A stretch of DNA of 64,000 nucleotides from Lewinellaceae bacterium SD302 (GTDB lineage Bacteria; Bacteroidota; Bacteroidia; Chitinophagales; Saprospiraceae). The stretch's first letter is position 1. Every line of letters begins with the position of its first letter. Below are positions 1 to 64,000 of the stretch, one piece after another. Position numbers and translations under genes: made by a program. Location of the stretch: NCBI GenBank assembly GCA_002591745.1, contig PDLQ01000007.1:62001-126000 (forward strand), in the 5' to 3' direction. Below the pieces are notes generated by a model. The model made no database searches. It was not told the DNA's origin and saw nothing but the letters and a program-made list of their open reading frames with translations.

Positions 1-80
1 TGGGGCATCCAACCATGCTCTTCTTAACTTTGCGACGGGATATTGACAAATATTCGTCTTTTTCTGACAATCTTAGCCAC

Positions 81-1643
81 ATGAAATACCTGAAATTCCT
101 TGTATTTGCCATCATTCCACTAGTAGCAGCTTTTGTGTTTTCCACTCCCATTGCTACTTTGTTAGCCAAAATAGGGGGGACTGACAAAGTAGCAGTGGCT
201 CTGGCCCCGGCCCGGGAAATGCGGGGCGTATGGATGTCTACGGTACTGAATATTGATTATCCCCAGCGGCCGACGGTCGATCCGGCCACCCTCCGGTCCG
301 AATTTAAGTCTCAGTTGACACGGCTTAGAAAAATCGGTATCAACGCAATTTTTGTGCAGGTGAGGCCGACGGGAGATGCGATATATCCCTCCAAGCTTGT
401 ACCCTGGTCGAAGTGGCTGACCGGCCGCCAGGGTATTGCTCCGGGCTCGGACTTCGATCCTCTGGCCTATATGATCAAGGAAGCCCACGCTCAGGGAATG
501 GAGTTTCATGCCTGGATCAATCCTTACCGGGTTAGTATGGACCTGGAAACTTACAATCTGTCGTCCAAACATATTTATAATCAGCACCCGGAGTGGGTGA
601 AGCAGTACGGCCAGAAACTCTACCTCGATCCCGGTATCCCGATGGTGCAGGATCACCTGATGGAAGTGGTAGAGGAAATTTTGGTCAATTACCCGTTAAA
701 TGGTATCCACTTCGACGATTATTTCTATCCTTACCCCGAACCCGGGCAGTTTTTTCTTGACCAGGAATCCTTTGATCTCTACGGTACTCGTTTCGAAACT
801 AAAGAAGACTGGCGGCGGGACAATGTAAATACTTTCGTAAAACGGGTTTCCGATCTGATCGAACGGAAAAAGCCCTGGGTGAAATTCGGAATCAGTCCGT
901 TCGGTGTCTGGCGCAACAAGAATCGTGACCCCAATGGCTCCGATACCAGGGCCTGGGCCACGAGCTATGACGACCTTTACGGAGATGCGCTCGGGTGGGC
1001 GGCCAATGGTACGGTAGACTACCTGGTGCCCCAGCTTTACTGGAACATCGGCTTTGAAGTGGCCGACTACGCCCACCTGGTAGAGTGGTGGACCAGCAAC
1101 GTCAACTACCGTACCAAACTCTACGTAGGGCACGCAGCCTATAAAGTAGGTAACAACCGCGAACTGGCCTGGAATGACCTGGAGGAAATCCCCCGCCAGA
1201 TCGACTTGAATCGCCGTAACAAACGCATTTCCGGAAGTATGTTTTTCAGTGCCAAATCATTACTGACCAGCCCCATTGGGCTTGATGCGCGCCTGAAGGA
1301 TATTTACGTGGATCGTCGCCTGGTACCAGAACAACCAGATGCCCCCGGAGCCCGCCCGCTGAGCCCGAGACTGGGCAAGGTGAAAGCGACTGAGCGCGGT
1401 CAACTATTGGTATGGGATGTGGAAAAGGCCGTGCCCCAGGATGATCTACCTTACTACTTTGCTATCTACCGTAAGATGGAGGAAAGCGAACCCTTTGAGT
1501 TGATTCACGTCACGCCTTTCGGTCAAAATTGCCGCCGATTACACTTTTACGACGAAGAAAGTACTGGCGGTACACCGATCTACGAGGTGAGAGCAGTGGA
1601 TCGTTTTCACCGGGAGAGTCGTACTGATGAGCTTTTACCTTAA
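81..1643 (+). CDS. GHL10 (DUF187) family glycoside hydrolase-like protein, DigH/YddW-like
   Basis: Predicted exported 520-residue hydrolase of the glycosyl-hydrolase-like 10 family. E. coli DigH (YddW) of this family cuts peptidoglycan glycan strands stripped of peptides; the same role here is inference. The family core starts near residue 45 (REMRGVWMSTVLNIDYPQ) and includes FHAWINPYR and NGIHFDDYFYPYP, whose acidic residues line the barrel in relatives. The C-terminal 90 residues look like a fibronectin-type beta domain. I start at the ATG at 81 because it opens a clear signal peptide (MKYLKFLVFAIIPL); the frame is open back to base 15. Two copies of the dispersed GCTACTTTG motif lie in inverted orientation in the codons just after the signal peptide. 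Family call firm, substrate unknown. Confidence 0.8.
   Translation: MKYLKFLVFAIIPLVAAFVFSTPIATLLAKIGGTDKVAVALAPAREMRGVWMSTVLNIDYPQRPTVDPATLRSEFKSQLTRLRKIGINAIFVQVRPTGDAIYPSKLVPWSKWLTGRQGIAPGSDFDPLAYMIKEAHAQGMEFHAWINPYRVSMDLETYNLSSKHIYNQHPEWVKQYGQKLYLDPGIPMVQDHLMEVVEEILVNYPLNGIHFDDYFYPYPEPGQFFLDQESFDLYGTRFETKEDWRRDNVNTFVKRVSDLIERKKPWVKFGISPFGVWRNKNRDPNGSDTRAWATSYDDLYGDALGWAANGTVDYLVPQLYWNIGFEVADYAHLVEWWTSNVNYRTKLYVGHAAYKVGNNRELAWNDLEEIPRQIDLNRRNKRISGSMFFSAKSLLTSPIGLDARLKDIYVDRRLVPEQPDAPGARPLSPRLGKVKATERGQLLVWDVEKAVPQDDLPYYFAIYRKMEESEPFELIHVTPFGQNCRRLHFYDEESTGGTPIYEVRAVDRFHRESRTDELLP
149..168 (+). repeat. dispersed GCTACTTTG motif, copy 1
   Basis: One of 21 copies of consensus CAYTGCTACTTTGNNAGYCA (the NN may be one base). 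In the DigH-like gene, codons I-A-T-L-L-A. Core 153-161. Confidence 0.85.
178..197 (-). repeat. dispersed motif, copy 2
   Basis: Core 185-193. Inverted partner of copy 1, 23 nt between cores; the pair could form a hairpin in the mRNA. Confidence 0.85.
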
Positions 1644-1741
1644 CGGGGCAATATCAGTTGAGGGGCAACCAAAAATTATTAACTTACAAAAAGTGACGGC
1701 GTAATATTTCAACGTCTAAAGCACGTACTAAACCTACAATC

Positions 1742-2425
1742 ATGCAAAACTTTAAAGCCTACGTTTTCAGTTTTCTTTTCCTGGCGATGATCGCTTTAGC
1801 CGGTACTCAGGTACACGCTCAGGTAACCACCACTCAGATGAGTATGAGCCAGGGTAATCACCCGGCCATGACGCTCGAACTACCCGGCGCGGATGCCAAA
1901 ATGGTGGAAAAGATGTGGGTCGACTACACCAAGGACGAAATCCGCAAAAGCAAGACCAAGAAAGACCGCAAAAGCAAGGAATACCAAACCCTCAACGTTG
2001 AAATCCCCGGCGTCAGCAAGGGATCGGCAGTAGATATGTACGCCAAGGTGAACGAGCGGGGTAACGGTAGTGAACTGATGGTATGGATCGGCTCCAACGA
2101 CGGCTGGATCAGCCCCGACGAACTACCCGGCCGCTACGTGGAAGCCGAAAAAATGCTGATGCGTTTTGGCCTGGAAGTCAGCCGTGCCCAGATCGAAATC
2201 ATGGTCGAAGCCGAAGAAGACAAGCTCGAAGACCTTGAGAAAGAATTGGAAGACCTGCGTCGTGACAAAGAAAAATTCCTGAAGAACATTGAAAAGGCCA
2301 AGCAGGAAATCGCCGATAACGAAGCGGCCATTGAAACCAATGCTCAGCAGCAGAAGGACCAGGAAGAAGCCATTGAGGAGCAGCGCAAAACCGTGAATCA
2401 AACCCGGAAAAAAGGCGATTTTTAG
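1742..2425 (+). CDS. secreted coiled-coil protein of unknown function
   Basis: I do not recognise a family. The 227-residue product begins with a good signal peptide (MQNFKAYVFSFLFLAMIALA, cut after VHAQ), so it should be periplasmic or surface exposed. Residues 30-150 form a small mixed domain rich in Lys and Asp; residues 155-225 are a strongly charged heptad-repeat coiled coil made of Glu, Lys and Gln. It lies 98 nt after the hydrolase and is followed by a hairpin terminator, so it may be the last gene of a two-gene unit. Real gene by its codon use and signal peptide; function not assignable. Confidence 0.75.
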   Translation: MQNFKAYVFSFLFLAMIALAGTQVHAQVTTTQMSMSQGNHPAMTLELPGADAKMVEKMWVDYTKDEIRKSKTKKDRKSKEYQTLNVEIPGVSKGSAVDMYAKVNERGNGSELMVWIGSNDGWISPDELPGRYVEAEKMLMRFGLEVSRAQIEIMVEAEEDKLEDLEKELEDLRRDKEKFLKNIEKAKQEIADNEAAIETNAQQQKDQEEAIEEQRKTVNQTRKKGDF

Positions 2426-2474
2426 TATGAGCAGATGAATCAGTGATTTAATCATTTGATGATTTGATGTTTGG

Positions 2475-2508
2475 AATGGTGCGATGATCGGGTGATCGTC
2501 GCACCATT
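2475..2508 (+). terminator. hairpin terminator after the coiled-coil gene
   Basis: AATGGTGCGATGATC pairs with GATCGTCGCACCATT across a loop of a few bases, with one wobble pair. It is followed by a T-rich but interrupted stretch. The right arm shares GTCGCACCATTT with 5197-5208. Confidence 0.6.
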
Positions 2509-2547
2509 TCATTTTAACATTACCTTATTTTATTATTCAATCATTGT

Positions 2548-2555
2548 TACTTTTG
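2548..2555 (+). promoter_or_regulatory. possible -7 promoter element (TACTTTTG)
   Basis: TACTTTTG fits the Bacteroidota -7 consensus TAnnTTTG exactly and lies 113 nt before the receptor ATG at 2669. No clear -33 TTTG is seen at the usual spacing. Confidence 0.4.
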
Positions 2556-2668
2556 TGCCGATTCATTGGGGTGCCTACGGCCGTAACCGGCCTGCAGCTG
2601 AGATCATACCCTTGATTATTCATCAGGAACCTGCCCGGATAATGCCGGGAAGGGAAAAACCATTCGCT

Positions 2669-5101
2669 ATGCTACGCTTTAGCCGGATCATTGCCTTGAT
2701 CCTATTATCCACTACTACCTTATTCGCCCAGAAAATTGTGGGCACCATTTCCGGAACCGATGCGCCCGACGGGTTGGAAGGGGCCGCCGTGCTACTGGTC
2801 GGTACCCTAAACGGAACGGTCACCGACGCAGACGGTCGTTTCACCATCGGTCAACAAGTCGAATACGGGAAACAACAATTGCGCATCAGCCTGCTTGGCT
2901 ACCGGACGCGGACGATCACCGTATCGCTTTCACCAAACCAACCGATTGCTGCTGTAGACGTGATCCTGGAGCCCGGATCCTTCGACCTCGACGAACTGAC
3001 CGTTTCTGCCACCCGTGCCGCCGCTAATACGCCGGTTACCTACGTGAATGTGGGCAAAGACGAAATTGCCGCCAATAACCTGGGGCAAGACTTGCCCTTT
3101 GTGCTAAAGTGGACGCCCAGCGTGGTGGTTACCAGCGACGCCGGGGCCGGAGTCGGCTACACCGGTATCTGGATCCGGGGTTCCGACCCGGCGAGGACCA
3201 ACGTGACCATCAACGGTATTCCTTTCAATGATTCGGAGAGTCAGGGAACCTTCTGGGTGAACCTGCCGGATTTCGCCAGTAGCGCGGAGGAAATTCAGAT
3301 TCAACGGGGTGTGGGTACCAGTACTAACGGTGCCGGCGCTTTCGGGGCCACGATCAATATTGCCACCAATGATTTTAAGGACGAGTCTTACGGAAGTATT
3401 GATGCGGGAATCGGCTCTTTCGGAACCCGTAGAGCCAATTTGCGCTTCGGCACGGGAATGTTGAAGGACGGATTCAGCGTAGATGGCCGGGTTTCCAAAA
3501 TCAATTCCGACGGTTACATCGACCGCGCCAGTTCCGACCTGACCGGCTATTACCTCAGTGCAGGCCGAAAAGGCAAAAAATCCGTGCTCCGCTTCAACCT
3601 CTTCGGTGGCCACGAAGTCACCTACCAGGCGTGGAACGGGGTAGACGCTTCGCTGATCGACGATCGTGACCTGCGTACTACCAATACCGCCGGCACTGAA
3701 AAAGAGGGTGAGCCCTACGATAACGAAGTCGACAACTACCAGCAAACCCACGGTCAATTGCATTACAGCCTTGATTTGGGTTCCGGCCTGGGCCTCAACC
3801 TCAGCGGGCACTATACTAAGGGCATGGGTTACTTCGAGCAGTATAAAGCCGACGAAGACCTCGCCGATTACGGTATCGAACCGTTAGGTTCCGGCATTCT
3901 GGATGGCACATCAGACCTGATTCGCCGCCGCTGGCTGGACAACGACTTCTACGGTCTGGTCTATAGTCTTAAGTACGCCTCCCGCAATGAATATACTACG
4001 GCTACTCTGGGAGGCGGCTACCATCGCTACGAAGGCGATCACTTTGGAGAAGTGATCTGGGCGCGTAACGCCGGGGACAGCGAAATCCGCGACCTGTATT
4101 ATGACAATGACGCCACGAAGAACGATTTTAATGTCTTCGGTAAAGTCAATCACCGTATCGCTGCCGGGCTCTCGGCTTATGTGGATTTACAGTTGCGTCT
4201 GGTCGACTATCAATTCCTTGGTCTGGACAATAATCTAGAACGAGTCGACCAGGACGTAAATCACACTTTCTTTAATCCTAAAGCCGGTCTATTTTACCGT
4301 CTCAGCCCCAGGACCGAGGCTTACGCCAGCTTCGGCGTCGCCCAGCGGGAACCTAACCGGAATGATTTCGTAGATAACCCCGTCAGCACTCGTCCGACGC
4401 CAGAAAAATTGTACAACACCGAAGTCGGCTACCGTACTACCGGCAACCGGGCTAATTTCGGGGCCAATTTCTACCACATGCTCTATCGCGACCAACTGGT
4501 GCTGAACGGTAGACTTAATGATGTAGGTGAATATATCCGCGTCAACGTGCCCAACAGTTATCGTCTTGGGCTGGAATTACAGGGTGGTTACGCCATCACA
4601 CCCCGCTTTACCGCGGCGGCTAACCTGACGCTGAGCCGTAACCGGGTGAAGAACTACGTAGAATTTTTGGATGATTTCGACGAGGAATTCAACTACCTTG
4701 GGCAAGTAGAAGTAGAGCGGGAAGACACCCCGCTGGCTTTTAGTCCCGACTTTTTGGCCGGTGGCCAACTGAGCTATGATATTCTGGCCAGCGACTTGCA
4801 AAAACTAACTGCTACGCTACTCGGTAAATACGTTGGCCAGCGCTATCTAGACAACAGCGGCGACGAAGACAACACCATTCCGGCCTACTTCTACGCCGAT
4901 GCTCGCCTGCAATACAGTATCGACGCGCCACGACTGCCTAAGTTCAGGATCAATTTTCAGGTCAACAACCTTTTCGACCAGCTTTACTCCGCCAACGGTT
5001 GGAGTTACCGTTATCAATTTGATGGAAACCCGACTTTACTACAAGGGTTTTACCCCCAGGCTACGCGAAACTTTTTGCTGGGCGTGGGTATCGACTTTTA
5101 A
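2669..5101 (+). CDS. TonB-dependent outer-membrane receptor
   Basis: An 810-residue outer-membrane receptor for TonB-driven uptake, substrate unknown. After the signal peptide (MLRFSRIIALILLSTTTLFA) comes a CarboxypepD-regulatory-like domain (about 20-110: GAAVLLVGTLNGTVTDADGR), then the plug (about 125-235: TPVTYVNVGKDEI, WIRGSDPARTNVTINGIPF) and a 22-strand barrel ending in aromatic F at the last residue. The barrel has QREPNRNDF and NTEVGYR, shared with siderophore or metal receptors of the FecA/BtuB kind. The open frame begins at 2471, but the ATG at 2669 starts the signal peptide. No SusD partner follows, so it is probably not a polysaccharide SusC; an iron or cofactor receptor is more likely. 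Confidence 0.85.
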   Translation: MLRFSRIIALILLSTTTLFAQKIVGTISGTDAPDGLEGAAVLLVGTLNGTVTDADGRFTIGQQVEYGKQQLRISLLGYRTRTITVSLSPNQPIAAVDVILEPGSFDLDELTVSATRAAANTPVTYVNVGKDEIAANNLGQDLPFVLKWTPSVVVTSDAGAGVGYTGIWIRGSDPARTNVTINGIPFNDSESQGTFWVNLPDFASSAEEIQIQRGVGTSTNGAGAFGATINIATNDFKDESYGSIDAGIGSFGTRRANLRFGTGMLKDGFSVDGRVSKINSDGYIDRASSDLTGYYLSAGRKGKKSVLRFNLFGGHEVTYQAWNGVDASLIDDRDLRTTNTAGTEKEGEPYDNEVDNYQQTHGQLHYSLDLGSGLGLNLSGHYTKGMGYFEQYKADEDLADYGIEPLGSGILDGTSDLIRRRWLDNDFYGLVYSLKYASRNEYTTATLGGGYHRYEGDHFGEVIWARNAGDSEIRDLYYDNDATKNDFNVFGKVNHRIAAGLSAYVDLQLRLVDYQFLGLDNNLERVDQDVNHTFFNPKAGLFYRLSPRTEAYASFGVAQREPNRNDFVDNPVSTRPTPEKLYNTEVGYRTTGNRANFGANFYHMLYRDQLVLNGRLNDVGEYIRVNVPNSYRLGLELQGGYAITPRFTAAANLTLSRNRVKNYVEFLDDFDEEFNYLGQVEVEREDTPLAFSPDFLAGGQLSYDILASDLQKLTATLLGKYVGQRYLDNSGDEDNTIPAYFYADARLQYSIDAPRLPKFRINFQVNNLFDQLYSANGWSYRYQFDGNPTLLQGFYPQATRNFLLGVGIDF

Positions 5102-5115
5102 TGACTTGGTGAGCG

Positions 5116-5239
5116 AATGATACAATGATTTAATGGGGGCGGTTAAATAACTCAATGATTCATCAAACTCATTATCTTCATTGTGTAAATTGATTGGTCG
5201 CACCATTTTATCAATTGATCATTAAATCATTGTATCATT
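5116..5239. repeat. 20-bp perfect inverted repeat flanking 84 bp
   Basis: AATGATACAATGATTTAATG at 5116-5135 is the exact reverse complement of 5220-5239. The pair fills most of the space between the receptor and the MscS gene. Related AT-rich words (TGATTTAAT, GTCGCACCATTT) also occur at 2435-2509. Confidence 0.8.
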
Positions 5240-5246
5240 ACTCCTT

Positions 5247-6071
5247 ATGGATACGGAAAAGCTCACCGAATACTACGAACTGGCGGCAGACAGTATCATC
5301 ACCTATCTTCCCAAAGTTGCCCTTGCCATCATCGTTTTATTGATTGGCATTCGACTGATCAACAAGTTGGTTAACCTGGCAACCAACACGATGGAAAAGC
5401 GAGGAATCGGGAGTGACATCCTTCCATTCCTGAGTTCAGTAGTGGGTATTTTGCTGAAGATCGCTCTCTTTTTTGTGGTAGCGACTACGCTGGGCTTCGA
5501 TACGGCCGGGTTGGTGACCGTTATTGCTGCTGCGAGTTTTGCGGTGGGACTTGCTTTGCAGGGTTCCCTGGGAAATTTTGCTGCCGGTATCCTGATTCTG
5601 ATTTTCAAACCTTATCGACGGGGTGATTGGATACAGGTGGATGATTTCTTCGGACGGGTTGAAGAAGTGCAAATCTTCAACACCATCCTGGAAACACCCG
5701 GTTCAAAAACGCTGATCGTACCTAACGGCCAGGTCGTGGAAAACGTAGTGACCAATTACAGTGAAAAAGGAAAGGTGAGACTGGAGCTGCAATTGCTGAT
5801 GGCTTACGAGGAGAGTTTCCCCCGTATTCGCGAGGTGATCATGGAGGCCGTTCGTCGTTCGCAGTATGTTTTGACGGAGCCGGCCACCATAGTGGGTATC
5901 GAAAGCTACGATACCCATAATATCGTGGTAGCGGTACGACCCTTCGTAAAGCCCGATGATTATTGGGAGGCTACCTTTGAAGTGCACGAATTGATCAAAA
6001 ATGCCCTGAGTACGGCTGGTATCAAAATGGCTTACAGCGAAGGTGTGGAACTGGGTAAAATTGGTGCGTAG
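5247..6071 (+). CDS. mscS: small-conductance mechanosensitive channel, MscS family
   Basis: A 274-residue inner-membrane channel that opens under membrane tension to release solutes after hypo-osmotic shock. Length and layout match E. coli MscS (286 residues): three transmembrane helices at about 18-40, 60-82 and 88-112, the last being the pore helix with the Gly/Ala pattern AAASFAVGLALQGSLGNFAA. The beta domain (FKPYRRGDWIQVDDFFGRVEEV) and the cytoplasmic alpha/beta domain follow (PNGQVVENVVTNYS). The ATG lies 7 nt after the right arm of the inverted repeat, so that repeat would sit in its leader. Confidence 0.93.
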   Translation: MDTEKLTEYYELAADSIITYLPKVALAIIVLLIGIRLINKLVNLATNTMEKRGIGSDILPFLSSVVGILLKIALFFVVATTLGFDTAGLVTVIAAASFAVGLALQGSLGNFAAGILILIFKPYRRGDWIQVDDFFGRVEEVQIFNTILETPGSKTLIVPNGQVVENVVTNYSEKGKVRLELQLLMAYEESFPRIREVIMEAVRRSQYVLTEPATIVGIESYDTHNIVVAVRPFVKPDDYWEATFEVHELIKNALSTAGIKMAYSEGVELGKIGA

Positions 6072-6127
6072 CAATCGGTAGCGTATTCTCCCGGCCGCTA
6101 CGGGGGGATTTAGAAGACTTGAGGTCA

Positions 6128-6394
6128 CTAAACAATAGGATTTGACCAAATAGAAGCTAGTACGATACCTGCGGCAATCAATAATGTTACGATTCCTGAA
6201 ATCGTAAACCATTGCTTGATCTCCGGTTCCGTAGCCAAGCGATATGCTTTGCCGTTGTCATCCAGTCGGCGGACTGCGCGTATGGCAGGTTTGTTAAAGT
6301 TTACCATTCGCTCCCGGTCAAAAAGAAGGCTCTCCCTCTTTTGCAGGGCGCGGTTGGCTTTTACGGACTGAATGGCGGCGTGTTCAAAGGACAT
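6128..6394 (-). CDS. small tail-anchored membrane protein, unknown function
   Basis: An 88-residue protein with a charged N-terminal part (many Arg and Lys, residues 1-60) and a single transmembrane helix near the C-terminus (FTISGIVTLLIAAGIVLASI). There is no signal peptide, so the N-terminus should face the cytoplasm. It is the first of three neighbouring minus-strand genes with the same size and tail-anchor layout, though their sequences are not obviously alike. No family recognised. The start is uncertain; an inner Met at residue 30 is possible. Confidence 0.55.
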   Translation of the reverse strand: MSFEHAAIQSVKANRALQKRESLLFDRERMVNFNKPAIRAVRRLDDNGKAYRLATEPEIKQWFTISGIVTLLIAAGIVLASIWSNPIV

Positions 6395-6476
6395 GGTGAA
6401 TGATTTCAGGGTGAGGTGTATACTGCCAGGGGCTTCTCAAACCGGGTAAACGGTCATACAGGAAGACCTTTTTGGC

Positions 6477-6710
6477 TCAGGCCGCCAGGAGAACAAACAG
6501 CGCGGAAATTGCCGTTAGCGTACCAATAATGCCCAGTACGGTTTTCCGCAGACGTTCGCCACGTAAAGGCGGATACTGAGAACGTAGGTAACAGCGGATG
6601 GATGCGTAACGACCAGCGTTAAGTTCATTACCGGAAGTTGATGCGGAATAGCGGCCTTTGATATAATCACGGCAACTGCGTAAGGTGGTGGGGGCGATTG
6701 TGTTTTTCAT
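6477..6710 (-). CDS. small tail-anchored membrane protein, unknown function
   Basis: A 77-residue protein: residues 1-52 are basic and hydrophilic (DYIKGRYSASTSGN, YLRSQYPPLRGERLRK), and the last 22 are a hydrophobic helix (TVLGIIGTLTAISALFVLLA). The frame is open to 6785, but the Met at 6710 gives the more natural start and leaves a copy of the dispersed motif in the leader. No family recognised. Same layout as its two neighbours. Confidence 0.55.
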   Translation of the reverse strand: MKNTIAPTTLRSCRDYIKGRYSASTSGNELNAGRYASIRCYLRSQYPPLRGERLRKTVLGIIGTLTAISALFVLLAA

Positions 6711-6748
6711 GGCTACTGTTTTGTAAAAGGTTGATTGCCTTTTGTTTA

Positions 6749-6767
6749 TGGCTTCAAAGTAGCAGTG
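6749..6767 (-). repeat. dispersed motif, copy 3
   Basis: Core 6755-6763; short-spacer form (GCTACTTTGAAGCC), 44 nt before the tail-anchored gene start at 6710. Confidence 0.85.
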
Positions 6768-6880
6768 TTTGAAAACGCTTCGCAATTTCTGACGACGAAG
6801 CCTAGGGGAGATTCGACGAGCGGATTTTAGCCTGTAGCAGTGAGAGTATGAAATTCGAGCTATTTAGCTAGAAACGAAAG

Positions 6881-6910
6881 ACGCCCTTTCACTTACTAGC
6901 AAAAGGGCGT
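6881..6910 (-). terminator. terminator of the 6966-7202 gene
   Basis: ACGCCCTTT and AAAGGGCGT form a 9-bp stem with a 12-nt loop; read on the minus strand it is followed by CTTTCGTTTC. Confidence 0.65.
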
Positions 6911-6965
6911 TATAAATAGGAGTATTACCGTTCATGGGAAATTCTTTCCCTTGATCTCAGTCTTT

Positions 6966-7202
6966 TTATAGTACGCTGATCAGTACGAGGCCGAGGAGGA
7001 ATAAAATACCGGCGCCAACGGCTTTGATCGTCAGTTCACGACGGTCGTTCGCAGCAGCAAATTTTGATTCCTGGCGGGCGGCACCTTTTAGTCCGTTCTC
7101 ACCGACCAAACTGCCGTTTACCGAAGCCTTGAGGTCCAGTACGATCCGGCGGTTGCGCAGGATGGAACGGGTGGGGCGCGGGGTCATTAATACATTGTTC
7201 AT
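6966..7202 (-). CDS. small tail-anchored membrane protein, unknown function
   Basis: A 78-residue protein starting MNNVLMTPRPTR: a basic N-terminal half (RSILRNRRIVLDLKAS), a polar middle, and a C-terminal membrane helix (AVGAGILFLLGLVLISVL) that ends the protein. The longer frame to 7238 adds residues without a good start. Third member of the tail-anchored trio next to MscS. Its own terminator lies at 6881-6910, so it is probably transcribed separately from the two genes downstream. No family recognised. Confidence 0.55.
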   Translation of the reverse strand: MNNVLMTPRPTRSILRNRRIVLDLKASVNGSLVGENGLKGAARQESKFAAANDRRELTIKAVGAGILFLLGLVLISVL

Positions 7203-7461
7203 GGGATGAAAATTTAGCTTGTTAATATAAGACCGCAAAGGTCGGGTTAATTACCAATACTTACAATAGACAAGCAAATATTAGTTGGCTTGAAGTGGTG
7301 AATTTGATATTGATCAGTTTTAAATTTTTGAGCAGAGTTGGACGCCGGATTTTATTCGGAAAGCGGTGAAGAAGACAGGAGATAAAAATCATCTTTTTTG
7401 TCTTGAAATTATTTTGCCGCAGTCCTTTCGTATACCATCAGCCTATTTGCTCATCGTTCCT

Positions 7462-7469
7462 TACCTTCG
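7462..7469 (+). promoter_or_regulatory. possible -7 element of the thiolase gene (TACCTTCG)
   Basis: TACCTTCG differs from TAnnTTTG at one base and lies 44 nt before the thiolase ATG at 7514. The -33 element is not clear. Confidence 0.4.
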
Positions 7470-7513
7470 TGGTCCCTCACCAGCGGGTTCATCCCGTTCA
7501 AAATAACTACCAA

Positions 7514-8698
7514 ATGGCTAACAATAGCGTCTATATCGTTGCCGCACAACGCACCCCCATCGGGTCTTTCGGCGGTATGTTCAAATCTTTATCCGCAACC
7601 CAACTGGGGTCAGCCGCCATTGCAGGTGCGCTGGAGAAAGCTGGTGTTCCGGCCGACCGGGTGCAGGAAGTCTTGATGGGTAATGTCGTCTCCGCTAACC
7701 TTGGCCAGGCCCCGGCTCGCCAGGCTGCGCTGGGCGCCGGTATCCCGAATACGGTTCCCTGTACTACGGTAAACAAAGTCTGCTCCAGCGGCATGAAAAC
7801 CGTAATGTTTGCCGCCCAAAGTATTATGCTGGGCCACAATGATGTCATGGTTGCCGGTGGCATGGAGAGTATGAGTAATATCCCCTACTACGTTCCCGAT
7901 GCTCGTTGGGGTGCCAAGTTCGGCGACCGTAAACTGATCGACGGACTTACCAAAGACGGACTGACCGACGTCTACGACCAAAAAGCTATGGGCACCTGCG
8001 CCGACGCTACGGCCACCAAATACAACATTAGCCGGGAAGCACAGGATGAATACGCCATCGGTAGCTACAAGAAAGCGGCCAGTGCCACCGAAAATGGTGC
8101 TTTTGCTGATGAGGTCACCGCAGTCAAGGTCCCTCAACGGCGCGGCGATGACCTGGTGATTACCGAAGACGAGGAATACAAGAAAGTCAAATTCGACAAG
8201 ATTCCAAGCCTGCGCCCCGCCTTCAATAAAGATGGTACCGTGACGGCCGCCAACGCCTCAACGATCAACGACGGTGCCGCCGCTCTGGTCCTGGTCAGCG
8301 AAAAGGTTCTCAAGGAAATGAATCTTACGCCCCTGGCCCGTATTGTCTCCTTCGCAGACGCTGCCCACGAGCCGCAATGGTTTACTACTGCCCCCACCGT
8401 GGCCGCTCCCCGCGCTCTGAAAAGGGCCGGACTAAACTGGAATGACGTAGACTACATGGAAGTTAACGAAGCTTTCGCCGTAGTGCCAATGGCCTTCGGT
8501 CAGGAACTCGATCTGGATATGAACAAAATTAACGTCAACGGTGGTGGAGTTTCTCTGGGGCATCCCCTGGGTACCTCCGGCGCGCGAATCCTGGTGACGC
8601 TGAATAATATCCTGCACCGTCAGAACGGCCGCTACGGTCTGGCTACCCTTTGTAATGGTGGTGGTGGCGCCAGTGCCGTAGTAATTGAAAAGGTTTAA
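7514..8698 (+). CDS. acetyl-CoA C-acetyltransferase (thiolase)
   Basis: A 394-residue cytoplasmic thiolase of usual length that joins or splits acetoacetyl-CoA and two acetyl-CoA. The acylated Cys is in VNKVCSSGMK (about residue 90), GGMESMSNIPY follows, and the C-terminal motifs NEAFAV, GGGVSLGHPLGTSGAR (catalytic His) and CNGGGGASA (catalytic Cys) are all intact. The start is the ATG at 7514 (MANNSVYIVAAQRTPIG), the family N-terminus; the upstream open frame is leader. It stands alone, so a role in fatty-acid breakdown or in making acetoacetyl-CoA cannot be told from context. AtoB and PhaA are the nearest named types. Confidence 0.93.
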   Translation: MANNSVYIVAAQRTPIGSFGGMFKSLSATQLGSAAIAGALEKAGVPADRVQEVLMGNVVSANLGQAPARQAALGAGIPNTVPCTTVNKVCSSGMKTVMFAAQSIMLGHNDVMVAGGMESMSNIPYYVPDARWGAKFGDRKLIDGLTKDGLTDVYDQKAMGTCADATATKYNISREAQDEYAIGSYKKAASATENGAFADEVTAVKVPQRRGDDLVITEDEEYKKVKFDKIPSLRPAFNKDGTVTAANASTINDGAAALVLVSEKVLKEMNLTPLARIVSFADAAHEPQWFTTAPTVAAPRALKRAGLNWNDVDYMEVNEAFAVVPMAFGQELDLDMNKINVNGGGVSLGHPLGTSGARILVTLNNILHRQNGRYGLATLCNGGGGASAVVIEKV

Positions 8699-8708
8699 GG
8701 TTTTTTGA

Positions 8709-9374
8709 TTAGCCCGCTACCTCCAGATCCTCAAAAAAGGTATCCAACTCATCGAAGTCTTTGAAGCCGACTTTTTCCTCACTGCCGCCGCGAACGGAGA
8801 AGCCCGCAAGTTCCGGGTAGTCTGCCTTGATCGCGGTCGGCAACCGGCCTTCAATTTCCAGATATACGGATCGGGATTCTGATATGGATTTTAGATCTTC
8901 CAGGGAGAAGGGGTGGCCCTCCGCCAGGTCTTGCCAGGTGATGCCGCCCTTGGTAAAGTTGAGGACAAAGTGGGTGGCAATGGATTCGTATGACTGCAAA
9001 GTAGCAATGTGATCATCGAGGCTGGAGTACCCCTCTACCGGCAACTCGACAAAAATCGGAATGCCCAGCGGGCCCAGGATGGAGGTTGCCTGGTCAGGAC
9101 CGAAAACACTATCTACCTGCACGGCATCCAGTTGCAGGCTTTCGAGAGTCTGGGGGCTGAGGCTACCAGCCTCGATTCTGGCGGGTAAACCGGCATCGAG
9201 TTCTCCGACGATCCCGGGACCGGTGATCCACTCACGGAAAGCATTTAGTTCATGCACGGAGATGCCGGAACCGGGGCTCAGGTCGAAGCCGAGCCAATCG
9301 ACTTCCCAGGCGGCAAAATAACGGGCATCGGTCAGGTGGGTAACGGCCGATGCTTTGACGGTAGCTTTCAACAT
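8709..9374 (-). CDS. TrpF-like (phosphoribosylanthranilate isomerase-like) protein, probably not catalytic
   Basis: A 221-residue protein with the outline of a TrpF beta/alpha barrel: a first strand followed by THLTDARYFAAWEVDWLGF, an internal LDAVQVDS strand and IPIFVELPVEG. In true TrpF the first strand ends K-x-C-G with a catalytic Cys; here the line reads KASAVTHL and no Cys is present. The C-terminal phosphate-binding GG region is also weak (VRGGSEEKVG). No other trp gene is near. I therefore read it as a degenerate or repurposed paralogue. It carries one dispersed-motif copy in frame (ATLQS) and another 21 nt upstream of its start. Confidence 0.5.
   Translation of the reverse strand: MLKATVKASAVTHLTDARYFAAWEVDWLGFDLSPGSGISVHELNAFREWITGPGIVGELDAGLPARIEAGSLSPQTLESLQLDAVQVDSVFGPDQATSILGPLGIPIFVELPVEGYSSLDDHIATLQSYESIATHFVLNFTKGGITWQDLAEGHPFSLEDLKSISESRSVYLEIEGRLPTAIKADYPELAGFSVRGGSEEKVGFKDFDELDTFFEDLEVAG
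8991..9009 (-). repeat. dispersed motif, copy 4
   Basis: Core 8997-9005, short-spacer form, inside the TrpF-like gene (A-T-L-Q-S). Confidence 0.85.
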
Positions 9375-9394
9375 AGGGGCGAATTTACTACAAG

Positions 9395-9414
9395 CACTGC
9401 TACTTTGATAGCCA
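9395..9414 (+). repeat. dispersed motif, copy 5
   Basis: Core 9399-9407, just upstream of the TrpF-like start, pointing away from it. Confidence 0.85.
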
Positions 9415-9548
9415 AAACAATAGAAGCTCGCTGATCATAATTTTTTCCTGACCAAAGCGGCACAAGCTGCTGGAAGTCTTTCTGGGGTGGGGTGGCGATA
9501 ATGATAGATATGTGCTATTGTTGCCCCGGCAACGATTGTAAATTGCGG

Positions 9549-9596
9549 ATGTATTATTTGGAGGAGATATACTTAATTACAGTGATATGTTTGTAA
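9549..9596 (+). other. possible 15-codon leader ORF ahead of an intrinsic terminator
   Basis: ATG to TAA encodes MYYLEEIYLITVICL; the stop codon sits in the left foot of the terminator stem at 9595. The match could be chance. If it is real, the pair may act as an attenuator before the HTCS gene. Confidence 0.2.
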
Positions 9597-9624
9597 GACC
9601 CGGCCTTTGGCTGGGTCTTTTTTA
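9595..9624 (+). terminator. strong intrinsic terminator upstream of the HTCS gene
   Basis: AAGACCCGGCC and GGCTGGGTCTT pair over 11 bp (one wobble) around a TTT loop, followed directly by a T run. No plus-strand gene ends nearby: the closest is the thiolase at 8698. Confidence 0.8.
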
Positions 9625-9654
9625 TTATTCTTCGCCTATCTTGGGAGACTTTTG

Positions 9655-12600
9655 ATGACCAAATATTTATTGAATTTTTATTTACTGGTCCTGTTGGCAG
9701 GATACGGTAACGCGCTATCCGGCCAGGATTGGGTGTATGACTTCCGTACGTTTAACGTAAGGAGCGGATTGCCGCATCGTAATGTAAAAACTGTTTTTTG
9801 CGACCGCGACGGATTAATCTGGGCAGCTACAACTTTTGAACTCAGCCGATTGAGCGGCGGTGATGTTCGGGTATTCAGAAGGCAAGAACTGGAGGATGCG
9901 GTCAACAACATTAAGGTGATCACTCAAGACGGTAGCGGTCATTTATGGTTATGGGGAGAAAGGGGATTATATGTTTTCGATATTGACCAGGAGAAGGCAA
10001 CCTTGATCGATTCTACGATGCGGCCACCGATGGGCCTGAACGGAGGCTTGTACAAATACGCACTGCAGTTGAATGACGGCAGCGTAGCTTTTAACTACGG
10101 AGATGAACCCCAGTTACTGATTGGTCGGAACGGGGTGGCTGAAAAGAAGGTGACTTTGCCCTACGCCAAACCCTTTCATCTGCTGGCTACCAGTCTGAAC
10201 GGTGAAAATATCTGGGCCCGATCGGCGACTAACCTGATCCTCATGGACCGGTCCGGAAAAGAGGTCGAGCGTCATCAATTTCCACGATTGGGTAAAATCA
10301 AAATGGTCAGTCCATTAAATGGAAATCAACTTTTAGTCTTTAGTGAGGACGTAAGGGAGGGGCGGCCTCCAATGCTGTTACTCTTTGATGGTGAAGGTGG
10401 TGTGGAAAATCTCAGTCGGAGCCGGGAAATGGGTGCCCTTACCAATGTGTTCTTTGAAAAAGACAAGAACGTATTCTGGCTCGAATACCAAGACCATTGG
10501 GAACTTCAGTCCCTGGGAGGAGAATTCCTGCTCCGTATTGAAAACAGTGGCCGGGGGGGAAACTTCATGTCGGATACCAATTCTTCCTGGACCTGGGTCA
10601 CCGGGAAGAATGGCAGTATCTGGCTGGCCACCGAGAGGGGGGTGGTTCGTTTTTCCTCCGACCGGTCTCGTTTTCCTGTTTACTTCAACAGTGGCGACCG
10701 GGGTAATCCCTCCGAAGGTTATTCTATTCGCGGAATCTGGAGTGATGGAAATAAGATCGTTGCTTCCGCCGAACTCGGTGGCGTTGTCTCCTACGATTTA
10801 GACAAGGATGAGGAAGGTTTGTTTGGGCTTAGCCGCCGACGTTATATCGCCGGCAGGGGGCTACAAGAGCGTATGGACTACTCCTTGCTTTCGGATTACC
10901 GGGGGTTACTGCTAGACCAAGATGGGCGCCATCTATGGTTGGGGCACCAACGGGTAGTACTTAAATATGACCCACTCAGCGAACAGTACGAAGCTTATCC
11001 GCCAGCTTTTAGCTACGATGTTGAATTTGGCATCAATCCCTGGTGTTTTTATCAATTGGTAAACGGAGATGTGTTGGTAGGAGCCCAGCCGGGTTTGCAC
11101 CAGATCCTGGCGGGTGAAGATTCTCTAAGGCGCCGGATTGTACCTCCACCCTTTGAAGCAATGAATGAGGCGGCGATCTATCAGATAGAAAGCCTGGAAG
11201 ACGGGCGAATCATCTACGCAACTTCACGGGGCTTATTCCTGAGCGACCGGGCTGGTGTCATTACCGATTGGTACCATAGCCATAGCGACTATAGTCATTT
11301 CCTGGCCCACGATCACATCTACGGTCTATACCAGACCCCCGGTGGACAGCTGTGGCTGGCTACCAACGGAAGCGGGTTGCTGCTGTTCGATCTGGAGAAA
11401 GGAGAAGTCGAGCAATTCACCCAGCGCGAAGGACTGGTCGATGACGTTATTTATGCTGTTTACGAAGATCAGTTCAATGCTCTCTGGTTGCCCAGTGACA
11501 ACGGACTGATGCGAATGGACACGGCTTCCGGCGAAGTAAGAACGTACAATTTTGGTGATGGTCTGCCCTCCAATGAATTTAACCGCACGGCTCATTTTTT
11601 TCTGGAGAAAAAACAGTTGCTTTATTTTGGAACGGTAGATGGTTTGGTAGTCGTCGATCCGGCTCGCTTTGTAGCCGATCAGTCAGGATATTCGCCTACC
11701 GTACAGTTATTGGAAGCTCGCAAAAAAGAAGCTGAAGCGGCCTCTTCGAAATTGATTACCGCCCAGGTACGTCAGGATTCCCTGATCACGATCACGCCAC
11801 AGGACGAATACTTTCAAATCATCGTCGCTTTACCCGATTTTCGGCGATCCCATAGAATTTTTGAATATCGAGTTGACAATAAACACTGGCAGCGAATGAT
11901 TGGAGATGAACTTCAGTTAAGTCGCTTCGATTACGGAATGCATTCGCTGGAGGTCAGGGGGAAACTGGCGGGCGGTATATACTCCGAACGACCGTTGCGG
12001 TTACAGTTTTTCGTTGAAAAGCCGATCTGGTACCGTTGGTATTTCATGTTGGGAATACTGTTTTCTGCGGGAGGGTTTACAATGGCCGGTGTCTGGGGCT
12101 ATACGCAAGCGTTGCGGCGCTATCAACGAGAGCTGGAAACCCGTATCAGTACTGCGACGGCTCAACTAGAAAAGGATCGCAACCTGATCCAGGCGCAGGC
12201 CGAAGAATTGGCGGAAGTGGACCGAATGAAAACCCGCCTCTTTGCCAATATCTCCCACGAGTTACGAACCCCTTTGACACTTATAATGGGCCCAATCCGC
12301 AAATTGCGCGGCCGAAGTTATCTAACGGCCGAGGATGATGATTTTCTGCGTTTGGCTGAAGACAATTCCTCAGAATTGCTGGATACCATTAACGCCATTC
12401 TCGAACTGGCCAAATTAGACGTAAAGGGTATTCCTCACCAACCCGTGCCAACCGATCTGAGGGAGCTGGGGCGGGCCTGTGTGGAAAAGTTTCGGGAGAA
12501 AGCTAGCCAATCGGGTGTTTCACTTGAGTTTGATTATTCCCCTCCACCCACCAAGGCGGATCTGCTCCTACTCGATGGTAGAAAGGTTACGACCGTCATC

Positions 12601-13737
12601 AACAACCTTTTGGCCAACGCCTTGCGCTTTACCCCCAAGGACGGACAGGTACAATTGAAAATCAGGGTAAATGAACGGGTTCTCATAACGGTCAGTGATA
12701 CGGGGGCGGGCATCCCGGAAGACGAACTACCACACCTGTTCGATCGGTTTTATCAGGCTAATGATTCGGCCGTAAAATCTGAGGGAAGTGGGATCGGGCT
12801 AGCCCTGTGCCACGAACTTGCGGAACTCATGAAGGGCAGTATCGGAGTAGACAGTGAACCGGGAAAAGGGAGTGTTTTTACCCTTGAACTCCCCCTGGAA
12901 TTCTCGAAAGATGTCGTCATCTCCGCCTCGGAAGGGACCACTGGAATTGTCAAAAAGGTTAGCAGTGGTAATCACACTTCTGAGAAGCCCCGAATTTTGA
13001 TCGTTGAGGACAATTTGGGGATGCAGCAACTGCTGCGCCTGCTCCTGAAGAACAAATATGAACTGGAGGTAGCAAATCAAGGCATAGAAGCGCTGCATAA
13101 GTTGAATGAGCCGGCAACCGCACTTCCTGATTTGATCATCACCGACCTTATGATGCCACTAATGGATGGTTTCAGCCTGGTGGAAAAACTTAAGAATAAA
13201 AGTCACTTCCGCAAAATTCCGATCATCGTACTTACGGCCCGTAACTCCCTGGATGATCGTCTGAGCGTGCTGCGCTACGGTATTGATGATTATTTGATCA
13301 AACCTTTCGACGAGCTGGAATTACTCACCAGAATCCAACGCCTGATAACCAATGCCAAGGAAAGGAGAGAACCGGTAAAAGGCGAACAGGAATTGACTAA
13401 GCCACAAACTGCCGCAGAACCTGAGTGGCTGCTGGAAATGGAAAATTTCGTCGTCGAGCATTTAGCGGACAGTCGCCTCAGCGCTGCTTTTTTAGCAGAA
13501 AATTTTTACGTCAGTCCCCGTCAATTACAGCGACGATTAAAAAAGGAAACCGGGCTTTCCACCGGAGCCTATATCCGGGAGGTCAGACTGAATCGAGCGC
13601 TTGCGTTTTTAGCCAGCGGGGAGTACGCGACCGTCAAAGAAGTTTCCGCCGGAGTAGGATTTCGTGATCCTGAATATTTCTCTACCGTTTTCCAAAATCG
13701 CTTTGGTCGTCTACCCTCGGATTATAAACTTGTTTAA
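9655..13737 (+). CDS. hybrid two-component system (HTCS) sensor kinase / AraC regulator
   Basis: A 1360-residue one-piece signalling protein. After the signal peptide (MTKYLLNFYLLVLLAGYGNA) come about 700 residues of periplasmic two-bladed propeller (Reg_prop repeats such as LWLATNGSGLLLFDLEKG), a Y_Y_Y domain, one membrane helix (about 800-820), HisKA with the phospho-His in ANISHELRTPL (about 868), HATPase (DTGAGIPEDELPHLF, GSGIGLAL), a receiver with Asp in IITDLMMP (about 1164) and conserved KPF, and a C-terminal AraC helix-turn-helix. HTCS proteins sense glycan oligosaccharides and activate uptake and degradation genes. The nearby GH16 glucanase makes a beta-glucan signal plausible. Start chosen at the ATG opening the signal peptide, 31 nt after the terminator. 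Confidence 0.93.
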   Translation: MTKYLLNFYLLVLLAGYGNALSGQDWVYDFRTFNVRSGLPHRNVKTVFCDRDGLIWAATTFELSRLSGGDVRVFRRQELEDAVNNIKVITQDGSGHLWLWGERGLYVFDIDQEKATLIDSTMRPPMGLNGGLYKYALQLNDGSVAFNYGDEPQLLIGRNGVAEKKVTLPYAKPFHLLATSLNGENIWARSATNLILMDRSGKEVERHQFPRLGKIKMVSPLNGNQLLVFSEDVREGRPPMLLLFDGEGGVENLSRSREMGALTNVFFEKDKNVFWLEYQDHWELQSLGGEFLLRIENSGRGGNFMSDTNSSWTWVTGKNGSIWLATERGVVRFSSDRSRFPVYFNSGDRGNPSEGYSIRGIWSDGNKIVASAELGGVVSYDLDKDEEGLFGLSRRRYIAGRGLQERMDYSLLSDYRGLLLDQDGRHLWLGHQRVVLKYDPLSEQYEAYPPAFSYDVEFGINPWCFYQLVNGDVLVGAQPGLHQILAGEDSLRRRIVPPPFEAMNEAAIYQIESLEDGRIIYATSRGLFLSDRAGVITDWYHSHSDYSHFLAHDHIYGLYQTPGGQLWLATNGSGLLLFDLEKGEVEQFTQREGLVDDVIYAVYEDQFNALWLPSDNGLMRMDTASGEVRTYNFGDGLPSNEFNRTAHFFLEKKQLLYFGTVDGLVVVDPARFVADQSGYSPTVQLLEARKKEAEAASSKLITAQVRQDSLITITPQDEYFQIIVALPDFRRSHRIFEYRVDNKHWQRMIGDELQLSRFDYGMHSLEVRGKLAGGIYSERPLRLQFFVEKPIWYRWYFMLGILFSAGGFTMAGVWGYTQALRRYQRELETRISTATAQLEKDRNLIQAQAEELAEVDRMKTRLFANISHELRTPLTLIMGPIRKLRGRSYLTAEDDDFLRLAEDNSSELLDTINAILELAKLDVKGIPHQPVPTDLRELGRACVEKFREKASQSGVSLEFDYSPPPTKADLLLLDGRKVTTVINNLLANALRFTPKDGQVQLKIRVNERVLITVSDTGAGIPEDELPHLFDRFYQANDSAVKSEGSGIGLALCHELAELMKGSIGVDSEPGKGSVFTLELPLEFSKDVVISASEGTTGIVKKVSSGNHTSEKPRILIVEDNLGMQQLLRLLLKNKYELEVANQGIEALHKLNEPATALPDLIITDLMMPLMDGFSLVEKLKNKSHFRKIPIIVLTARNSLDDRLSVLRYGIDDYLIKPFDELELLTRIQRLITNAKERREPVKGEQELTKPQTAAEPEWLLEMENFVVEHLADSRLSAAFLAENFYVSPRQLQRRLKKETGLSTGAYIREVRLNRALAFLASGEYATVKEVSAGVGFRDPEYFSTVFQNRFGRLPSDYKLV

Positions 13738-13854
13738 TCTGCCGGGGCCAAAGTCCTGATTTCAGGCCGCAATGTCCGGTTTTTAGGGGGTTAGTGTCCA
13801 AATTGTATCGGTATGTCTGGCTGATCTTTGCGTCAGACAGACAAGCGAATCATA

Positions 13855-14193
13855 ATGGTGCATCAGCAACAGTTCAAAGACAAGCTACTTAATATTATCA
13901 ACCAAAATATTCATTGTGAAGCCCTGGACAATGTTTTCCTCGCTCGCCAGCTTTGTATGAGTGAAGCCAGTTTTTACCGTGCCGTAAAAAAGACTTTTAA
14001 CCTTTCGCCCAACCAACTCATAAGAAGGCAGCGACTTTGCCGGGCGGAGAGTATTCTGACAACTTCTACGGCCACTTCGGTGCGGGAGGCCGCCTATTCG
14101 GTAGGGTTCTCACACGTAGGTTACTTTATTCGCCGCTACGAAGAGTTTTTCGGCCATCGCCCCGGAGAAAGAGTGAGCACTGGATTGTGTTAG
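13855..14193 (+). CDS. stand-alone AraC-type DNA-binding protein
   Basis: A 112-residue protein that is nothing but an AraC double helix-turn-helix: LARQLCMSEASFYRAVKKTF and VREAAYSVGFSHVGYFIRRYEEFFGHRPGE. It has no ligand-binding domain and no receiver. It follows the HTCS gene by 117 nt and resembles the HTCS C-terminal domain in layout, so it could be a separated output domain or a modulator of the same targets. The ATG at 13855 is chosen; a TTG at 13828 would add nine residues. A possible -7 element (TGATCTTTG) lies at about 13822. Confidence 0.8.
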   Translation: MVHQQQFKDKLLNIINQNIHCEALDNVFLARQLCMSEASFYRAVKKTFNLSPNQLIRRQRLCRAESILTTSTATSVREAAYSVGFSHVGYFIRRYEEFFGHRPGERVSTGLC

Positions 14194-14220
14194 GCATTGT
14201 CTATACAACTAAAGCCTGAC

Positions 14221-14712
14221 CTAGTTCCTGACCGCCTTGTAGCGGGTCCAGACCCGATAGATAACCCGAAAGGGGAGGATGACCCCGGCGATGACCGCCC
14301 AAATGCTGAAAAAGAAAAATTCGCTATTCAGGTAAGACCTCATGCGCCGACCATCTTCCAGTTCAAGGTGGCGGATCAGTACATCCGGCCCATTATTGTC
14401 GAGGTAGGTAATGTACTCGTTTAGTCCCTGGCCGATCAGAAACACCGTCGGAATCATCAGGAAGCATAACACGCCTTGTAGAATGAAGCGATCCCGTAGC
14501 CAGTTCAGGTGGAGGGTAAAGATGTAGCGGGTGATCGTAATGGCTACGACTACGGCGGCAGCATTATATACGTAAAATGGGAAATCGATCCCTGCTGAGT
14601 AGATCGGCAGCAACACGAGCGTCGCCAGGATCAGCGCAAAGGCCCACCAGGCCAGTTCCAGAATGATTTGCCGGGAGGATTGGGGATTCAAATGAATAGT
14701 TTTTTGGCTCAA
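14221..14712 (-). CDS. four-helix integral membrane protein, unknown function
   Basis: A 163-residue protein with four likely membrane helices (about 20-40, 46-66, 78-98, 132-152) and a short acidic loop (LELEDGRRMRSYLNSE) between the third and fourth. No family recognised. It converges on the AraC gene (28 nt between stops) and is followed upstream by the glucanase on the same strand, 68 nt away, with a dispersed-motif copy in the gap. Confidence 0.65.
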   Translation of the reverse strand: MSQKTIHLNPQSSRQIILELAWWAFALILATLVLLPIYSAGIDFPFYVYNAAAVVVAITITRYIFTLHLNWLRDRFILQGVLCFLMIPTVFLIGQGLNEYITYLDNNGPDVLIRHLELEDGRRMRSYLNSEFFFFSIWAVIAGVILPFRVIYRVWTRYKAVRN

Positions 14713-14743
14713 CTTCTAAGCGTGACAAAATTAATGCGGATGT

Positions 14744-14763
14744 CGACTAACAAAGTAGCAATG
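14744..14763 (-). repeat. dispersed motif, copy 6
   Basis: Core 14751-14759, between the membrane-protein gene and the glucanase stop. Confidence 0.85.
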
Positions 14764-14780
14764 CAAATATCAACGAAGCG

Positions 14781-16406
14781 CTAATTCTTTACTGCCTTGA
14801 AATAGCGACGATCATTCTCGACCTCAACCGACAAGATATAAACCCCTTGACCCAACTCACTCAGCTGTCTGACTTTAGCCGCCCCCTCGATCACGTTTAC
14901 CTGACGTTGCAGTAAAGTCCTGCCGGATAGATCGTGGATACTGATCAGGGCCGGTCCGTTGAAGCGAGTTCCGAGATCCAGATTAAGTTCATTAGAAAAC
15001 GGATTTGGATAAGCCGGCTCAAAATCAATAGATGACCGATCCTGTACGGATGACGGGCTCTCCTGGTAGATTCTTACGTAATCTACCTCCAGCTCACTTT
15101 CCGTAAAGCTGGCGGAGATGTTCGGTAATACGGCTACGTTGAAAAGCAAGTATTGGTCCAGGTCAAATGGCCAGGTATCGTTGTTCTGTACGGCGGGTTC
15201 GTAGCGGTAGTGCACGATTCCATCCACACTGAATTCTATGTACTCCGGGGTCCAGGTTGCTGCGTATAGGTGGAAGTTGTCGGAAACACCCGGAATGACC
15301 CGTCCGCCATTATTCACCGTGCCACCGAAGCTGGACGGTGTATGCAACGCACTGGAAATGTAATTCTGATTGTCTCCCCAGTGTTCCATGATATCAATTT
15401 CTCCACAAGCGGGCCAGCCGGTGGTTCCAAAGCCCTGGGTTTGCCAGTATCCACCGTTTTCGGTAATGTTCTTTCCCAGGGTCCAGAGTGCCGGCCAGGT
15501 GCCGACACCAAAGGGAAGTTTGGCCCGAATCTCCACCCGCCCGTAGGTGAATGCAAACTTGGAGTTCAAACGGGCGGAAGTAAATTGCTTGGTCACACCC
15601 TGATCGGTATAGGTCTCCCGTTTGGCCACGATCTTTAGGGTGCCATTGTCCACGAACGAGTTGTCTATTCGGTCGGTATAGTGCTGTACTTCACCGTTAA
15701 ACCAGCTGTTGCCATCGGGAATAATGGTCTGGTGATACCATTTTGTAGGATCCAGTGCCCCTTCCCCCTCAAATTCATCGGACCAGACGAGTTGGTCGTA
15801 AACGTAATCATCAATAGTAACGGTCGACGACAATTCCAGGTTATCGAGGTAAGCCAGAACCTGGTCATTGTTGTTCTCTCCGTTTATCTGAATGACGACA
15901 CGGTTGAAATCATCACGTAGTGTGGGCGCCGGAGAAGCGGGGTCTAGATTGATGAAATTGTCGCTTTCAAAGTTGAAGGTGACCATTTGCCATTCGTTCG
16001 GAATGATCGGTTTAATGATCTCGCTCTGGGTTGTCCAGGGCTCCGGTAAAGTGCCGTTCTGGAGTTTCAGCGATATCTGGCTATTCTGGTTGCCCGTCGT
16101 ACCGCTGGCATCCAGGTAAACCAGCAACGAGAAAGTCTGATTGGTGGAGAGGTCAAAGTTTTCCGCTAACTGAAAACGTGCATTAGCGTATTGTCCACCT
16201 ATGTCCTGGTAGCGTAGAACCGTCGCGGAAGGATTGTCTTCTCCCGGGAAAGGATTTGCAAAAGCGGGGTTGAGCAGGCAGTCGTCTCCGATCCATTCCG
16301 GAACATTCGAGTTGCCTTCGAAGTCATCAAAAACCAGGGTCGTTTGGCCAGAGAGAATCGGCATTGTCGCTAAAATCAAACAGAGCGAAAGGTAATATTG
16401 GGTCAT
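14781..16406 (-). CDS. secreted GH16 beta-glucanase (laminarinase-type) with T9SS sorting domain
   Basis: A 541-residue exported enzyme expected to cut beta-1,3 or mixed beta-glucans. Order: signal peptide (1-20, MTQYYLSLCLILATMPILSG), a beta-sandwich carbohydrate-binding-like module (about 22-190), the GH16 catalytic domain (about 205-450) and a type A T9SS sorting domain (about 465-541: YPNPFSNELNLDLG, ending YFKAVKN). The catalytic ExDxxE motif is intact in CGEIDIMEHWG (about 335-340). The sorting domain means it is exported by T9SS and anchored to or released from the surface. The HTCS 1 kb away is the likely regulator. Exact substrate within GH16 is not fixed by the motif. Confidence 0.92.
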   Translation of the reverse strand: MTQYYLSLCLILATMPILSGQTTLVFDDFEGNSNVPEWIGDDCLLNPAFANPFPGEDNPSATVLRYQDIGGQYANARFQLAENFDLSTNQTFSLLVYLDASGTTGNQNSQISLKLQNGTLPEPWTTQSEIIKPIIPNEWQMVTFNFESDNFINLDPASPAPTLRDDFNRVVIQINGENNNDQVLAYLDNLELSSTVTIDDYVYDQLVWSDEFEGEGALDPTKWYHQTIIPDGNSWFNGEVQHYTDRIDNSFVDNGTLKIVAKRETYTDQGVTKQFTSARLNSKFAFTYGRVEIRAKLPFGVGTWPALWTLGKNITENGGYWQTQGFGTTGWPACGEIDIMEHWGDNQNYISSALHTPSSFGGTVNNGGRVIPGVSDNFHLYAATWTPEYIEFSVDGIVHYRYEPAVQNNDTWPFDLDQYLLFNVAVLPNISASFTESELEVDYVRIYQESPSSVQDRSSIDFEPAYPNPFSNELNLDLGTRFNGPALISIHDLSGRTLLQRQVNVIEGAAKVRQLSELGQGVYILSVEVENDRRYFKAVKN

Positions 16407-16464
16407 AGAATCTGAGATAGTTACTGGTCTTTCAACAGTAGTGTCAATGCCGAATGTTGCAAAA

Positions 16465-16484
16465 CACGGCTACTTTGTTAGTCA
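16465..16484 (+). repeat. dispersed motif, copy 7
   Basis: Core 16469-16477, 63 nt upstream of the glucanase start, pointing away. Confidence 0.85.
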
Positions 16485-16509
16485 TAATCTGAACTTACGG
16501 GGGTTTCAA

Positions 16510-16531
16510 CGGCTCAGCAAGCGGTGAGCCG
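16510..16531 (-). terminator. hairpin after glmM
   Basis: CGGCTCA and TGAGCCG form a 7-bp stem just beyond the glmM stop on the minus strand. No good T run follows, so termination is only possible. Confidence 0.35.
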
Positions 16532-16560
16532 CCTCGTGAAATCACCCAACCCCGGAGCGA

Positions 16561-17925
16561 TCAGATCAAGCCTTTTACGAGCCCGACAAGTTTCTCCGCT
16601 TCCTTCCGGCTTCCGGCTTCGGCGTAAACCCGCAGGATCGGCTCGGTATTGGATTTGCGCAGGTGAACCCAACCTTCGGGAAAATCAAGCTTCAGTCCAT
16701 CCGTACGATTTGCTTTGGCCCGGGAAAGATTTTTACTGATGTAGTCATACAGTTGGTTGAGGTCGCGTTTGGGGTCACGGGGCAGTTTATCCTTGATCAT
16801 CTCGAATTGAGGGTAGGCATCCCGCAGTTCATTGATACTTTTGCCACTGCGTGCCAAATGAGAGAGAACCAGGGCTAAACCGATCAGACTGTCTCGCCCG
16901 TAGTGTAACCTGGGGTCGATGATTCCGCCGTTACCTTCTCCACCGATGGTGGCACCCACTTCTTTCATTTTTGCGACCACGTTGACCTCACCGACGGCTG
17001 AGGCGTGGTACTCCTGACCGTAGCGAGCCGTTAATTCCGCCAGCGCCCGGCTACTGCTAAGGTTGCTGACGGTAGGACCGGGTTCGCGACTCAGTACGTA
17101 GTCTGCCACGGTCACCAGCGTGTACTCTTCACCGATCCAGCGACCTCCGGGACCGACCAGCGCAAGGCGATCGACGTCCGGGTCAACCGCGATACCAAGA
17201 TCGGCCTTTTGGTCTTCAACCGCTTCGGTCAGTCCGGTCAGGTTGGCGGGCAGGGGCTCGGGGTTATGTGCAAACTGGCCATTCATTTCTCCGTTCAAGG
17301 TCGTACATCTTACACCCAGGGCTTCACATAGCGGGGGAATGGAAAGCGCGCCGACGCTATTCACGGCGTCTAATACCACCGAGTATCCAGCGGCCTTGAT
17401 GGCGGCTACATCAACCAGGGGATGATCGAGTACGGCCTGAATATGCTCATCCAGGGCCGAGTCGTTGGAAATTACCGCTCCGAGCTGGTCGACGGTTGCA
17501 TATTCCACGGAGCCCCCATCTACCAGTTCAAGTAATCTCGCTCCGGCGGCGGCGGAGATGAACTCACCTTTGTCGTTGAGGAGTTTCAGGGCATTGTACT
17601 CCTTGGGGTTATGGCTGGCTGAGAGAATGATGCCGCCGCCTGCTTTGTGGCGGGTAACGGCCATTTCCACGGTGGGTGTAGTGGCCAGACCGCAGTCGAT
17701 CACCTCGATACCCAGACATTGGAGAGTGGCTACGGTGAGGGCGCTGACCTGGGGGCCGCTGGGTCTGGCATCACGACCAATCACGACTTTTGAAGCAGCG
17801 CCGGTTTCCAGTAACCAGGCACCGTAGCCGGCAACGCTGCTTACGATATCCTGGGGGGTAAGGTTGTCACCGGCTTTGCCGCCAATGGTGCCGCGAAATC
17901 CGGAAATTGATTTGATTAGGGCCAT
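16561..17925 (-). CDS. glmM: phosphoglucosamine mutase (GlmM-type phosphohexomutase)
   Basis: A 454-residue cytoplasmic enzyme of the alpha-D-phosphohexomutase family, converting glucosamine-6-phosphate to glucosamine-1-phosphate for UDP-GlcNAc synthesis. The phospho-Ser loop is ILSASHNPKEYNALK, the Mg-binding loop DPDVDRLALVG, the sugar-binding loop GEGNGG and the phosphate-binding loop RKSNTEPILRVYAE. The ATG at 17925 (MALIKSISGFRGTIGG) is the family N-terminus; the frame is open to 17955. A phosphomannomutase activity is the main alternative, and would suit the manC gene at 36 kb. Divergent from the PAP2 gene with 41 nt between starts. Confidence 0.85.
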   Translation of the reverse strand: MALIKSISGFRGTIGGKAGDNLTPQDIVSSVAGYGAWLLETGAASKVVIGRDARPSGPQVSALTVATLQCLGIEVIDCGLATTPTVEMAVTRHKAGGGIILSASHNPKEYNALKLLNDKGEFISAAAGARLLELVDGGSVEYATVDQLGAVISNDSALDEHIQAVLDHPLVDVAAIKAAGYSVVLDAVNSVGALSIPPLCEALGVRCTTLNGEMNGQFAHNPEPLPANLTGLTEAVEDQKADLGIAVDPDVDRLALVGPGGRWIGEEYTLVTVADYVLSREPGPTVSNLSSSRALAELTARYGQEYHASAVGEVNVVAKMKEVGATIGGEGNGGIIDPRLHYGRDSLIGLALVLSHLARSGKSINELRDAYPQFEMIKDKLPRDPKRDLNQLYDYISKNLSRAKANRTDGLKLDFPEGWVHLRKSNTEPILRVYAEAGSRKEAEKLVGLVKGLI

Positions 17926-17966
17926 GGTCTCTCTGGTTATATCTTTGGGGCGCAAAGATAGTCATT

Positions 17967-18536
17967 GTGAATCTCGACCAGGAACTCTTTTACCTCATAC
18001 ATCACGAACTGGCCAATCCTTTTCTGGATACCGTGCTGCCGCATTACCGCGATAAATTAACTTGGGTACCGCTCTACCTCGTAGCTGCCTATCTTTTATG
18101 GAAACAACACGGGGCGAACGGGCTACGCCTGCTATTGCTGATTGCCCTGGCGATCACCGTCGCGGATCAACTGACCAGTAGCGTGATCAAACCCCTGGTC
18201 GGCCGCGCCCGGCCCTGCTACGCGGCGATATTCGAGGGGCAAATCCGGGAACTGGTCGGTTGTGGTGGTCACGATAGTTTCCCCAGCAGCCACGCGGCCA
18301 ATCATTTCGCTTTAGCTACCTTACTCGCGCTCACTTGGTTGCAAAATCGCCGGGGATGGATCTGGGCCTTTATGCTTTGGGCGGCCTCGATCTCCTTGGC
18401 CCAGGTTTACGTGGCGAAGCATTATCCGCTGGATATCTTGGCTGGAGGAGTGCTGGGGGCCTTGGTCGGGGTCGCAGTAGTTCTATTAGCGGAGCGACTC
18501 GGATTCTTGGAGCGGGCGGTTTTTTTGGCTAAATAG
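17967..18536 (+). CDS. PAP2-family membrane phosphatase
   Basis: A 189-residue, six-helix membrane protein with the three PAP2 motifs: KPLVGRARP, SFPSSHAAN (acid-base His) and SLAQVYVAKHYPLD (nucleophile His and Asp). Such enzymes remove phosphate from undecaprenyl diphosphate or phosphatidic and phosphatidylglycerol phosphates. Pairing with glmM hints at cell-wall lipid-carrier recycling, but that is inference. The middle motif has Ser for the usual Gly (PSSH for PSGH), which is common. Confidence 0.88.
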   Translation: MNLDQELFYLIHHELANPFLDTVLPHYRDKLTWVPLYLVAAYLLWKQHGANGLRLLLLIALAITVADQLTSSVIKPLVGRARPCYAAIFEGQIRELVGCGGHDSFPSSHAANHFALATLLALTWLQNRRGWIWAFMLWAASISLAQVYVAKHYPLDILAGGVLGALVGVAVVLLAERLGFLERAVFLAK

Positions 18537-18545
18537 AATGCATCA

Positions 18546-18612
18546 TTTCATGCAGAGTGCGCGGAAGGGCAGAGGTTTGTTTATCTCTACGTTATGCCGC
18601 GCCGAAGGGCGC
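18546..18612 (+). repeat. dispersed ~70-bp hairpin repeat, copy A
   Basis: Runs from TTTCATGCAGAG to a GAAG-loop hairpin (GCGCCGAAGGGCGC, 18599-18612). A related minus-strand copy is at 33845-33911. Copy A lies between the converging PAP2 and ung genes. Confidence 0.65.
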
Positions 18613-18700
18613 TACTTATGGGCTATTTGTAACTCCGCAGGTTGGCATACGGAGCGAATTCGAAACCACTGGTCGGTCAAATTCGCGTCCCTGTATCTAC

Positions 18701-19384
18701 CTAGTTTACGTCCCAGTCAATCGTACCTAAACCGTGCTCGGCCAGGTATTCATTGGCTTGCTTGAAGTGATTATTGCCGAAAAAACCTTTGTCCGCACTG
18801 AATGGTGAGGGGTGGGCGCTTTCCAGAATCAGGTGCTTATTCCCGTCAATCAGGTCCTTTTTCTTGCGGGCAAAGGCACCCCAGAGCATAAATACTACGT
18901 TTTCCCGCTGATCGCTGATGGCCCTAATGGCTGCGTCGGTGAAGTCTTGCCAACCGGATTTTTTATGGGCACCGGGTTTGTTGCGTTCCACGGTGAGCAT
19001 GGCATTGAGCAGGAAAACACCTTGTTGAGCCCACTTGGTCAAGTCGCCATGATTAGCTTTGGGGATGCCCAGGGAATCGTCGAGTTCCTTGTAAATGTTA
19101 CGCAAGCTGGGAGGAATACGTTGATCCCGTGGTACGCTGAAACTCAGGCCCATCGCCTGCCCCGGATTGTGATAAGGGTCCTGGCCCAGAATGACCACCT
19201 TTACATCTCCAATGGGGGTGGTATTGAAGGCGTTGAAGATGAGGGAGCCGGCAGGGTAAATGGTTTTGCCCGCTTGTTTTTCTTCGCGGAGAAAAGCGGA
19301 TAGCTCCTTAAAATAAGCTTTGTCGAATTCCGGCGCGAGAGCGTTCTTCCAGCTCTCTTCGATTTTTACGTTGGTCTGGGCCAT
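18701..19384 (-). CDS. ung: uracil-DNA glycosylase
   Basis: A 227-residue family 1 uracil-DNA glycosylase, which removes uracil from DNA to start base-excision repair. Water-activating loop GQDPYHNPGQAMGLSFSVP (catalytic Asp) and DNA-intercalation loop HPSPFSADKGFFG are intact, as is VFLLNAMLTVE. Length matches E. coli Ung (229). Starts at ATG (MAQTNVKIEESW). Confidence 0.97.
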   Translation of the reverse strand: MAQTNVKIEESWKNALAPEFDKAYFKELSAFLREEKQAGKTIYPAGSLIFNAFNTTPIGDVKVVILGQDPYHNPGQAMGLSFSVPRDQRIPPSLRNIYKELDDSLGIPKANHGDLTKWAQQGVFLLNAMLTVERNKPGAHKKSGWQDFTDAAIRAISDQRENVVFMLWGAFARKKKDLIDGNKHLILESAHPSPFSADKGFFGNNHFKQANEYLAEHGLGTIDWDVN

Positions 19385-19485
19385 GAGATTGGTCTTTTAA
19401 GATGGTAACTATAACTACTGCGGGTAAGTTGAGTTTTGCAAAGAATAGTCAGGTTGCCAGTCGGCTGTCAAGGCCGGAAGTTGAC

Positions 19486-20190
19486 TCAAAAATCCAATCC
19501 GCTTTTGCGTAATCCCTGACTTCGACTGGTCAGTGTCCGGTACTTCTCCGGATTAAAGCGGTACAGAATGGCCGGCCGGTGAGCCACGCCCGTTTGTTTG
19601 CCCACCTCTTCCAGAATGTCCATGTCTTTGATACGGGTACGAAAATTACGCTTGTTCAATTCATCTACTTCCAGGATGGTTTCGTAGAGAGTTTGTAGCT
19701 CAGCTAAGGTGAATTCTTCGGGCAACAACTCGAAGCCGATGGGCTGGTAACGGACCTTGTTATTTAGGCGTTGCCGGGCAGTATCTACGATGTCGGCGTG
19801 GTCGAAAGCTAATTTGGGCAATTCGGAAAGATCGAACCATTCTGCCTTGTCGGCATCGCTGGCCGGGGTGGGGGGGTGGTCCTGTAAATTCACCAGGGCG
19901 TAGTACGCCACGCTGATGACCCGGCCCCTGGGGTCCCGGTCCGGTGTGCCAAAGGTGTAGAGTTGCTCCACAAAAAGATCACGTACACCGGTTTCTTCTT
20001 CCAGTTCGCGCAGGGCGCTGGTTTCCAGATCCTCGTCAATTTCCACGAAACCACCGGGCAGGGCCCAATGCCCCTTATACGGTTCACCGCCCCGCTGGAT
20101 CAACAGCAGTTTCAGGTTGCCGCGGCCAGAGTAGCCGAATACGACAATGTCGACGGTGACGGAAGGGCGGGGATATTCGTAAGTGTGCAT
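19486..20190 (-). CDS. NrtR-like NUDIX-domain transcriptional regulator of NAD metabolism
   Basis: A 234-residue protein: an N-terminal NUDIX domain (about 8-140) with a full NUDIX box ([20 protein letters not shown] followed by ETG), then a winged-helix domain (about 155-234) ending in [13 protein letters not shown]. This is the NrtR layout. NrtR proteins bind ADP-ribose or related nucleotides and repress NAD salvage genes. It sits 196 nt from pncB on the same strand, and a palindrome lies inside the pncB promoter. A plain ADP-ribose hydrolase is the alternative; the intact box leaves catalysis possible. AGTTTAGA at 20197-20204, just before its start, repeats half of the pncB palindrome, hinting at autoregulation. 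Confidence 0.8.
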
Positions 20191-20262
20191 GTTTTCAGTT
20201 TAGACGCTAGGTTTTGGTGGTTGCTTCGTTCGGGAGTGGGTAGGTTGTGGGTTTATTTTTAG

Positions 20263-20282
20263 CGCTGCTACTTTGTTAGTCA
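20263..20282 (+). repeat. dispersed motif, copy 8
   Basis: Core 20267-20275, in the pncB to NUDIX-gene gap; faces copy 9. Confidence 0.85.
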
Positions 20283-20366
20283 AGAAAAGACGCTAGATAC
20301 TGCACACGGGACATCAGTTGCTGGATTTTCCATGAGTATACCTGGTATTTAGGTTCTAGTGTCTTT

Positions 20367-20385
20367 GGACTTCAAAGTAGCAATA
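20367..20385 (-). repeat. dispersed motif, copy 9
   Basis: Core 20373-20381, short-spacer form, ending 2 nt before the pncB stop codon end; inverted relative to copy 8, 97 nt between cores. Confidence 0.85.
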
Positions 20386-20386
20386 C

Positions 20387-21841
20387 TTAATTCCCCGCCC
20401 CGTCCACCAAAGTTGCTTTCTCCGTCCAAAGCTCCGCAGAAAGGCCGGTTTTACCAGCTACGGACCAGTCGAGGGCACTGTACGAAGCGTACTGGGCAAG
20501 GGCGAATTTACGGCTTTCAGCCAGTTGTGGCGGGTTGTAAACCTGTTCGCCATTCTGAAAGACGGGAACGAGCAGGTTTTGGTAGGCAGTTACGGCTTCC
20601 GGCAAAGGGTATTCTCCGGTGGGCGTAACGATGGTGTTGCCATTCGAAGCGTGCAATTCACTGACGATCTGACTGGCCAGCACCTTACCTTCCAGGTCGT
20701 GATAACGGCGGACCTGCAAACGGCCAGGATTACTGACTTTAATGGCCGTGTCGCTCAGCTTTACGCGGGTTTCCAGTTCCCCATTTTCGTTCTCAATAGC
20801 TGCCAGTTTATAGACGCCGCCCAGGGCAGGTTGGTCGTAGGCCGTAGCCAGGCGGGTACCGACGCCCCATACAGTAATGGGCGCACCGGACTCTTTCAGG
20901 GCTTGAATACGGTATTCGTCAAGGCTGTCACTGGCTACGATGACTGTGTCCTGTAAACCAGCTTCGTCCAGAAGCTGTCGGCTACCTTTGGCCAGTTCAC
21001 TGAGATCTCCGCTATCCAGCCGAATCCCGAGGAGGCGATGGCCTTTCTCTTGGAGTTTTTTGCCGATTTCAATGGCGCGCTTAGTGCCTTCCAGGGTGTC
21101 ATACGTGTCTACGAGCAGGGTAACGTTGTTGGGCAAAGCGCTGGCGTATTCCTCGAAGGCAGTCTGCTCATCGGGAAAGACCATGACCCAACTGTGGGCG
21201 TGGGTGCCACGGACGGGGATGTTGTAGTAACGACCGGCCCAGACGTTGGAGGTGCCATCGCAGCCACCCAAATAGGCGGAGCGGCTGGCGGTGAGGCCTC
21301 CGTCAATGCCTTGGGCGCGGCGCAGACCGAATTCCAGTACGGTGTTGTCCATGCCGGCGGCCGTCTTGATCCGGGCGGCTTTGGTGGTGATCAGGGTGCT
21401 GAAGTTAATGATGGTCAGAAGAGCCGTTTCCAGAAGCTGGGCCTCCAGAAGATTGGCTTCGATGCGCAGGATGGGTTCGTGAGGAAAGACGGCGCTGCCT
21501 TCGGGGGCGGCCCAGACGTCTCCAGAGAAACGTAACCGTTGAAGGTAATTGAGAAATTGCTCGTTGAAGAGCGGCTTTCCGTCAGCCCCGGTCTGACGGC
21601 CCAGGTATTGTACGTCGTCGGCACTGAAACGCAAGCCTTTGATCAGGTCAATGGCCAATGGCAATCCCGCTGCCAGGGCAAATTGACCGCCAAAGGGCGG
21701 CTTACGATAAAAAAGGTGAAATATACTCTTACGGCGATGCAGTCCTTTACGGAAATAGCCATAGGCCATAGTGAGCTGGTAAAGATCGGTCAGTAAGCCG
21801 AAGTCAGGACGGTAAACGGAAGGGAGGTGGGAGTTGGGCAT
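20387..21841 (-). CDS. pncB: nicotinate phosphoribosyltransferase
   Basis: A 484-residue cytoplasmic enzyme joining nicotinate and PRPP to give nicotinate mononucleotide in NAD salvage. The N-terminus GLLTDLYQLTMAYGYF is diagnostic; EFGLRRAQGIDGG, GTHAHSWVM (the usually autophosphorylated His region) and GIRLDSGDL (phosphate and ribose binding) are present. It is the long NAPRTase form. Its promoter holds a palindromic operator candidate, and the NrtR-like gene follows, so NAD-dependent repression is likely. Confidence 0.95.
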   Translation of the reverse strand: MPNSHLPSVYRPDFGLLTDLYQLTMAYGYFRKGLHRRKSIFHLFYRKPPFGGQFALAAGLPLAIDLIKGLRFSADDVQYLGRQTGADGKPLFNEQFLNYLQRLRFSGDVWAAPEGSAVFPHEPILRIEANLLEAQLLETALLTIINFSTLITTKAARIKTAAGMDNTVLEFGLRRAQGIDGGLTASRSAYLGGCDGTSNVWAGRYYNIPVRGTHAHSWVMVFPDEQTAFEEYASALPNNVTLLVDTYDTLEGTKRAIEIGKKLQEKGHRLLGIRLDSGDLSELAKGSRQLLDEAGLQDTVIVASDSLDEYRIQALKESGAPITVWGVGTRLATAYDQPALGGVYKLAAIENENGELETRVKLSDTAIKVSNPGRLQVRRYHDLEGKVLASQIVSELHASNGNTIVTPTGEYPLPEAVTAYQNLLVPVFQNGEQVYNPPQLAESRKFALAQYASYSALDWSVAGKTGLSAELWTEKATLVDGAGN

Positions 21842-21866
21842 CAGAGATATTCGTCAGTTAGTGACT

Positions 21867-21898
21867 CAAAGATAGTTTAGATTTTAAACTAAGTCAAA
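21867..21898 (-). promoter_or_regulatory. pncB promoter (TTTG-N20-TATCTTTG)
   Basis: On the minus strand TTTG (21898-21895) is followed after 20 nt by TATCTTTG (21874-21867), an excellent Bacteroidota -33/-7 pair. The start codon is 26 nt beyond the -7 element. Confidence 0.75.
21873..21891. promoter_or_regulatory. palindromic operator candidate for the NrtR-like regulator
   Basis: TAGTTTA-GATTT-TAAACTA is a 7-bp perfect inverted repeat filling the space between the -33 and -7 elements of pncB, the classic place for a repressor. Confidence 0.6.
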
Positions 21899-21917
21899 TT
21901 TTACTGAATTTAATTCG

Positions 21918-24011
21918 CTAGAGCGAGAAAGCCACGTACTGGTTTCCTTTTTTCGTTCCCAATTTAGTGCCCCCACAGGCGATGACTATGTACTGTTTTC
22001 CATTTACCTGATAAGTTGACGGAGTGGCGAAAGCCGGAGCGGGCAATTCCACTTCCCACAGCAGCCTGCCGGTCCTTTTATCGAAGGCCCGGAACATGCC
22101 GTCTTTGGTGGCTCCGATGAAAAGTAATCCGCTGGCGGTGACGATGGGGCCGCCGTAGTTTTCGGTACCGCTACCTGGTTCATGCCAGCCCGGCTCGTTG
22201 CCCAAGGGAATTTGCCAGCGGTAATTTCCGCTATTCAGGTCAATAGCGCTGAGGGTTCCCCAGGGTGGGGTGATCGCCGGATGGCCGTCAGCATCCAGAA
22301 ACTTATGATAGCCCGTACTTTTGAAGGGTAAGCTCGGAGCCTCGCTGGTAGTGGTCACTTCAGCGGCCTCAATTTTTTCCAGCCCGAGAATGAAATCGAT
22401 AACTGAATTCCTCTCTTCTTTGGATAGTTGGGCCATGCCGGGCATCATCCCCTTTCCATTGGAGATAATGTGGGCGATCGTGGAGCGATCCAGTTGGTCG
22501 CCGATAGTCAGTAATTCGGGGAAGTTGCCCTGCTGACTACCTTTGAGATCGGCTCCGTGGCAGCTGCTGCAGTGAATGCGGTAAATTCTTTCTCCCGGCG
22601 AATATTCTGCTAAGGCTACGTCGGATTGGGTGGGCACCATCGTCAGTATCCAGGGCATATCGTTGCTGTTGATGTAGATCACGCCGTCGTCGGGATCCGC
22701 AGCGGCCCCGCCCCATTCCGCCCCGCCATCAAAACCCGGGAGCATGAGTGTGCCACCAAAACCCGGGGGTGCGAATGGTCGACGATCGGTACTCGCCAGC
22801 CTTTCCAGGAGTTCTGCTCTGTCCGGGGCGGCATGGTTGATGCCATCTTCTTGAATGGTGTAATCCTGGCGGGCAAACGGAGCTGGTTGGCGGGGGACGG
22901 GCTGAGTCGGCCAAGTCATTTCACCGGGCACTTCGGAGGCGGGAACCTCAACTTCATCAATCGGGAAAAGAGGGGTGCCAGTCTCTCGGTCAAAGACAAA
23001 AACGTAGCCCTGCTTGGTAATTTGAGCGACGGCATCGATTGATTTTCCTTCCTGCTGTACGGTAATTAAATTGGGTGGGGCGGGCAGGTCCCGGTCCCAA
23101 ACGTCGTGGTGGGTGGTTTGGTAATGCCAGATTCGTTCGCCCGTCCTGGCATCCAGGGCAAGGAGGCAGTTGGCAAATAGGTTTTCTCCCGGTCGGTTAC
23201 CGCCGTAAAAGTCGTAGGCTGCCGAACCCGTCGGGACGAATAACATGCCTCGCTCCACGTCCACTGACATGCCGGCCCAGTTATTGGCACCACCGACTTC
23301 ATCGTTAAGGTAAGCGTCGGAGGGGAAGCTCTCGTAACCAAATTCTCCGGGGTGGGGGATGGTGTGAAAGGTCCAAGCCAGTTCTCCCGTCTCGACGTTG
23401 AAAGCTCGAATATCTCCCGGCGCGGCACCGGCGTCTTCGGATACCCGCACGGGCATGATGATCAAATCTTCGAAAATGGTGCCGGGCGTATTGGAGATGA
23501 TAAATTTGTCACGGGCCACTTCTGGCAGACCGGCATGGAGGTCGATTTTTCCGCCATCACCGAACGATTCGATCGCTTGGCCGGTGGCCGCGTCCAGACA
23601 GTATAAATGCGGACCGATACTGTGGAAAATCCGTGCTTCCCCGCCATCGCTCCAGTAAGCAAGACCTCTGCTCGTGCTGTGCCAGGCCGTGAGCGGATCA
23701 CCAAAAGTCCATAGTTCTTTTCCGGTCTCGGCATCGAGAGCGAAAGCTTGAACGGTGGGGGAGACGCCGTATAGAATGCCGTCGATGATCAGCGGATTGG
23801 CTTGAATTTGCCCGGAATCCTTAGTTGCGTAAGTCCAGGCGATCTCCAGCGACTGGACGTTCGTTGAATCAATTTGGGTCAGTGCTGAAAAGTGATTGCG
23901 ATCTGGTCCGCCGAGGTAATCCGGCCAGTTTATCGTTTGATCTTTCTCGTCATTACAGCCCCAAAAGCAAAGTAGGGCAACAATTAAGAGGAGCGATTTA
24001 GGTGACTTCAT
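21918..24011 (-). CDS. lipoprotein quinoprotein (PQQ-type) dehydrogenase with embedded cytochrome c domain
   Basis: A 697-residue envelope lipoprotein (signal MKSPKSLLLIVALLCFWGC, lipobox FWGC). Residues about 30-460 and 575-697 are PQQ-type eight-bladed propeller repeats (ALDAETGKELWTFGD, AFDKRTGRLLWEVELP); between them sits a cytochrome c domain with CSSCHGADLKG (about 481-492) and Met ligand candidates in MMPGMAQLS. It should oxidise an alcohol or sugar in the periplasm and pass electrons to the respiratory chain. Family relatives are membrane glucose or alcohol dehydrogenases; the substrate cannot be read here. No PQQ biosynthesis genes occur in the window. Confidence 0.85.
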   Translation of the reverse strand: MKSPKSLLLIVALLCFWGCNDEKDQTINWPDYLGGPDRNHFSALTQIDSTNVQSLEIAWTYATKDSGQIQANPLIIDGILYGVSPTVQAFALDAETGKELWTFGDPLTAWHSTSRGLAYWSDGGEARIFHSIGPHLYCLDAATGQAIESFGDGGKIDLHAGLPEVARDKFIISNTPGTIFEDLIIMPVRVSEDAGAAPGDIRAFNVETGELAWTFHTIPHPGEFGYESFPSDAYLNDEVGGANNWAGMSVDVERGMLFVPTGSAAYDFYGGNRPGENLFANCLLALDARTGERIWHYQTTHHDVWDRDLPAPPNLITVQQEGKSIDAVAQITKQGYVFVFDRETGTPLFPIDEVEVPASEVPGEMTWPTQPVPRQPAPFARQDYTIQEDGINHAAPDRAELLERLASTDRRPFAPPGFGGTLMLPGFDGGAEWGGAAADPDDGVIYINSNDMPWILTMVPTQSDVALAEYSPGERIYRIHCSSCHGADLKGSQQGNFPELLTIGDQLDRSTIAHIISNGKGMMPGMAQLSKEERNSVIDFILGLEKIEAAEVTTTSEAPSLPFKSTGYHKFLDADGHPAITPPWGTLSAIDLNSGNYRWQIPLGNEPGWHEPGSGTENYGGPIVTASGLLFIGATKDGMFRAFDKRTGRLLWEVELPAPAFATPSTYQVNGKQYIVIACGGTKLGTKKGNQYVAFSL

Positions 24012-24099
24012 GGAAGTGATTAGGTAAGCTTTCCTAAACTTAATAGTTTTTTGACTTCAACTCTGAGGACGAAGGATGATCAGCGAACTTTCATGTTTT

Positions 24100-24119
24100 T
24101 GGCTAACAAAGTAGCAAAG
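24100..24119 (-). repeat. dispersed motif, copy 10
   Basis: Core 24107-24115, 96 nt upstream of the quinoprotein start. Confidence 0.85.
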
Positions 24120-24199
24120 CTTATTGTGAGCTAAAGCGGCAATGTTGGTGGATTTGAGGGTGCGGTTTTCTACGAAGATCGTGAAGATTAGTATAGTTT

Positions 24200-25009
24200 C
24201 TACTGCAACTTATACCGTAGACTACAACCCAGCGATCTTTCCCCGTAAGTCAAACTCGGACCATTCTTATAGCTGTGCTTGCCGAAGGTGAAATGGGCCT
24301 CGGGTACTAAATCCAATCTATTGGAAATAACTAAGGGAAGTTCAATGCCTGCGATGAATCCCGTTCGCCACGAGTTGGGTCTGCTGTTATCTATTATAGT
24401 ATAAGCTTCGAATCTATCTTCAAAGGGTGGGACAACGTCAATTTGGCATCCGAAGCCATAAATACAAAAATCTAAATACCCTTCTCCTCCAGTAATACGG
24501 CTTCGGTAAGTTCTGGCCATCGAAGCACCTAGATAGAAGGTGAGCCATTTCCGATCTTTTCCAAAGTTGAAGTGTAGAGTTGGATTTACATACAGGAAAT
24601 TGTCAGTAACCCTGATGGAAGCGAAGGAAGAGTCATTACGGACCGAAAGACCGAGTTGATACTGGCCGGAAAAAATGCCCGCTTCGAAACCAAAATCGAT
24701 ATGGTCTTGCTTGTCCAATGACCAGTGAGTATTAATCCCGACTCTAAAGAACTCTTTTGCGCCAATGCGTGACTGGGTTAACCTCGATACATCATCAATG
24801 GTGTACTCATCGAAGAATGGTTGGCCGGCGAGAACCGGAAGAAGAATATTTTCGATTTCTTCAGCGGATGCATCGTCGTGCAGATAAGATTCATTTCCAC
24901 CGAAGGTTAGACCGATTGATTTTAGTCGGATGGTATTGGTTGAATTTTGCCCAAACAGCCCGCTAAGGATGAAGAGGCAAACTATGGTGAGTGTGGTATG
25001 TCTTTTCAC
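24200..25009 (-). CDS. outer-membrane beta-barrel protein, unknown function
   Basis: A 269-residue exported protein: signal peptide (MKRHTTLTIVCLFILSGLFG, then QNST), and from about residue 80 alternating amphipathic strands with aromatic ends (HIDFGFEAGIFSGQYQLG, WLTFYLGASMARTYRS, GFIAGIELPL), ending in a short strand. It resembles the small PorT/OmpA-like eight-stranded barrels common in Bacteroidota. No defined family recognised. A two-Cys loop (YLDFCIYGFGCQ) is notable. Confidence 0.65.
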   Translation of the reverse strand: MKRHTTLTIVCLFILSGLFGQNSTNTIRLKSIGLTFGGNESYLHDDASAEEIENILLPVLAGQPFFDEYTIDDVSRLTQSRIGAKEFFRVGINTHWSLDKQDHIDFGFEAGIFSGQYQLGLSVRNDSSFASIRVTDNFLYVNPTLHFNFGKDRKWLTFYLGASMARTYRSRITGGEGYLDFCIYGFGCQIDVVPPFEDRFEAYTIIDNSRPNSWRTGFIAGIELPLVISNRLDLVPEAHFTFGKHSYKNGPSLTYGERSLGCSLRYKLQ

Positions 25010-25317
25010 GTTGGATATACAATTATCAAAAATAATTTCTCTGCCACTGTAACTTTTTACAAAAGCCGCAGTATCTCATTATGAACTCAGCTGAACATTT
25101 GGTTCCAGGCCGAAATCTAGCAGATAGTTGTTTAGACGGGCGCCAAGGTTGGGAGTTGACTTCACCGATGGGGCCCTACCCATCGGTTCGTGAAGCCAAG
25201 TGACCGTTCTTGACGTGAAGTATAAGCGGCTAGTTGCGGATTGTTAGGTCGATAGCAAATATTCAATTGAGTTCAACTTACAAAGTTTTTAGCTGACCCT
25301 TTTCAATAACCCCAGCC
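25010..25317. other. 308-nt divergent intergenic region
   Basis: Separates the barrel gene (minus) from the sigma-factor gene (plus). It holds a bulged hairpin at 25160-25195 (CTTCACCGATGGG against CCCATCGG-TTCG-TGAAG). No gene or clear promoter seen. Confidence 0.5.
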
Positions 25318-25863
25318 TTGTTAGACGACGAAACACTGATGCGAGCCGTGCAAGCCGGCCAGGCCGATCGGCTCGCGGAGTTGTTTCGTCGCTACCGGCA
25401 ACCGGTCTTCACTTTTTTAGTCCGGCGGCTGCACGGCAATCGGGCTACGGCCGAGGATATTCTGCAAGATACTTTCGAACGGGTGCTGCGCTACCGGGCT
25501 TCTTTTAAGCCAGAGCAAAGTTTTAAGGTCTGGGTTTTTACCATTGCCCGAAATTCGCTGAACGATCATTGTAAGCGAGCCGGTAAGCTGCCGATTTCGG
25601 AGGAAGTAGTTATCAATGATTTACCGTTGATAACCAGCTCGGCGCAAAAGGATTGGGAAAAACGGGAAGAACTCGAACAGGGACAAGCCGCCCTGGCCAC
25701 GCTGAACCCTGCCTACCGCGAGGTGCTGGACCTGGCCTGGAAAAGAAAACTGAAGTACCGCGAGATCGCCACCATCCTGGGCACCACCGAGGGTAACGTG
25801 AAGGTGAAGATGCACCGCGCCTGCCAACAACTGCAAAAGAACTATCAAAAAATCGCCCGATGA
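25318..25863 (+). CDS. ECF RNA polymerase sigma factor
   Basis: A 181-residue extracytoplasmic-function sigma-70 factor. Region 2 is at about 20-85 (AELFRRYRQPVFTFLVRRL, AEDILQDTFERVLRY, VWVFTIARNSLNDHCKR) and region 4 at about 120-175 (LNPAYREVLDLAWKRKLKYR, IATILGTTEGNVKVKMHRA). The start appears to be TTG (MLDDETLMRAVQ), since the only in-frame ATG, eight codons on, would trim the first helix. Its stop overlaps the next gene by 4 nt (ATGA), and that gene is its likely anti-sigma factor. Confidence 0.92.
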   Translation: MLDDETLMRAVQAGQADRLAELFRRYRQPVFTFLVRRLHGNRATAEDILQDTFERVLRYRASFKPEQSFKVWVFTIARNSLNDHCKRAGKLPISEEVVINDLPLITSSAQKDWEKREELEQGQAALATLNPAYREVLDLAWKRKLKYREIATILGTTEGNVKVKMHRACQQLQKNYQKIAR

Positions 25864-26624
25864 AAACGAAGATCACCGACGAACAGCTGATCGATTTTAT
25901 CAGTAACGAATCCGACGCTAAAACTTCGGCGCAGATTGAGGCGAAGCTGGCCGTAGACCCTGAACTGAAAGACCGCCTGGAAATATTCAGTGCTTTACAG
26001 ACCGTGGTAATAGCCAGCGAAGACGAAGTCGTTTCCGGGCAAGCTACGGCCCGCTTCGAAGCCTTCCTGGCGGCGGAGAATAAGCGGGAAACACCAATTC
26101 GCCAACTACCATTAACACGAAGAAGAAAATGGTTTGGTTTCGCCGCAGTGGCCGCTGGTATCTTACTGGTCTTCAGTCTGGGCCGTCAGTTTGGTCTGAG
26201 TGAAAACGGTGCCGGACGAGAACTGGCCGCCACCCGTAGCCTGATGCTGGAACTGATGAAGGCCGACAAGACCAGCGACCGGATCGCCGCGACCACCATT
26301 GCCCTGGAAGCCGAAACCGCCGATCCGGAATTGATCGATAACCTTGGCTACCTGCTGCTGCACGACGAAAATACTAATGTTCAACTGGCTGCTCTGGCTG
26401 CCCTTCGCCGCTTCGGAAACGAAAAGCAGGTGCGGGACAAATTACTGGAAGCCATCGGAGAACCGGATGATCGGCCCGAAATCGTAAGACTACAACTCAT
26501 CGAAGTGTTGGTTGGCCTCAAAGAAGAAAGGGTACTGCCTTACCTCGAAGAACTCATCAATAACCAGACCCTGCCGCGCCATCTTAAGGACGCCGCGCAA
26601 ATGGGAAAATTCAAACTAATCTAG
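25860..26624 (+). CDS. membrane anti-sigma factor with HEAT-like repeats
   Basis: A 254-residue one-span membrane protein translationally coupled to the sigma gene. Residues 1-80 form a helical cytoplasmic domain (DEQLIDFISNESDAKTSAQI) like the anti-sigma domain of zf-HC2 type but without the zinc ligands. A membrane helix follows at about 91-110 (FGFAAVAAGILLVFSLG). The periplasmic part carries HEAT-like helical repeats (NVQLAALAALRRFGNEKQVR, EIVRLQLIEVLVGLKEERVL). Holding the sigma factor at the membrane is inferred from gene order and topology. Confidence 0.8.
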   Translation: MKTKITDEQLIDFISNESDAKTSAQIEAKLAVDPELKDRLEIFSALQTVVIASEDEVVSGQATARFEAFLAAENKRETPIRQLPLTRRRKWFGFAAVAAGILLVFSLGRQFGLSENGAGRELAATRSLMLELMKADKTSDRIAATTIALEAETADPELIDNLGYLLLHDENTNVQLAALAALRRFGNEKQVRDKLLEAIGEPDDRPEIVRLQLIEVLVGLKEERVLPYLEELINNQTLPRHLKDAAQMGKFKLI

Positions 26625-26709
26625 ATCTATTCATCGCTCTTCGCCCCACTATCTACCCGAAGGGGAGGACCAAAGCGATCAAATCAATAACCACCCAAAA
26701 AAATCAATA

Positions 26710-27465
26710 ATGAAATATTTGATTGTATTAACCCTAATTCTATTCGCTTCCGGACTGGTTGCCCAAGACGACTACTCCATCGCTGCTTCCGGCAAAACCA
26801 TCGAATTTCGAAACGTTGGTAAACTGAACATCACCGGTACCAGCGACAGCAAGATGACCGTAAGCCGGGAAGGAGAACGTAAAGTCGATGAAAAAGCCAA
26901 GGGCTTACGTAAGATCAGTGCTACCGGCCGGAAGGACAACACCGGTTTCGGCCTATCCGTCTCCGAAGAGAACGGGGTGATCATTGTAGAGCAAGTCGGC
27001 AAAGAGTGTGAACGGCTGAGCGTTAGCGTACCCAACAGTGCTTCCGTCAGCTACGAGGCCGTGGGTACCAACGGAGGTAAACTGACGGTCAGTGACTTCA
27101 GCGGAGAACTGGACGTAAGCATTCAGTATCATAGCGTGAAACTCACTAATGTGACCGGGCCAATGGCAGTCAATAGCATTTACGGTGGTATCACGGCCAC
27201 GTTTGAGAGCGCACCCACCGAAAATGTACAACTACTTTCCTCCTACAGCGATGTGGATGTAACCATGCCAGCCGCAGCCAAGGCTGATGTGCAATTGTCG
27301 ACCAGCTACGGCTCTATGTACACGGATTTTGAACTGACCGTGGGTGGCACTGAAGAATCAAATATGCACGGTGGTGGTGGCCTGAATGGCAAACTGAACG
27401 GTGGTGGCCCCGTAATCTCCCTAACGGCTACCTACGATGACATCTACCTGCGGAAAGGGAAATAA
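26710..27465 (+). CDS. secreted DUF4097-type adhesin-like beta-helix protein
   Basis: A 251-residue protein with a signal peptide (MKYLIVLTLILFASGLVAQ) and repeated short strands of the DUF4097/GIN kind (ELDVSIQYHSVKLTNVTGPM, VQLLSSYSDVDVTMP, VQLSTSYGSMYTDFE), expected to fold as a right-handed beta-solenoid outside the inner membrane. It lies 85 nt after the anti-sigma gene and ends YDDIYLRKGK. The paralogue after it ends the same way (YGNVYLRKL). Probably a target or sensor arm of the sigma system. Confidence 0.75.
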   Translation: MKYLIVLTLILFASGLVAQDDYSIAASGKTIEFRNVGKLNITGTSDSKMTVSREGERKVDEKAKGLRKISATGRKDNTGFGLSVSEENGVIIVEQVGKECERLSVSVPNSASVSYEAVGTNGGKLTVSDFSGELDVSIQYHSVKLTNVTGPMAVNSIYGGITATFESAPTENVQLLSSYSDVDVTMPAAAKADVQLSTSYGSMYTDFELTVGGTEESNMHGGGGLNGKLNGGGPVISLTATYDDIYLRKGK

Positions 27466-27473
27466 TACCGGCT

Positions 27474-27529
27474 AGCGACCTCCCGGTCGCTCTATTCTAT
27501 ATCCTATTTAGAGCGACCGGGAGGTCGCT
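27474..27529. terminator. 20-bp perfect inverted repeat, probable terminator
   Basis: 27474-27493 pairs perfectly with 27510-27529 around a 16-nt loop. Each arm is itself a small hairpin (GCGACC-nnnn-GGTCGC), and a third such unit lies at 27543-27557. No T run, so the terminator role is inferred from position. Confidence 0.6.
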
Positions 27530-27575
27530 GACCATTAACGGCGCGACTACCGGTCGCGAACCAAACCCAACCTTT

Positions 27576-28358
27576 ATGTCTACCAGAATCTATCTATTCC
27601 TCCTGCTGCTTTTCTTCGTAGCTTGTTTACACGCACAGACCGAACCGGCCGAACGGGAAGTTTCTATAGAAGGAATCGAGCACGTTTCCATTCGAGTCAA
27701 TTATTCGTCGGTCTATCTCAAATCCGGCAACACTGCTACTTTGAAGTCAGAACATATCGTCAAAATCGATGGAAAAGACCAGCCCGACCTTAGAGAACTG
27801 GACATCCGGCGGGAAGGAAAAACCCTCTACGTGGAAGAGCTGAAGCCCACCGTTGACTTACTGGAAAAGCGCTACCCGGAAGGCTTTCAGTCAGAACGGG
27901 GAAACGTCGTATTTGGCAAAAGTGTGGTGGAGATTGAGAAAGGCGACGTTCCACGAAGTACGCTGGAAACCAATCTAATCATCACCCTGCCAGAGAGTGT
28001 AACGGTGGAAGTAAAAACCGTTTACGGTAGCATTACGGCCCGTGACATTGGCGGACTCACCCGCGCTTACGCCGAGTATGGTTCGCTGGATGTGCATATT
28101 AGCAAAATGGTGAGGCGAAAAATGAAACTAGAGAGCCAATACGGTAAAGTCGACCTGAGTCTGCCCGTTCAGTTCAATGCCGATCTGCTGCTCAGGACAG
28201 AGTACGGCTCACTTTATACAGATCTGGATATAGCCGTTGACGCTGACGCCAGCCGGCAGGGAGATTTTCTGGAAGAACTGGTCGGCCAACTGGGGAGTGG
28301 CGGTGAGCTGATCAGTTGTAGTGCGCCTTACGGAAATGTTTACCTCAGGAAGTTGTAG
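27576..28358 (+). CDS. secreted DUF4097-type adhesin-like protein, second copy
   Basis: A 260-residue protein with a signal peptide (MSTRIYLFLLLLFFVACLHA) and the same solenoid strands as its neighbour (VEVKTVYGSITARDIGG, MKLESQYGKVDLSLP, LLLRTEYGSLYTDLD, YGNVYLRKL), so the two are diverged tandem duplicates. FFVAC could be read as a lipobox, making it a possible lipoprotein. It carries one dispersed-motif copy in frame (NTATLKS). Its 3' end overlaps the converging permease gene by 14 nt. Confidence 0.75.
   Translation: MSTRIYLFLLLLFFVACLHAQTEPAEREVSIEGIEHVSIRVNYSSVYLKSGNTATLKSEHIVKIDGKDQPDLRELDIRREGKTLYVEELKPTVDLLEKRYPEGFQSERGNVVFGKSVVEIEKGDVPRSTLETNLIITLPESVTVEVKTVYGSITARDIGGLTRAYAEYGSLDVHISKMVRRKMKLESQYGKVDLSLPVQFNADLLLRTEYGSLYTDLDIAVDADASRQGDFLEELVGQLGSGGELISCSAPYGNVYLRKL
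27731..27749 (+). repeat. dispersed motif, copy 11
   Basis: Core 27735-27743, short-spacer form, in the second DUF4097 gene (T-A-T-L-K-S). Confidence 0.85.
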
Positions 28359-29529
28359 CCTGCTTTTTTGGGAAGAAATACCAGAATCCCAAGGCTACTA
28401 AACAACCGGAAATCGCGGGGTAGAGGAAGATCGTAGACCAATCGTGCGAGCCACCGGCCGTTGCGTAACGAGCCACAATATCGCCGGCCAAAATACTGCC
28501 TGCGAAAGCGCCGATACCATAATTTGCGAAAGTGACCACACCCTGGGCCGTGGCCCGCAGGTATACCGGCACCCGACTATCCACGTAGAGCTGAGCGGCC
28601 AGTTGTACCCAGGTAAATGCAAAACCCTGGACGGCGACACCGAGGTAGATCAGCCCCATTGTCCAGTCACCGGGGCGGCCAAATGTAAAGGCAAAATAGC
28701 GGAGCCCCCAAGTGGCGAGACCCCAGAACAAGATGGTGCGTAAGGAGAGCTTCCGGAAGAACCAGGGCATGGCCAGCACGACCACGATCTCAAAAACCTG
28801 ACCGACGGACATCTTAGCTGCCGCATTTGCTACACCAATCTCGTTGAGGAAAGGATTGATGAAACTGTAGTAGAAAGTTGAGGAAAAGCAAATGAGCATC
28901 GTCGCGACAATCAATACGAGCAGACTACGGTCGCGGAGTAATGCCTTGAATTCCGGGCCGCGTAATGTTTGTAAGTTCAGGCCCGGTTGCGGTGGCGTGT
29001 GGGGGAGACTCAGGTTGTAAATGGCCATAATGAAGCTACCGACGCCACCGATGAGTAGTGGCGTAGCCTGGTCTTCCATAGCAAAGTAAGACAGCATAAT
29101 GCTCGTTACGATCCAGGCAATGGTTCCCCAGACCCGGATGGCCGGGAAACTCTGTTTGGGGTCGTCCAGATGATGAAAACTCAGGGCCGTACATAGGTTG
29201 AAAGTGGGTAGGTAAGTCAGGTTGAAAGCCAGCATGAACCCGTAGAACCAGGCAAAATCAGTACTGTAAAAAGCCCCGATCAGCCACAATCCACCCAAGG
29301 CATGGAGCACGACCATGAGCCGGTTGGCGGGAAAGAGTTTGTCCGCAAGCAGGCCAGTCGCCACCGGTGCCACCGTAGCCGCAATAGCATTGGTGGCGTA
29401 GACCATCCCGACTTGGCGGCCGCTAAAATCCAGCGTTTGTAACATGTAAGTACCCAACGTAATGACCCAGGTTCCCCAAATGAAGAACTGAAGGAAGAAC
29501 ATGGTGCTGAGACGGGCTTTTAGGGACAC
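28345..29529 (-). CDS. nucleoside permease, NupG-like major facilitator
   Basis: A 394-residue inner-membrane transporter with twelve predicted helices. The N-terminus (MSLKARLSTMFFLQFFIWGTW) and the first loop GLLADKLFPANRLM match the nucleoside:proton symporter family of NupG and XapB. It would import nucleosides with protons. The start is GTG at 29529. Stands alone on the minus strand, 104 nt from the ABC permease gene; that gap holds a GGCCGC-TTCA-GCGGCC hairpin at 29571-29586. Confidence 0.87.
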   Translation of the reverse strand: MSLKARLSTMFFLQFFIWGTWVITLGTYMLQTLDFSGRQVGMVYATNAIAATVAPVATGLLADKLFPANRLMVVLHALGGLWLIGAFYSTDFAWFYGFMLAFNLTYLPTFNLCTALSFHHLDDPKQSFPAIRVWGTIAWIVTSIMLSYFAMEDQATPLLIGGVGSFIMAIYNLSLPHTPPQPGLNLQTLRGPEFKALLRDRSLLVLIVATMLICFSSTFYYSFINPFLNEIGVANAAAKMSVGQVFEIVVVLAMPWFFRKLSLRTILFWGLATWGLRYFAFTFGRPGDWTMGLIYLGVAVQGFAFTWVQLAAQLYVDSRVPVYLRATAQGVVTFANYGIGAFAGSILAGDIVARYATAGGSHDWSTIFLYPAISGCLVALGFWYFFPKKQATTS

Positions 29530-29633
29530 TGGAGAAGGATTGGAGGATTGGATTTTGGGATGACTGGATCGGCCGCTTCAGCGGCCAGCGTCACTTGAGC
29601 CCCATCCAATTACCGATTCCTTCAGTCTTTGAT

Positions 29634-30953
29634 CTAGTCATTGGAAAACAACCACTTCCCCAGATCTTTAAATGTTCCCTTCTTCCCGTAATTCAGGATT
29701 CCGATCCGGTAGATTCGGCCGGACATCCAAACCAGGAAAATGGCGAATACGATTACGATGACCAGGCTAACGACCACCTGCCACCAGGGTGGGTCGAAGG
29801 GCAACCGGGCGGGCATCACGATGGGAGAGAAGAGCGGGATCATACTGGACCAAACCGCCAGACTCGAATTGGGTGCGCGCAGGGCAGCGATCATGATATA
29901 AAAAGCCAGGATGACGGGAATGGTGATCGGAATGGTCAGGGCCTGGCCCTCGCCGAGGTCATCGCCCATGGCGGAGCCAACGGCAGCAAAGAGGGCGGCG
30001 TACATGAAATAGCCACCCAGGAAATAAATGAAAAAGGCGGGGACGATCACCCACCAATTCAGCGTAGCGAGACTACTGATGATACGTTCGGTCATGGCCT
30101 GAATCTCATCGGGGTCAACGTCCGGAGCATTGGGTACTTCCTGAGCCGCAGCAGGGTCGAAACCGAAAACCAGTGCCACTATAAACAGCAGGCCGGGGAT
30201 CAGAATAGCCCAGGCGATCACCTGGGTGAGCCCGACGGCCCCTACACCAATAATTTTGCCCAGCATCAGGGTGAAGGGCTTGACGCTGCTGATGACCACT
30301 TCCACAATGCGGTTGGTCTTTTCCTCCATTACGGAGCGCATCACCATCATGCCATACACGAAAACGGTGATGTACATAATGAAGCCCATGGCCGTGCCGA
30401 TCACCGCGCCGATCTCTCCGGCAAAACTGGTGTCTTGCTCTTCGGCTCCGGCGGCCATGGTGCTGCTGCGGATCTCCACCTCGGTGTCCAGGGCTTTAAG
30501 TTGCCGCTCATCAATCTCCAGAGCGGTTATCTTATATTTTCGGAGGGCCTTTTCCAATTTGCGACTGATGGCCGTTTCCAGGTCCAGCGTCAGTTTGGCG
30601 GGACTGAAATAGCTGGCTTTAAATTGCTTTTTGAGCGGGTCTTCTACGGGCGGCACCACCAGAATACCCGAGTAATCGCCACTCTCCTCATTTTCTGCCC
30701 GTAGTTCTTCCAGGGGCCGGTCGGTCAGTTTGAAGTAAAGCCCGGCTTCGTCGGCCAGGGCACCGTTGAAGAGATCGCCTTCATCAATAACGGCAATGCG
30801 TTGTTTCTCATCATTTTCGTAAGAGAAGATGGCGTTGACGATTACTACAAAGAGCGCAAAGCCCAGCGGCGTCAGTAAAGTGGCCAGAATGAAGGCGCGG
30901 CGGCGTACCCTGGTAACGTACTCCCGCTTGATGACGAGCCAAAGATTACGCAT
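29634..30953 (-). CDS. ABC-2 type exporter permease, NatB-like
   Basis: A 439-residue membrane subunit: one N-terminal helix (FILATLLTPLGFALFVVIVN), a large extracytoplasmic domain (about 45-175) and five or six C-terminal helices with VMRSVMEEKTNRIVEVVISS, typical of the NatB/ABC-2 group. Partners with the ATPase gene, which it overlaps by 8 nt. Relatives export sodium, drugs or unknown molecules; the cargo is unknown here. Confidence 0.88.
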   Translation of the reverse strand: MRNLWLVIKREYVTRVRRRAFILATLLTPLGFALFVVIVNAIFSYENDEKQRIAVIDEGDLFNGALADEAGLYFKLTDRPLEELRAENEESGDYSGILVVPPVEDPLKKQFKASYFSPAKLTLDLETAISRKLEKALRKYKITALEIDERQLKALDTEVEIRSSTMAAGAEEQDTSFAGEIGAVIGTAMGFIMYITVFVYGMMVMRSVMEEKTNRIVEVVISSVKPFTLMLGKIIGVGAVGLTQVIAWAILIPGLLFIVALVFGFDPAAAQEVPNAPDVDPDEIQAMTERIISSLATLNWWVIVPAFFIYFLGGYFMYAALFAAVGSAMGDDLGEGQALTIPITIPVILAFYIMIAALRAPNSSLAVWSSMIPLFSPIVMPARLPFDPPWWQVVVSLVIVIVFAIFLVWMSGRIYRIGILNYGKKGTFKDLGKWLFSND

Positions 30954-31929
30954 AATTGGTAGGATTTAGGACCGCTACATCATCGATATTCTCCGGCCCG
31001 ACTTGCTGAATGAAGATGTCGTTCAGGGAAGGCAGAATTTCCTGAAAAGTCTGAATTTTTGCATTGGTAGCGAGTAAATCGCGCAGCATGTCATTACTGT
31101 CTTGCCCTGTTCCCATGGCTACTTTGGCAGTCCAACTATTTATTTCCCCTCGGTTTTTGGCTAACAAAGTAGCAGCGTATTTTTCGAGCAGTGCGCTCGG
31201 TGGCTCCCCCTCTACGGTCACCAGGAATTCGTTGGTCCGGAACTGGCGGCGGATATCGGACAGACGCCCTTCCAGCACGTTCTCGCCCTGGTTGATGAGT
31301 ACGATATACTCACAAAGTTCTTCCACCTGCTCCATGCGGTGAGTGCTGAAAATGATGCCGGTGCCTTTATCGCGGAGTTTCAGGATCTCTTCCCGCATCC
31401 GGGTGGCGTTCACCGGGTCCAGGCCGCTAAAGGGTTCGTCCAGAATGAGTAGCCTCGGTTCGTGGATGACGGTGGCGATGAACTGCACTTGCTGCTGCAT
31501 CCCTTTGGAGAGTTCTTCGACCTTCTTATCCCATTGGTCTTCCAGTTCGAAGATGGTGAGCCATTCGCGGGCGCGATCGGTGGCCTTGCGCTTGCTCAAG
31601 CCTTTGAGTTGAGCGAGGTAGAGCAGCTGTTCACCGACGTACATTTTCTTGTAAAGCCCCCTTTCTTCGGGCAGGTAACCGATCTGGGTGGGATGATAAC
31701 TACTTAGCGGTTCGCCTTCGAAAAAAACGGTGCCGGCATCCGGGTGGGTAATGGTGGTGATCATCCGGATGATGCTGGTCTTGCCCGCTCCGTTTGGGCC
31801 CAACAGACCGAGGATGGCATCCGGCGGCATGGTGAAGCTAACGTTGTTTACGGCCACTTTATCACCGTAGTTCTTCACGAGTCGGTCGAGGCGTAATATT
31901 GGCGAGTTATTTGAGTCAGAGGCGTACAT
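30946..31929 (-). CDS. ABC exporter ATP-binding subunit, NatA-like
   Basis: A 327-residue ATPase: Walker A GPNGAGKTS, Q-loop, signature LSKGMQQQVQ, Walker B LLILDEPFSG and switch FSTHRM. The last 100 residues form the DUF4162 domain usual in NatA-type proteins. This C-terminal domain holds two inverted dispersed-motif copies whose codons read AATLLA and WTAKVAM. It powers the permease encoded downstream (8-nt overlap). Confidence 0.92.
   Translation of the reverse strand: MYASDSNNSPILRLDRLVKNYGDKVAVNNVSFTMPPDAILGLLGPNGAGKTSIIRMITTITHPDAGTVFFEGEPLSSYHPTQIGYLPEERGLYKKMYVGEQLLYLAQLKGLSKRKATDRAREWLTIFELEDQWDKKVEELSKGMQQQVQFIATVIHEPRLLILDEPFSGLDPVNATRMREEILKLRDKGTGIIFSTHRMEQVEELCEYIVLINQGENVLEGRLSDIRRQFRTNEFLVTVEGEPPSALLEKYAATLLAKNRGEINSWTAKVAMGTGQDSNDMLRDLLATNAKIQTFQEILPSLNDIFIQQVGPENIDDVAVLNPTNYA
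31114..31133 (+). repeat. dispersed motif, copy 12
   Basis: Core 31118-31126, in the ABC ATPase gene, antisense to it (codons A-K-V-A-M). Confidence 0.85.
31158..31177 (-). repeat. dispersed motif, copy 13
   Basis: Core 31165-31173, in the same gene in sense (A-A-T-L-L-A); inverted relative to copy 12, 38 nt between cores. Confidence 0.85.
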
Positions 31930-31953
31930 TCAGGCAAATATAACCCGCTAAAC

Positions 31954-32442
31954 TTACTTCTCTTCGAAGTAGCCGGTTTTGCGGTTCTTTTCTACTTCAT
32001 CCCAGTTGAAGTAGCGGCCGTTCATCACGATATAAATACCGTGAGGGAGAGATTGGACGAAGGAAAGTGCGCTACCCAGGTTGAAAAACCCATCCGAAGA
32101 ATGACCGAATGCATAGGGAATCATGGCACCGGTGATAACGATGGTTTTGTCTTTCACGCCTTTTTTAGCCAGGTAGGCAGCGGTGATTTCCATAGTGTCG
32201 GTACCGTGGGTAATGACAATTTTTTCGTTGTCGGAGCGGCGGCAGTTGTGCAGAATGATCTCGCGGTCGGCTTCGTTCATTTCCAGGCTGTCGATCATCA
32301 TTAGCGTTTTAAGGTCGTAATCGACGGTAAAGCGCGCCCGTTCCAGCATATCCGGAATGGAAGAATCCTTAAAGTAAAGTTTTCCGGTAACGAAGTCATA
32401 GTCCTTGTCGAAGGTACCACCGGTGGCGAAGATTTGGATCAT
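31954..32442 (-). CDS. single-domain asparaginase-like protein
   Basis: A 162-residue protein equal to the N-terminal domain of type I L-asparaginases. ATGGTFDK (nucleophile Thr), THGTDTMEIT (second Thr-Asp pair) and ITGAMIP are present. The C-terminal domain (about 130 residues in normal enzymes) is absent, and the stop is clean rather than broken. Short stand-alone forms of this kind exist in other bacteria. Whether it hydrolyses asparagine is open. It begins 25 nt downstream of the ABC ATPase start region on the same strand but points the same way, so may not be in that operon. Confidence 0.75.
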   Translation of the reverse strand: MIQIFATGGTFDKDYDFVTGKLYFKDSSIPDMLERARFTVDYDLKTLMMIDSLEMNEADREIILHNCRRSDNEKIVITHGTDTMEITAAYLAKKGVKDKTIVITGAMIPYAFGHSSDGFFNLGSALSFVQSLPHGIYIVMNGRYFNWDEVEKNRKTGYFEEK

Positions 32443-32453
32443 GGTTGTGGCTC

Positions 32454-33731
32454 TTACCGCGAAGGTAAGTCTTTGAGTTGTTCGGCCATAGCCAGGGAAG
32501 CTAAATGCTTTGCCTCGGTTCGCCAGGGGAGGCGGTTACCATTTTCTCGCCAGCTAAAGTAGAGTTCTTGTAGCCAATCCGCCAGTTCATGCTCCTGCCC
32601 CCGGCAGAAGACCCGGCCGGCCCCGCTGCCTTCGATGATACGGCGGAGTTCAGGATCATCCGGCCCGTTGACTATTGCCATAATCGGTCTTCCAGCGGCT
32701 AGGTAGTCGAAAAGTTTGGCAGTCAGGACGCCGTGGTAGTTGGGGGCGGACCAGGTGAGGAGTAGGTTTAGGGTGTGGGTGGATTGGAGGTGGTGGGTTT
32801 TCTGTAAATTCATGTATTTATAAATACATAAATACGTGTATTTGCATTTATACAAAAAACCAAAATCTCCTCCCACCCAATCTTTCAAAACAGCCCCTTC
32901 CTTCCCTATGTATTGCAGGGAAATTTCAGGTGTATTCGTTCCTTCTTCGAAATTAGAGACTAGCTGTTCTAGCGCTCCGCCCAACATCTCCACCGACTGT
33001 AAGCCCGGATACAAACTTCCCGTATAGCCAATCGTAAAAGTCTTGCCCGGTTCCGGTTCGGAAGGCTTCGGCAAACTGAAAAGTCCGTTATAAACCACTC
33101 GCGGATTAGGGTGTAACGTACCGAACTGCTTACGCTGCCCCTCGGAAACCAGCCAGACTTCATCGGCCCGTTGGATGATCCGTTTGACCCACCACTTCTG
33201 TAGAGTAGGCAGGGCCACATCTCTGCGTACCCGATCCACCGGCAAATCACGAAAATCGGCGATCCAGATAAGATGAGGATAGCGTTTTTTTAGAGCACGG
33301 GCGATGCGGTGATCGACCCAGGGCCGGTAACTGCTGAAGAGGTGAGTGATGCCTCTGGACTCGATGATCCGACTGGCTTTGCGAACGGCGTTGCGGTAAT
33401 AAGCTGGCCCACCTTCATCGGTCAAGAGCAAGACGGGAAATGATTGCCGCCAGCGGTTAAGTAGTCGAAAACCCCGTGAAGCTTTTTGCTGACTATTGAC
33501 ACTTGCTTCCCGAGTACCAAAGAGTTTTTCCCGTAGGCCTTCACCTTCCACAAAATGGAGCGGAAATTCATGGGAGTAGGCTTCCTCTAAATTACGATGC
33601 CGGTGATTGTTCGAAGTGATGATATCAATAGAATCAGCCCGTATAGCCAGTTCACGGTAGATGCCTGACAGCCGCCGGGAAGAGACGACGGCAACCGGGG
33701 GAGCGAAGTAATGCAAGCCTAGAATACGCAC
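32454..33731 (-). CDS. glycosyltransferase, GT4-like, with an AT-rich in-frame insert
   Basis: A 425-residue GT-B sugar transferase starting MRILGLHYFAPPVAVVSSRR. The acceptor domain holds FSSYRPWVDHRIARALKK and DFRDLP; the donor domain begins at FTIGYTGSLYPGLQ, and TAKLFDYLAAGRPIMAI is the nucleotide-sugar site, followed by DDPELRRIIEGSG. Residues about 284-316 (bases 32782-32882) are unlike the rest: AT-rich, with Tyr, Lys and Cys-rich codons around a 16-bp palindrome. They sit between the donor Rossmann strand and LLLTWSAPNYHG. The gene stays open. First gene of the glycan region; sugar unknown. Confidence 0.8.
   Translation of the reverse strand: MRILGLHYFAPPVAVVSSRRLSGIYRELAIRADSIDIITSNNHRHRNLEEAYSHEFPLHFVEGEGLREKLFGTREASVNSQQKASRGFRLLNRWRQSFPVLLLTDEGGPAYYRNAVRKASRIIESRGITHLFSSYRPWVDHRIARALKKRYPHLIWIADFRDLPVDRVRRDVALPTLQKWWVKRIIQRADEVWLVSEGQRKQFGTLHPNPRVVYNGLFSLPKPSEPEPGKTFTIGYTGSLYPGLQSVEMLGGALEQLVSNFEEGTNTPEISLQYIGKEGAVLKDWVGGDFGFLYKCKYTYLCIYKYMNLQKTHHLQSTHTLNLLLTWSAPNYHGVLTAKLFDYLAAGRPIMAIVNGPDDPELRRIIEGSGAGRVFCRGQEHELADWLQELYFSWRENGNRLPWRTEAKHLASLAMAEQLKDLPSR
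32782..32882. repeat. AT-rich palindromic insert inside a glycosyltransferase gene
   Basis: Ends are loosely inverted (GATTGGAGG... and ...CCCACCCAATC). Inside is a perfect 16-bp palindrome TGTATTTATAAATACA (32813-32828), then AAATACGTGTATTT. It reads through in frame. Resembles coding palindromic elements in type; boundaries are approximate. Confidence 0.5.
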
Positions 33732-33844
33732 GGGACGAAGTTACGATCTTGCTGCTCTTGAGTCGAGTATATGCCGCGGATTTGCCGATAACGACTTTGC
33801 CGTGCATAGAATTCAGCATGCTAAATTTCGGGTTTTAAAAATTA

Positions 33845-33911
33845 GGGCCCTTCGGCCCGGCTTTGCGAAGAATAGTTACCACCTCTGCCCTTCGGCACTC
33901 TCTGCATGAAA
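33845..33911 (-). repeat. dispersed ~70-bp hairpin repeat, copy B
   Basis: On the minus strand it runs from TTTCATGCAGAG to GGGCCGAAGGGCCC (33858-33845). Compared with copy A at 18546-18612, the stem changed GCGCC/GGCGC to GGGCC/GGCCC, so pairing is kept. Confidence 0.65.
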
Positions 33912-33924
33912 CCCTGTTGTGCGA

Positions 33925-34692
33925 TTACCGTCTAGTAATAAGTAGAATGAAATCCCCTCGCCAGCGATTGTCAGTATCTCGTTTGGTCAAGAAAGTTTTG
34001 AAGCCCGTTGGCAACAGACTGAACCCCGGAAATACCGGTGACAACCATTCCACCTTTTGAATCGATAACTGCTCCGGTAAAATATCGGCTATCTGCTCTG
34101 GGGTGGTAGCTAAAACAGAAAAATCACGTCCCAGGGAAGAATCGGCAGGGAACCAACTACCAAGCCGCCGATTTAACCAGTCACGGAATTGAAAATCATA
34201 GCTCATCTTGTGGGTATAGCTGATAACAGCTTGTCCTCCGGGAGCAATTCTTGCTGACAATATTGCGTGAAAAGCATCTAACTCCTTTGTGGAGAGATAG
34301 GTCGTCAGGCCCAGGGCAAAGATGAGGTCAAAGCGTATTGAGGCTTCCGTCTTCGCGTGATAATTGGCGACGGAAATTTCTTTTTGTTGGCTCGTGGGAA
34401 TATTGCTCTTGGCCAGCATGCCAGGGCTCAGGTCGATACCCAGGTAATTTTTTGGGGCTTCAAACCTGCCCGGCCCGACATCAAGTCGGACGGGGTCGCA
34501 AAGCTGATGATAAAGCAACCCGGTGCCACAGCCTACGTCCAGGATACGGTCATTACGGCCGGGGGAAGCCAGGTCGATGGCTAAATACAATCGCTCCGAA
34601 AAGTAGCGATTGGTGGCCGAATCTGGATCATTCCGGTAGCGACTCGCAGCCCGGTCAAAAAAATCTCGAATCCGGTCACCGTGATTACTCAT
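33925..34692 (-). CDS. class I SAM-dependent methyltransferase
   Basis: A 255-residue methyltransferase of the UbiE/COQ5-like fold: motif I ILDVGCGTGLLY (about 45-56), motif II YLGIDLSPGML, then FDLIFALGLTTYLS. It overlaps the upstream glycosyltransferase by 4 nt (ATGA), so it probably methylates a sugar or lipid-linked intermediate of the same glycan. Substrate not determined. Confidence 0.85.
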   Translation of the reverse strand: MSNHGDRIRDFFDRAASRYRNDPDSATNRYFSERLYLAIDLASPGRNDRILDVGCGTGLLYHQLCDPVRLDVGPGRFEAPKNYLGIDLSPGMLAKSNIPTSQQKEISVANYHAKTEASIRFDLIFALGLTTYLSTKELDAFHAILSARIAPGGQAVISYTHKMSYDFQFRDWLNRRLGSWFPADSSLGRDFSVLATTPEQIADILPEQLSIQKVEWLSPVFPGFSLLPTGFKTFLTKRDTDNRWRGDFILLITRR

Positions 34693-35831
34693 CGGGGTAA
34701 GGTAGGGAGTACGGCGGCCTCCACAATCTTCAGAAAGGCAGCACTGGTAATGTCAGCCGAAAAACGCTGGCGCGCTAATTCGTAGCTGGCCCGGCCCATA
34801 TTAGCACGTTCTTCGGCGGAGCTATCGATAATGGCTTGCATGGCATTCGCCAGCGATCGGACGGAGCGTGACTCGATCAGGTAGCCATTTGAGTGAGGCC
34901 CGGTGCGGATCAATTCACGGCAACCAGGAACATCGGTGACGATCATCGGGCGACCGGTAGCCAATGCTTCTGCTCCGGCAATGGAGAGTCCTTCACGGTA
35001 ACTGGGTAATACAAAGGCGTGGCAGTTGGCCAGTAGCGGTCTGACGTCAGATACCGTCGGTTGGTAGGTAACGGTCGTCGCGCAGCCAAGTAGTTGCTGA
35101 CCGTGTTGGTTCACTGCTTCTATGTTAGCCATAAACTCTGCCTCCCGGATCACTTCGGGGTTCATAGCTTGTAAACTTCCGGCGATGACGAGCTTTAATC
35201 TCTGCCCCTGACCAATCAACAGTTTCGTAGCGTTGAGTAATTCGATGAGGCCCTTATCCCGTAAAATCCGACCCAGAAAGAGAAAGGTCGGCCCTTCATC
35301 AGTTACCGCTGGAACCGGGCTGTGCTGAAAATAACCCAAGTCTACCCCGGAACCGTTGATACGCGCTGAATTCGACTGGTCTACGATATTACGTTCCAGG
35401 AAGATGCGGCGGTCTTCGTCGTTATAGAATATGGCTTTATGTACGCCGGCCAATCCCTTGCGGTAGAGCCACGGCACCAAAGTTTGGTTGCGCCAGCCAC
35501 CGTGCAGAAAAGTGTAGCCTAATCCGGTAATGACGGCGAGATAGGAAATTCCGCTTCGCCGCGCTACAACCCCGCCGAAGATGTTGGGCTTGATGGTGAA
35601 ATGAACCACCAGGTCCGGCGATAGCTTACGGTAAACACGGCGCATTTCCCGCATACAGGCCAAGTCGTTAAAACCGTTTCTACTGCGTGGCGCCAGGCGG
35701 ATCAGTGGATGGTGGTCGCTACCGGTCAGGGCTTCCAAATCCTTTAAGTGCTTATCAGTTGGTGCAGCGGTGCGTACCACATATCCAGCTGCCAACAGCC
35801 CTTCGATCCAGGGGCGGCGGTAATGGACCAA
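34689..35831 (-). CDS. glycosyltransferase family 4; true start probably upstream at a non-standard codon
   Basis: A GT-B glycosyltransferase of 380 residues from the first normal start codon, a TTG. PTFLFLGRILRDKGLIELLNA opens the donor domain; PSYREGLSIAGAEALATGRP is the EX7E nucleotide-sugar motif. The first beta-strand of the family, usually KILLVAN followed by a loop, is encoded just before that TTG (SILLVANSTWNL, 35834-35864), in frame and without a stop. No ATG, GTG or TTG exists there; the ATC at 35877-35879 is the most plausible start. A sequence error is the other explanation. Coupled to the methyltransferase by a 4-nt overlap. Confidence 0.83.
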   Translation of the reverse strand: MVHYRRPWIEGLLAAGYVVRTAAPTDKHLKDLEALTGSDHHPLIRLAPRSRNGFNDLACMREMRRVYRKLSPDLVVHFTIKPNIFGGVVARRSGISYLAVITGLGYTFLHGGWRNQTLVPWLYRKGLAGVHKAIFYNDEDRRIFLERNIVDQSNSARINGSGVDLGYFQHSPVPAVTDEGPTFLFLGRILRDKGLIELLNATKLLIGQGQRLKLVIAGSLQAMNPEVIREAEFMANIEAVNQHGQQLLGCATTVTYQPTVSDVRPLLANCHAFVLPSYREGLSIAGAEALATGRPMIVTDVPGCRELIRTGPHSNGYLIESRSVRSLANAMQAIIDSSAEERANMGRASYELARQRFSADITSAAFLKIVEAAVLPTLPR

Positions 35832-35928
35832 ATTCCAGGTGGAATTGGCGACGAGAAGGATGGACCTGTCTTTAACGATAAGGGACGAAGTTGGATAGCA
35901 ATTGAAAGCGCAATAATAAGCCTATTGG

Positions 35929-35966
35929 TTTTAGATTCCAGATTTTAGATTCCAGATTTTAGATTT
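35929..35966. repeat. 14-bp tandem repeat
   Basis: TTTTAGATTCCAGA is repeated exactly at 35929 and 35943, with a third partial unit that merges into the hairpin at 35957. Confidence 0.8.
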
Positions 35967-36006
35967 TGCCGTTCCGGCGTACATGCCGAAGCGGCAAAAT
36001 CTAAAA
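35957..36006 (-). terminator. large hairpin after manC
   Basis: A 15-bp perfect stem (TTTTAGATTTTGCCG against CGGCAAAATCTAAAA) continues inward with few mismatches to a GTACAT loop. It begins 29 nt past the manC stop on the minus strand. Confidence 0.65.
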
Positions 36007-36034
36007 CCAAGAACCACGTATCTAAAATCAGAAA

Positions 36035-37108
36035 TTAGAGAAACTTACTCCCGAATTTATCTTTTACCACCCCCCTGAGTTGTTTTATCTCCTGTTCCCG
36101 GTTCCGTGGGTAAACCATTAGTACATCTCCTTCATCGATGACCAGCAGATCATCTACACCACCGACCAGCACGAGTTTACCTTCCGGAGCACGGACGAAG
36201 CTGTTGTGGGTATCTTGAAGCACGATTTGCTCGCCACGCAGCACGTTGCCGTGTTCATCTTTGGGGCTTTCGTGATAGAGGGCACCCCAGGCACCGAGGT
36301 CACTCCAACCGAATTGGGCGGGGATAACGTGGATGTTCTTGGCATTTTCCATGATGGCGTAATCGACGGAAATACTGGGGGTCTGGGGGTAGAATTCGTT
36401 GATGAAATCTTGTTCTTTCTCAGTGTTGTAGCAACCGGCGCCTTGTTGTAAGAGTGCGTGTATCTCCGGCGCGTAGGCCTCGTAGGCGGCCAGGATGGTA
36501 CTGGCGCGCCAGACGAAGATACCGGCGTTCCACAGGTAGCGTCCGTCGTTCAGGAATTCCCTGGCGGTTTCCAGGTCGGGCTTTTCGGTGAAACGCTCCA
36601 CGGGGTAAACGCCGCCGTCGCTTTCGTTGCGAAACTGAATGTAGCCGTAACCGGTGTGCGGAGAGTCCGGCGCGATACCCAGGGTAACCATGGCCTCATT
36701 TGCGGCGGTATAGGCCAGCGCCTGCTCCAGGTTGGTCACGAAGAGCGCCTCGTTAAGGATAAGGGCATCGCTGGGGGCAATCACGAAATTGGCCTCCGGG
36801 TCCAGGTCCAGTAACTTAAAAGCGGTGTAAGCCACGCAGGGGGCAGTGTTGTTGCGGCTTGGCTCCCGTAGGATCTGGTTGTCGGAAATTTCCGGCAGGT
36901 GCTCCTTAACCTGAGCTGCGTACTTGTCATTGGTGACGATGAAGATCTTGTCGGCTTCGGTTAGCCCCAAAAATCGCTCAAAGGTCAGCCGCAACAGGCT
37001 TTTCCCAGTGCCGGTGATGTCCAGAAACTGCTTTGGCTTATTCTCCCGGCTGGCGGGCCAGAAACGGGAGCCGACACCGCCGGCCATGATCGCTACGTAA
37101 GTACTCAT
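36035..37108 (-). CDS. manC: mannose-1-phosphate guanylyltransferase
   Basis: A 357-residue cytoplasmic enzyme making GDP-mannose from mannose-1-phosphate and GTP. N-terminal nucleotidyltransferase signature MAGGVGSRFWPASRENKPKQ, then FIVTNDKY, PCVAYTAFK, FVIAPSDAL and FTEKPDLE. It is the short monofunctional form without a phosphomannose-isomerase domain. GDP-mannose is also the precursor of GDP-fucose needed by the fucosyltransferase at 55 kb, though gmd and fcl are not in the window. Confidence 0.95.
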   Translation of the reverse strand: MSTYVAIMAGGVGSRFWPASRENKPKQFLDITGTGKSLLRLTFERFLGLTEADKIFIVTNDKYAAQVKEHLPEISDNQILREPSRNNTAPCVAYTAFKLLDLDPEANFVIAPSDALILNEALFVTNLEQALAYTAANEAMVTLGIAPDSPHTGYGYIQFRNESDGGVYPVERFTEKPDLETAREFLNDGRYLWNAGIFVWRASTILAAYEAYAPEIHALLQQGAGCYNTEKEQDFINEFYPQTPSISVDYAIMENAKNIHVIPAQFGWSDLGAWGALYHESPKDEHGNVLRGEQIVLQDTHNSFVRAPEGKLVLVGGVDDLLVIDEGDVLMVYPRNREQEIKQLRGVVKDKFGSKFL

Positions 37109-37160
37109 GTTTACTTGTTAAGTGGAATTCCCGCGAAGTTAGGGAAGTTGGGTGGCTTTG

Positions 37161-37179
37161 TGGCTTCAAAGTAGCAAGG
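37161..37179 (-). repeat. dispersed motif, copy 14
   Basis: Core 37167-37175, short-spacer form, 59 nt upstream of manC. Confidence 0.85.
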
Positions 37180-37205
37180 TGTAATGAACGGATAAAAGCA
37201 CTCAG

Positions 37206-40100
37206 TTATCTTACCAAATGCATATTTCCAGCGTACTCTCTCTTGCTGCCATCAACAAAGGAAACCGTGATCTGGTAGACGTAGACGCCAGGCATCATGG
37301 GGCGGTTAGTACCGCGGATGAAATTTCCGAGCCACCCCAAAGCGGGCCGATTAACCGGAAGATCCGTCTCCTGAAAAAGTAATTCTCCCCAACGACTGAA
37401 AATTTCCATTCTGGCTATTCTGGTCGCATCGTTTTTGGCGAAGACGGTGAAACCATCATTAACCCCATCAAAGTTGGGCGAAAAGGAGTTGGGAATGTAG
37501 ATATCATAACTCGGGATGAGATCGATAGCTACGGAATCCAGCCTTGTACAGCCGTATTCCGCCGAAGTGGTTTCTAAAAATACCGTTCCGCTGGAATCGG
37601 GAAAAAACTGAATGGAAGGACAACCCGCACAATTGACCTGGAAGCTACCGTCGTCCGTCCAGGAGAAGAAAAGTTGCTCCTCCCCCGGATTCATTGCTTC
37701 TATGAAGACCTGCTGACACTCCGCCACGATGATTGAACTGTCTAACTCGATCCGTGGAACCTCTACTAAAGTCACGTAGGTGGAATCACTGAGGGTACAG
37801 CCGTTTTCAGTCGTTACTGTCAGACCGTAGTTGCCCGAAAACGCAGCGATGGCAGAGTTCGTATTACTACCATTGCTCCAAGAATAAGAGTTAGCCAGGA
37901 TCGGTGAGTTGATGATGGCTAAATTGTTGCAAACGAAAAGGCTATCATCCAAATCCAGACTACTGGTATCAATGGTAAGTTCAAAAGGTTCGGAAGTACT
38001 GCCGCAGCCCGAACTGGCGGCGGATACGGTATAGCTGCCCGCGCTTGCAGTGGTCAGACTACTAATTATGAGGTTAGGTCCGGAACTTTCACTGCCATCC
38101 GGCAGCAACCATAAGTAGTCGATGCCGGATTGTGCGATCGTTGTCAGGGCAAATGAACTATCTACGCAACCGGAACCGCTACTGTTGATCACTGGTGGTG
38201 GTAATTGTGCTTCGCCCGCCACAGTGAAACTCAGCAGGATCATACAGTCATTAGCGTCGGTAATACTCACTGTGTGTTCGCCTTCACTCAGGTTTGCGGC
38301 CGTTTGAGTCGTTTCTCCGTTGCTCCACTGAAAAACAAATGGCGGTGCTCCGCTTTCGATTGTAACTTCCGCAATACCGTTGTCCAGTTCGCAAGTAGCG
38401 GGAGCCAGAATGTCAAGCGTAGCTTCGGGTAAAGGCGTGCCCGCTACCTCGGTGGTCAGTACGACGACGCAGCCGGTGGCATCGGTCAGCGTTACGCTGT
38501 GATCTCCTTCGCTCAGGGCAGTAGCCGTTTGCGTAGTTTCCCCATTGTCCCACTGATAGTTGAATGGCGGAGTACCACTGCTGGGCTCTACAATGGCACT
38601 GCCATCATTTGTAACACAGCCAGCGGGCAACAGCGCGTTAGCGGTAGCTGAAAGTGGGGAATCTCCTTCAATAATAATTGTCAGAATGGTTGTACATCCA
38701 TTGGCCTCGGTTACGGTTACGGAGTGTTCGCCCTCGTTCAGTGCCGTGGCAGTTTGCGTAGTTTCTCCGTTGTCCCATTCAAAGGTAAAGGGTGGGGTTC
38801 CGCTGCCGGTAATGACTTCGGCACTACCATTTGCAGCGTCACAATCTGCCGGCGAAAGGGCATCTGCGACCGTGGGCCTGGGGAAAGCACCAAAAGTTGG
38901 AAGCGCACCGAAGCGATTGGGGTTCGGGTTTCCCTGAATATCGTAATCATCGAAAACCAGATTGCAAGCCAGCCCGGCCTCATTTGGATTGCGAATGATT
39001 GACATAGCTTCGATCTGATCGCTACCACTGGTATTGTTAAATCGGCTGGACCAGAAGATTTCTCCGTTTGGAGCCAGCAAAAGCCCGCCGGATCTTCCCT
39101 GGTGAGCCGAGGTGCCGATCAAAGTCAGCGTAGACGAATTAAAGTCATACTGATGGAGCGTTTTCTTGAAGTAGTCAGAGTAGTACAGCTTTGAGCGATC
39201 CGGGGATAGCTCCAATCCATAGGTCCATTCCGTGTCGGTAGCGATTACAGTCATCGAAGCGGGCTGAATTTCTCCGCTACTACGATCAAATTCCACATAG
39301 CCGATGGGCAATTCACTCCCGCCGATCGCCCTGGCCGGAGCAATGATCAACCGACCGATTTCGCTATCACCACCAGCGTAAATGAGCCGCATCCCGAAAA
39401 TGTTATCGAAATCCGGGAAAGCAGGAAAAAGTGCATCCAGTGAATAGGTCTGATGCAGGGAGATGCCACTTGCACTGATGTTATAAATACGCAAGGAATT
39501 GTCACCCCTCATCCCCACAAAAAGCCAGGATTCTTTGCTGATGGATGATTTGGTTAAAGCGAAAAGGCCCTCGCCTACATCATCTTGGCTATTGCTGAAA
39601 AGTGGAATGTTTTTCTGGCCGCTCACTACGTCACCTAGTGGGTTTTGGGTGGTGCCGTTTCCCGCCAAATCCAGATCGATCAGGCTGTAGTAAACCTGGC
39701 GGGGAGCCGAAACATTTTCATCGTCTTGATAAAATAGAAGGTAGCCGGAACAACTAGCGGGGTCCAGTACCGCAGAAGTCCCATACATGGCCGATGGAGT
39801 ACCTGCCAGTCCATTGCCATTCGGGGTAATGTTGTGTGAGGCATCCGCTAATCGCTGACCATCGGAGTAAAACTGTATTGCCCCCGTACTTTGGTTGGCT
39901 ACAATAATGTTGTTCTCCTGCAAAGCCAATGGGAAGCGTACGCCATTGTAAGGTATCGGATCGTAATCCGGGCTGGAAAATTGTAGACCGGTGGTGATGC
40001 CGTTCAAACCGCCGAAAAACCAGGTAACTTCCTCCGGCTGGGCGTGTATAGTAGAGGCACAGAGCAATAAGAGTGATAGAAGTTTAGAGAGACGAGACAT
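37206..40100 (-). CDS. large surface protein with SprB-like repeats and T9SS type B (gliding-associated) C-terminal domain
   Basis: A 964-residue secreted protein. Signal peptide MSRLSKLLSLLLLCASTIHA, then about 370 residues of beta-propeller-like repeats, then three repeats of about 78 residues at about 405-635 (each with PPFxFxWxNGETTQTAxxL and EGxHxVxxTxAxxC, the SprB type), an Ig-like PKD region, and a CHU_C-type C-terminal domain (YIPNSFSPNFDGVNDGFTVF, ending MHLVR). Type B T9SS substrates are held at the cell surface; SprB is a gliding adhesin in relatives. The three repeats share long identical stretches, so copy number may vary among strains. Confidence 0.85.
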   Translation of the reverse strand: MSRLSKLLSLLLLCASTIHAQPEEVTWFFGGLNGITTGLQFSSPDYDPIPYNGVRFPLALQENNIIVANQSTGAIQFYSDGQRLADASHNITPNGNGLAGTPSAMYGTSAVLDPASCSGYLLFYQDDENVSAPRQVYYSLIDLDLAGNGTTQNPLGDVVSGQKNIPLFSNSQDDVGEGLFALTKSSISKESWLFVGMRGDNSLRIYNISASGISLHQTYSLDALFPAFPDFDNIFGMRLIYAGGDSEIGRLIIAPARAIGGSELPIGYVEFDRSSGEIQPASMTVIATDTEWTYGLELSPDRSKLYYSDYFKKTLHQYDFNSSTLTLIGTSAHQGRSGGLLLAPNGEIFWSSRFNNTSGSDQIEAMSIIRNPNEAGLACNLVFDDYDIQGNPNPNRFGALPTFGAFPRPTVADALSPADCDAANGSAEVITGSGTPPFTFEWDNGETTQTATALNEGEHSVTVTEANGCTTILTIIIEGDSPLSATANALLPAGCVTNDGSAIVEPSSGTPPFNYQWDNGETTQTATALSEGDHSVTLTDATGCVVVLTTEVAGTPLPEATLDILAPATCELDNGIAEVTIESGAPPFVFQWSNGETTQTAANLSEGEHTVSITDANDCMILLSFTVAGEAQLPPPVINSSGSGCVDSSFALTTIAQSGIDYLWLLPDGSESSGPNLIISSLTTASAGSYTVSAASSGCGSTSEPFELTIDTSSLDLDDSLFVCNNLAIINSPILANSYSWSNGSNTNSAIAAFSGNYGLTVTTENGCTLSDSTYVTLVEVPRIELDSSIIVAECQQVFIEAMNPGEEQLFFSWTDDGSFQVNCAGCPSIQFFPDSSGTVFLETTSAEYGCTRLDSVAIDLIPSYDIYIPNSFSPNFDGVNDGFTVFAKNDATRIARMEIFSRWGELLFQETDLPVNRPALGWLGNFIRGTNRPMMPGVYVYQITVSFVDGSKREYAGNMHLVR

Positions 40101-40107
40101 AGTAAGA

Positions 40108-40126
40108 TGACTTCAAAGTAGCAATG
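40108..40126 (-). repeat. dispersed motif, copy 15
   Basis: Core 40114-40122, short-spacer form, only 13 nt before the ATG of the SprB-like gene. Confidence 0.85.
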
Positions 40127-40160
40127 TATAAGGTAAGCCCAAAAGATGAGAAGCGGATAT

Positions 40161-41024
40161 TTATGAGATCAAACCTTTGAAATACCCGGCGGCCTTGGCG
40201 ATCCGATAACGTGGCCCGATAGAATTGTTGCCCAATAATATTTGTAACCAACTGAATTGTAGTTTGACCAAAAGCCCCAATGATTTCATAAAACTGGATT
40301 TCTCTTTGCCCAGGTGCATGGACGATAGGAATATGCGTTCCACCAGCCAGTCTTCGCTAATATATTTGGCGGGGACAAAATGGTCCACTTTGGCATCACC
40401 TATGGCTACTGCTTTTACCCCGTTCTCATACAATCGATATTGAGCGTCAGTTTCCTGGCCACGGGCACCAGATGCGGAGCCAGGGCCAAAGTCTGGAGAA
40501 AAGCCTCCGATATTAATTAAGTCCCGATGATAACAAGCCCAATTAAATCCCAAGAACTCCTGAAAAGCCGGAAAGAGTTTAAGTTCCGCTTCCCCGGCCA
40601 AATCACTGAAACGGTTGGAACGCGGGAAATAAGGCACTAATCTTGGATCGGGGGTTATCTCGTAGTTTGGCCGGTGGCCGCCGCCAAAATAATGTCCGGG
40701 CCCAAAGCGTGGGCAAACTTCAGCGTAGCTACGGAAAAGGTTTTTATCTACCAGAATATCATCATCGAAAAATAACAGCAGAGCTTCTGCCGGTATATTT
40801 TCTAGGGCGGCATTGAGTGCTTTACTTTTATTGCCTTCCGCTCGATGAAGGTACTGGATCGGTAGGCGGTCGCTGAACGAATTCGCTATCCTTTCCGCTG
40901 AAGAGCTCCCATTTTCGATTATGTAAATGCGTTTGATTACCTCAAGACTCTCTGCATTTAGAATACTATTGAGAAGAGCACGAAGTTTTTTTGGTCGCTT
41001 ATGAGTAGGAATGAGAAGGTGCAT
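40161..41024 (-). CDS. glycosyltransferase family 2
   Basis: A 287-residue GT-A enzyme: LLIPTHKRPKKLRALLNSIL opens the fold, ENGSSSAERI binds the nucleotide, and LLFFDDDILVDKNLF is the DxD metal site. Cytoplasmic, probably membrane-associated. It follows the next glycosyltransferase by only 2 nt, so the two are co-expressed. Sugar and acceptor unknown. Base composition here begins to turn AT-richer than the flanks. Confidence 0.88.
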   Translation of the reverse strand: MHLLIPTHKRPKKLRALLNSILNAESLEVIKRIYIIENGSSSAERIANSFSDRLPIQYLHRAEGNKSKALNAALENIPAEALLLFFDDDILVDKNLFRSYAEVCPRFGPGHYFGGGHRPNYEITPDPRLVPYFPRSNRFSDLAGEAELKLFPAFQEFLGFNWACYHRDLINIGGFSPDFGPGSASGARGQETDAQYRLYENGVKAVAIGDAKVDHFVPAKYISEDWLVERIFLSSMHLGKEKSSFMKSLGLLVKLQFSWLQILLGNNSIGPRYRIAKAAGYFKGLIS

Positions 41025-41026
41025 AT

Positions 41027-41920
41027 TCAGATCGTGACGGAAGATTCTGCGTAGATAAGATCTTTGCCAAAAGATGCAAAAAAAAGTGGATATAGCGTAA
41101 AGAAATTAGCTAAGTGCTGCCGTAGTTCGGAAATGCGCCCTTTAAACAAACAGCGTAACACTAAGCGCATCAAACGATAATTCAATTGTATAAAAACGTA
41201 TAAACGTGATTTAAGCGGATTGAAGATCAAAACCCTACAGCTAATCATCATGCGGTAGGGAGTATCGTCTAGCCAATGCATCTTTGTCGGTTGAGGACGG
41301 TAGTGATAGCCTACTGTATCCGGCACGATTCCGGTTAACCAACCTTTTGCGGTAAGTCGATGCACTAAATTTAAATCTTCACCATAATGCGGGAATATCG
41401 GGTGGAACCCGTTTATTTCAAGTAAGACGGGGGCCTTAATCAGCCAGATAGCAGCATTAACAAACGGTACTTCTCTAATACCACTTATTTTTTCATCCGG
41501 TTTGGAAGCAGCTAGGTATTTCGAAAAATTTTTGTCTAAATCTTTTTCGCTGAAGTAATGAAGTGGGCTTAATATGGCGTAGTCGCTTGCTTTTTCACCT
41601 AACGATAGTAGTCTCTCAAAATTTACTGCGTCGATGGCTGCATCTTGGTTTAGGAGGAAAAAGTAATCGTATTCATTTGCGAATTTCTTGCCAAAGACCA
41701 GATTGTGTGCTTTGCCAAAGCCTAAGTTTTCGTCTAGATAAAATGAATATTTGATTAAATCGGAATAATTCTGTTCCAGAATTTCTTTGGTAGCGTCCTG
41801 AGAGTTATTGTCCACCACGGCTAAATCAACAAGGTGGCTAATTTTTTGTAGCGCCCCCATTGAGATTGGGAGCCAAGACTCGGCATTATAGGTTATCAGA
41901 ATGGCCAATACTTTAGGCAT
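41027..41920 (-). CDS. glycosyltransferase family 2, rhamnosyltransferase-like
   Basis: A 297-residue GT-A enzyme: AILITYNAESWLPISMGALQ, VDNNSQDATKEIL, FFLLNQDAAID (DxA variant of the DxD site) and EDLNLVHRLTAKGW. This pattern is common in WbbL-type rhamnosyltransferases of O-antigen loci. Overlaps the flippase gene by 8 nt. Clearly AT-rich. Confidence 0.85.
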   Translation of the reverse strand: MPKVLAILITYNAESWLPISMGALQKISHLVDLAVVDNNSQDATKEILEQNYSDLIKYSFYLDENLGFGKAHNLVFGKKFANEYDYFFLLNQDAAIDAVNFERLLSLGEKASDYAILSPLHYFSEKDLDKNFSKYLAASKPDEKISGIREVPFVNAAIWLIKAPVLLEINGFHPIFPHYGEDLNLVHRLTAKGWLTGIVPDTVGYHYRPQPTKMHWLDDTPYRMMISCRVLIFNPLKSRLYVFIQLNYRLMRLVLRCLFKGRISELRQHLANFFTLYPLFFASFGKDLIYAESSVTI

Positions 41921-43433
41921 TTTTCGACCTTTTTAAATGAACGAGAATCATCTTATAATTATTCATGATCAGCTCCTTAATATTGGGGTGGTAAGGGGAA
42001 TATAGAACAAACAGCAAAAAAGCAAGAGAAACTAAACTGGCCCGCAAAAAAACGTTTAGAATTATGTTGCCGGTATCGGGAATCTCCGAGATGAGAACAA
42101 CCATGATTGCACCCAAAAGTATGGTTGCCATCAGTCCCCTAGATAACGGGTGGATTCTGAAGAAAATATAGACCAGAATTGAACGAACGATATTTACTGT
42201 AGAGAGGGAGAGGGTAGTGGCCAGCGCCGCTCCGATTAGACCCATCCTTAAGTAAGCGATGAGATACCAATTTAAAAAAACATTACTTAATGCCAATAGG
42301 GCGGCGATATAATAGTTGTACTTGAAATACCTAGAATAGCTAAGTATTTGAGCATTCGTCGAGCCCATCATGTTAGAGAATATTCCAAAGGCTAATAAAA
42401 TGAATATAGTATTGGCCGAAGTAAAATATTGTTTGTTCTCTAGCAAGGAAAAGACATCGGTCAAGGAAAAGGCAATGACAGAAAATGCAAAAAAGCCCCA
42501 TGCCAAAGAAGTTTTTGCTACGTTCTTGTAGTTCTCTTCTACATCAGCTATCAGGTTTTTTTGTGTCTGTCTAGCAACGATCGGAGAAGTTACCTTCATT
42601 ATCTGATCGTAACCAATTGTAATAACGGTAGCCGCAAACAGTAAAATTTGATAAGCACCGACTTCTTCTTTGCTAACGTAAGCTCCCAAGCTAACGGTGT
42701 CTATTTGGAATATCAACTTGGTACTGATCGCGCCAAGTATGCCGTAGGCTCCATAAGTAGCTATTTCTTTAATTTTGCTAGAATAAATGATTTTTTTGAT
42801 GGAGAACTTAAGGCCGATTACATCTTGGCTAATTAAATAATATACTAAACCTGCGAACGCAATGAATTGCATGACTAAAACTCCAATGGCAGTCTGCGTT
42901 AATTCCCAGTCTTGAAAATATCCGATTACAATTATAGCGGGAAGAAGAATTTTGGGGGTGAATCTTGTTATTATTGTCGGGTAGGTGATTCTTCCAAAAT
43001 TCGTTAGGTAGGTGTCTAATAAGCTAGTACCTAATTGAATGACAAAAAGAATATATACAAAGGTGGAAAATTTTCTATACAACTCTATATTATTTCCACT
43101 GTTAGAAAGTGCTGATAAAACATCGTCCAAACTGGTCCACAGTAAAATGCCAAATAGCCCTGCCCCGATAAGACCTAGCGTAAGTAAGAAGAAAAATAAA
43201 GAAGATCTGTCGTATTTGTTATCATTAAATTGGGAGAAGTACCTTATTGCAATGGTTGGCGCGCCCATAGAAAATATATTACTCAATAATATAGAACTGG
43301 AGAGGAGTATTTGAGATAATCCGTATGCTTCCAAATCATAGTCGTAAGCAAAAAGAATAGAAAAAGCCCCGATGAAAACCGTAGAGAGCCGAACAATTGT
43401 CGTCTTAACACTTTGACGTCCGATAATACCCAT
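41913..43433 (-). CDS. Wzx-like polysaccharide flippase
   Basis: A 506-residue integral membrane protein with about fourteen hydrophobic helices and the oligosaccharide-flippase profile (MOP superfamily). Several helices carry LLSSSILLSNIFSMGAPTIA, GAYGILGAISTKLIFQID and ILLAFGIFSNMMGSTNAQI. It should move lipid-linked glycan units across the inner membrane. It heads the GT2 pair in one operon. AT-rich, with many ATA and AGA codons compared with the housekeeping genes. Confidence 0.87.
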   Translation of the reverse strand: MGIIGRQSVKTTIVRLSTVFIGAFSILFAYDYDLEAYGLSQILLSSSILLSNIFSMGAPTIAIRYFSQFNDNKYDRSSLFFFLLTLGLIGAGLFGILLWTSLDDVLSALSNSGNNIELYRKFSTFVYILFVIQLGTSLLDTYLTNFGRITYPTIITRFTPKILLPAIIVIGYFQDWELTQTAIGVLVMQFIAFAGLVYYLISQDVIGLKFSIKKIIYSSKIKEIATYGAYGILGAISTKLIFQIDTVSLGAYVSKEEVGAYQILLFAATVITIGYDQIMKVTSPIVARQTQKNLIADVEENYKNVAKTSLAWGFFAFSVIAFSLTDVFSLLENKQYFTSANTIFILLAFGIFSNMMGSTNAQILSYSRYFKYNYYIAALLALSNVFLNWYLIAYLRMGLIGAALATTLSLSTVNIVRSILVYIFFRIHPLSRGLMATILLGAIMVVLISEIPDTGNIILNVFLRASLVSLAFLLFVLYSPYHPNIKELIMNNYKMILVHLKRSKNA

Positions 43434-43522
43434 GATCAGGTTGAAATTTATGTGTGGTGGTAATCGAAATGATAAAACCGGGAATTAACGAAATGACTGG
43501 GTAGTTATATAGTTGATGGGTC

Positions 43523-44344
43523 TCAATTAGGACTAGAAATAGATCTAAGGGCGTTCAGTTTCATTTCAGTCTCTAGTAGTTTTGGAAATTCTTCTTTGAG
43601 TTTTCTTGATTTTTCGATCAGATATTCGTCCTTGTTTATTTTTCTGAATATTTGGTTGATATCAGTAGATGTAATATTGCCTTTACCCACTAAAGATTCA
43701 ATATTTGACAAAACGTCTCCCGGGCTCTTGACAATGTCTTGCATCGAGAAAAGCCTGAACTGATCCTTAGTGAGCTTTTCACAAGTTTCAATAATAGAAG
43801 AATTATACTCGTCCCATACTTTTAGATACATTTTTACTTTATCCGTCTCGTTCAATTTTTGGAGGGCGAGATCCTTTAGCATAGCAATTTTGTTAAGGCG
43901 ACGCTTTATTTTTTTTCTTTCCCTAGATATCAGAGAGGCCACAACCTCCTCTGCAGGCCTGTAAATTATCACTACTTTTGCGCTCGGAATGAATTTCAAG
44001 TAACTATCAAGAAACAAACTGGTTCGGGGTTCTTTCCATCCCCACAATTCGTTTTTGTTTTTCGTGATTTTTTTGTTCACTAATCTTTTTATCTCATCTT
44101 CTCTTTGTGGAGATATAGTGATTTCTTTTCGATCCTGTACTTTGTAATCAAGTCCATTGTCCAGTAATATAGCTTTATGGAGGCGCAAAAAATCATTATC
44201 TTCAAAGTGCCCCGTAGGATTTGTATAATTTGCACCTAATAAGTCCTCTCCAAGTCTTACTCCACAGCGGTGTAGCCACCCCGCGAACAATGAAGTGCCA
44301 GATCTGTGCATGCCGATGATTATGAGGCAATTTGTTTGAGTCAT
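43523..44344 (-). CDS. sulfotransferase family protein
   Basis: A 273-residue PAPS-dependent sulfotransferase candidate. The 5'-phosphosulfate loop is IIIGMHRSGTSLFAGWLHR (residues about 8-26), and the 3'-phosphate site is likely in VVIIYRPAEEVVASLISRE. It may add sulfate to the glycan built by the neighbouring enzymes. The first gene of the AT-rich block; a GAACGCT/AGCGTTC hairpin lies in its leader at 44368-44388. Confidence 0.8.
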   Translation of the reverse strand: MTQTNCLIIIGMHRSGTSLFAGWLHRCGVRLGEDLLGANYTNPTGHFEDNDFLRLHKAILLDNGLDYKVQDRKEITISPQREDEIKRLVNKKITKNKNELWGWKEPRTSLFLDSYLKFIPSAKVVIIYRPAEEVVASLISRERKKIKRRLNKIAMLKDLALQKLNETDKVKMYLKVWDEYNSSIIETCEKLTKDQFRLFSMQDIVKSPGDVLSNIESLVGKGNITSTDINQIFRKINKDEYLIEKSRKLKEEFPKLLETEMKLNALRSISSPN

Positions 44345-44828
44345 CTTGGGGAGCTATCATTTTTTAAGAACGCTTTTCATTAGCGTTCATTTGCTTTTAT
44401 ATATCCGTCTAGAATTTGGATAAGAACAAAGTTAAGAATTTAGCGCATTACTGTTCATCTCCTTCTCGTAGATTACGGTAAGTGCTTGATCTTCATCAAC
44501 GCCCAGACTTGCTTGGTACAAGGGTATCGAAAGATCGAAGCATTAGGGGAGTATTGCACAAAGAATGTCGATAATTTTTTGGAAAAGAGAGAAACAAAAG
44601 AGTAGTGGATGCAAACAAGTTCCGAGTAGTGGAAAGTGACTCACTCAAATTAGCAAATATGCGATTTGTCGAGTGTCCAATGCGAGACAAGGCGAAAGCG
44701 ATCTCGTAAGCGGTGACCCACCCACCCAACAAGCTTTCACCAATTTTTAGCTTAGCATTCGAATAGACTCGAAAGCTTAAAACATCTAGTCTAGAATTGC
44801 TTGTTGTAAATCCCCTAAGACAAGTAAA
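44345..44828. other. 484-nt intergenic region without a convincing gene
   Basis: Contains the hairpin at 44368-44388 and a 78-codon open frame on the minus strand (44496-44732) with no recognisable domain, which I do not call. The composition shifts from AT-rich to the genome norm across it, so it may mark the edge of a transferred block. Confidence 0.4.
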
Positions 44829-45845
44829 TCAGACCTGCCCCCGGCAACCGAATATCACTACTCTTTTTACGGTAATCAGTCCCTCCTGGGTCAAAATCCG
44901 TAAAAAATAGACCCCGGCCTCGAGGTTTGGCAATCGGCCTTGACGGACCTCGCCCATCAGACGTCCAGAAGCATCGAATATTACCGTTTTAGCAGCTTCT
45001 TGTCCGCGAACACTTACCTGTAACTGGCATCCGCTAACCGGATTCGGAAAGACCTTAATGGTTGAATTTGCCAGCGTATGACTGCTTGATGAGATGACTT
45101 TTCCGTAAAGAGCGTCAATCTCTTCCTGATTAAGGGAAAGATCGTAAAACCTGATCTCGTCCAAGCCCCCGGTGTAAGGACGTAGATTCTGGGCGACGGA
45201 GGAGCGCACGCCGAAAACAACCGTCTCGGAATTGGTCGTTGGGCAAGTCGTTACATCGGGAGCCGTGCTCTCCAGTAAGCCGTTTACGTATAGCTCCAGT
45301 TCATCGGCGGACGTACGTTGAAACACAACGTGATTCCATTTGGTATTATTGAATAAGGTCGTACTTACGACGCTCGCCCTATTGTCGCAACTACCATCGA
45401 ATCTGGAACCGACGATTTTACCGGCATTGCTACTGTTTTGGTTGTACAACCTGATCGTAAAAGGGTAGGGTACACTTAGTGAAGCGCTTGGCCATTTGCC
45501 AATGATGTCTGCTACCGTACCAATTTCACTAGCCTGCGTCGGCGGAACTTGCACCCAGGCAGATATCGCAAATTCATCATCCGTACCGAAGTTAAAAGCC
45601 TCATTGTTAGGAATGATGATCACGTCGTCGTCGCCGTCAAAGCCGTAAGCCATGTCGTCCTCCAGTTTGCAATCCTGAATGGGGGCCGGAGCGTCGTTGA
45701 TGGTTGCGTGATAAGCATTCCCGCTTGCATCCAGTGCATTGCCATTAAGCGGATAGTAAGCGATCAAACCCTCCTCAAGGTTGACCTGAGTTTTCAGACC
45801 ATAAAAATTGATGAGGAGCCAAAGGCAAAAAATAATATGTTTCAT
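44829..45845 (-). CDS. secreted LamG/concanavalin-like protein with T9SS type A sorting domain
   Basis: A 338-residue surface protein: signal peptide MKHIIFCLWLLINFYGLKTQ, a LamG-type jelly-roll (about 25-240: GLIAYYPLNGNALDASGNAY, YGFDGDDDVIIIPNNEAFNF, NKWNHVVFQRT-like strand, GGLDEIRFYDLSLNQEEI) and a type A sorting domain (FPNPVSGCQLQVSV through LEAGVYFLRIL). LamG domains usually bind glycans or proteins. The sorting domain continues eight residues past the usual end. Confidence 0.83.
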   Translation of the reverse strand: MKHIIFCLWLLINFYGLKTQVNLEEGLIAYYPLNGNALDASGNAYHATINDAPAPIQDCKLEDDMAYGFDGDDDVIIIPNNEAFNFGTDDEFAISAWVQVPPTQASEIGTVADIIGKWPSASLSVPYPFTIRLYNQNSSNAGKIVGSRFDGSCDNRASVVSTTLFNNTKWNHVVFQRTSADELELYVNGLLESTAPDVTTCPTTNSETVVFGVRSSVAQNLRPYTGGLDEIRFYDLSLNQEEIDALYGKVISSSSHTLANSTIKVFPNPVSGCQLQVSVRGQEAAKTVIFDASGRLMGEVRQGRLPNLEAGVYFLRILTQEGLITVKRVVIFGCRGQV

Positions 45846-45890
45846 TCGTTTAGAATATATCAGATGAAAAGGATGATAAGTGATGAAATC

Positions 45891-46862
45891 TTACTTCCGA
45901 AAAGGATGCTTCCCCTCTTCAATTTTCGCCAATGAATGCACCTGGGGGCCTACTGGCTGTACCAGTTCGCCTTTCCGCACCTGACCTACCAGGTCAACTG
46001 CTGCTCGTACCTGGTCCAGCCCAAAGCCCCGGCCGTTTATGATCTCCGCATAACTCCGGTCGTGTAGCTCCGTAAAGCCACCGCTGAACTCAAACTCCTC
46101 GCCTTCAATATTCAGACTGCGGTGGGTACGTAGTCCTTCTTTTACCCCTGCGGCTTTCAATAAATCCGGGTTAATACTCAGGAACCATTTTACCCTGGCC
46201 CGTTCCAGTTCCAGGTAGCCGGCGGCCCGGTCGTGACTCCGGCGATGCACCGTACTGCTCTTCAGGCTCCCGAAAATCCACAGCAGCATATCAAAGAAAT
46301 GGATGCCGATGTTGGCCGCGACGCCACCGCTTTTGGACGCGTCGCCTTTCCAGCTGGCGTAGTACCAGTTGCCCCGGGCGGTGAGGTAGGTCAGGTCGAT
46401 GTCGTAGACCTTGTCCTTGGGCCCATTTTGCACTTTTTCTCTCAGGGCAATCACGCTGGGGTGCAGCCGTAGTTGCAGGATGTTGTAGATCCGCTTATCC
46501 GTTTCCGCTTCGATCTCCGCCAGTGCATCTACGTTCCAGGAGTTAAGGACCAAGGGTTTCTCACAGATTACGTCCGCTCCGTAGCGCAGACCGAAGCGAC
46601 AGTGGGCATCGTGGAGGTAATTCGGAGAACAGACGCTCAGGTAATCGATGCGCTGTCCCTTGCGTTTCAATTTTTCCAGGTGGCGGTCGAAGCGCTCGAA
46701 TTCGGTGAAAAAGGCAGTCTCCGGAAAGTAACTGTCCAGGATGCCGACGGAATCGTTGGGGTCCAGGGCGGCCAAAAGCTCTCCTCCATTGGCTTTGATG
46801 GCCTGTAGGTGGCGGGGGGCGATGTAGCCGGCGGCTCCGATGAGGGCGAATTTTTTTGGCAT
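45891..46862 (-). CDS. Gfo/Idh/MocA oxidoreductase, WbpB/WlbA-like
   Basis: A 323-residue NAD-dependent sugar dehydrogenase. The N-terminal Rossmann motif is FALIGAAGYIAPRHLQAI, followed by VCSPNYLHDAHCRFGLR and CEKPLVLN (conserved Lys). IGIHFFDMLLWIFGS and the C-terminal domain match WbpB/WlbA, which oxidise UDP-N-acetylglucosaminuronic acid at C3 to make 2,3-diaminosugars. The transaminase and acetyltransferase partners are not in the window, so the assignment rests on sequence style alone. Confidence 0.75.
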   Translation of the reverse strand: MPKKFALIGAAGYIAPRHLQAIKANGGELLAALDPNDSVGILDSYFPETAFFTEFERFDRHLEKLKRKGQRIDYLSVCSPNYLHDAHCRFGLRYGADVICEKPLVLNSWNVDALAEIEAETDKRIYNILQLRLHPSVIALREKVQNGPKDKVYDIDLTYLTARGNWYYASWKGDASKSGGVAANIGIHFFDMLLWIFGSLKSSTVHRRSHDRAAGYLELERARVKWFLSINPDLLKAAGVKEGLRTHRSLNIEGEEFEFSGGFTELHDRSYAEIINGRGFGLDQVRAAVDLVGQVRKGELVQPVGPQVHSLAKIEEGKHPFRK

Positions 46863-46958
46863 GGTGTATGGTTTCTCCCGGAAATAAGCTCAAGCGATTT
46901 CCGGCACGGCGCATTTTAACCGAAGCCGAAGTTACTACTTCGAAATAAACAGTAGGGA

Positions 46959-47005
46959 TCAAATAACAGAGCTTGTCAGGATTCCTGACAAGCTCTGTTA
47001 TTTGA
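46959..47005. terminator. 47-bp near-perfect palindrome (23-bp arms)
   Basis: 23-bp arms pair perfectly around one central base (arm begins TCAAATAACAGAGCTTG). It lies 68 nt after the TPR gene stop on the minus strand. The arms are longer than most terminators, so a mobile palindromic element is possible. Confidence 0.65.
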
Positions 47006-47042
47006 CCTGATTATGGTTTCGCTAATCGTTCTTTGTCATCAG

Positions 47043-47062
47043 CATTGCTACTTTGTTAGCCA
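47043..47062 (+). repeat. dispersed motif, copy 16
   Basis: Core 47047-47055, just downstream of the TPR gene stop. Confidence 0.85.
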
Positions 47063-47072
47063 AAAAAATTAC

Positions 47073-48305
47073 CTACCCTTCCACCATTCGCCGGTACTCC
47101 ATAAGTTCCGGGTGCTTGGATTCAGTAGCGGCTGCTTTAGTGAGGTACTTCCGTGCCCGATCTGCTTCTCCGCGCTCAATAAGCAAGCCGGCCAACAAAC
47201 GGTTGACGTCGATGTTATCGGGGCGTTTGGCATATTCTTTTTCGGCATATTTTAGTGCACGATCCTCATCTTCCAAAATTTCTTTGTAGTAGGAAGCATA
47301 CTCCATATCCATGTTATGACCACTGTCTACGTCATCTTGTAGCATAGCCATAATTTCCTTGTTGATCGCTTCCAACTCTTCCTGACGGCCACCCTTTTTA
47401 TAGATTTCGGCCAGTTGAACGTAAAAGCCAACCTCTGGGATAATGGCTGCAGCACTATCCAATAATCTTTCCGCTTTGTCGTACTCCCCATTGTCCATCC
47501 GCAAATCGGCTAAGCCCGCCAGCGCGAATGGGTAGTTCGGGCGCTCGACCAAAATACGTTGGAATTGATCTTTGGCTTTATCCGCCATCCCGTAGCGTTG
47601 ATATAATTCCCCCAGGGTCAGCCTGGCCCATGCCGTGGACTCGTAGCCGGGGTAGCCGGCCTTGATGGCCGCCTGTAAAGCTTCTATGGATCCGTCCACG
47701 TCTCCGTGAATCTCCCGCAAATAGGCAACGCGGCTGTAGGAGCGGAGGTCTGGTCGGATGGAGGTCATCTTATCCGCCATGGCAACAGCTTCCTCGTACC
47801 TTCCGAGTTCAACATTAGCATCTACCAAAGCACCGTAAACCTGGGCATTACGTGGGTTGATCGCAATGGCTGCTTTAGCGGTTTTTCGGGCATCTTCAAA
47901 TTCGTGTTGAGAGAGTTGCACACTGGCTTTGGTCGCCAGAGCGTCGAACTCCAAATTCTTGTCGAGGCTGGCGTTTAGTTCCAATGCCTCGTTCAATAAT
48001 TTCAGGGCGGCGGGGTAATAGTGACCGTGTTCGCCGGTTACCCGTGCTTCATTAATGAATATTTTGGCGATGGTGATACGGGGCTCTACCGCGTTCGGGT
48101 CTTCGGTCCGCAATTTTGAAGAAAGTTGCATGTAACCGCTCTGGGCCTTATCCCACTCTAAGGCAGATTGTAATGCCTCCGGCCTCGGAAGTAGTTCGGG
48201 AATATCCACCACTGCGTTTTGGGTATTAGAGGTGCTCGCCGAATCTGAGTCATTACAGGCGCAAAGTGAGAATAAGAGGGAAAAAAGAATGAGATACTTA
48301 GTCAT
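47073..48305 (-). CDS. TPR-repeat lipoprotein
   Basis: A 410-residue lipoprotein: signal MTKYLILFSLLFSLCAC, then a run of eight to ten tetratricopeptide repeats (AYGALVDANVELGRY-like units such as YPFALAGLADLRMDNGEYDK and VGFYVQLAEIYKKGGRQEE). TPR arrays act as protein-binding scaffolds. The frame extends to 48389, but the ATG at 48305 opens the lipoprotein signal and leaves the 48342-48373 terminator outside the gene. Partner unknown. Confidence 0.83.
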   Translation of the reverse strand: MTKYLILFSLLFSLCACNDSDSASTSNTQNAVVDIPELLPRPEALQSALEWDKAQSGYMQLSSKLRTEDPNAVEPRITIAKIFINEARVTGEHGHYYPAALKLLNEALELNASLDKNLEFDALATKASVQLSQHEFEDARKTAKAAIAINPRNAQVYGALVDANVELGRYEEAVAMADKMTSIRPDLRSYSRVAYLREIHGDVDGSIEALQAAIKAGYPGYESTAWARLTLGELYQRYGMADKAKDQFQRILVERPNYPFALAGLADLRMDNGEYDKAERLLDSAAAIIPEVGFYVQLAEIYKKGGRQEELEAINKEIMAMLQDDVDSGHNMDMEYASYYKEILEDEDRALKYAEKEYAKRPDNIDVNRLLAGLLIERGEADRARKYLTKAAATESKHPELMEYRRMVEG

Positions 48306-48341
48306 TACTGGAAATTTGGGTTGGGTAGTTCTTAGAAAAAA

Positions 48342-48373
48342 CCGGCCCACCGGCGTTAATGTCGGTGGGCCGG
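48342..48373 (-). terminator. strong terminator after the first DUF4331 gene
   Basis: CCGGCCCACCG and CGGTGGGCCGG form an 11-bp stem; read on the minus strand it is followed by a run of six T. Confidence 0.85.
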
Positions 48374-48397
48374 AAATTGAGTAAGTCAATTTTCGGC

Positions 48398-50449
48398 TTA
48401 GTTGGCCTTAATCATTCTCACTGTCTGTAGCACCTGACCGGAACCATCGGTTACAACACCGAAATAGATTCCGTCGGGCAGGTTGTTCACATCTACGTTG
48501 ATGTTGTGTTCACCTTCGGGGTAAACCTCTTGGGCCAACTGACGTAGTCTGCGACCGGTTTGGTCAAAGAGGTCGACCGTAACGGCCATTCTTTGGCTGG
48601 TACGCAGCTTAATGGTTGTGTTGGTCTGAAAAGGGTTAGGGTAATTAACGGCCACAACGGGAGGTGCCTGTAGACCTACTCCACCAAAGTAATCGCTGGA
48701 ACTGTTCACAATTCCACCACTACAGTCTCCGTCTCCGGCGTAAGGCTCGTTGACGTAAGGGAAGCTTCCGGAAAAAGGAAGGTCGTTCTCTTCCACCCCG
48801 GTAGAATAGCCAAGTACGCCCAGCAGGTCGTCAGTTACCGGATTAGCGTCTCCGGCAGTATAGTCGTCGTACCATAGGCCGATGGCGGCCAATACAACGC
48901 CACCTACAGCTTGAAGCTCGATTCTGGTAACGTCATCTTCCAGACGGCGACCGTTAGGGAAACCATCCATGTTGGGGATGAACTCGATATCGGTGTTTGC
49001 GTAAGTCGGATCGGTCAGGCCGAGTACGGCTGCCTGGATCAGCCCCAGGCTACTGAAAGCGTCGCTATCGCGATCGGTCGTTGGTACTGCCATATTCAGG
49101 CGCAACATATCACCACCGTTGGGCAGGAAGTTGTTGATAAAGGGCTTGCCAGCGGCCAGGGGATCACCCATTTTACCGGTTGCCAGTTGATAGGGGCGTA
49201 CGTTAGGAACTCCGGTGTGGAAAATGGGCCAAAGGTCCACCGAACGTGGAACGCCCGCACCGGGTAGCAAGAGCGTACCGAATACGTCGTCATCCAGGGC
49301 GGTACCTTCTACAGCAGGGGTACCTTTGAGGGCGAAAAGGCCATCAGCACCATTCGTGAAGTCAAAGGCCTGCAAGGAGTTTTCCTGTACGCGCAAGGGG
49401 GCAAAAGCCGGTACGGCACCACCGAATTGATCATCATCCATGTATAGAGCCAGTTCCGGGTTGTAGAAAGAATTGTCCAGACTCAAGTCATCCAGTTCTT
49501 CGTAAGGAGTAATGGAGTTCCAGTAATCTTTCAAACCGACCGGAATGACCGCCTCGTTGGTCAGGGGCATTCCCAGACGGGACACCTGTACGAATTCTCC
49601 CTGCACTGAAGGAGCTGAACCGTCCGTATTCAGCACGGTAAGGGCTGGGCGACTGGCTGAAGCCCATACACCGATAACGTAATCAGAGTCTAGGATATTC
49701 GTTGGCTCACTAGGTGCGCCCTCCTTAAGTAGAGTAGAGATCGGTACTTGGATTGCCAGGGCGCTGGTATTAAAGCACTCTAAACCGTCAATAGGCGCTC
49801 CATCCTGACGGGGGGCGTCACCTAAGTCAAAAATACCACCCAGGTCAACAAAGAAAGGATCTTCCACGGGGCCCGCAAAAATCCGTTCACCACCATTACC
49901 ACTGGCGTTAGTGATGCCCTGCTGGAATAGTTCGGTATAGCTGTCCGCACCCAGACCGGCGTCACCGGTAATTGAGCGCTCGCCGATATTGTAAGGAGGT
50001 ACGTAACCATTCGACACGATTACGTCGAAGTTTTCACCTCCGTCGGTAGACCGCGTCAGCGTATAAGTTGTCTTCAGGTTTTCCTGCCCCAAACGAACGT
50101 TGAAAAACGTGGTCGGGTCCTCATTCTCACGCTCGAAAGTGAAACGATAAATGATTTCATCACCTGCTACGCTGGCGTCGTTATCCACGTGAATTTCGTA
50201 GCGGATATTCTCACCAAAATGGTAGTAGTTCGGGCCACCGTGAGGAAGCTGCATGGGGATGTAAGTAGCGATCAATGTGATCGTGTTGGGGGCGTCCGGG
50301 CTGCGGAATGCGTAAACGTCTACGTTGTCAGCCAGCGGATCGTCCGCAATGAGTGGGGCTTCGCGGTGGCTGGATGCCAATAGCGCGTTGCCTAAGAACA
50401 GGGCTACCATTAGGGTAGGGAGCCACTTGAGCTTAATGTGAAAATTCAT
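48398..50449 (-). CDS. DUF4331 protein with T9SS sorting domain
   Basis: A 683-residue secreted protein. After the signal peptide comes the DUF4331 hallmark SSHREAPLIADDPLADNVDV, then a long domain with YEIHVDNDASVAGDEIIYRF, VFAGPVEDPFF-like GPVEDPFFVDLGG and MDGFPNGRRLEDDVTRIELQ. The last 85 residues are a type A sorting domain (NYPNPFQTNTTIKLRT, ending RMIKAN). The biochemical role of DUF4331 is unknown; many members sit in surface or periplasmic stress loci. Terminated by the hairpin at 48342-48373. Confidence 0.85.
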   Translation of the reverse strand: MNFHIKLKWLPTLMVALFLGNALLASSHREAPLIADDPLADNVDVYAFRSPDAPNTITLIATYIPMQLPHGGPNYYHFGENIRYEIHVDNDASVAGDEIIYRFTFERENEDPTTFFNVRLGQENLKTTYTLTRSTDGGENFDVIVSNGYVPPYNIGERSITGDAGLGADSYTELFQQGITNASGNGGERIFAGPVEDPFFVDLGGIFDLGDAPRQDGAPIDGLECFNTSALAIQVPISTLLKEGAPSEPTNILDSDYVIGVWASASRPALTVLNTDGSAPSVQGEFVQVSRLGMPLTNEAVIPVGLKDYWNSITPYEELDDLSLDNSFYNPELALYMDDDQFGGAVPAFAPLRVQENSLQAFDFTNGADGLFALKGTPAVEGTALDDDVFGTLLLPGAGVPRSVDLWPIFHTGVPNVRPYQLATGKMGDPLAAGKPFINNFLPNGGDMLRLNMAVPTTDRDSDAFSSLGLIQAAVLGLTDPTYANTDIEFIPNMDGFPNGRRLEDDVTRIELQAVGGVVLAAIGLWYDDYTAGDANPVTDDLLGVLGYSTGVEENDLPFSGSFPYVNEPYAGDGDCSGGIVNSSSDYFGGVGLQAPPVVAVNYPNPFQTNTTIKLRTSQRMAVTVDLFDQTGRRLRQLAQEVYPEGEHNINVDVNNLPDGIYFGVVTDGSGQVLQTVRMIKAN

Positions 50450-50510
50450 AATATTTTATTTTTTTCGTGTAGAGCATACTCAGTTAGTACGCTCCGTACG
50501 GATTGGTTAT

Positions 50511-52259
50511 TTAGTTGTCTTCTCCGGATAAGTCTACTTCGGTACCACGCCATGGCATGGCCACGTACGGGAAGGAAGTGGAGAAAGCTACGTCGTTGGT
50601 CTCTACGTCAGTGGAGTAGGAGAGTACGCCCAACAGGTCGTCTGTTACCGGAGATTCTCCACTCTCAATGTCGAAATCATCGTAGAAAAGACCGATGGCG
50701 GCCAGCACGACCCCACTAACGGCTTGCAGCTCGATGCGGGTAACGTCGTCCTCCAGACGACGCCCGTTGGGGAAACCATCCATGTTCGGGATGAATTGGA
50801 TGTCGGTATTGGCGTAAGTAGCGTCGGTCAGACCCAGCACGGCAGCCTGTATGAGCCCCAGTGAACTGAAGTTGGAACTGTTGCGTGGCGTTACGGGTAC
50901 AGCCATGTTGAGCCTCAACATATCTCCGCCGTTAGGCAAAAAATTATTGATGAACGGCTTACCTGCAGCCAGTGGATTGCCCACGGGTTTACCGGTGAAT
51001 AGCTGATAAGGCGGCAGATTAGGCACGCCCGTGTGGAAAATGGGCCACAAGTCCACGGAGCGTGGTTGCTCGGGGCCAGGTAGCAGCAGCGGCTGGAAGC
51101 CAGAGTTGGGTCCCAGAGCGGTACCCTCCAAAGCGGGATTGCCCACCAAGACGTGCAGGCCGTCGGCTCCATTGGTAAAGTCTACGTTGCCTAGCACAGT
51201 TTGGCTCGCCTCCTGTATTCGGAGTGGACTAAAAGCGGGTACGGCGCTGCCGAACTGATCGTCGTCCATGTAAAGAGCCAACTCGGGGTTGTAAAAGTAA
51301 GGGTCCAATTGGGTGTCGGTGATCTCGTCGTAAGGCGTGATCGCGTTCCAGTAGTCCTTGTCTCCCACGGGAATTACGGCCTCATTGGTCAGCGGCATAC
51401 CGATGCGGGACACCTGCACCCAGTCGCCAGAGTACACGACGTCATCACCTACAAGAGTCTTCATGGCCGGGCGGCTGGCCGATGCCCACACGCCAATTAC
51501 GTAGTTCGGGTCCAGGATGTTGGCGGGTTCAGCCGGAGCACCAGCTTTCAACAAGGTACTGATTGGAATCTTGAGGGCAAGGGTGTGTACGTTCATCATG
51601 GCCAATCCATCGCGGGATTCTTCGCCCTGACGGGGAGAATTACCGAGATCGAAAATTCCACCAAGGTCAACGAAGAAGGGATCATCCACGGGGCCGGCGA
51701 AAACCGTTTCACCGCTGGACGCAGAAGTGATGGCATCGTTAAAGAGAGTTTCGTAATCTGTATTCAGACCAGCCATTCCCTCAATGGAACGGTCACCGAT
51801 GTTGTAAGGCGGTACGAAACCGTCAGTCACGATCTCTGTAAAAGTTTCCCCACCATCAGTAGAACGTTCCAGCGTGTAAGTGGCTTTGATGTTTTCTTGA
51901 GCCAGCCGAATGTTGAAGAAGGTGGATGGGTCTTCGTTGGTGCGCTCGAAGGTGAAGCGATAAGTCAACTCGTCGCCGGGTATGGCTGCGTCATTATCTA
52001 TGTGGATTTCATAGCGTACGTTTTCTCCAAAGGTATAGTAGTTAGGACCGCCGTAAGGCAGCTGCATAGGAATGTAATTAGCCAGAATGGTGATGGTGTT
52101 GGGGTCATCCGGGCTACGGAAAGCGTAAAGGTCGGTGTTGTCGGCAAGGGGGTCATCGGCGATGAGCGGAGCTTCCCGGTGGCTGGATGCCAACAAAAAT
52201 GAGACGCTGCCGAGCACCATAAGGGCGATGGCCGCAAATCTGGGTCTGCGTAAATGCAT
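50511..52259 (-). CDS. DUF4331 protein without a sorting domain, tandem paralogue
   Basis: A 582-residue exported protein about 70% similar by eye to the next gene, collinear from SSHREAPLIADDPLADNTDL to the end of the domain. It stops at SGEDN, just where the paralogue begins its linker and sorting domain. It should therefore stay in the periplasm, while the paralogue goes to the surface. The two genes are 61 nt apart and probably arose by tandem duplication with loss or gain of the C-terminal domain. Confidence 0.85.
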   Translation of the reverse strand: MHLRRPRFAAIALMVLGSVSFLLASSHREAPLIADDPLADNTDLYAFRSPDDPNTITILANYIPMQLPYGGPNYYTFGENVRYEIHIDNDAAIPGDELTYRFTFERTNEDPSTFFNIRLAQENIKATYTLERSTDGGETFTEIVTDGFVPPYNIGDRSIEGMAGLNTDYETLFNDAITSASSGETVFAGPVDDPFFVDLGGIFDLGNSPRQGEESRDGLAMMNVHTLALKIPISTLLKAGAPAEPANILDPNYVIGVWASASRPAMKTLVGDDVVYSGDWVQVSRIGMPLTNEAVIPVGDKDYWNAITPYDEITDTQLDPYFYNPELALYMDDDQFGSAVPAFSPLRIQEASQTVLGNVDFTNGADGLHVLVGNPALEGTALGPNSGFQPLLLPGPEQPRSVDLWPIFHTGVPNLPPYQLFTGKPVGNPLAAGKPFINNFLPNGGDMLRLNMAVPVTPRNSSNFSSLGLIQAAVLGLTDATYANTDIQFIPNMDGFPNGRRLEDDVTRIELQAVSGVVLAAIGLFYDDFDIESGESPVTDDLLGVLSYSTDVETNDVAFSTSFPYVAMPWRGTEVDLSGEDN

Positions 52260-52366
52260 AATGGATTTGTTGTTTACTAATGAATAGGTTAACGACAGAT
52301 CAAGAAAATGACCTGCTTACTTATTACCTACGAGAAAGACGGGGTGCTTGGATTGCGCCAAAAAGA

Positions 52367-52395
52367 ATTCCCGACCAATTTTTTTGGCCGGGAAT
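52367..52395 (-). terminator. terminator after wecB
   Basis: ATTCCCG-ACCAA and TTGG-CCGGGAAT pair over about 12 bp with one wobble; minus-strand flank is T-rich (TTCTTTTT). Confidence 0.7.
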
Positions 52396-52426
52396 AGTGG
52401 AATTCGATAGAAAGTTAGGTTTATGA

Positions 52427-53536
52427 CTAGCTTTTTGCGTGAAATCTCTCCAATAAAATTTTCGTAATCCGCTCTGCCGCCTTCCCATCCCACAAGGGAG
52501 GAATGGTCCCTTTTTTCTCAAAGCCTTCCAGGATCATCCCCACCTCCGCCATCACCCGGTCCGGATCCAGGTTCTGCATCAGGATATTGGTGCCCAATTC
52601 TACGGTGATCGGTCGCTCGGTGCTGCTGCGGAAAGTCAGGCAAGGGACCTGCAGGTAAGTCGTTTCTTCCTGAATACCACCGCTGTCGGTAATGATTAGC
52701 CGGGCGTTATCCATGAGGTGCAGGAATTGCAGGTAACCCTGGGGTTCCAGAATGTGCAAATTCTCGGTGGATTCCAGTTCGTCGTACAGACCAAATTTCT
52801 TGAGGTTGTTTTTCGTACGGGGGTGCATGGGGAAGACTACTGGCAAGTGCGCACAACTCCGCCGGATGATGTCCATGATGCTAAGTAATCCGGCTTCATT
52901 GTCCACGTTCTGCGGCCGGTGCATGGTCATCAGTATATACGTCTTGGCAATGAGACTCAGCTCCGTCAGCACACTCTCTTCGGTGGCTTGGTGACGGAAG
53001 TGGATCAGTGAGTCGATCATCACGTTACCCACCAAATGAATGCCCTTGCTCAGGGTATTTTCACGTGCCAGATTAACCAGCCCGCTGTGCTCGGTCACGA
53101 AGTGGTACTGGCAAATACTGTCGGTCACCACCCGGTTGATTTCCTCCGGCATTTTTCGGTCGCCGCTACGGAGTCCGGCTTCTACGTGGGCCACAGGTAT
53201 ACCCATTTTTGTGGCTACCAAAGTAGCAGCGCTGGTGGCGTTCACATCGCCGACAACCAGTACTAAATCAGGCTTTTCTTCTTCCAGAACGGCTTCGAAT
53301 CTGAGCATTACGTTGGCCTTCTGGTAGGTATGACTGCCACCCCCGATACCCAGGTAATGATGTGGTTCCGGCAGCCCCAATTGGTTGAAAAAGATATCGC
53401 TCATCCGGGCATCGTAGTGCTGGCCGGTATGTACGATCCGGCTGTCGATCTTACCCGAGGCCACAAAGGCCCGATGTAGTGGAGCCACTTTCATGAAGTT
53501 AGGTCTTGCGCCTACAACGGAAATAATCTTGATCAT
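52427..53536 (-). CDS. wecB: UDP-N-acetylglucosamine 2-epimerase (non-hydrolysing)
   Basis: A 369-residue cytoplasmic enzyme interconverting UDP-GlcNAc and UDP-ManNAc for surface glycan synthesis. VVGARPNFMKVAPL, GQHYDARMSD, HVEAGLRSGDRKMPEEINR and TDSGGIQEE carry the active-site residues. It holds a dispersed-motif copy read in frame as AATLVA, at a helix where relatives have other small residues. It follows the 53651-64000 operon on the same strand after 114 nt. Confidence 0.95.
   Translation of the reverse strand: MIKIISVVGARPNFMKVAPLHRAFVASGKIDSRIVHTGQHYDARMSDIFFNQLGLPEPHHYLGIGGGSHTYQKANVMLRFEAVLEEEKPDLVLVVGDVNATSAATLVATKMGIPVAHVEAGLRSGDRKMPEEINRVVTDSICQYHFVTEHSGLVNLARENTLSKGIHLVGNVMIDSLIHFRHQATEESVLTELSLIAKTYILMTMHRPQNVDNEAGLLSIMDIIRRSCAHLPVVFPMHPRTKNNLKKFGLYDELESTENLHILEPQGYLQFLHLMDNARLIITDSGGIQEETTYLQVPCLTFRSSTERPITVELGTNILMQNLDPDRVMAEVGMILEGFEKKGTIPPLWDGKAAERITKILLERFHAKS
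53212..53231 (-). repeat. dispersed motif, copy 17
   Basis: Core 53219-53227, inside wecB (A-A-T-L-V-A). Confidence 0.85.
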
Positions 53537-53597
53537 AAAATACTGCTATTGTGCTTGGCCATTCGTCGCCGGGAAAATGCTTCTCGCTCGGAATCGA

Positions 53598-53617
53598 CAC
53601 AGCTACTTTGCTAGTCA
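53598..53617 (+). repeat. dispersed motif, copy 18
   Basis: Core 53602-53610, upstream of wecB, pointing away. Confidence 0.85.
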
Positions 53618-53650
53618 AAAAAAAAGTCCTCGCAAGGTACAGGTCTTAGC

Positions 53651-54769
53651 TCAATTAGCCCGGTCGGCGAAGGTAGCCCTGATCCAGCGATTGACCGGCC
53701 GCTCGAAAAACCGATAAACTAGGTAGCTGGTCACCAGCGTGATGCAAAAGATGATCAACATGTCCAGGTAAGCGTTCTGGTAGCTAAAAAACAGATCCCG
53801 AAATTTGTTGAAATAACGGATGCATGGTTGGTGCAGAAGGTAAAATGCAAAACTGATCTTACCCAAAATGATGAAGATCCGGCCGGACAGCAGGACGGAA
53901 ATCCAACCCCTTTGAAAGGAAAATACGTAAATGACCGCCGCCATTGGCAACCAGTAGTAAGCGGAATAACGATACACCGCACCGACCTCCCCGGAGCAAG
54001 CAATGAAGAGGTAAAGCAACGATAGGCCGGCTATCTCCAGGACGGTGGCCAACCAGCGGGAAATTGCCTCGGGCTTGCCGGCCAGGAAAGCGAATAACAA
54101 GAATATACCAATCAGAAAATCGAACAAGCGGGTGAGCGGGCTCACGTAAAAAAGCGAATGATACCAGTCTTCGGGAGTAAGTAGCATTCCTAGCGGCACC
54201 AAGCCGAGGCAAAGGATAAGGAGCAGATAACTTAGCTGCCCCAGGCGTTTGTATATCCGGGTGGAGGCAATGATCAGAGCCGGGAAGGCCAGGTAAAAGA
54301 CCGCCTCGGTGGAAATACTCCATGCCGGACTGTTGAAAGTACTGTAATACTCCTCGCTGAAGGTAAGGCTTTGGGTGAGTGTAAATTGGGTGAATAACCG
54401 CAGGGGCACCACGTAGGCCGAATCTGCTACCAGATCATGAAGACTCACCGGTATCATGATCATAAAAGTGAGTAGGTGCAATGGGTATATCCGCGCGAAG
54501 CGGGCAATGTAGAATCGCAGGGTCTTGCCCTTCGCCTCAAAATAATCGTTCCCGTAATTATAAGCCAGGATGAATCCGCTCAGCAAAAAAAAGAAACTGA
54601 CCCCGATGTAGCCTTCTGAAAAAAAGCGATCGTATAACCGGACCAATTCCACTTCGCCCCGTTTTGTAATGAAATAACAGTGGTGAAAAAAGACCGCCAA
54701 GGCAAAGAAAAAACGCAGAGAAGTGAGCGGATAGATATGGTGTTTTGCCGTCCTCATAGGCGCGTCCAC
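53651..54769 (-). CDS. acyltransferase 3 family membrane protein
   Basis: A 372-residue integral membrane acyltransferase with about ten helices. LTSLRFFFALAVFFHHCYF contains the catalytic His-type motif of the OafA/NodX group. Such proteins add acetyl or other acyl groups to sugars of surface polysaccharides, or occasionally move other acyl groups. Overlaps the fucosyltransferase gene by 16 nt, so the two are translationally linked. In this operon it is one candidate for moving an acyl group onto the glycan. Confidence 0.85.
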   Translation of the reverse strand: MDAPMRTAKHHIYPLTSLRFFFALAVFFHHCYFITKRGEVELVRLYDRFFSEGYIGVSFFFLLSGFILAYNYGNDYFEAKGKTLRFYIARFARIYPLHLLTFMIMIPVSLHDLVADSAYVVPLRLFTQFTLTQSLTFSEEYYSTFNSPAWSISTEAVFYLAFPALIIASTRIYKRLGQLSYLLLILCLGLVPLGMLLTPEDWYHSLFYVSPLTRLFDFLIGIFLLFAFLAGKPEAISRWLATVLEIAGLSLLYLFIACSGEVGAVYRYSAYYWLPMAAVIYVFSFQRGWISVLLSGRIFIILGKISFAFYLLHQPCIRYFNKFRDLFFSYQNAYLDMLIIFCITLVTSYLVYRFFERPVNRWIRATFADRAN

Positions 54770-55641
54770 TCTTTCGGCACCAAGTCGCTCGTGTCAATGC
54801 TCGGGTCAGTAAACCAATTCTTCGGGGCCACCACCATTTTACCGGGGCTGATATTCATCCAGGCTGCCCACCAGGCAAAAGAACTGTTGGGAATGACGAA
54901 GTGGTCACAACGAGACATCAGTTGCAGGTAATTACCAAATTTGAAACCTTTGTGCTCGTGACCGACGACCTCGGTAGGATAGGGAAGTTGCAGATTCTCC
55001 CGGCACCAGTCCACATCGTCGGAGAAGATGAAAAAACGGGGGTTTTCCAATTGCTCACCGATAAATTTCGCTCCCCGCAGGAAATAATCGAGATTCGTGG
55101 CATTCAGGGTATCTACCTTCAGGAAATCCGTACGTCGCACGTTGAGGCAAACCGCCGGATGGGCGGGGTCTTCGATACGACCTAGCAAATCCTGACTGCC
55201 GGGGATGATACGGTGGCGAAAACGGAAGGCCGCCCGAATATCGTCTTCTACGTCCGCAAAGTACTTCGGGCTTTGAAACCATCCGTAGAACAACTGATTG
55301 TCCCTGGCTTCTTCCAGGAGCTGCGGAGCAAAATGAAAATGAGGCTCCCGGACGTACTGCTTACCACCCCGCAGGGCCAAATTGTTGGCGAACTTGGAAA
55401 TTCGATTGTGCTTGATCCGGAAAAGTCCTCTTAGCATCGCCGGTGGAAACAGAAAATTTGGTTCCACCTGAAAAACGTCCAGGTCGTAATCCCGGTAGAC
55501 GAAACCCGGCTCTTTGTGGCGGTTCAGCAGGCTGGTGAGGTCCAGCGAAAGTTCGGTGCCCAGCTGTTGGGCCACCTGGCGACCAAAGGCGTACTGGAAC
55601 ATCTGGTTGCCCATACCGCCGGAGAGTTTCACGTAGATCAT
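54754..55641 (-). CDS. alpha-1,2-fucosyltransferase, GT11 family
   Basis: A 295-residue enzyme transferring fucose from GDP-fucose. N-terminal YVKLSGGMGNQMFQYAFGR is the GT11 signature, CLNVRRTDF the variant of motif I (HxRRxD, with Asn for His), and NSSFAWWAAWM motif III. Overlaps the FkbM gene by 4 nt (ATGA). The acceptor is unknown. The GDP-mannose made by ManC would be the starting point for its donor. Confidence 0.9.
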   Translation of the reverse strand: MIYVKLSGGMGNQMFQYAFGRQVAQQLGTELSLDLTSLLNRHKEPGFVYRDYDLDVFQVEPNFLFPPAMLRGLFRIKHNRISKFANNLALRGGKQYVREPHFHFAPQLLEEARDNQLFYGWFQSPKYFADVEDDIRAAFRFRHRIIPGSQDLLGRIEDPAHPAVCLNVRRTDFLKVDTLNATNLDYFLRGAKFIGEQLENPRFFIFSDDVDWCRENLQLPYPTEVVGHEHKGFKFGNYLQLMSRCDHFVIPNSSFAWWAAWMNISPGKMVVAPKNWFTDPSIDTSDLVPKEWTRL

Positions 55642-56417
55642 TCGTTCGGGAATTCTAATTTGACGCGCTTCAGTTTTTGATCCGCCTCGGCCAGCAGTTG
55701 CTCGTCCAGCTTCAGACTGAAAGCCAGGTAGTCGATCCCCAACCGATAAATTCGGTAGTGATTAGCCAGGAAGCCTTTGGCGGCCATCAGCTCCTCGTCC
55801 GAGAGGTGGTGGAATTCAAAAAGGATTAGGCCGGGCCGGTATTTTTTCAGGTCTAGTTGCGACAGTACTTTCCAATCATAACCCTCACAGTCGATGTGCA
55901 GAATATCGATGCTTGTCACCGTTGTTTGGTGCAGTAGCCCGGGCAGCGTTATTCCTTCCACCTCCATGGTTTCTACGAAGGGGGTCAGCTTTCCGTCCAG
56001 GTGGGTAGTCAGGTGATCACGGTTGAAGGAGCCGAGTTGATCGTACCAGTAAGGAAGCTCGGGGTAGGCTTCTTTGGCGGCCCCGGTCACGTAATAGAAG
56101 GGCATCCGGCTACCGTCGTTGATCGCCACATTGGCGAAGCGAAAGCGGCTTTCTTGCGGGTAATTTGCCTTTAGCTTTGCAAAGATATAGGGGATGGGTT
56201 CTACGAAAAGGGCTTCCCATTTTGGCTGGCAAAGTAGCAGTGCGTGCAGGGGATCACCAGTTTTACCGTCATTAGAACCTATTTGCACTACCGAAGCATC
56301 CCCGCCCGCGTAACAGCGGTTGAACCAGTAATCCGGGTTGGTGGCCAGTTTGTGGCGGGGCGGGGTCGTCATCCTACGGTATTCCCGCCGGATCTTATTG
56401 ATGATCCTCTTAAGCAT
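55638..56417 (-). CDS. FkbM-family methyltransferase
   Basis: A 259-residue SAM-dependent O-methyltransferase. VVQIGSNDGKTGDPL is motif I (about 42-56), then FVEPIPYIFAKL and DILHIDCEGYDWKVL, the FkbM core. Members methylate hydroxyls of sugars or natural products. It carries a dispersed-motif copy in frame (HALLLCQ). Coupled on both sides (8-nt overlap with GT1, 4-nt with GT11). Confidence 0.87.
   Translation of the reverse strand: MLKRIINKIRREYRRMTTPPRHKLATNPDYWFNRCYAGGDASVVQIGSNDGKTGDPLHALLLCQPKWEALFVEPIPYIFAKLKANYPQESRFRFANVAINDGSRMPFYYVTGAAKEAYPELPYWYDQLGSFNRDHLTTHLDGKLTPFVETMEVEGITLPGLLHQTTVTSIDILHIDCEGYDWKVLSQLDLKKYRPGLILFEFHHLSDEELMAAKGFLANHYRIYRLGIDYLAFSLKLDEQLLAEADQKLKRVKLEFPNE
56223..56242 (-). 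repeat. dispersed motif, copy 19
   Basis: Core 56230-56238, inside the FkbM gene, read in a different frame (L-L-L-C-Q). Confidence 0.85.
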
Positions 56418-57798
56418 CGTCGCTGATTTTCGACCCTGTTTTAGCCGGCCTGGATTGATCCAGTTTTTTCGAAATAATATTTTCCAGCACCTTGTTTTTC
56501 CGGTAAAGATCGGTTTTTCGTTTGGTGTCGATCACCTTTTGTTGAAAAGCATCCTCGGTCAGCAACATCTCAATTTTTTGCGCTATTTCGGCGCTGGTGT
56601 CTACATCTTTATCCGCCATCATGCCCAGTCCGTGGTAGTGTACCCTGGCGGCGCAGCCGGGCTGGTCGCTGCGCTTACCCGAATAGACCAGCATTGGCAC
56701 CCCGAACTCGATGCACTCGTGAATGGTGTGGATTCCACCGTGGTTGATGGACAGATCGGCTACCTGCAAATACTTCAGCTGTGGCAGAAAATCGAAGGGG
56801 AAAACATTTTTTGCGACCGGTAATTGATCAATTGCTACCTTCCCACCGGTAGCCACCACGAGCATCCAGTCCGGCCGGTCGGCCACAGCCCGGCAGAGTT
56901 TGATCAAAAAATGCTCCGCCCCGGCTGAGAGCGTGCTGACCGTACAAATAATCAGCTTTGCTGCGTTTCGATTCTTTACTTCCAGAATATTCGCATAGGT
57001 ATATTTATTGAGACTGGAAGCAGCCTGTTCTGGCCGGTCCGTTCTCACCATCGGTCCCACGTAGGTCAGCCACGGTGGCGGTTCGTGGGGAAATTCCAGC
57101 TCAAGCGGTGCCATAGCTAGTACCCTTGGTCCGGTATAAGTAAATGGCCCCGGCCAGAAATTTTTGGCGATCCAACTTCGGGGGAAGCCGTATTCATCCG
57201 CCAAAGCTAATAGTGTACTACGGCGGTCCGTTCTCAGACTGAGTAGTCGCTGGCGGGTGAAAATAAGTTTGCGTTTAGCTTTTACTTTCAACCAGTTCAG
57301 TCGCATCCCGAAAATGGAACCCCCAAAACCATCTCCCGGCATCGCGGCATCCAGTTGGTAGGGAAGCCCGGGCCGGTCCCAGAGTGAATACCACTGACTG
57401 AGCAGGAGGTAGGGCTGATGACGACCGTGGGCGGCGAAGGTGTATTCGTGTAATTCTACGTCGATCAGGCAGAGGTCAGGCCTCAGCTGGTCCATTAAAT
57501 CTATAAACGCCGTCGGTCGCGTGCTTTCCAAAGCGAACTGACGACGTTGTCCGGCCTTCACGATGCGTTCTTGCCATTGGGTCCATTTTCCGCCCTTTAC
57601 TTTTACCGGCGGTGTAGGCGTAGTGTTGATTTCTGGTAAGCAATGAAATTGATAGCCCGCCTTTTCTACGATCGCCTTTCGGTCCCGTGGTGCGGCCATC
57701 TGTACATCATGGCCGTCTGCTTCCAGTCGCCGCGCCACTTCCAGGCTGGCGTTTAGAATGCCGAAGAGGCCGGTCGTGCAGATAAGGATAGTCGCCAT
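56410..57798 (-). CDS. GT1-family glycosyltransferase (UGT/macrolide-type)
   Basis: A 462-residue GT-B enzyme with the GT1 donor-site pattern SINHGGIHTIHECIEFGVPML followed by SDQPGCAARVHYHGLGM, the family that glycosylates small molecules such as natural products, lipids and antibiotics. Starts MATILICTTGLFGILNASLE. Directly adjoins the NRPS gene (no bases between), which suggests that the NRPS product or a lipid intermediate is its acceptor. This is inference from order. Confidence 0.85.
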   Translation of the reverse strand: MATILICTTGLFGILNASLEVARRLEADGHDVQMAAPRDRKAIVEKAGYQFHCLPEINTTPTPPVKVKGGKWTQWQERIVKAGQRRQFALESTRPTAFIDLMDQLRPDLCLIDVELHEYTFAAHGRHQPYLLLSQWYSLWDRPGLPYQLDAAMPGDGFGGSIFGMRLNWLKVKAKRKLIFTRQRLLSLRTDRRSTLLALADEYGFPRSWIAKNFWPGPFTYTGPRVLAMAPLELEFPHEPPPWLTYVGPMVRTDRPEQAASSLNKYTYANILEVKNRNAAKLIICTVSTLSAGAEHFLIKLCRAVADRPDWMLVVATGGKVAIDQLPVAKNVFPFDFLPQLKYLQVADLSINHGGIHTIHECIEFGVPMLVYSGKRSDQPGCAARVHYHGLGMMADKDVDTSAEIAQKIEMLLTEDAFQQKVIDTKRKTDLYRKNKVLENIISKKLDQSRPAKTGSKISDDA

Positions 57799-60700
57799 CT
57801 ATACTTCGTCCTCCATTTCGGCCAATAGGCGGCGGATAGTGGATTCGAGGTGAGCGGCCAGGGTTTGAGGGGTGGGATGACGAAATACGACCGCCGGAGA
57901 CAATTCCAGTTCGAAAGCTTCCTGCAATCGGTTGGTCAGCTTAATCGCCATCAAAGAGTCTCCCCCCAGAGAGAAGAAATTATCTTCCACTCCCAATTTC
58001 TCGGTTTGGAAGAGCTTTGCATATTCCGCGATCACCATTTCTTCGAAAACACTATCTGCTTTACCACCCTTCCCTACTTCCTGGCCGACGTCGCTGGCCA
58101 ATAATTCATTACGGTCTATTTTACCGTTGGGCGTCAGGGGAAACGAATCGAGTAAAACGTATTGAACCGGAAGCATGTAATTTGGTAAACTCTGCTGCAG
58201 CGAAGAACGCACCTCGCTTTCGTCGTACTGTGCATTGACGCGTAAAAAAGCAACCAGTTTCTTGACTTGCTCGGTCTCCAGAACCAGCACAACCGCCTGT
58301 AAAACGGAATCGACGGCGAGCAACTGATATTCAATCTCTCCCAGTTCAATTCGAAAACCCCGTAATTTTATCTGATTATCCACTCGGCCCAGATATTCCA
58401 GCTCTCCGTTTGGAAGCCAGCGGGCCGCGTCACCGGTATCGTAAAGACGAACCTTGGCTGAGTAGCCGGGGATGGTGACCATTTTAAATTTTTCGGCGGT
58501 CAGTTCAGGTCGGGCGTGGTAACCCTTGGCCAGTTGAACACCTCCTATGTGCAATAATCCTCTGGCCCCCTGCGTAACCGGGCGATCATGCTCGTCCAAT
58601 ACGTACAGTTGATTATTCGCAGTCGGTCTGCCAATGGGAATACTAGCGGGTATTATACCCTGTGTCGGCATCTGCCAGTGCGTCACCTCAATACCAGCTT
58701 CCGTGGGGCCATAGAGATTATGCAGTTCCACCCCGGGCATTAATTGCCGGAACCGGGAAACAGTCGATGAGCGTAAAGCTTCTCCACTGCAAAAAACTTT
58801 TGTCAGATGAGCTGATTTAGGATTGCCGTCCAGAAAAGTATCCAGCATGGGAGGGACAAAATGGATGACGCTGACTTTTCCGCGCCCGATAACCTCTTCC
58901 AGGTAACGGTTGTCTTTATGGCCTCCTGGCCTAGCAAACAATAACTTCGCGCCGCTCAAGAGAGGCCAGAATAGTTCCCAGACAGAAACGTCAAAGCAAT
59001 AATTGGTCTTTTGTAGCACGACGTCCTGCCCCGCTTTGAGTTGAAAGGTATCTTGCCCCCAAAGCAGTCGGTTAAGCACACCACGGTGCTGATTCATTAC
59101 CCCCTTGGGGCGCCCCGTTGAGCCAGAGGTGTAAATGGTATAGATGAGGTCGCCGGCTTTGGGTAAGGTATTAACCGGTCGTGGATCCGCACTAAGAATG
59201 TTTCTTTGCTCCCGGTCCAGCCAACAATGCTGTATTTGCGGGAAATTCGCAAAATGACTGGCGTGATCGGACGTACCCACGACCAGCTTTATCTCGGCTT
59301 CGGATACAATGGCCTCGATGCGGCCGGCCGGATATTCGGGGTCGATGGGTACGTAAGCCCCGCCCGCTTTTAAAATACCCAACAGGGCTACGCTCATATC
59401 CAGGCTACGTTCGAGGCAGACAGCCACCAGTGTTTCCCGCCTGACCCCGAGCCGATATAAGTGATCGGCCAGTTGGTCACTACGTTCATCAAGTTCGGCG
59501 TAACTCATTTTCCCGCCTCCGTCCAACTCAATGGCCGGATAGTCGGCGTATTGCTTCGCCGCTTTATTGAACAGGTCGACTAACGATTGGTCATCGGGGT
59601 AATTCACCCGCTCAGGTTCCTGGCCGGCTAACCGCCCAAGATCCATTGGGGTAGGAGCAAAAACTGAATCTTCCGGGACTGCCAGAAAGTTATCCAGTAA
59701 TTCCAGAAACTGGTCAACCGCCAATTGCCGGAACTGGGCCGGGAAGACGCTTTCGTTGAGATCAAAGGCTAGTGTAAACCGGCCAGCACGATTAAAATCG
59801 AAAATTTGGAGCCTCAGGTGATGCGCCGGCTCGCTATGTCCGTTGTGTAACCACTCCGCACTGTGGCCGGAAGCGTCAGCGGGGACCAGCGGCTGACTGA
59901 TGAAATTCAACAGCACATTAAAACCCTTCCCCAGTTCAATAACACTGGAACCAGGTTTGGCCTGGCGTAGAAACGACATACATTCCGCACTGACCTTTTG
60001 ATAAAGACTGCTGAATGTTTCCGCCGATTCTAGATCGATGACCAGAGGAAAAAGTTCAATGAATAAACCCGGCGTCCGGCGGTGACCCGGACTAAGACGA
60101 TTGTGAGCCGGAGTACCAATGGATAAATGGCGGTGGCCACTGCTTCGGCTCAACCAGGCGAATAGCGTAGTGGCAAAAACATTGAAACAACTCAGTTCTC
60201 TGGACCAAGATCGAAACTCCGGTCGCTCGATCAGTTCAGCAAGCGCTTTGGTTTGGCTGGTACTCAGACTGACTTTTATGCGAACCGACTGACTGGCGAG
60301 CGTTGGGTTGAGATGACCGTAAATAGGAGCGGGAGTAGGTAGGGCCTCGAGCTTTTGCCGCCAATGTTTTTGGGCTTCCAGTCTGGCCTGTGGCTCCGCT
60401 ATTTTCGCTTCGGCTCGCTCTTTGGCGTAATCACTAAATTTGGCCAGTGGTTCAGGAAGCGGCCCCGAACCCATAGCAGCCCGGTAGGTGGCGTACAGGT
60501 AGTCGAATTGTATAGCCTTACCCCAACCGTCGGTAATGAGGTGATGTTGGTTGAGGTAAACGATAAAATGTTCGGGAGTAACTTCCAGCAAACTGGCCGT
60601 ACACAAGGGACCGTCCAGCGCAAAAGGCTGCCGGCAGTCGTCTAATACGTAAGCATCGGCCGCCGCGCTGGGGTCGGTTTCCTGGGTGAATATTAGCCGG

Positions 60701-60918
60701 TTGACGGTAATTTCAGTTTCGGAAATACGGAAGCCGTCTTCGGTTATGCGCAGTCGGCTACTTTCACTTGCAGCCAGGGTTTTCCGCAGGCTGCGGTATA
60801 GCAGATCACCGTTGACCTCTCCCCGCCAGTGGTAGGCGAATGCCATATTGTTCACGGGGCTGTCCGGAAAAATCTGCTGACCGGTCAGGACCAGTTGCTG
60901 ACTGTGGGTGAGTTGCAT
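57799..60918 (-). CDS. nonribosomal peptide synthetase module C-A-PCP without thioesterase
   Basis: A 1039-residue single module. C domain about 1-430 with intact NQHHLITDGWG (about 126); A domain about 440-940 with YTIYTSGSTGRPKG (about 590), NLYGPTEAG and GRVDNQIKLRGFRIEL; PCP with phosphopantetheine Ser in FFSLGGDSLMAIK (about 984). Aligning to EntF by eye gives specificity residues DVWHFSLIEK; EntF for serine reads DVWHFSLVDK. So serine or a close relative is likely, with E instead of D unusual. No thioesterase or reductase follows, so release needs another enzyme. ATG at 60918 is chosen over the TTG at 60924. Lies 8 nt after the carrier-protein gene. Confidence 0.9.
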   Translation of the reverse strand: MQLTHSQQLVLTGQQIFPDSPVNNMAFAYHWRGEVNGDLLYRSLRKTLAASESSRLRITEDGFRISETEITVNRLIFTQETDPSAAADAYVLDDCRQPFALDGPLCTASLLEVTPEHFIVYLNQHHLITDGWGKAIQFDYLYATYRAAMGSGPLPEPLAKFSDYAKERAEAKIAEPQARLEAQKHWRQKLEALPTPAPIYGHLNPTLASQSVRIKVSLSTSQTKALAELIERPEFRSWSRELSCFNVFATTLFAWLSRSSGHRHLSIGTPAHNRLSPGHRRTPGLFIELFPLVIDLESAETFSSLYQKVSAECMSFLRQAKPGSSVIELGKGFNVLLNFISQPLVPADASGHSAEWLHNGHSEPAHHLRLQIFDFNRAGRFTLAFDLNESVFPAQFRQLAVDQFLELLDNFLAVPEDSVFAPTPMDLGRLAGQEPERVNYPDDQSLVDLFNKAAKQYADYPAIELDGGGKMSYAELDERSDQLADHLYRLGVRRETLVAVCLERSLDMSVALLGILKAGGAYVPIDPEYPAGRIEAIVSEAEIKLVVGTSDHASHFANFPQIQHCWLDREQRNILSADPRPVNTLPKAGDLIYTIYTSGSTGRPKGVMNQHRGVLNRLLWGQDTFQLKAGQDVVLQKTNYCFDVSVWELFWPLLSGAKLLFARPGGHKDNRYLEEVIGRGKVSVIHFVPPMLDTFLDGNPKSAHLTKVFCSGEALRSSTVSRFRQLMPGVELHNLYGPTEAGIEVTHWQMPTQGIIPASIPIGRPTANNQLYVLDEHDRPVTQGARGLLHIGGVQLAKGYHARPELTAEKFKMVTIPGYSAKVRLYDTGDAARWLPNGELEYLGRVDNQIKLRGFRIELGEIEYQLLAVDSVLQAVVLVLETEQVKKLVAFLRVNAQYDESEVRSSLQQSLPNYMLPVQYVLLDSFPLTPNGKIDRNELLASDVGQEVGKGGKADSVFEEMVIAEYAKLFQTEKLGVEDNFFSLGGDSLMAIKLTNRLQEAFELELSPAVVFRHPTPQTLAAHLESTIRRLLAEMEDEV

Positions 60919-60926
60919 CAGCAAGC

Positions 60927-61163
60927 TTATTTTTTGGCGTTTACCAGGCTTTCCATTGCCTCCACCGTAATGAAATTATCGATTGTCATCTCCTGAGGAG
61001 CGACTTTGATCTCAAACGTTCGTTCGATGAACTCGATCACACGTACCATGTCCATACTACCCAGTAAGCCGCTACTCAGCAAATCTTCGTCGGCCTCGAT
61101 TTGCAGGTCGCTCCGGCCAGCGTGGATGTCAGTTTTGATGAAGGATATAATCTGTTCTTGCAA
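60927..61163 (-). CDS. stand-alone acyl/peptidyl carrier protein
   Basis: A 78-residue carrier protein. Helix II begins after LLSSGLLGSMDMVRVIEFIE, with the phosphopantetheine Ser in GSM (about 36) instead of the usual DSL. It is placed between the adenylating enzyme and the NRPS, the position of PltL/CloN5-type prolyl carrier proteins in pyrrole pathways. Expressed with the NRPS. Confidence 0.85.
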   Translation of the reverse strand: MQEQIISFIKTDIHAGRSDLQIEADEDLLSSGLLGSMDMVRVIEFIERTFEIKVAPQEMTIDNFITVEAMESLVNAKK

Positions 61164-61336
61164 GAGGTAAAGTGTTTATTAATTGTTGGGGTTACAGTGT
61201 CGGTTGTCCAAGTCTCTGCATCAGCGGTTTCACTTGTCAACTCAAATGTCTGTTAACTTAACTACTACACGGAGCAATCAGCTTTTAGTTGTGTTTTTGA
61301 CTAACAAAGTAGCAAAGCTGATGAAAATACGAAATT
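61164..61336. other. 173-nt gap inside the NRPS operon
   Basis: Largest gap in the operon. It holds a dispersed-motif copy (61298-61317) inside a CAGCTTT/AAAGCTG inverted repeat (61281-61321), just after the adenylating gene stop. It may weaken or reset transcription. Confidence 0.4.
61298..61317 (-). repeat. dispersed motif, copy 20
   Basis: Core 61305-61313, between the adenylating enzyme and carrier-protein genes. Confidence 0.85.
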
Positions 61337-62971
61337 TCAGGGGGCTGAACGGTCAGTAGTCAGCAATGCCGCCAGAGCTTTTCGATCAACTTTATCCGAA
61401 CCAGTTCGCGGCAGCTGATCTTTGAAGTGGACAGTTTCCGGCACGGCGTACCAGGGTAATTGCTCACCCGCAAAGTTAAGCAATTCAGCCGCCTCAGGTC
61501 GATTGCCCTGCGGGGCAATGACAACTACTTCCAGCCGCAGGGTCGCTTCCTCACTCATGACCGGAATGACCACGGCCTCCAGAACAGCGGGGTGGGCCAA
61601 TAATCGATTTTCAACGGCGTTTATTTCCACCCGGTAGCCCCGGATTTTGAATTGTGTATCCTTGCGGCCCAGGAAGTGCAAAAGGCCTTTTTCGTCCAAC
61701 CTGACCAAATCACCGGTTCGGTAAAACTTTTGCTTTTCGTCAGAAGTACCGGCACCTTGATCCTGACCGACCTGGGGATCAGAAGAGCGGGGTCGAAACC
61801 AAAATGATCTTTTGTTCAACTCCGGTCGTTCAAAGTAGCCTTCCATCATTGTAATACTGCTAATCAGCAATTCTCCTTCACCGGTGCCGCTCAGTGCTTC
61901 GCCCTGGTCATTGAGAATCACCATGTCCGTATGGTTCCAGGTTCGGCCGATGGGAACAGGGGCGTCGGTTTTCGGTCGGCTGGGGATGGTATAGTAAGTA
62001 CAGACGTTGGTTTCCGCCGGGCCGTAGAGATTGGTCACCTTGGTTGCCGGACAATGGTCCATCAGGCGCCGAATGTATTTCGGGGCCCAGGGTTCACCGG
62101 CGTAGAAGACGTGACGCAGGGATGACCAGTCCTTGTTTTCGGCTTCCCCTTTTTCTAACGCTTGGGTCAGGGCCAGAGGAACGGAGTACCACATCGTTAG
62201 CTTTTCCTGAGCGACCAACTCACTCAGGCTGGCCGGGAAGATGGTCTGGGCATCCGTGAGAATGATACTGGTGGCACCTACCATCGGCACGCTGAAGTAA
62301 GCCGGAGTAGAAATATCAAAGTAGATCGGCGCGTGATTGCCGAAACGATCATTTTCGCTGATACCGAAAGTGTCCACCATTAACCTTGCGAAGCCCAGAC
62401 CGCTGCGGTGGGTATGCAACATTCCTTTGGGCTTGCCGGTACTGCCGGAGGTGTACATCAGATAAGCCGGGTCGGTTGCCCGTTGATCATCCAATCCGCT
62501 AAAGTTGGTGGGAGCCTGCCAGACGTCCGGCCAATCGAAGGTTTCCACCGTGGGCAGGCCCAGCCTTTCCGGTCCGATCCCGATGACCGTGCGAATTGAT
62601 GTCGCCTTATCTTGTCCCAGAACATGCTTTAAAGTTCGGGCCTGGCTTTTGTTAGACACTGCTACTTTGGCAGCCACCTCGCTGATCTGAAAACGGGTAA
62701 AGTTGATCGGGGCTCTTGGGTTCAAAGGCACGTAAATGGCTCCGGCCAGCATAATGCCGTGGAGAGCAATGACCGTTTCGATACTGCGGTTGAGGTAGAC
62801 GCAGACGAAGTCACCTCTCTTAACACCGCACGAACGCAGAGTGAAGGCCAACTGGCGAATTTTGGTAGCCAGTTCTCCGTAGTTAAGCGCTTCGTGACCG
62901 CACTTGAAAGCTGCTTTGTCGGGAAGCCGCTCGGCGCTTTGCAGGATCGCCTGGGGAAGAAGCTTGGTCAC
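61337..62971 (-). CDS. stand-alone adenylating enzyme, probably L-prolyl-AMP ligase
   Basis: A 544-residue member of the ANL superfamily: YLMYTSGSTGKPKGM (about 170-184), NLYGPAETN, YRTGD, GRKDTQFKIRGYRVE and the catalytic Lys of GSDKVDRKALAAL. Aligning the pocket by eye gives DIPYFAVVCK. The prolyl ligases of pyoluteorin, prodiginine and clorobiocin pathways read, as I recall, D-L-x-Y-L-A-L-V-C-K, so five to six key positions agree (Y, A, V, C, K, first D). It would load proline on the carrier protein. The gene overlaps the dehydrogenase by 4 nt. It contains one dispersed-motif copy (AAKVAV). An acyl-acid ligase is the alternative. Confidence 0.8.
   Translation of the reverse strand: MTKLLPQAILQSAERLPDKAAFKCGHEALNYGELATKIRQLAFTLRSCGVKRGDFVCVYLNRSIETVIALHGIMLAGAIYVPLNPRAPINFTRFQISEVAAKVAVSNKSQARTLKHVLGQDKATSIRTVIGIGPERLGLPTVETFDWPDVWQAPTNFSGLDDQRATDPAYLMYTSGSTGKPKGMLHTHRSGLGFARLMVDTFGISENDRFGNHAPIYFDISTPAYFSVPMVGATSIILTDAQTIFPASLSELVAQEKLTMWYSVPLALTQALEKGEAENKDWSSLRHVFYAGEPWAPKYIRRLMDHCPATKVTNLYGPAETNVCTYYTIPSRPKTDAPVPIGRTWNHTDMVILNDQGEALSGTGEGELLISSITMMEGYFERPELNKRSFWFRPRSSDPQVGQDQGAGTSDEKQKFYRTGDLVRLDEKGLLHFLGRKDTQFKIRGYRVEINAVENRLLAHPAVLEAVVIPVMSEEATLRLEVVVIAPQGNRPEAAELLNFAGEQLPWYAVPETVHFKDQLPRTGSDKVDRKALAALLTTDRSAP
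62657..62676 (+). repeat. dispersed motif, copy 21
   Basis: Core 62661-62669, inside the adenylating-enzyme gene, antisense to it (A-A-K-V-A-V). Confidence 0.85.
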
Positions 62972-64000
62972 AGGCCCATGAGTTTAGCCACAATGTTGCG
63001 TTGAATATCCGAGGTGCCGGCGTAAAGTATTCCTCCCAGGGCATCGCGGAGATCGCGTTCCGGACCATCTTCGTCCGTGAGGTAGCTTCCACCCCCAAAG
63101 GTGCGCATGGCGTCCAGGCTGGATGCAACGAAAGATTCACTGAGGTGCAGTTTGAGCAGGGCGGCTTCCATGAGCGCCGGTTTGCCCTGCTGTTTCAGCC
63201 AGGCCGTTTTGTAGAGTAGCAGCCGGGCCGTTTCCAGCCGTAATTTCATATCGACTAAGCGATTAGAGACGGACTGAAACTGCCCGATGGGCCGACCGAA
63301 CTGTTCCCTTTTTTTAGCAAATTCCAGACTCTGTTCCAATTGCCTTTTCATGGCTCCCAGCTGGCTGGCCAGGATGGAGCAGCGGTCGTACTCCAGGCTG
63401 TGATTGACGATAGCAAAACCGGAACCTTCGCTACCGAGTATGGCGTTGGCCGGAATTTCACAGTTCTCGAAGATCAATTCGCCAATGGGAACGCTGCGCA
63501 TCCCGAGTTTGCCCATGCGGGGCGTTTGGGTAAAACCGGGCGTACCGCGCTCCACCAGAAAAGCACTAACCCCCCATTTGCCCATTTCCGGGCGGGCATT
63601 GGCGAAGACAAGGACTACGTCAGCGGCCGGGCCAAGTGTGATCAGGCGTTTTTTACCATTCAATACGTAATTGCCCGCTTCGTTTTTAGCGGCGCTTAAT
63701 TGCATGCTCATTACGTCGCTGCCGGCGTTCGGCTCGGTCAGGGCGTGGGCGCCGATCATTTTCCCGCTCACCATGGGGCGCAGGTATTTTTCTTTTTGTT
63801 CCTCACTGCCAAAATGAAGGATGGGCATCTGTACCGTCCACATCTGAGCGTTAAGGGCAAAGGGCAGGCCATTGTCGTTACAGGCGTAGCCAAAACCCTC
63901 CATGGCGAGTAAAGCGCGCGGAAAATCAACTTCTTCCAGTTCTCCCCCGTACGCCCTGGGTGCGGCCAGGCCCTGCACGCCGAACTCGGCACATTTGGTC
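62968..64000 (-). CDS. acyl-CoA dehydrogenase family protein, cut by the right window edge
   Basis: At least 343 residues; the reading frame runs on to base 64000, so the N-terminus lies outside. FAD motifs: HALTEPNAGSDVMSMQL, FENCEIPANAILG, YDRCSILASQLGAM, REQFGRPIGQFQSV, and the end RDALGGILYAGTSDIQRNIV. The TSDIQRNIVAKLMG tail is like that of the prolyl dehydrogenases PltE, RedW and CloN3, which act on prolyl-S-carrier protein to make the pyrrole ring. General fatty-acyl-CoA oxidation is the alternative, but it is coupled by a 4-nt overlap to the adenylating gene. Confidence 0.85.
   Translation of the reverse strand, partial: TKCAEFGVQGLAAPRAYGGELEEVDFPRALLAMEGFGYACNDNGLPFALNAQMWTVQMPILHFGSEEQKEKYLRPMVSGKMIGAHALTEPNAGSDVMSMQLSAAKNEAGNYVLNGKKRLITLGPAADVVLVFANARPEMGKWGVSAFLVERGTPGFTQTPRMGKLGMRSVPIGELIFENCEIPANAILGSEGSGFAIVNHSLEYDRCSILASQLGAMKRQLEQSLEFAKKREQFGRPIGQFQSVSNRLVDMKLRLETARLLLYKTAWLKQQGKPALMEAALLKLHLSESFVASSLDAMRTFGGGSYLTDEDGPERDLRDALGGILYAGTSDIQRNIVAKLMGL

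Follow-up and report, generated by a model that had tools for sequence, protein, structure and literature searches.

In the 5.48-Mb genome of Lewinellaceae bacterium SD302, the 9-base core GCTACTTTG is present in 1,533 copies, against 80 of the reversed sequence, and these copies exclude one another over ~2-3 kb when they lie on the same strand, with no such exclusion between opposite strands. We hold with moderate confidence that the polar 20-bp motif built on this core is a putative recognition tag of a pilus-free, strand-wise DNA-uptake (natural transformation) system, and that it would be self-spreading. Uptake, drive, receptor and strand reading, and with them the function of the motif, are what we infer.

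The window, that is, the whole 64-kb stretch of DNA that was analysed, contains 22 cores, 9 on the plus and 13 on the minus strand. The initial annotation had reported 21 copies, 12 of them on the minus strand; the strong repetition it described stands, whereas its exact numbers do not. It had also put the random expectation very low, in agreement with a mean of 0.33 cores in the dinucleotide-shuffled window (at most 3 among 100 shuffles) and with 1.15 cores expected under a Markov-3 background. The consensus flanks that it proposed accompany 21 of the 22 cores in two spacings, CAYTGCTACTTTG-YY-AGYCA (two-base spacer, n=15) and CAYTGCTACTTTG-A-AGYCA (one-base spacer, n=6). An A-rich tract follows the motif, and conservation spans ~11 bases upstream and 21 bases downstream of the core start. 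By simple gene calls, 12 cores are intergenic, as had been stated, and 10 rather than nine are genic. Strand alternation is not significant within the window alone (13 runs vs 11.6, p 0.35).

Intergenic copies with the two-base spacer are situated at 9395-9414 (+), 14744-14763 (-), 16465-16484 (+), 20263-20282 (+), 24100-24119 (-), 47043-47062 (+), 53598-53617 (+) and 61298-61317 (-), and those with the one-base spacer at 6749-6767 (-), 20367-20385 (-, the strand opposite to 20263-20282), 37161-37179 (-) and 40108-40126 (-, intergenic by simple gene call). Within genes, the two-base form is present as a sense copy at 149-168 (+, CATTGCTACTTTGTTAGCCA) and its inverted, antisense partner at 178-197 (-) in a GHL10 glycosyl hydrolase-like gene. 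Another opposite-strand couple lies in an ABC ATPase gene, antisense at 31114-31133 (+) and sense at 31158-31177 (-). Further two-base copies are found in sense in the genes of a UDP-GlcNAc 2-epimerase (53212-53231, -) and an FkbM-type methyltransferase (56223-56242, -), and in antisense in that of an AMP-binding enzyme (62657-62676, +). The one-base form occurs in sense in two genes without a Pfam match, at 8991-9009 (-, with CAGTCA) and 27731-27749 (+). The remaining core, at 61831-61839 (-), is probably a chance match, since both consensus flanks are missing. A degenerate copy at 35112-35131 (+), with two mismatches, both in the core, is possibly a decayed motif.

Genome-wide, the core is neither at background level nor restricted to one region or element, the two outcomes that the initial annotation had named as contrary to its reading. 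The strand comparison it suggested gives 770 and 763 copies (43 and 37 for the reversal), thus equal strands, and no other genome of the order comes near this count among the 407 searched, 20 of which are congeners. In 10 of the 20 congeners, sampled over 22-40 kb each, no tag of this density was detected. The core is present in seven of the eight contigs sampled at a length of at least 9 kb; the eighth has a GC content of 33.6% and looks like contamination. The longest core-free stretch, and the sole one annotated, measures 25.6 kb and is mostly a defence island. The viral contigs gave one exact motif match, which was read as chance, the contig concerned having 41% GC and lacking a second core.

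The core is also sharply delimited. Its single-mismatch neighbours are at background level (288 seen vs 304.9 expected), as compared with 56 vs 55.3 and 92 vs 62.4 in two control genomes carrying 1,972 and 1,769 copies of the Pasteurellaceae uptake signal sequence (USS); it is therefore about as sharp as a true USS, matching one control and being sharper than the other. Orthologous sites, another comparison proposed at the outset, were examined at 8 coding sites: the 26 ortholog rows contain no gap and no motif. At 53212-53231, the single ortholog compared aligns without gaps and misses the motif. Since the rows are ungapped, the alignments indicate that at these 8 sites the motif arose by substitution, not insertion. 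Amino-acid identity to the orthologs is 73/182 at motif codons and 1,280/1,716 in the flanks; judging from these alignments, the motif at coding sites has changed the protein sequence.

The spacing of the copies offers a clear statistical trace of how a tag would be read. In counts that take in part of the 1,533 copies, same-strand pairs closer than 2 kb number 13 vs 84.5 expected and opposite-strand pairs 97 vs 83 expected. Same-strand spacing is fairly even (gap CV 0.50 and 0.54). Some copies pair closely as inverted repeats; close pairs are divergent in 51 cases vs 27 convergent ones, a divergent excess that the uptake-tag reading does not account for. Such strand-wise exclusion at 2-3 kb is unexpected for an uptake tag, since the USS does not have it, and it bears on several other readings of the motif. 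A one-directional motor signal would produce both strand-wise independence and same-strand exclusion: if the motif were Chi-like, an AddAB/RecBCD-type nuclease-helicase entering at a double-strand end would respond to it on the right strand, and with directional reading each strand would therefore need its own well-spaced set. We nevertheless consider this unlikely, as there is no strand skew in long stretches (56/45, 36/41 and 25/28 in contigs C1, C60 and C2, whose positions relative to the origin are undefined), a 20-bp motif without enrichment in 20 congeners is unlike Chi, and per-site selection seems too weak to have built ~1,450 copies, amino-acid changes included.

A chromosome-architecture or nucleoid site, bound by a polar intracellular protein and spaced along each strand, would also agree with the fairly even same-strand gaps and the genome-wide spread. 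This appears improbable given the lack of enrichment in the 20 congeners, the 25.6-kb stretch devoid of copies, the sharp core and the altered protein sequence at coding sites. To a similar degree we find it hard to accept a packaging (pac-like) or transfer-origin tag, at which a gene-transfer agent or conjugative system would make a one-way start. Such a tag is polar and would also spread by copying itself, but one-way packaging predicts a convergent exclusion at least as strong as the same-strand one; in the 500-3000 bp range, convergent pairs show just a mild deficit (36 vs ~51.5 expected), with 52 divergent pairs.

Placement relative to genes bears on a transcription or RNA signal, for example a terminator or part of a promoter. 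The motif favours intergenic DNA, which makes up 12.5% of bases but holds 150 of the 288 placed sites, a subset of the genome's copies; some copies also form close inverted pairs, and both features would suit such a signal. However, coding sites are divided into 69 sense and 69 antisense, intergenic sites in co-directional gaps follow the gene direction in 49 cases and oppose it in 41, and of the 150 intergenic sites, 50 are flanked by divergent genes and 10 by convergent ones. In addition, an Rfam search of the window at gathering scores yielded no match, and a transcription or RNA signal is thus very unlikely. Least credible of all is enzymatic insertion of a short mobile or REP-type repeat: a sharp core confined to one genome among those searched would fit it, but the absence of gaps from the 26 ortholog rows and the narrow limits of the conservation around the core, given above, disfavour it.

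According to the favoured reading as an uptake tag, sister cells would preferentially take in and recombine tag-bearing DNA, so that a mutation creating a copy would be copied into other cells and tags would accumulate over time wherever the sequence tolerates them. The tag would act per strand, each copy aiding the strand that carries it; a second same-strand copy within ~2-3 kb would add little, while one on the opposite strand would add. The candidate receptor is an outer-membrane barrel paired with a DUF5689 protein, not a type IV pilus, and it would feed a ComEA-like helix-hairpin-helix protein and then ComEC.

The search for competence genes recommended by the initial annotation did recover these components. 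ComEC is present in 21 of 21 genomes of the genus, and a helix-hairpin-helix protein with four HHH_3 stretches is encoded at C60:199581-200801. DUF5689 is found in one of the 21, namely this one, in a lipoprotein-like protein adjoining a TonB-type barrel (the pair at L049 5673-8474 and 8514-10601) whose CarboxypepD and plug matches are under the Pfam cut-offs (28.2, 25.6 and 20.5 bits). Many further genes are expected to be unique to this genome within the genus. The link between this gene pair and the motif is a co-presence in one genome of one genus. DUF5689 is common across the phylum (170/395), and the barrel adjoins it in 8 of 10 other genomes picked from the strongest DUF5689 matches. 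In a remote-fold search of DUF5689, the best PDB profile match was RPA subunit 2, which is not significant (E 0.66). The type IV pilus was assessed through the PF00437 profile (PilB/PilT-type ATPase), which has no convincing match in the genus (19-25 bits): the best one here lies in a 946-aa frame, covers positions 139-221 of the 370 in the profile and, at 24.9 bits, exactly equals the family cut-off, and another scores 22.5 bits in a 636-aa frame.

More tentatively, and with some doubt on our part, Bacteroidota could possess their own self-DNA recognition, in which a pilus-free barrel and DUF5689 machine reads one strand and lineages invent unrelated tags. Since it would read one strand, perhaps as single-stranded DNA, each genome strand would carry its own spaced tag set. 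The prediction that DUF5689 genomes carry tags gave one clear positive among 10 sampled; in the other nine (28-40 kb sampled each) no clear motif of this density was seen, so the gene pair does not imply a tag. The positive, G122, belongs to the same order, has the same gene pair and contains an unrelated 11-mer in 1,458 copies vs 0 reversed, with few same-strand neighbours. Nevertheless, this element may be an intergenic repeat family and no clean second case, since most copies (22 of 27) are found outside ORFs, ~40 bases are conserved, 11 convergent pairs are no more than 250 bp apart, strand switching does not reach significance (46/80, p 0.08) and same-strand gaps are uneven (CV 1.02 and 0.93). 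An uptake tag in Bacteroidota would show that self-DNA preference evolved again using different machinery. It would also offer a sequence-based lead to the DNA receptor behind pilus-free transformation, and could be tried out as a means of gaining genetic access to these bacteria; single- versus double-strand recognition becomes directly testable through strand-wise exclusion.

To our knowledge, uptake tags are known only from Pasteurellaceae and Neisseriaceae, both pilus-based, and for Bacteroidota none appeared among the matches listed in the open-licence literature, subscription papers being outside this scope. HIP1, which the initial annotation offered as one parallel, is a poorer model, because it is palindromic and the present motif polar. 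Chi sites are polar, strand-specific, mostly G-rich and skewed to replication; they are shorter than this 20-bp motif, which has no skew in the three contigs. The other parallels first drawn, with the neisserial DUS and the USS, hold up in abundance, equal strands, intergenic enrichment, USS-like core sharpness and origin by substitution. The DUS is a short non-palindromic self-DNA tag that varies between lineages, a form shared by the present motif with a different sequence. A search for the DUS 12-mer in 274 genomes gave at most 6 copies, hence no DUS-rich genome for control. The USS (AAGTGCGGT), flanked by A/T-rich tracts, resembles the motif in its sharp 9-base core, its use of both strands and its copy number. 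USS exclusion reaches only ~500 bp, without a long-range strand effect, and USS strands do not alternate (switches 86/166 vs 82.0 and 81/152 vs 76.6), while the exclusion described here extends to ~2-3 kb on the same strand. In the passages cited, the USS is reported at coding and intergenic positions with even spacing (PMC1939737), its uptake runs via type IV pili (PMC7811141), of which this genome has no convincing ATPase, and the DUS reader is the minor pilin ComP (PMC3868556, PMC12061091). As for Riemerella, the cited part of one study establishes no uptake motif, its listed repeats being A-rich with their function left open (PMC7965970, Table 3), and describes R. columbina DNA as a better competitor than foreign DNA (PMC7965970). 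Riemerella transformation, in the portion of the work cited, is pilus-free, with pilus homologs not detected, and involves a helix-hairpin-helix protein and ComEC; two genes essential for it, one encoding a DUF5689 protein and the other a barrel of the carboxypeptidase-regulatory kind, are those that the pair in this genome fits by domain description (PMC8459023).

The initial annotation reported 21 copies of the core GCTACTTTG in the window (9 plus, 12 minus); the nine plus-strand copies were recovered but the minus strand carries 13, so that 22 are seen, where dinucleotide shuffles lead one to expect 0.33 and a third-order Markov model 1.15. The excess holds across the whole genome, with 1,533 copies (770 on one strand and 763 on the other; 280 per Mb) against 80 of the reversed word. 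When the core was counted against its reversal in two overlapping genome sets (60 and 396, both including SD302), none of the 407 genomes covered besides SD302, which include 20 congeners, approached this abundance. The top count outside SD302 was 228 versus 118 for the control word (G196), and the top density seen was 171 copies in 4.7 Mb (G398, control 32). Modest excesses, far below that of SD302, occur elsewhere in the order (81 versus 9 in G341, 124 versus 17 in G371), and further modest ones over the reversal were found in G056 (127 versus 27) and in the same G398. The nearest congeners are distant, with a best amino-acid identity of 74% for a phosphomannomutase-family protein. Domains encoded in the window (secretion-tail, TonB-receptor and carboxypeptidase-regulatory) are consistent with Bacteroidota; at 9655-13737 the window also encodes a large two-component regulator of the hybrid kind, which combines propeller, kinase, receiver and AraC-type domains.

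The organization of the motif was examined in 1.03 Mb of SD302, sampled in stretches and containing 289 core copies. The consensus of the 123 copies in the first 424 kb reads CAYTGCTACTTTG, followed by a spacer and AGYCA and then by an A-rich tract. The spacer has two bases, mostly pyrimidines, in 79 of these copies and one base, nearly always A, in 35, the other 9 having neither arrangement. The full set of 289 comprises 182 copies of the long form and 74 of the short form, with 15 classed as near and 18 as other. The core is sharp, its single-mismatch words being at background (131 versus about 133 expected); with the flanks required, some tolerance appears at the sixth core base only.

Successive copies switch strand in 204 of 281 cases, compared with 143 (sd 8) in shuffles, though within the 64-kb window alone the alternation is not significant. 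It arises because same-strand copies exclude each other. Indeed, all 289 copies form 13 same-strand pairs within 2 kb versus 84.5 expected, and 97 opposite-strand pairs versus 83. For the 256 long and short forms together, 3 same-strand pairs are found at this distance versus 39.7 under label shuffling, and mixed long/short pairs comprise 1 on the same strand and 30 on opposite strands; this mutual exclusion suggests a single reader for both forms. The effect is partial at 2-3 kb (18 versus 41.7) and mostly lost beyond 3 kb. Opposite-strand pairs exceed expectation below 250 bp, as would be expected if intergenic gaps attract copies. Among the same 256 sites, 51 of the pairs less than 2 kb apart point outward (divergent) and 27 are convergent.

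Gene placement, which rests on a simple gene caller, was possible for 288 copies. Intergenic sequence, 12.5% of bases, holds 150 of them (50 in divergent, 10 in convergent and 90 in co-directional gaps), and the 138 genic copies are equally divided between sense and antisense (69 each). Motif-bearing genes include an epimerase gene identified by Pfam and, as we presume from sequence recognition, genes for RecQ, fumarase and a cellulose-synthase-like transferase. To examine the origin of coding copies, peptides for a random 26 of the 66 coding sites in the three common frames were joined into one query and searched against four congeners; 30 loci were kept, and orthologs had to reach 50% identity. 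Eight coding sites yielded 26 ortholog rows, a small sample in which gaps near the motif (0/26) and the motif itself (0/26) were both absent. Identity to the orthologs was 73/182 at motif codons versus 1,280/1,716 at flanking codons, and between orthologs 140/238 versus 1,807/2,244, indicating that the motif occupies freer sites, yet that extra changes were paid.

We infer that the motif is probably a tag aiding transfer of the DNA that bears it, and would thus spread by itself. Such self-spreading would explain its abundance, its origin by substitution, the protein cost and the restriction to one lineage. Exclusion could reflect saturation, if one tag per fragment suffices. Since reading of whole double-stranded fragments should give exclusion on both strands, same-strand-only exclusion suggests that a single strand is what is read or carried; it could be accounted for either by single-stranded reading or by a fixed strand entering the cell. 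A Chi-like signal would match the strand pattern, yet is improbable, as the SD302 motif shows no strand skew and its lineage restriction does not fit.

The longest core-free stretch (25.6 kb, contig C60:29233-54845, loci L069-L070) carries defence genes, namely a TOTE conflict system, helicases including SNF2, an OLD-type ATPase/TOPRIM and a GmrSD restriction enzyme, and beyond these a pirin and an efflux pump. The second longest measures 12.6 kb. A 14.7-kb stretch without strict motif forms contains ordinary genes and one near-consensus copy. The 24.4-kb contig C90 (L065), whose first 20 kb have 33.6% GC and lack the motif, carries uvrB-like, multicopper oxidase (with secretion tail) and ApeA-like genes, and is probably contamination of the assembly.

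As for candidate machinery of the presumed transfer tag, ComEC is found in 21/21 genus genomes, so its presence gives little information. The pilus ATPase family PF00437 gives matches of only 19-25 bits, in 20/21; the best in SD302 (24.9 bits, exactly the cut-off) lies in a frame of 946 residues and spans one fifth of the profile; we take this frame to be a putative excision-repair ATPase. Riemerella anatipestifer is described (PMC8459023) as transformable without detected pilus homologs, requiring ComEC, DprA, ComF and RecA as well as DUF5689, carboxypeptidase-regulatory outer-membrane, helix-hairpin-helix and DUF1343 proteins. SD302 is the only one of the 21 genus genomes with DUF5689, which has three matches in one frame on the contig that contains the window. 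This 695-residue protein appears to begin like a lipoprotein and is directly preceded by one of 933 residues, in which carboxypeptidase-regulatory and plug domains match weakly. This DUF5689-barrel adjacency recurs in 8 of 10 other genomes picked among the strongest DUF5689 matches; DUF5689 itself is common (170/395 genomes of the phylum sample, SD302 included). An SD302 protein has four HHH_3 stretches, and its gene carries a near-consensus motif copy. By the DUF5689 gene region of G970, L337:1970-8277 contains six plus-strand copies of ATG + AAATTCTTTCG over 6.3 kb, as if related short genes shared one beginning.

Of the ten DUF5689 genomes, only G122 of the same order (loci L339-L358, L329-L330) has a strong dispersed word, CTTGCGTCGCA, with 1,458 copies genome-wide (738 + 720) versus 0 reversed; the variant CTTGTGTCACTCACTTGTAC also occurs. 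Among 81 listed positions of CTTGCGTCGCA, 11 convergent pairs are less than 250 bp apart, and same-strand pairs within 2 kb number 2 versus 12.2 shuffled (0/2,000 shuffles as low). The strand alternation does not reach significance (46/80 switches, p 0.08), and same-strand gaps are uneven (CV 1.02 and 0.93). Of 27 copies seen, 22 are intergenic, and the conserved stretch is longer than that of the SD302 motif. The element is a possible second case, but may be a different thing. In a 40-kb sample of congener G013 (L267-L268), the word ACCTGCGGCAG/GCGGCAGCGCC occurs 6-7 times.

Among the matches listed, the open-licence literature yielded no uptake tag in Bacteroidota. For R. columbina, PMC7965970 reports own DNA as the best competitor, and the candidate repeats listed there by the authors are A-rich only. 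The Pasteurellaceae USS served as control in 200 kb each of Aggregatibacter kilianii and Rodentibacter caecimuris, taken from a genome scan yielding mostly Pasteurellaceae. In PMC1939737, even USS spacing is attributed to Karlin, the citing paper itself finding evenness limited, and H. influenzae DNA uptake is independent of tag orientation. The USS core is similarly sharp (single-mismatch words 56 versus 55.3 and 92 versus 62.4). Unlike the SD302 motif, compared here at unequal density since USS is about three times denser, USS strands do not alternate (switches 86/166 versus 82.0 and 81/152 versus 76.6). Within 2 kb, same-strand pairs number 122 versus 140.9 in Aggregatibacter and 103 versus 116.5 in Rodentibacter, and opposite-strand pairs 133 versus 136.5 and 119 versus 116.4. 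At 100-500 bp, the counts are 18 versus 28.3 (same-strand) and 16 versus 27.4 (opposite) in Aggregatibacter, and 10 versus 23.4 and 20 versus 23.4 in Rodentibacter, so that USS may also have a short-range strand effect.
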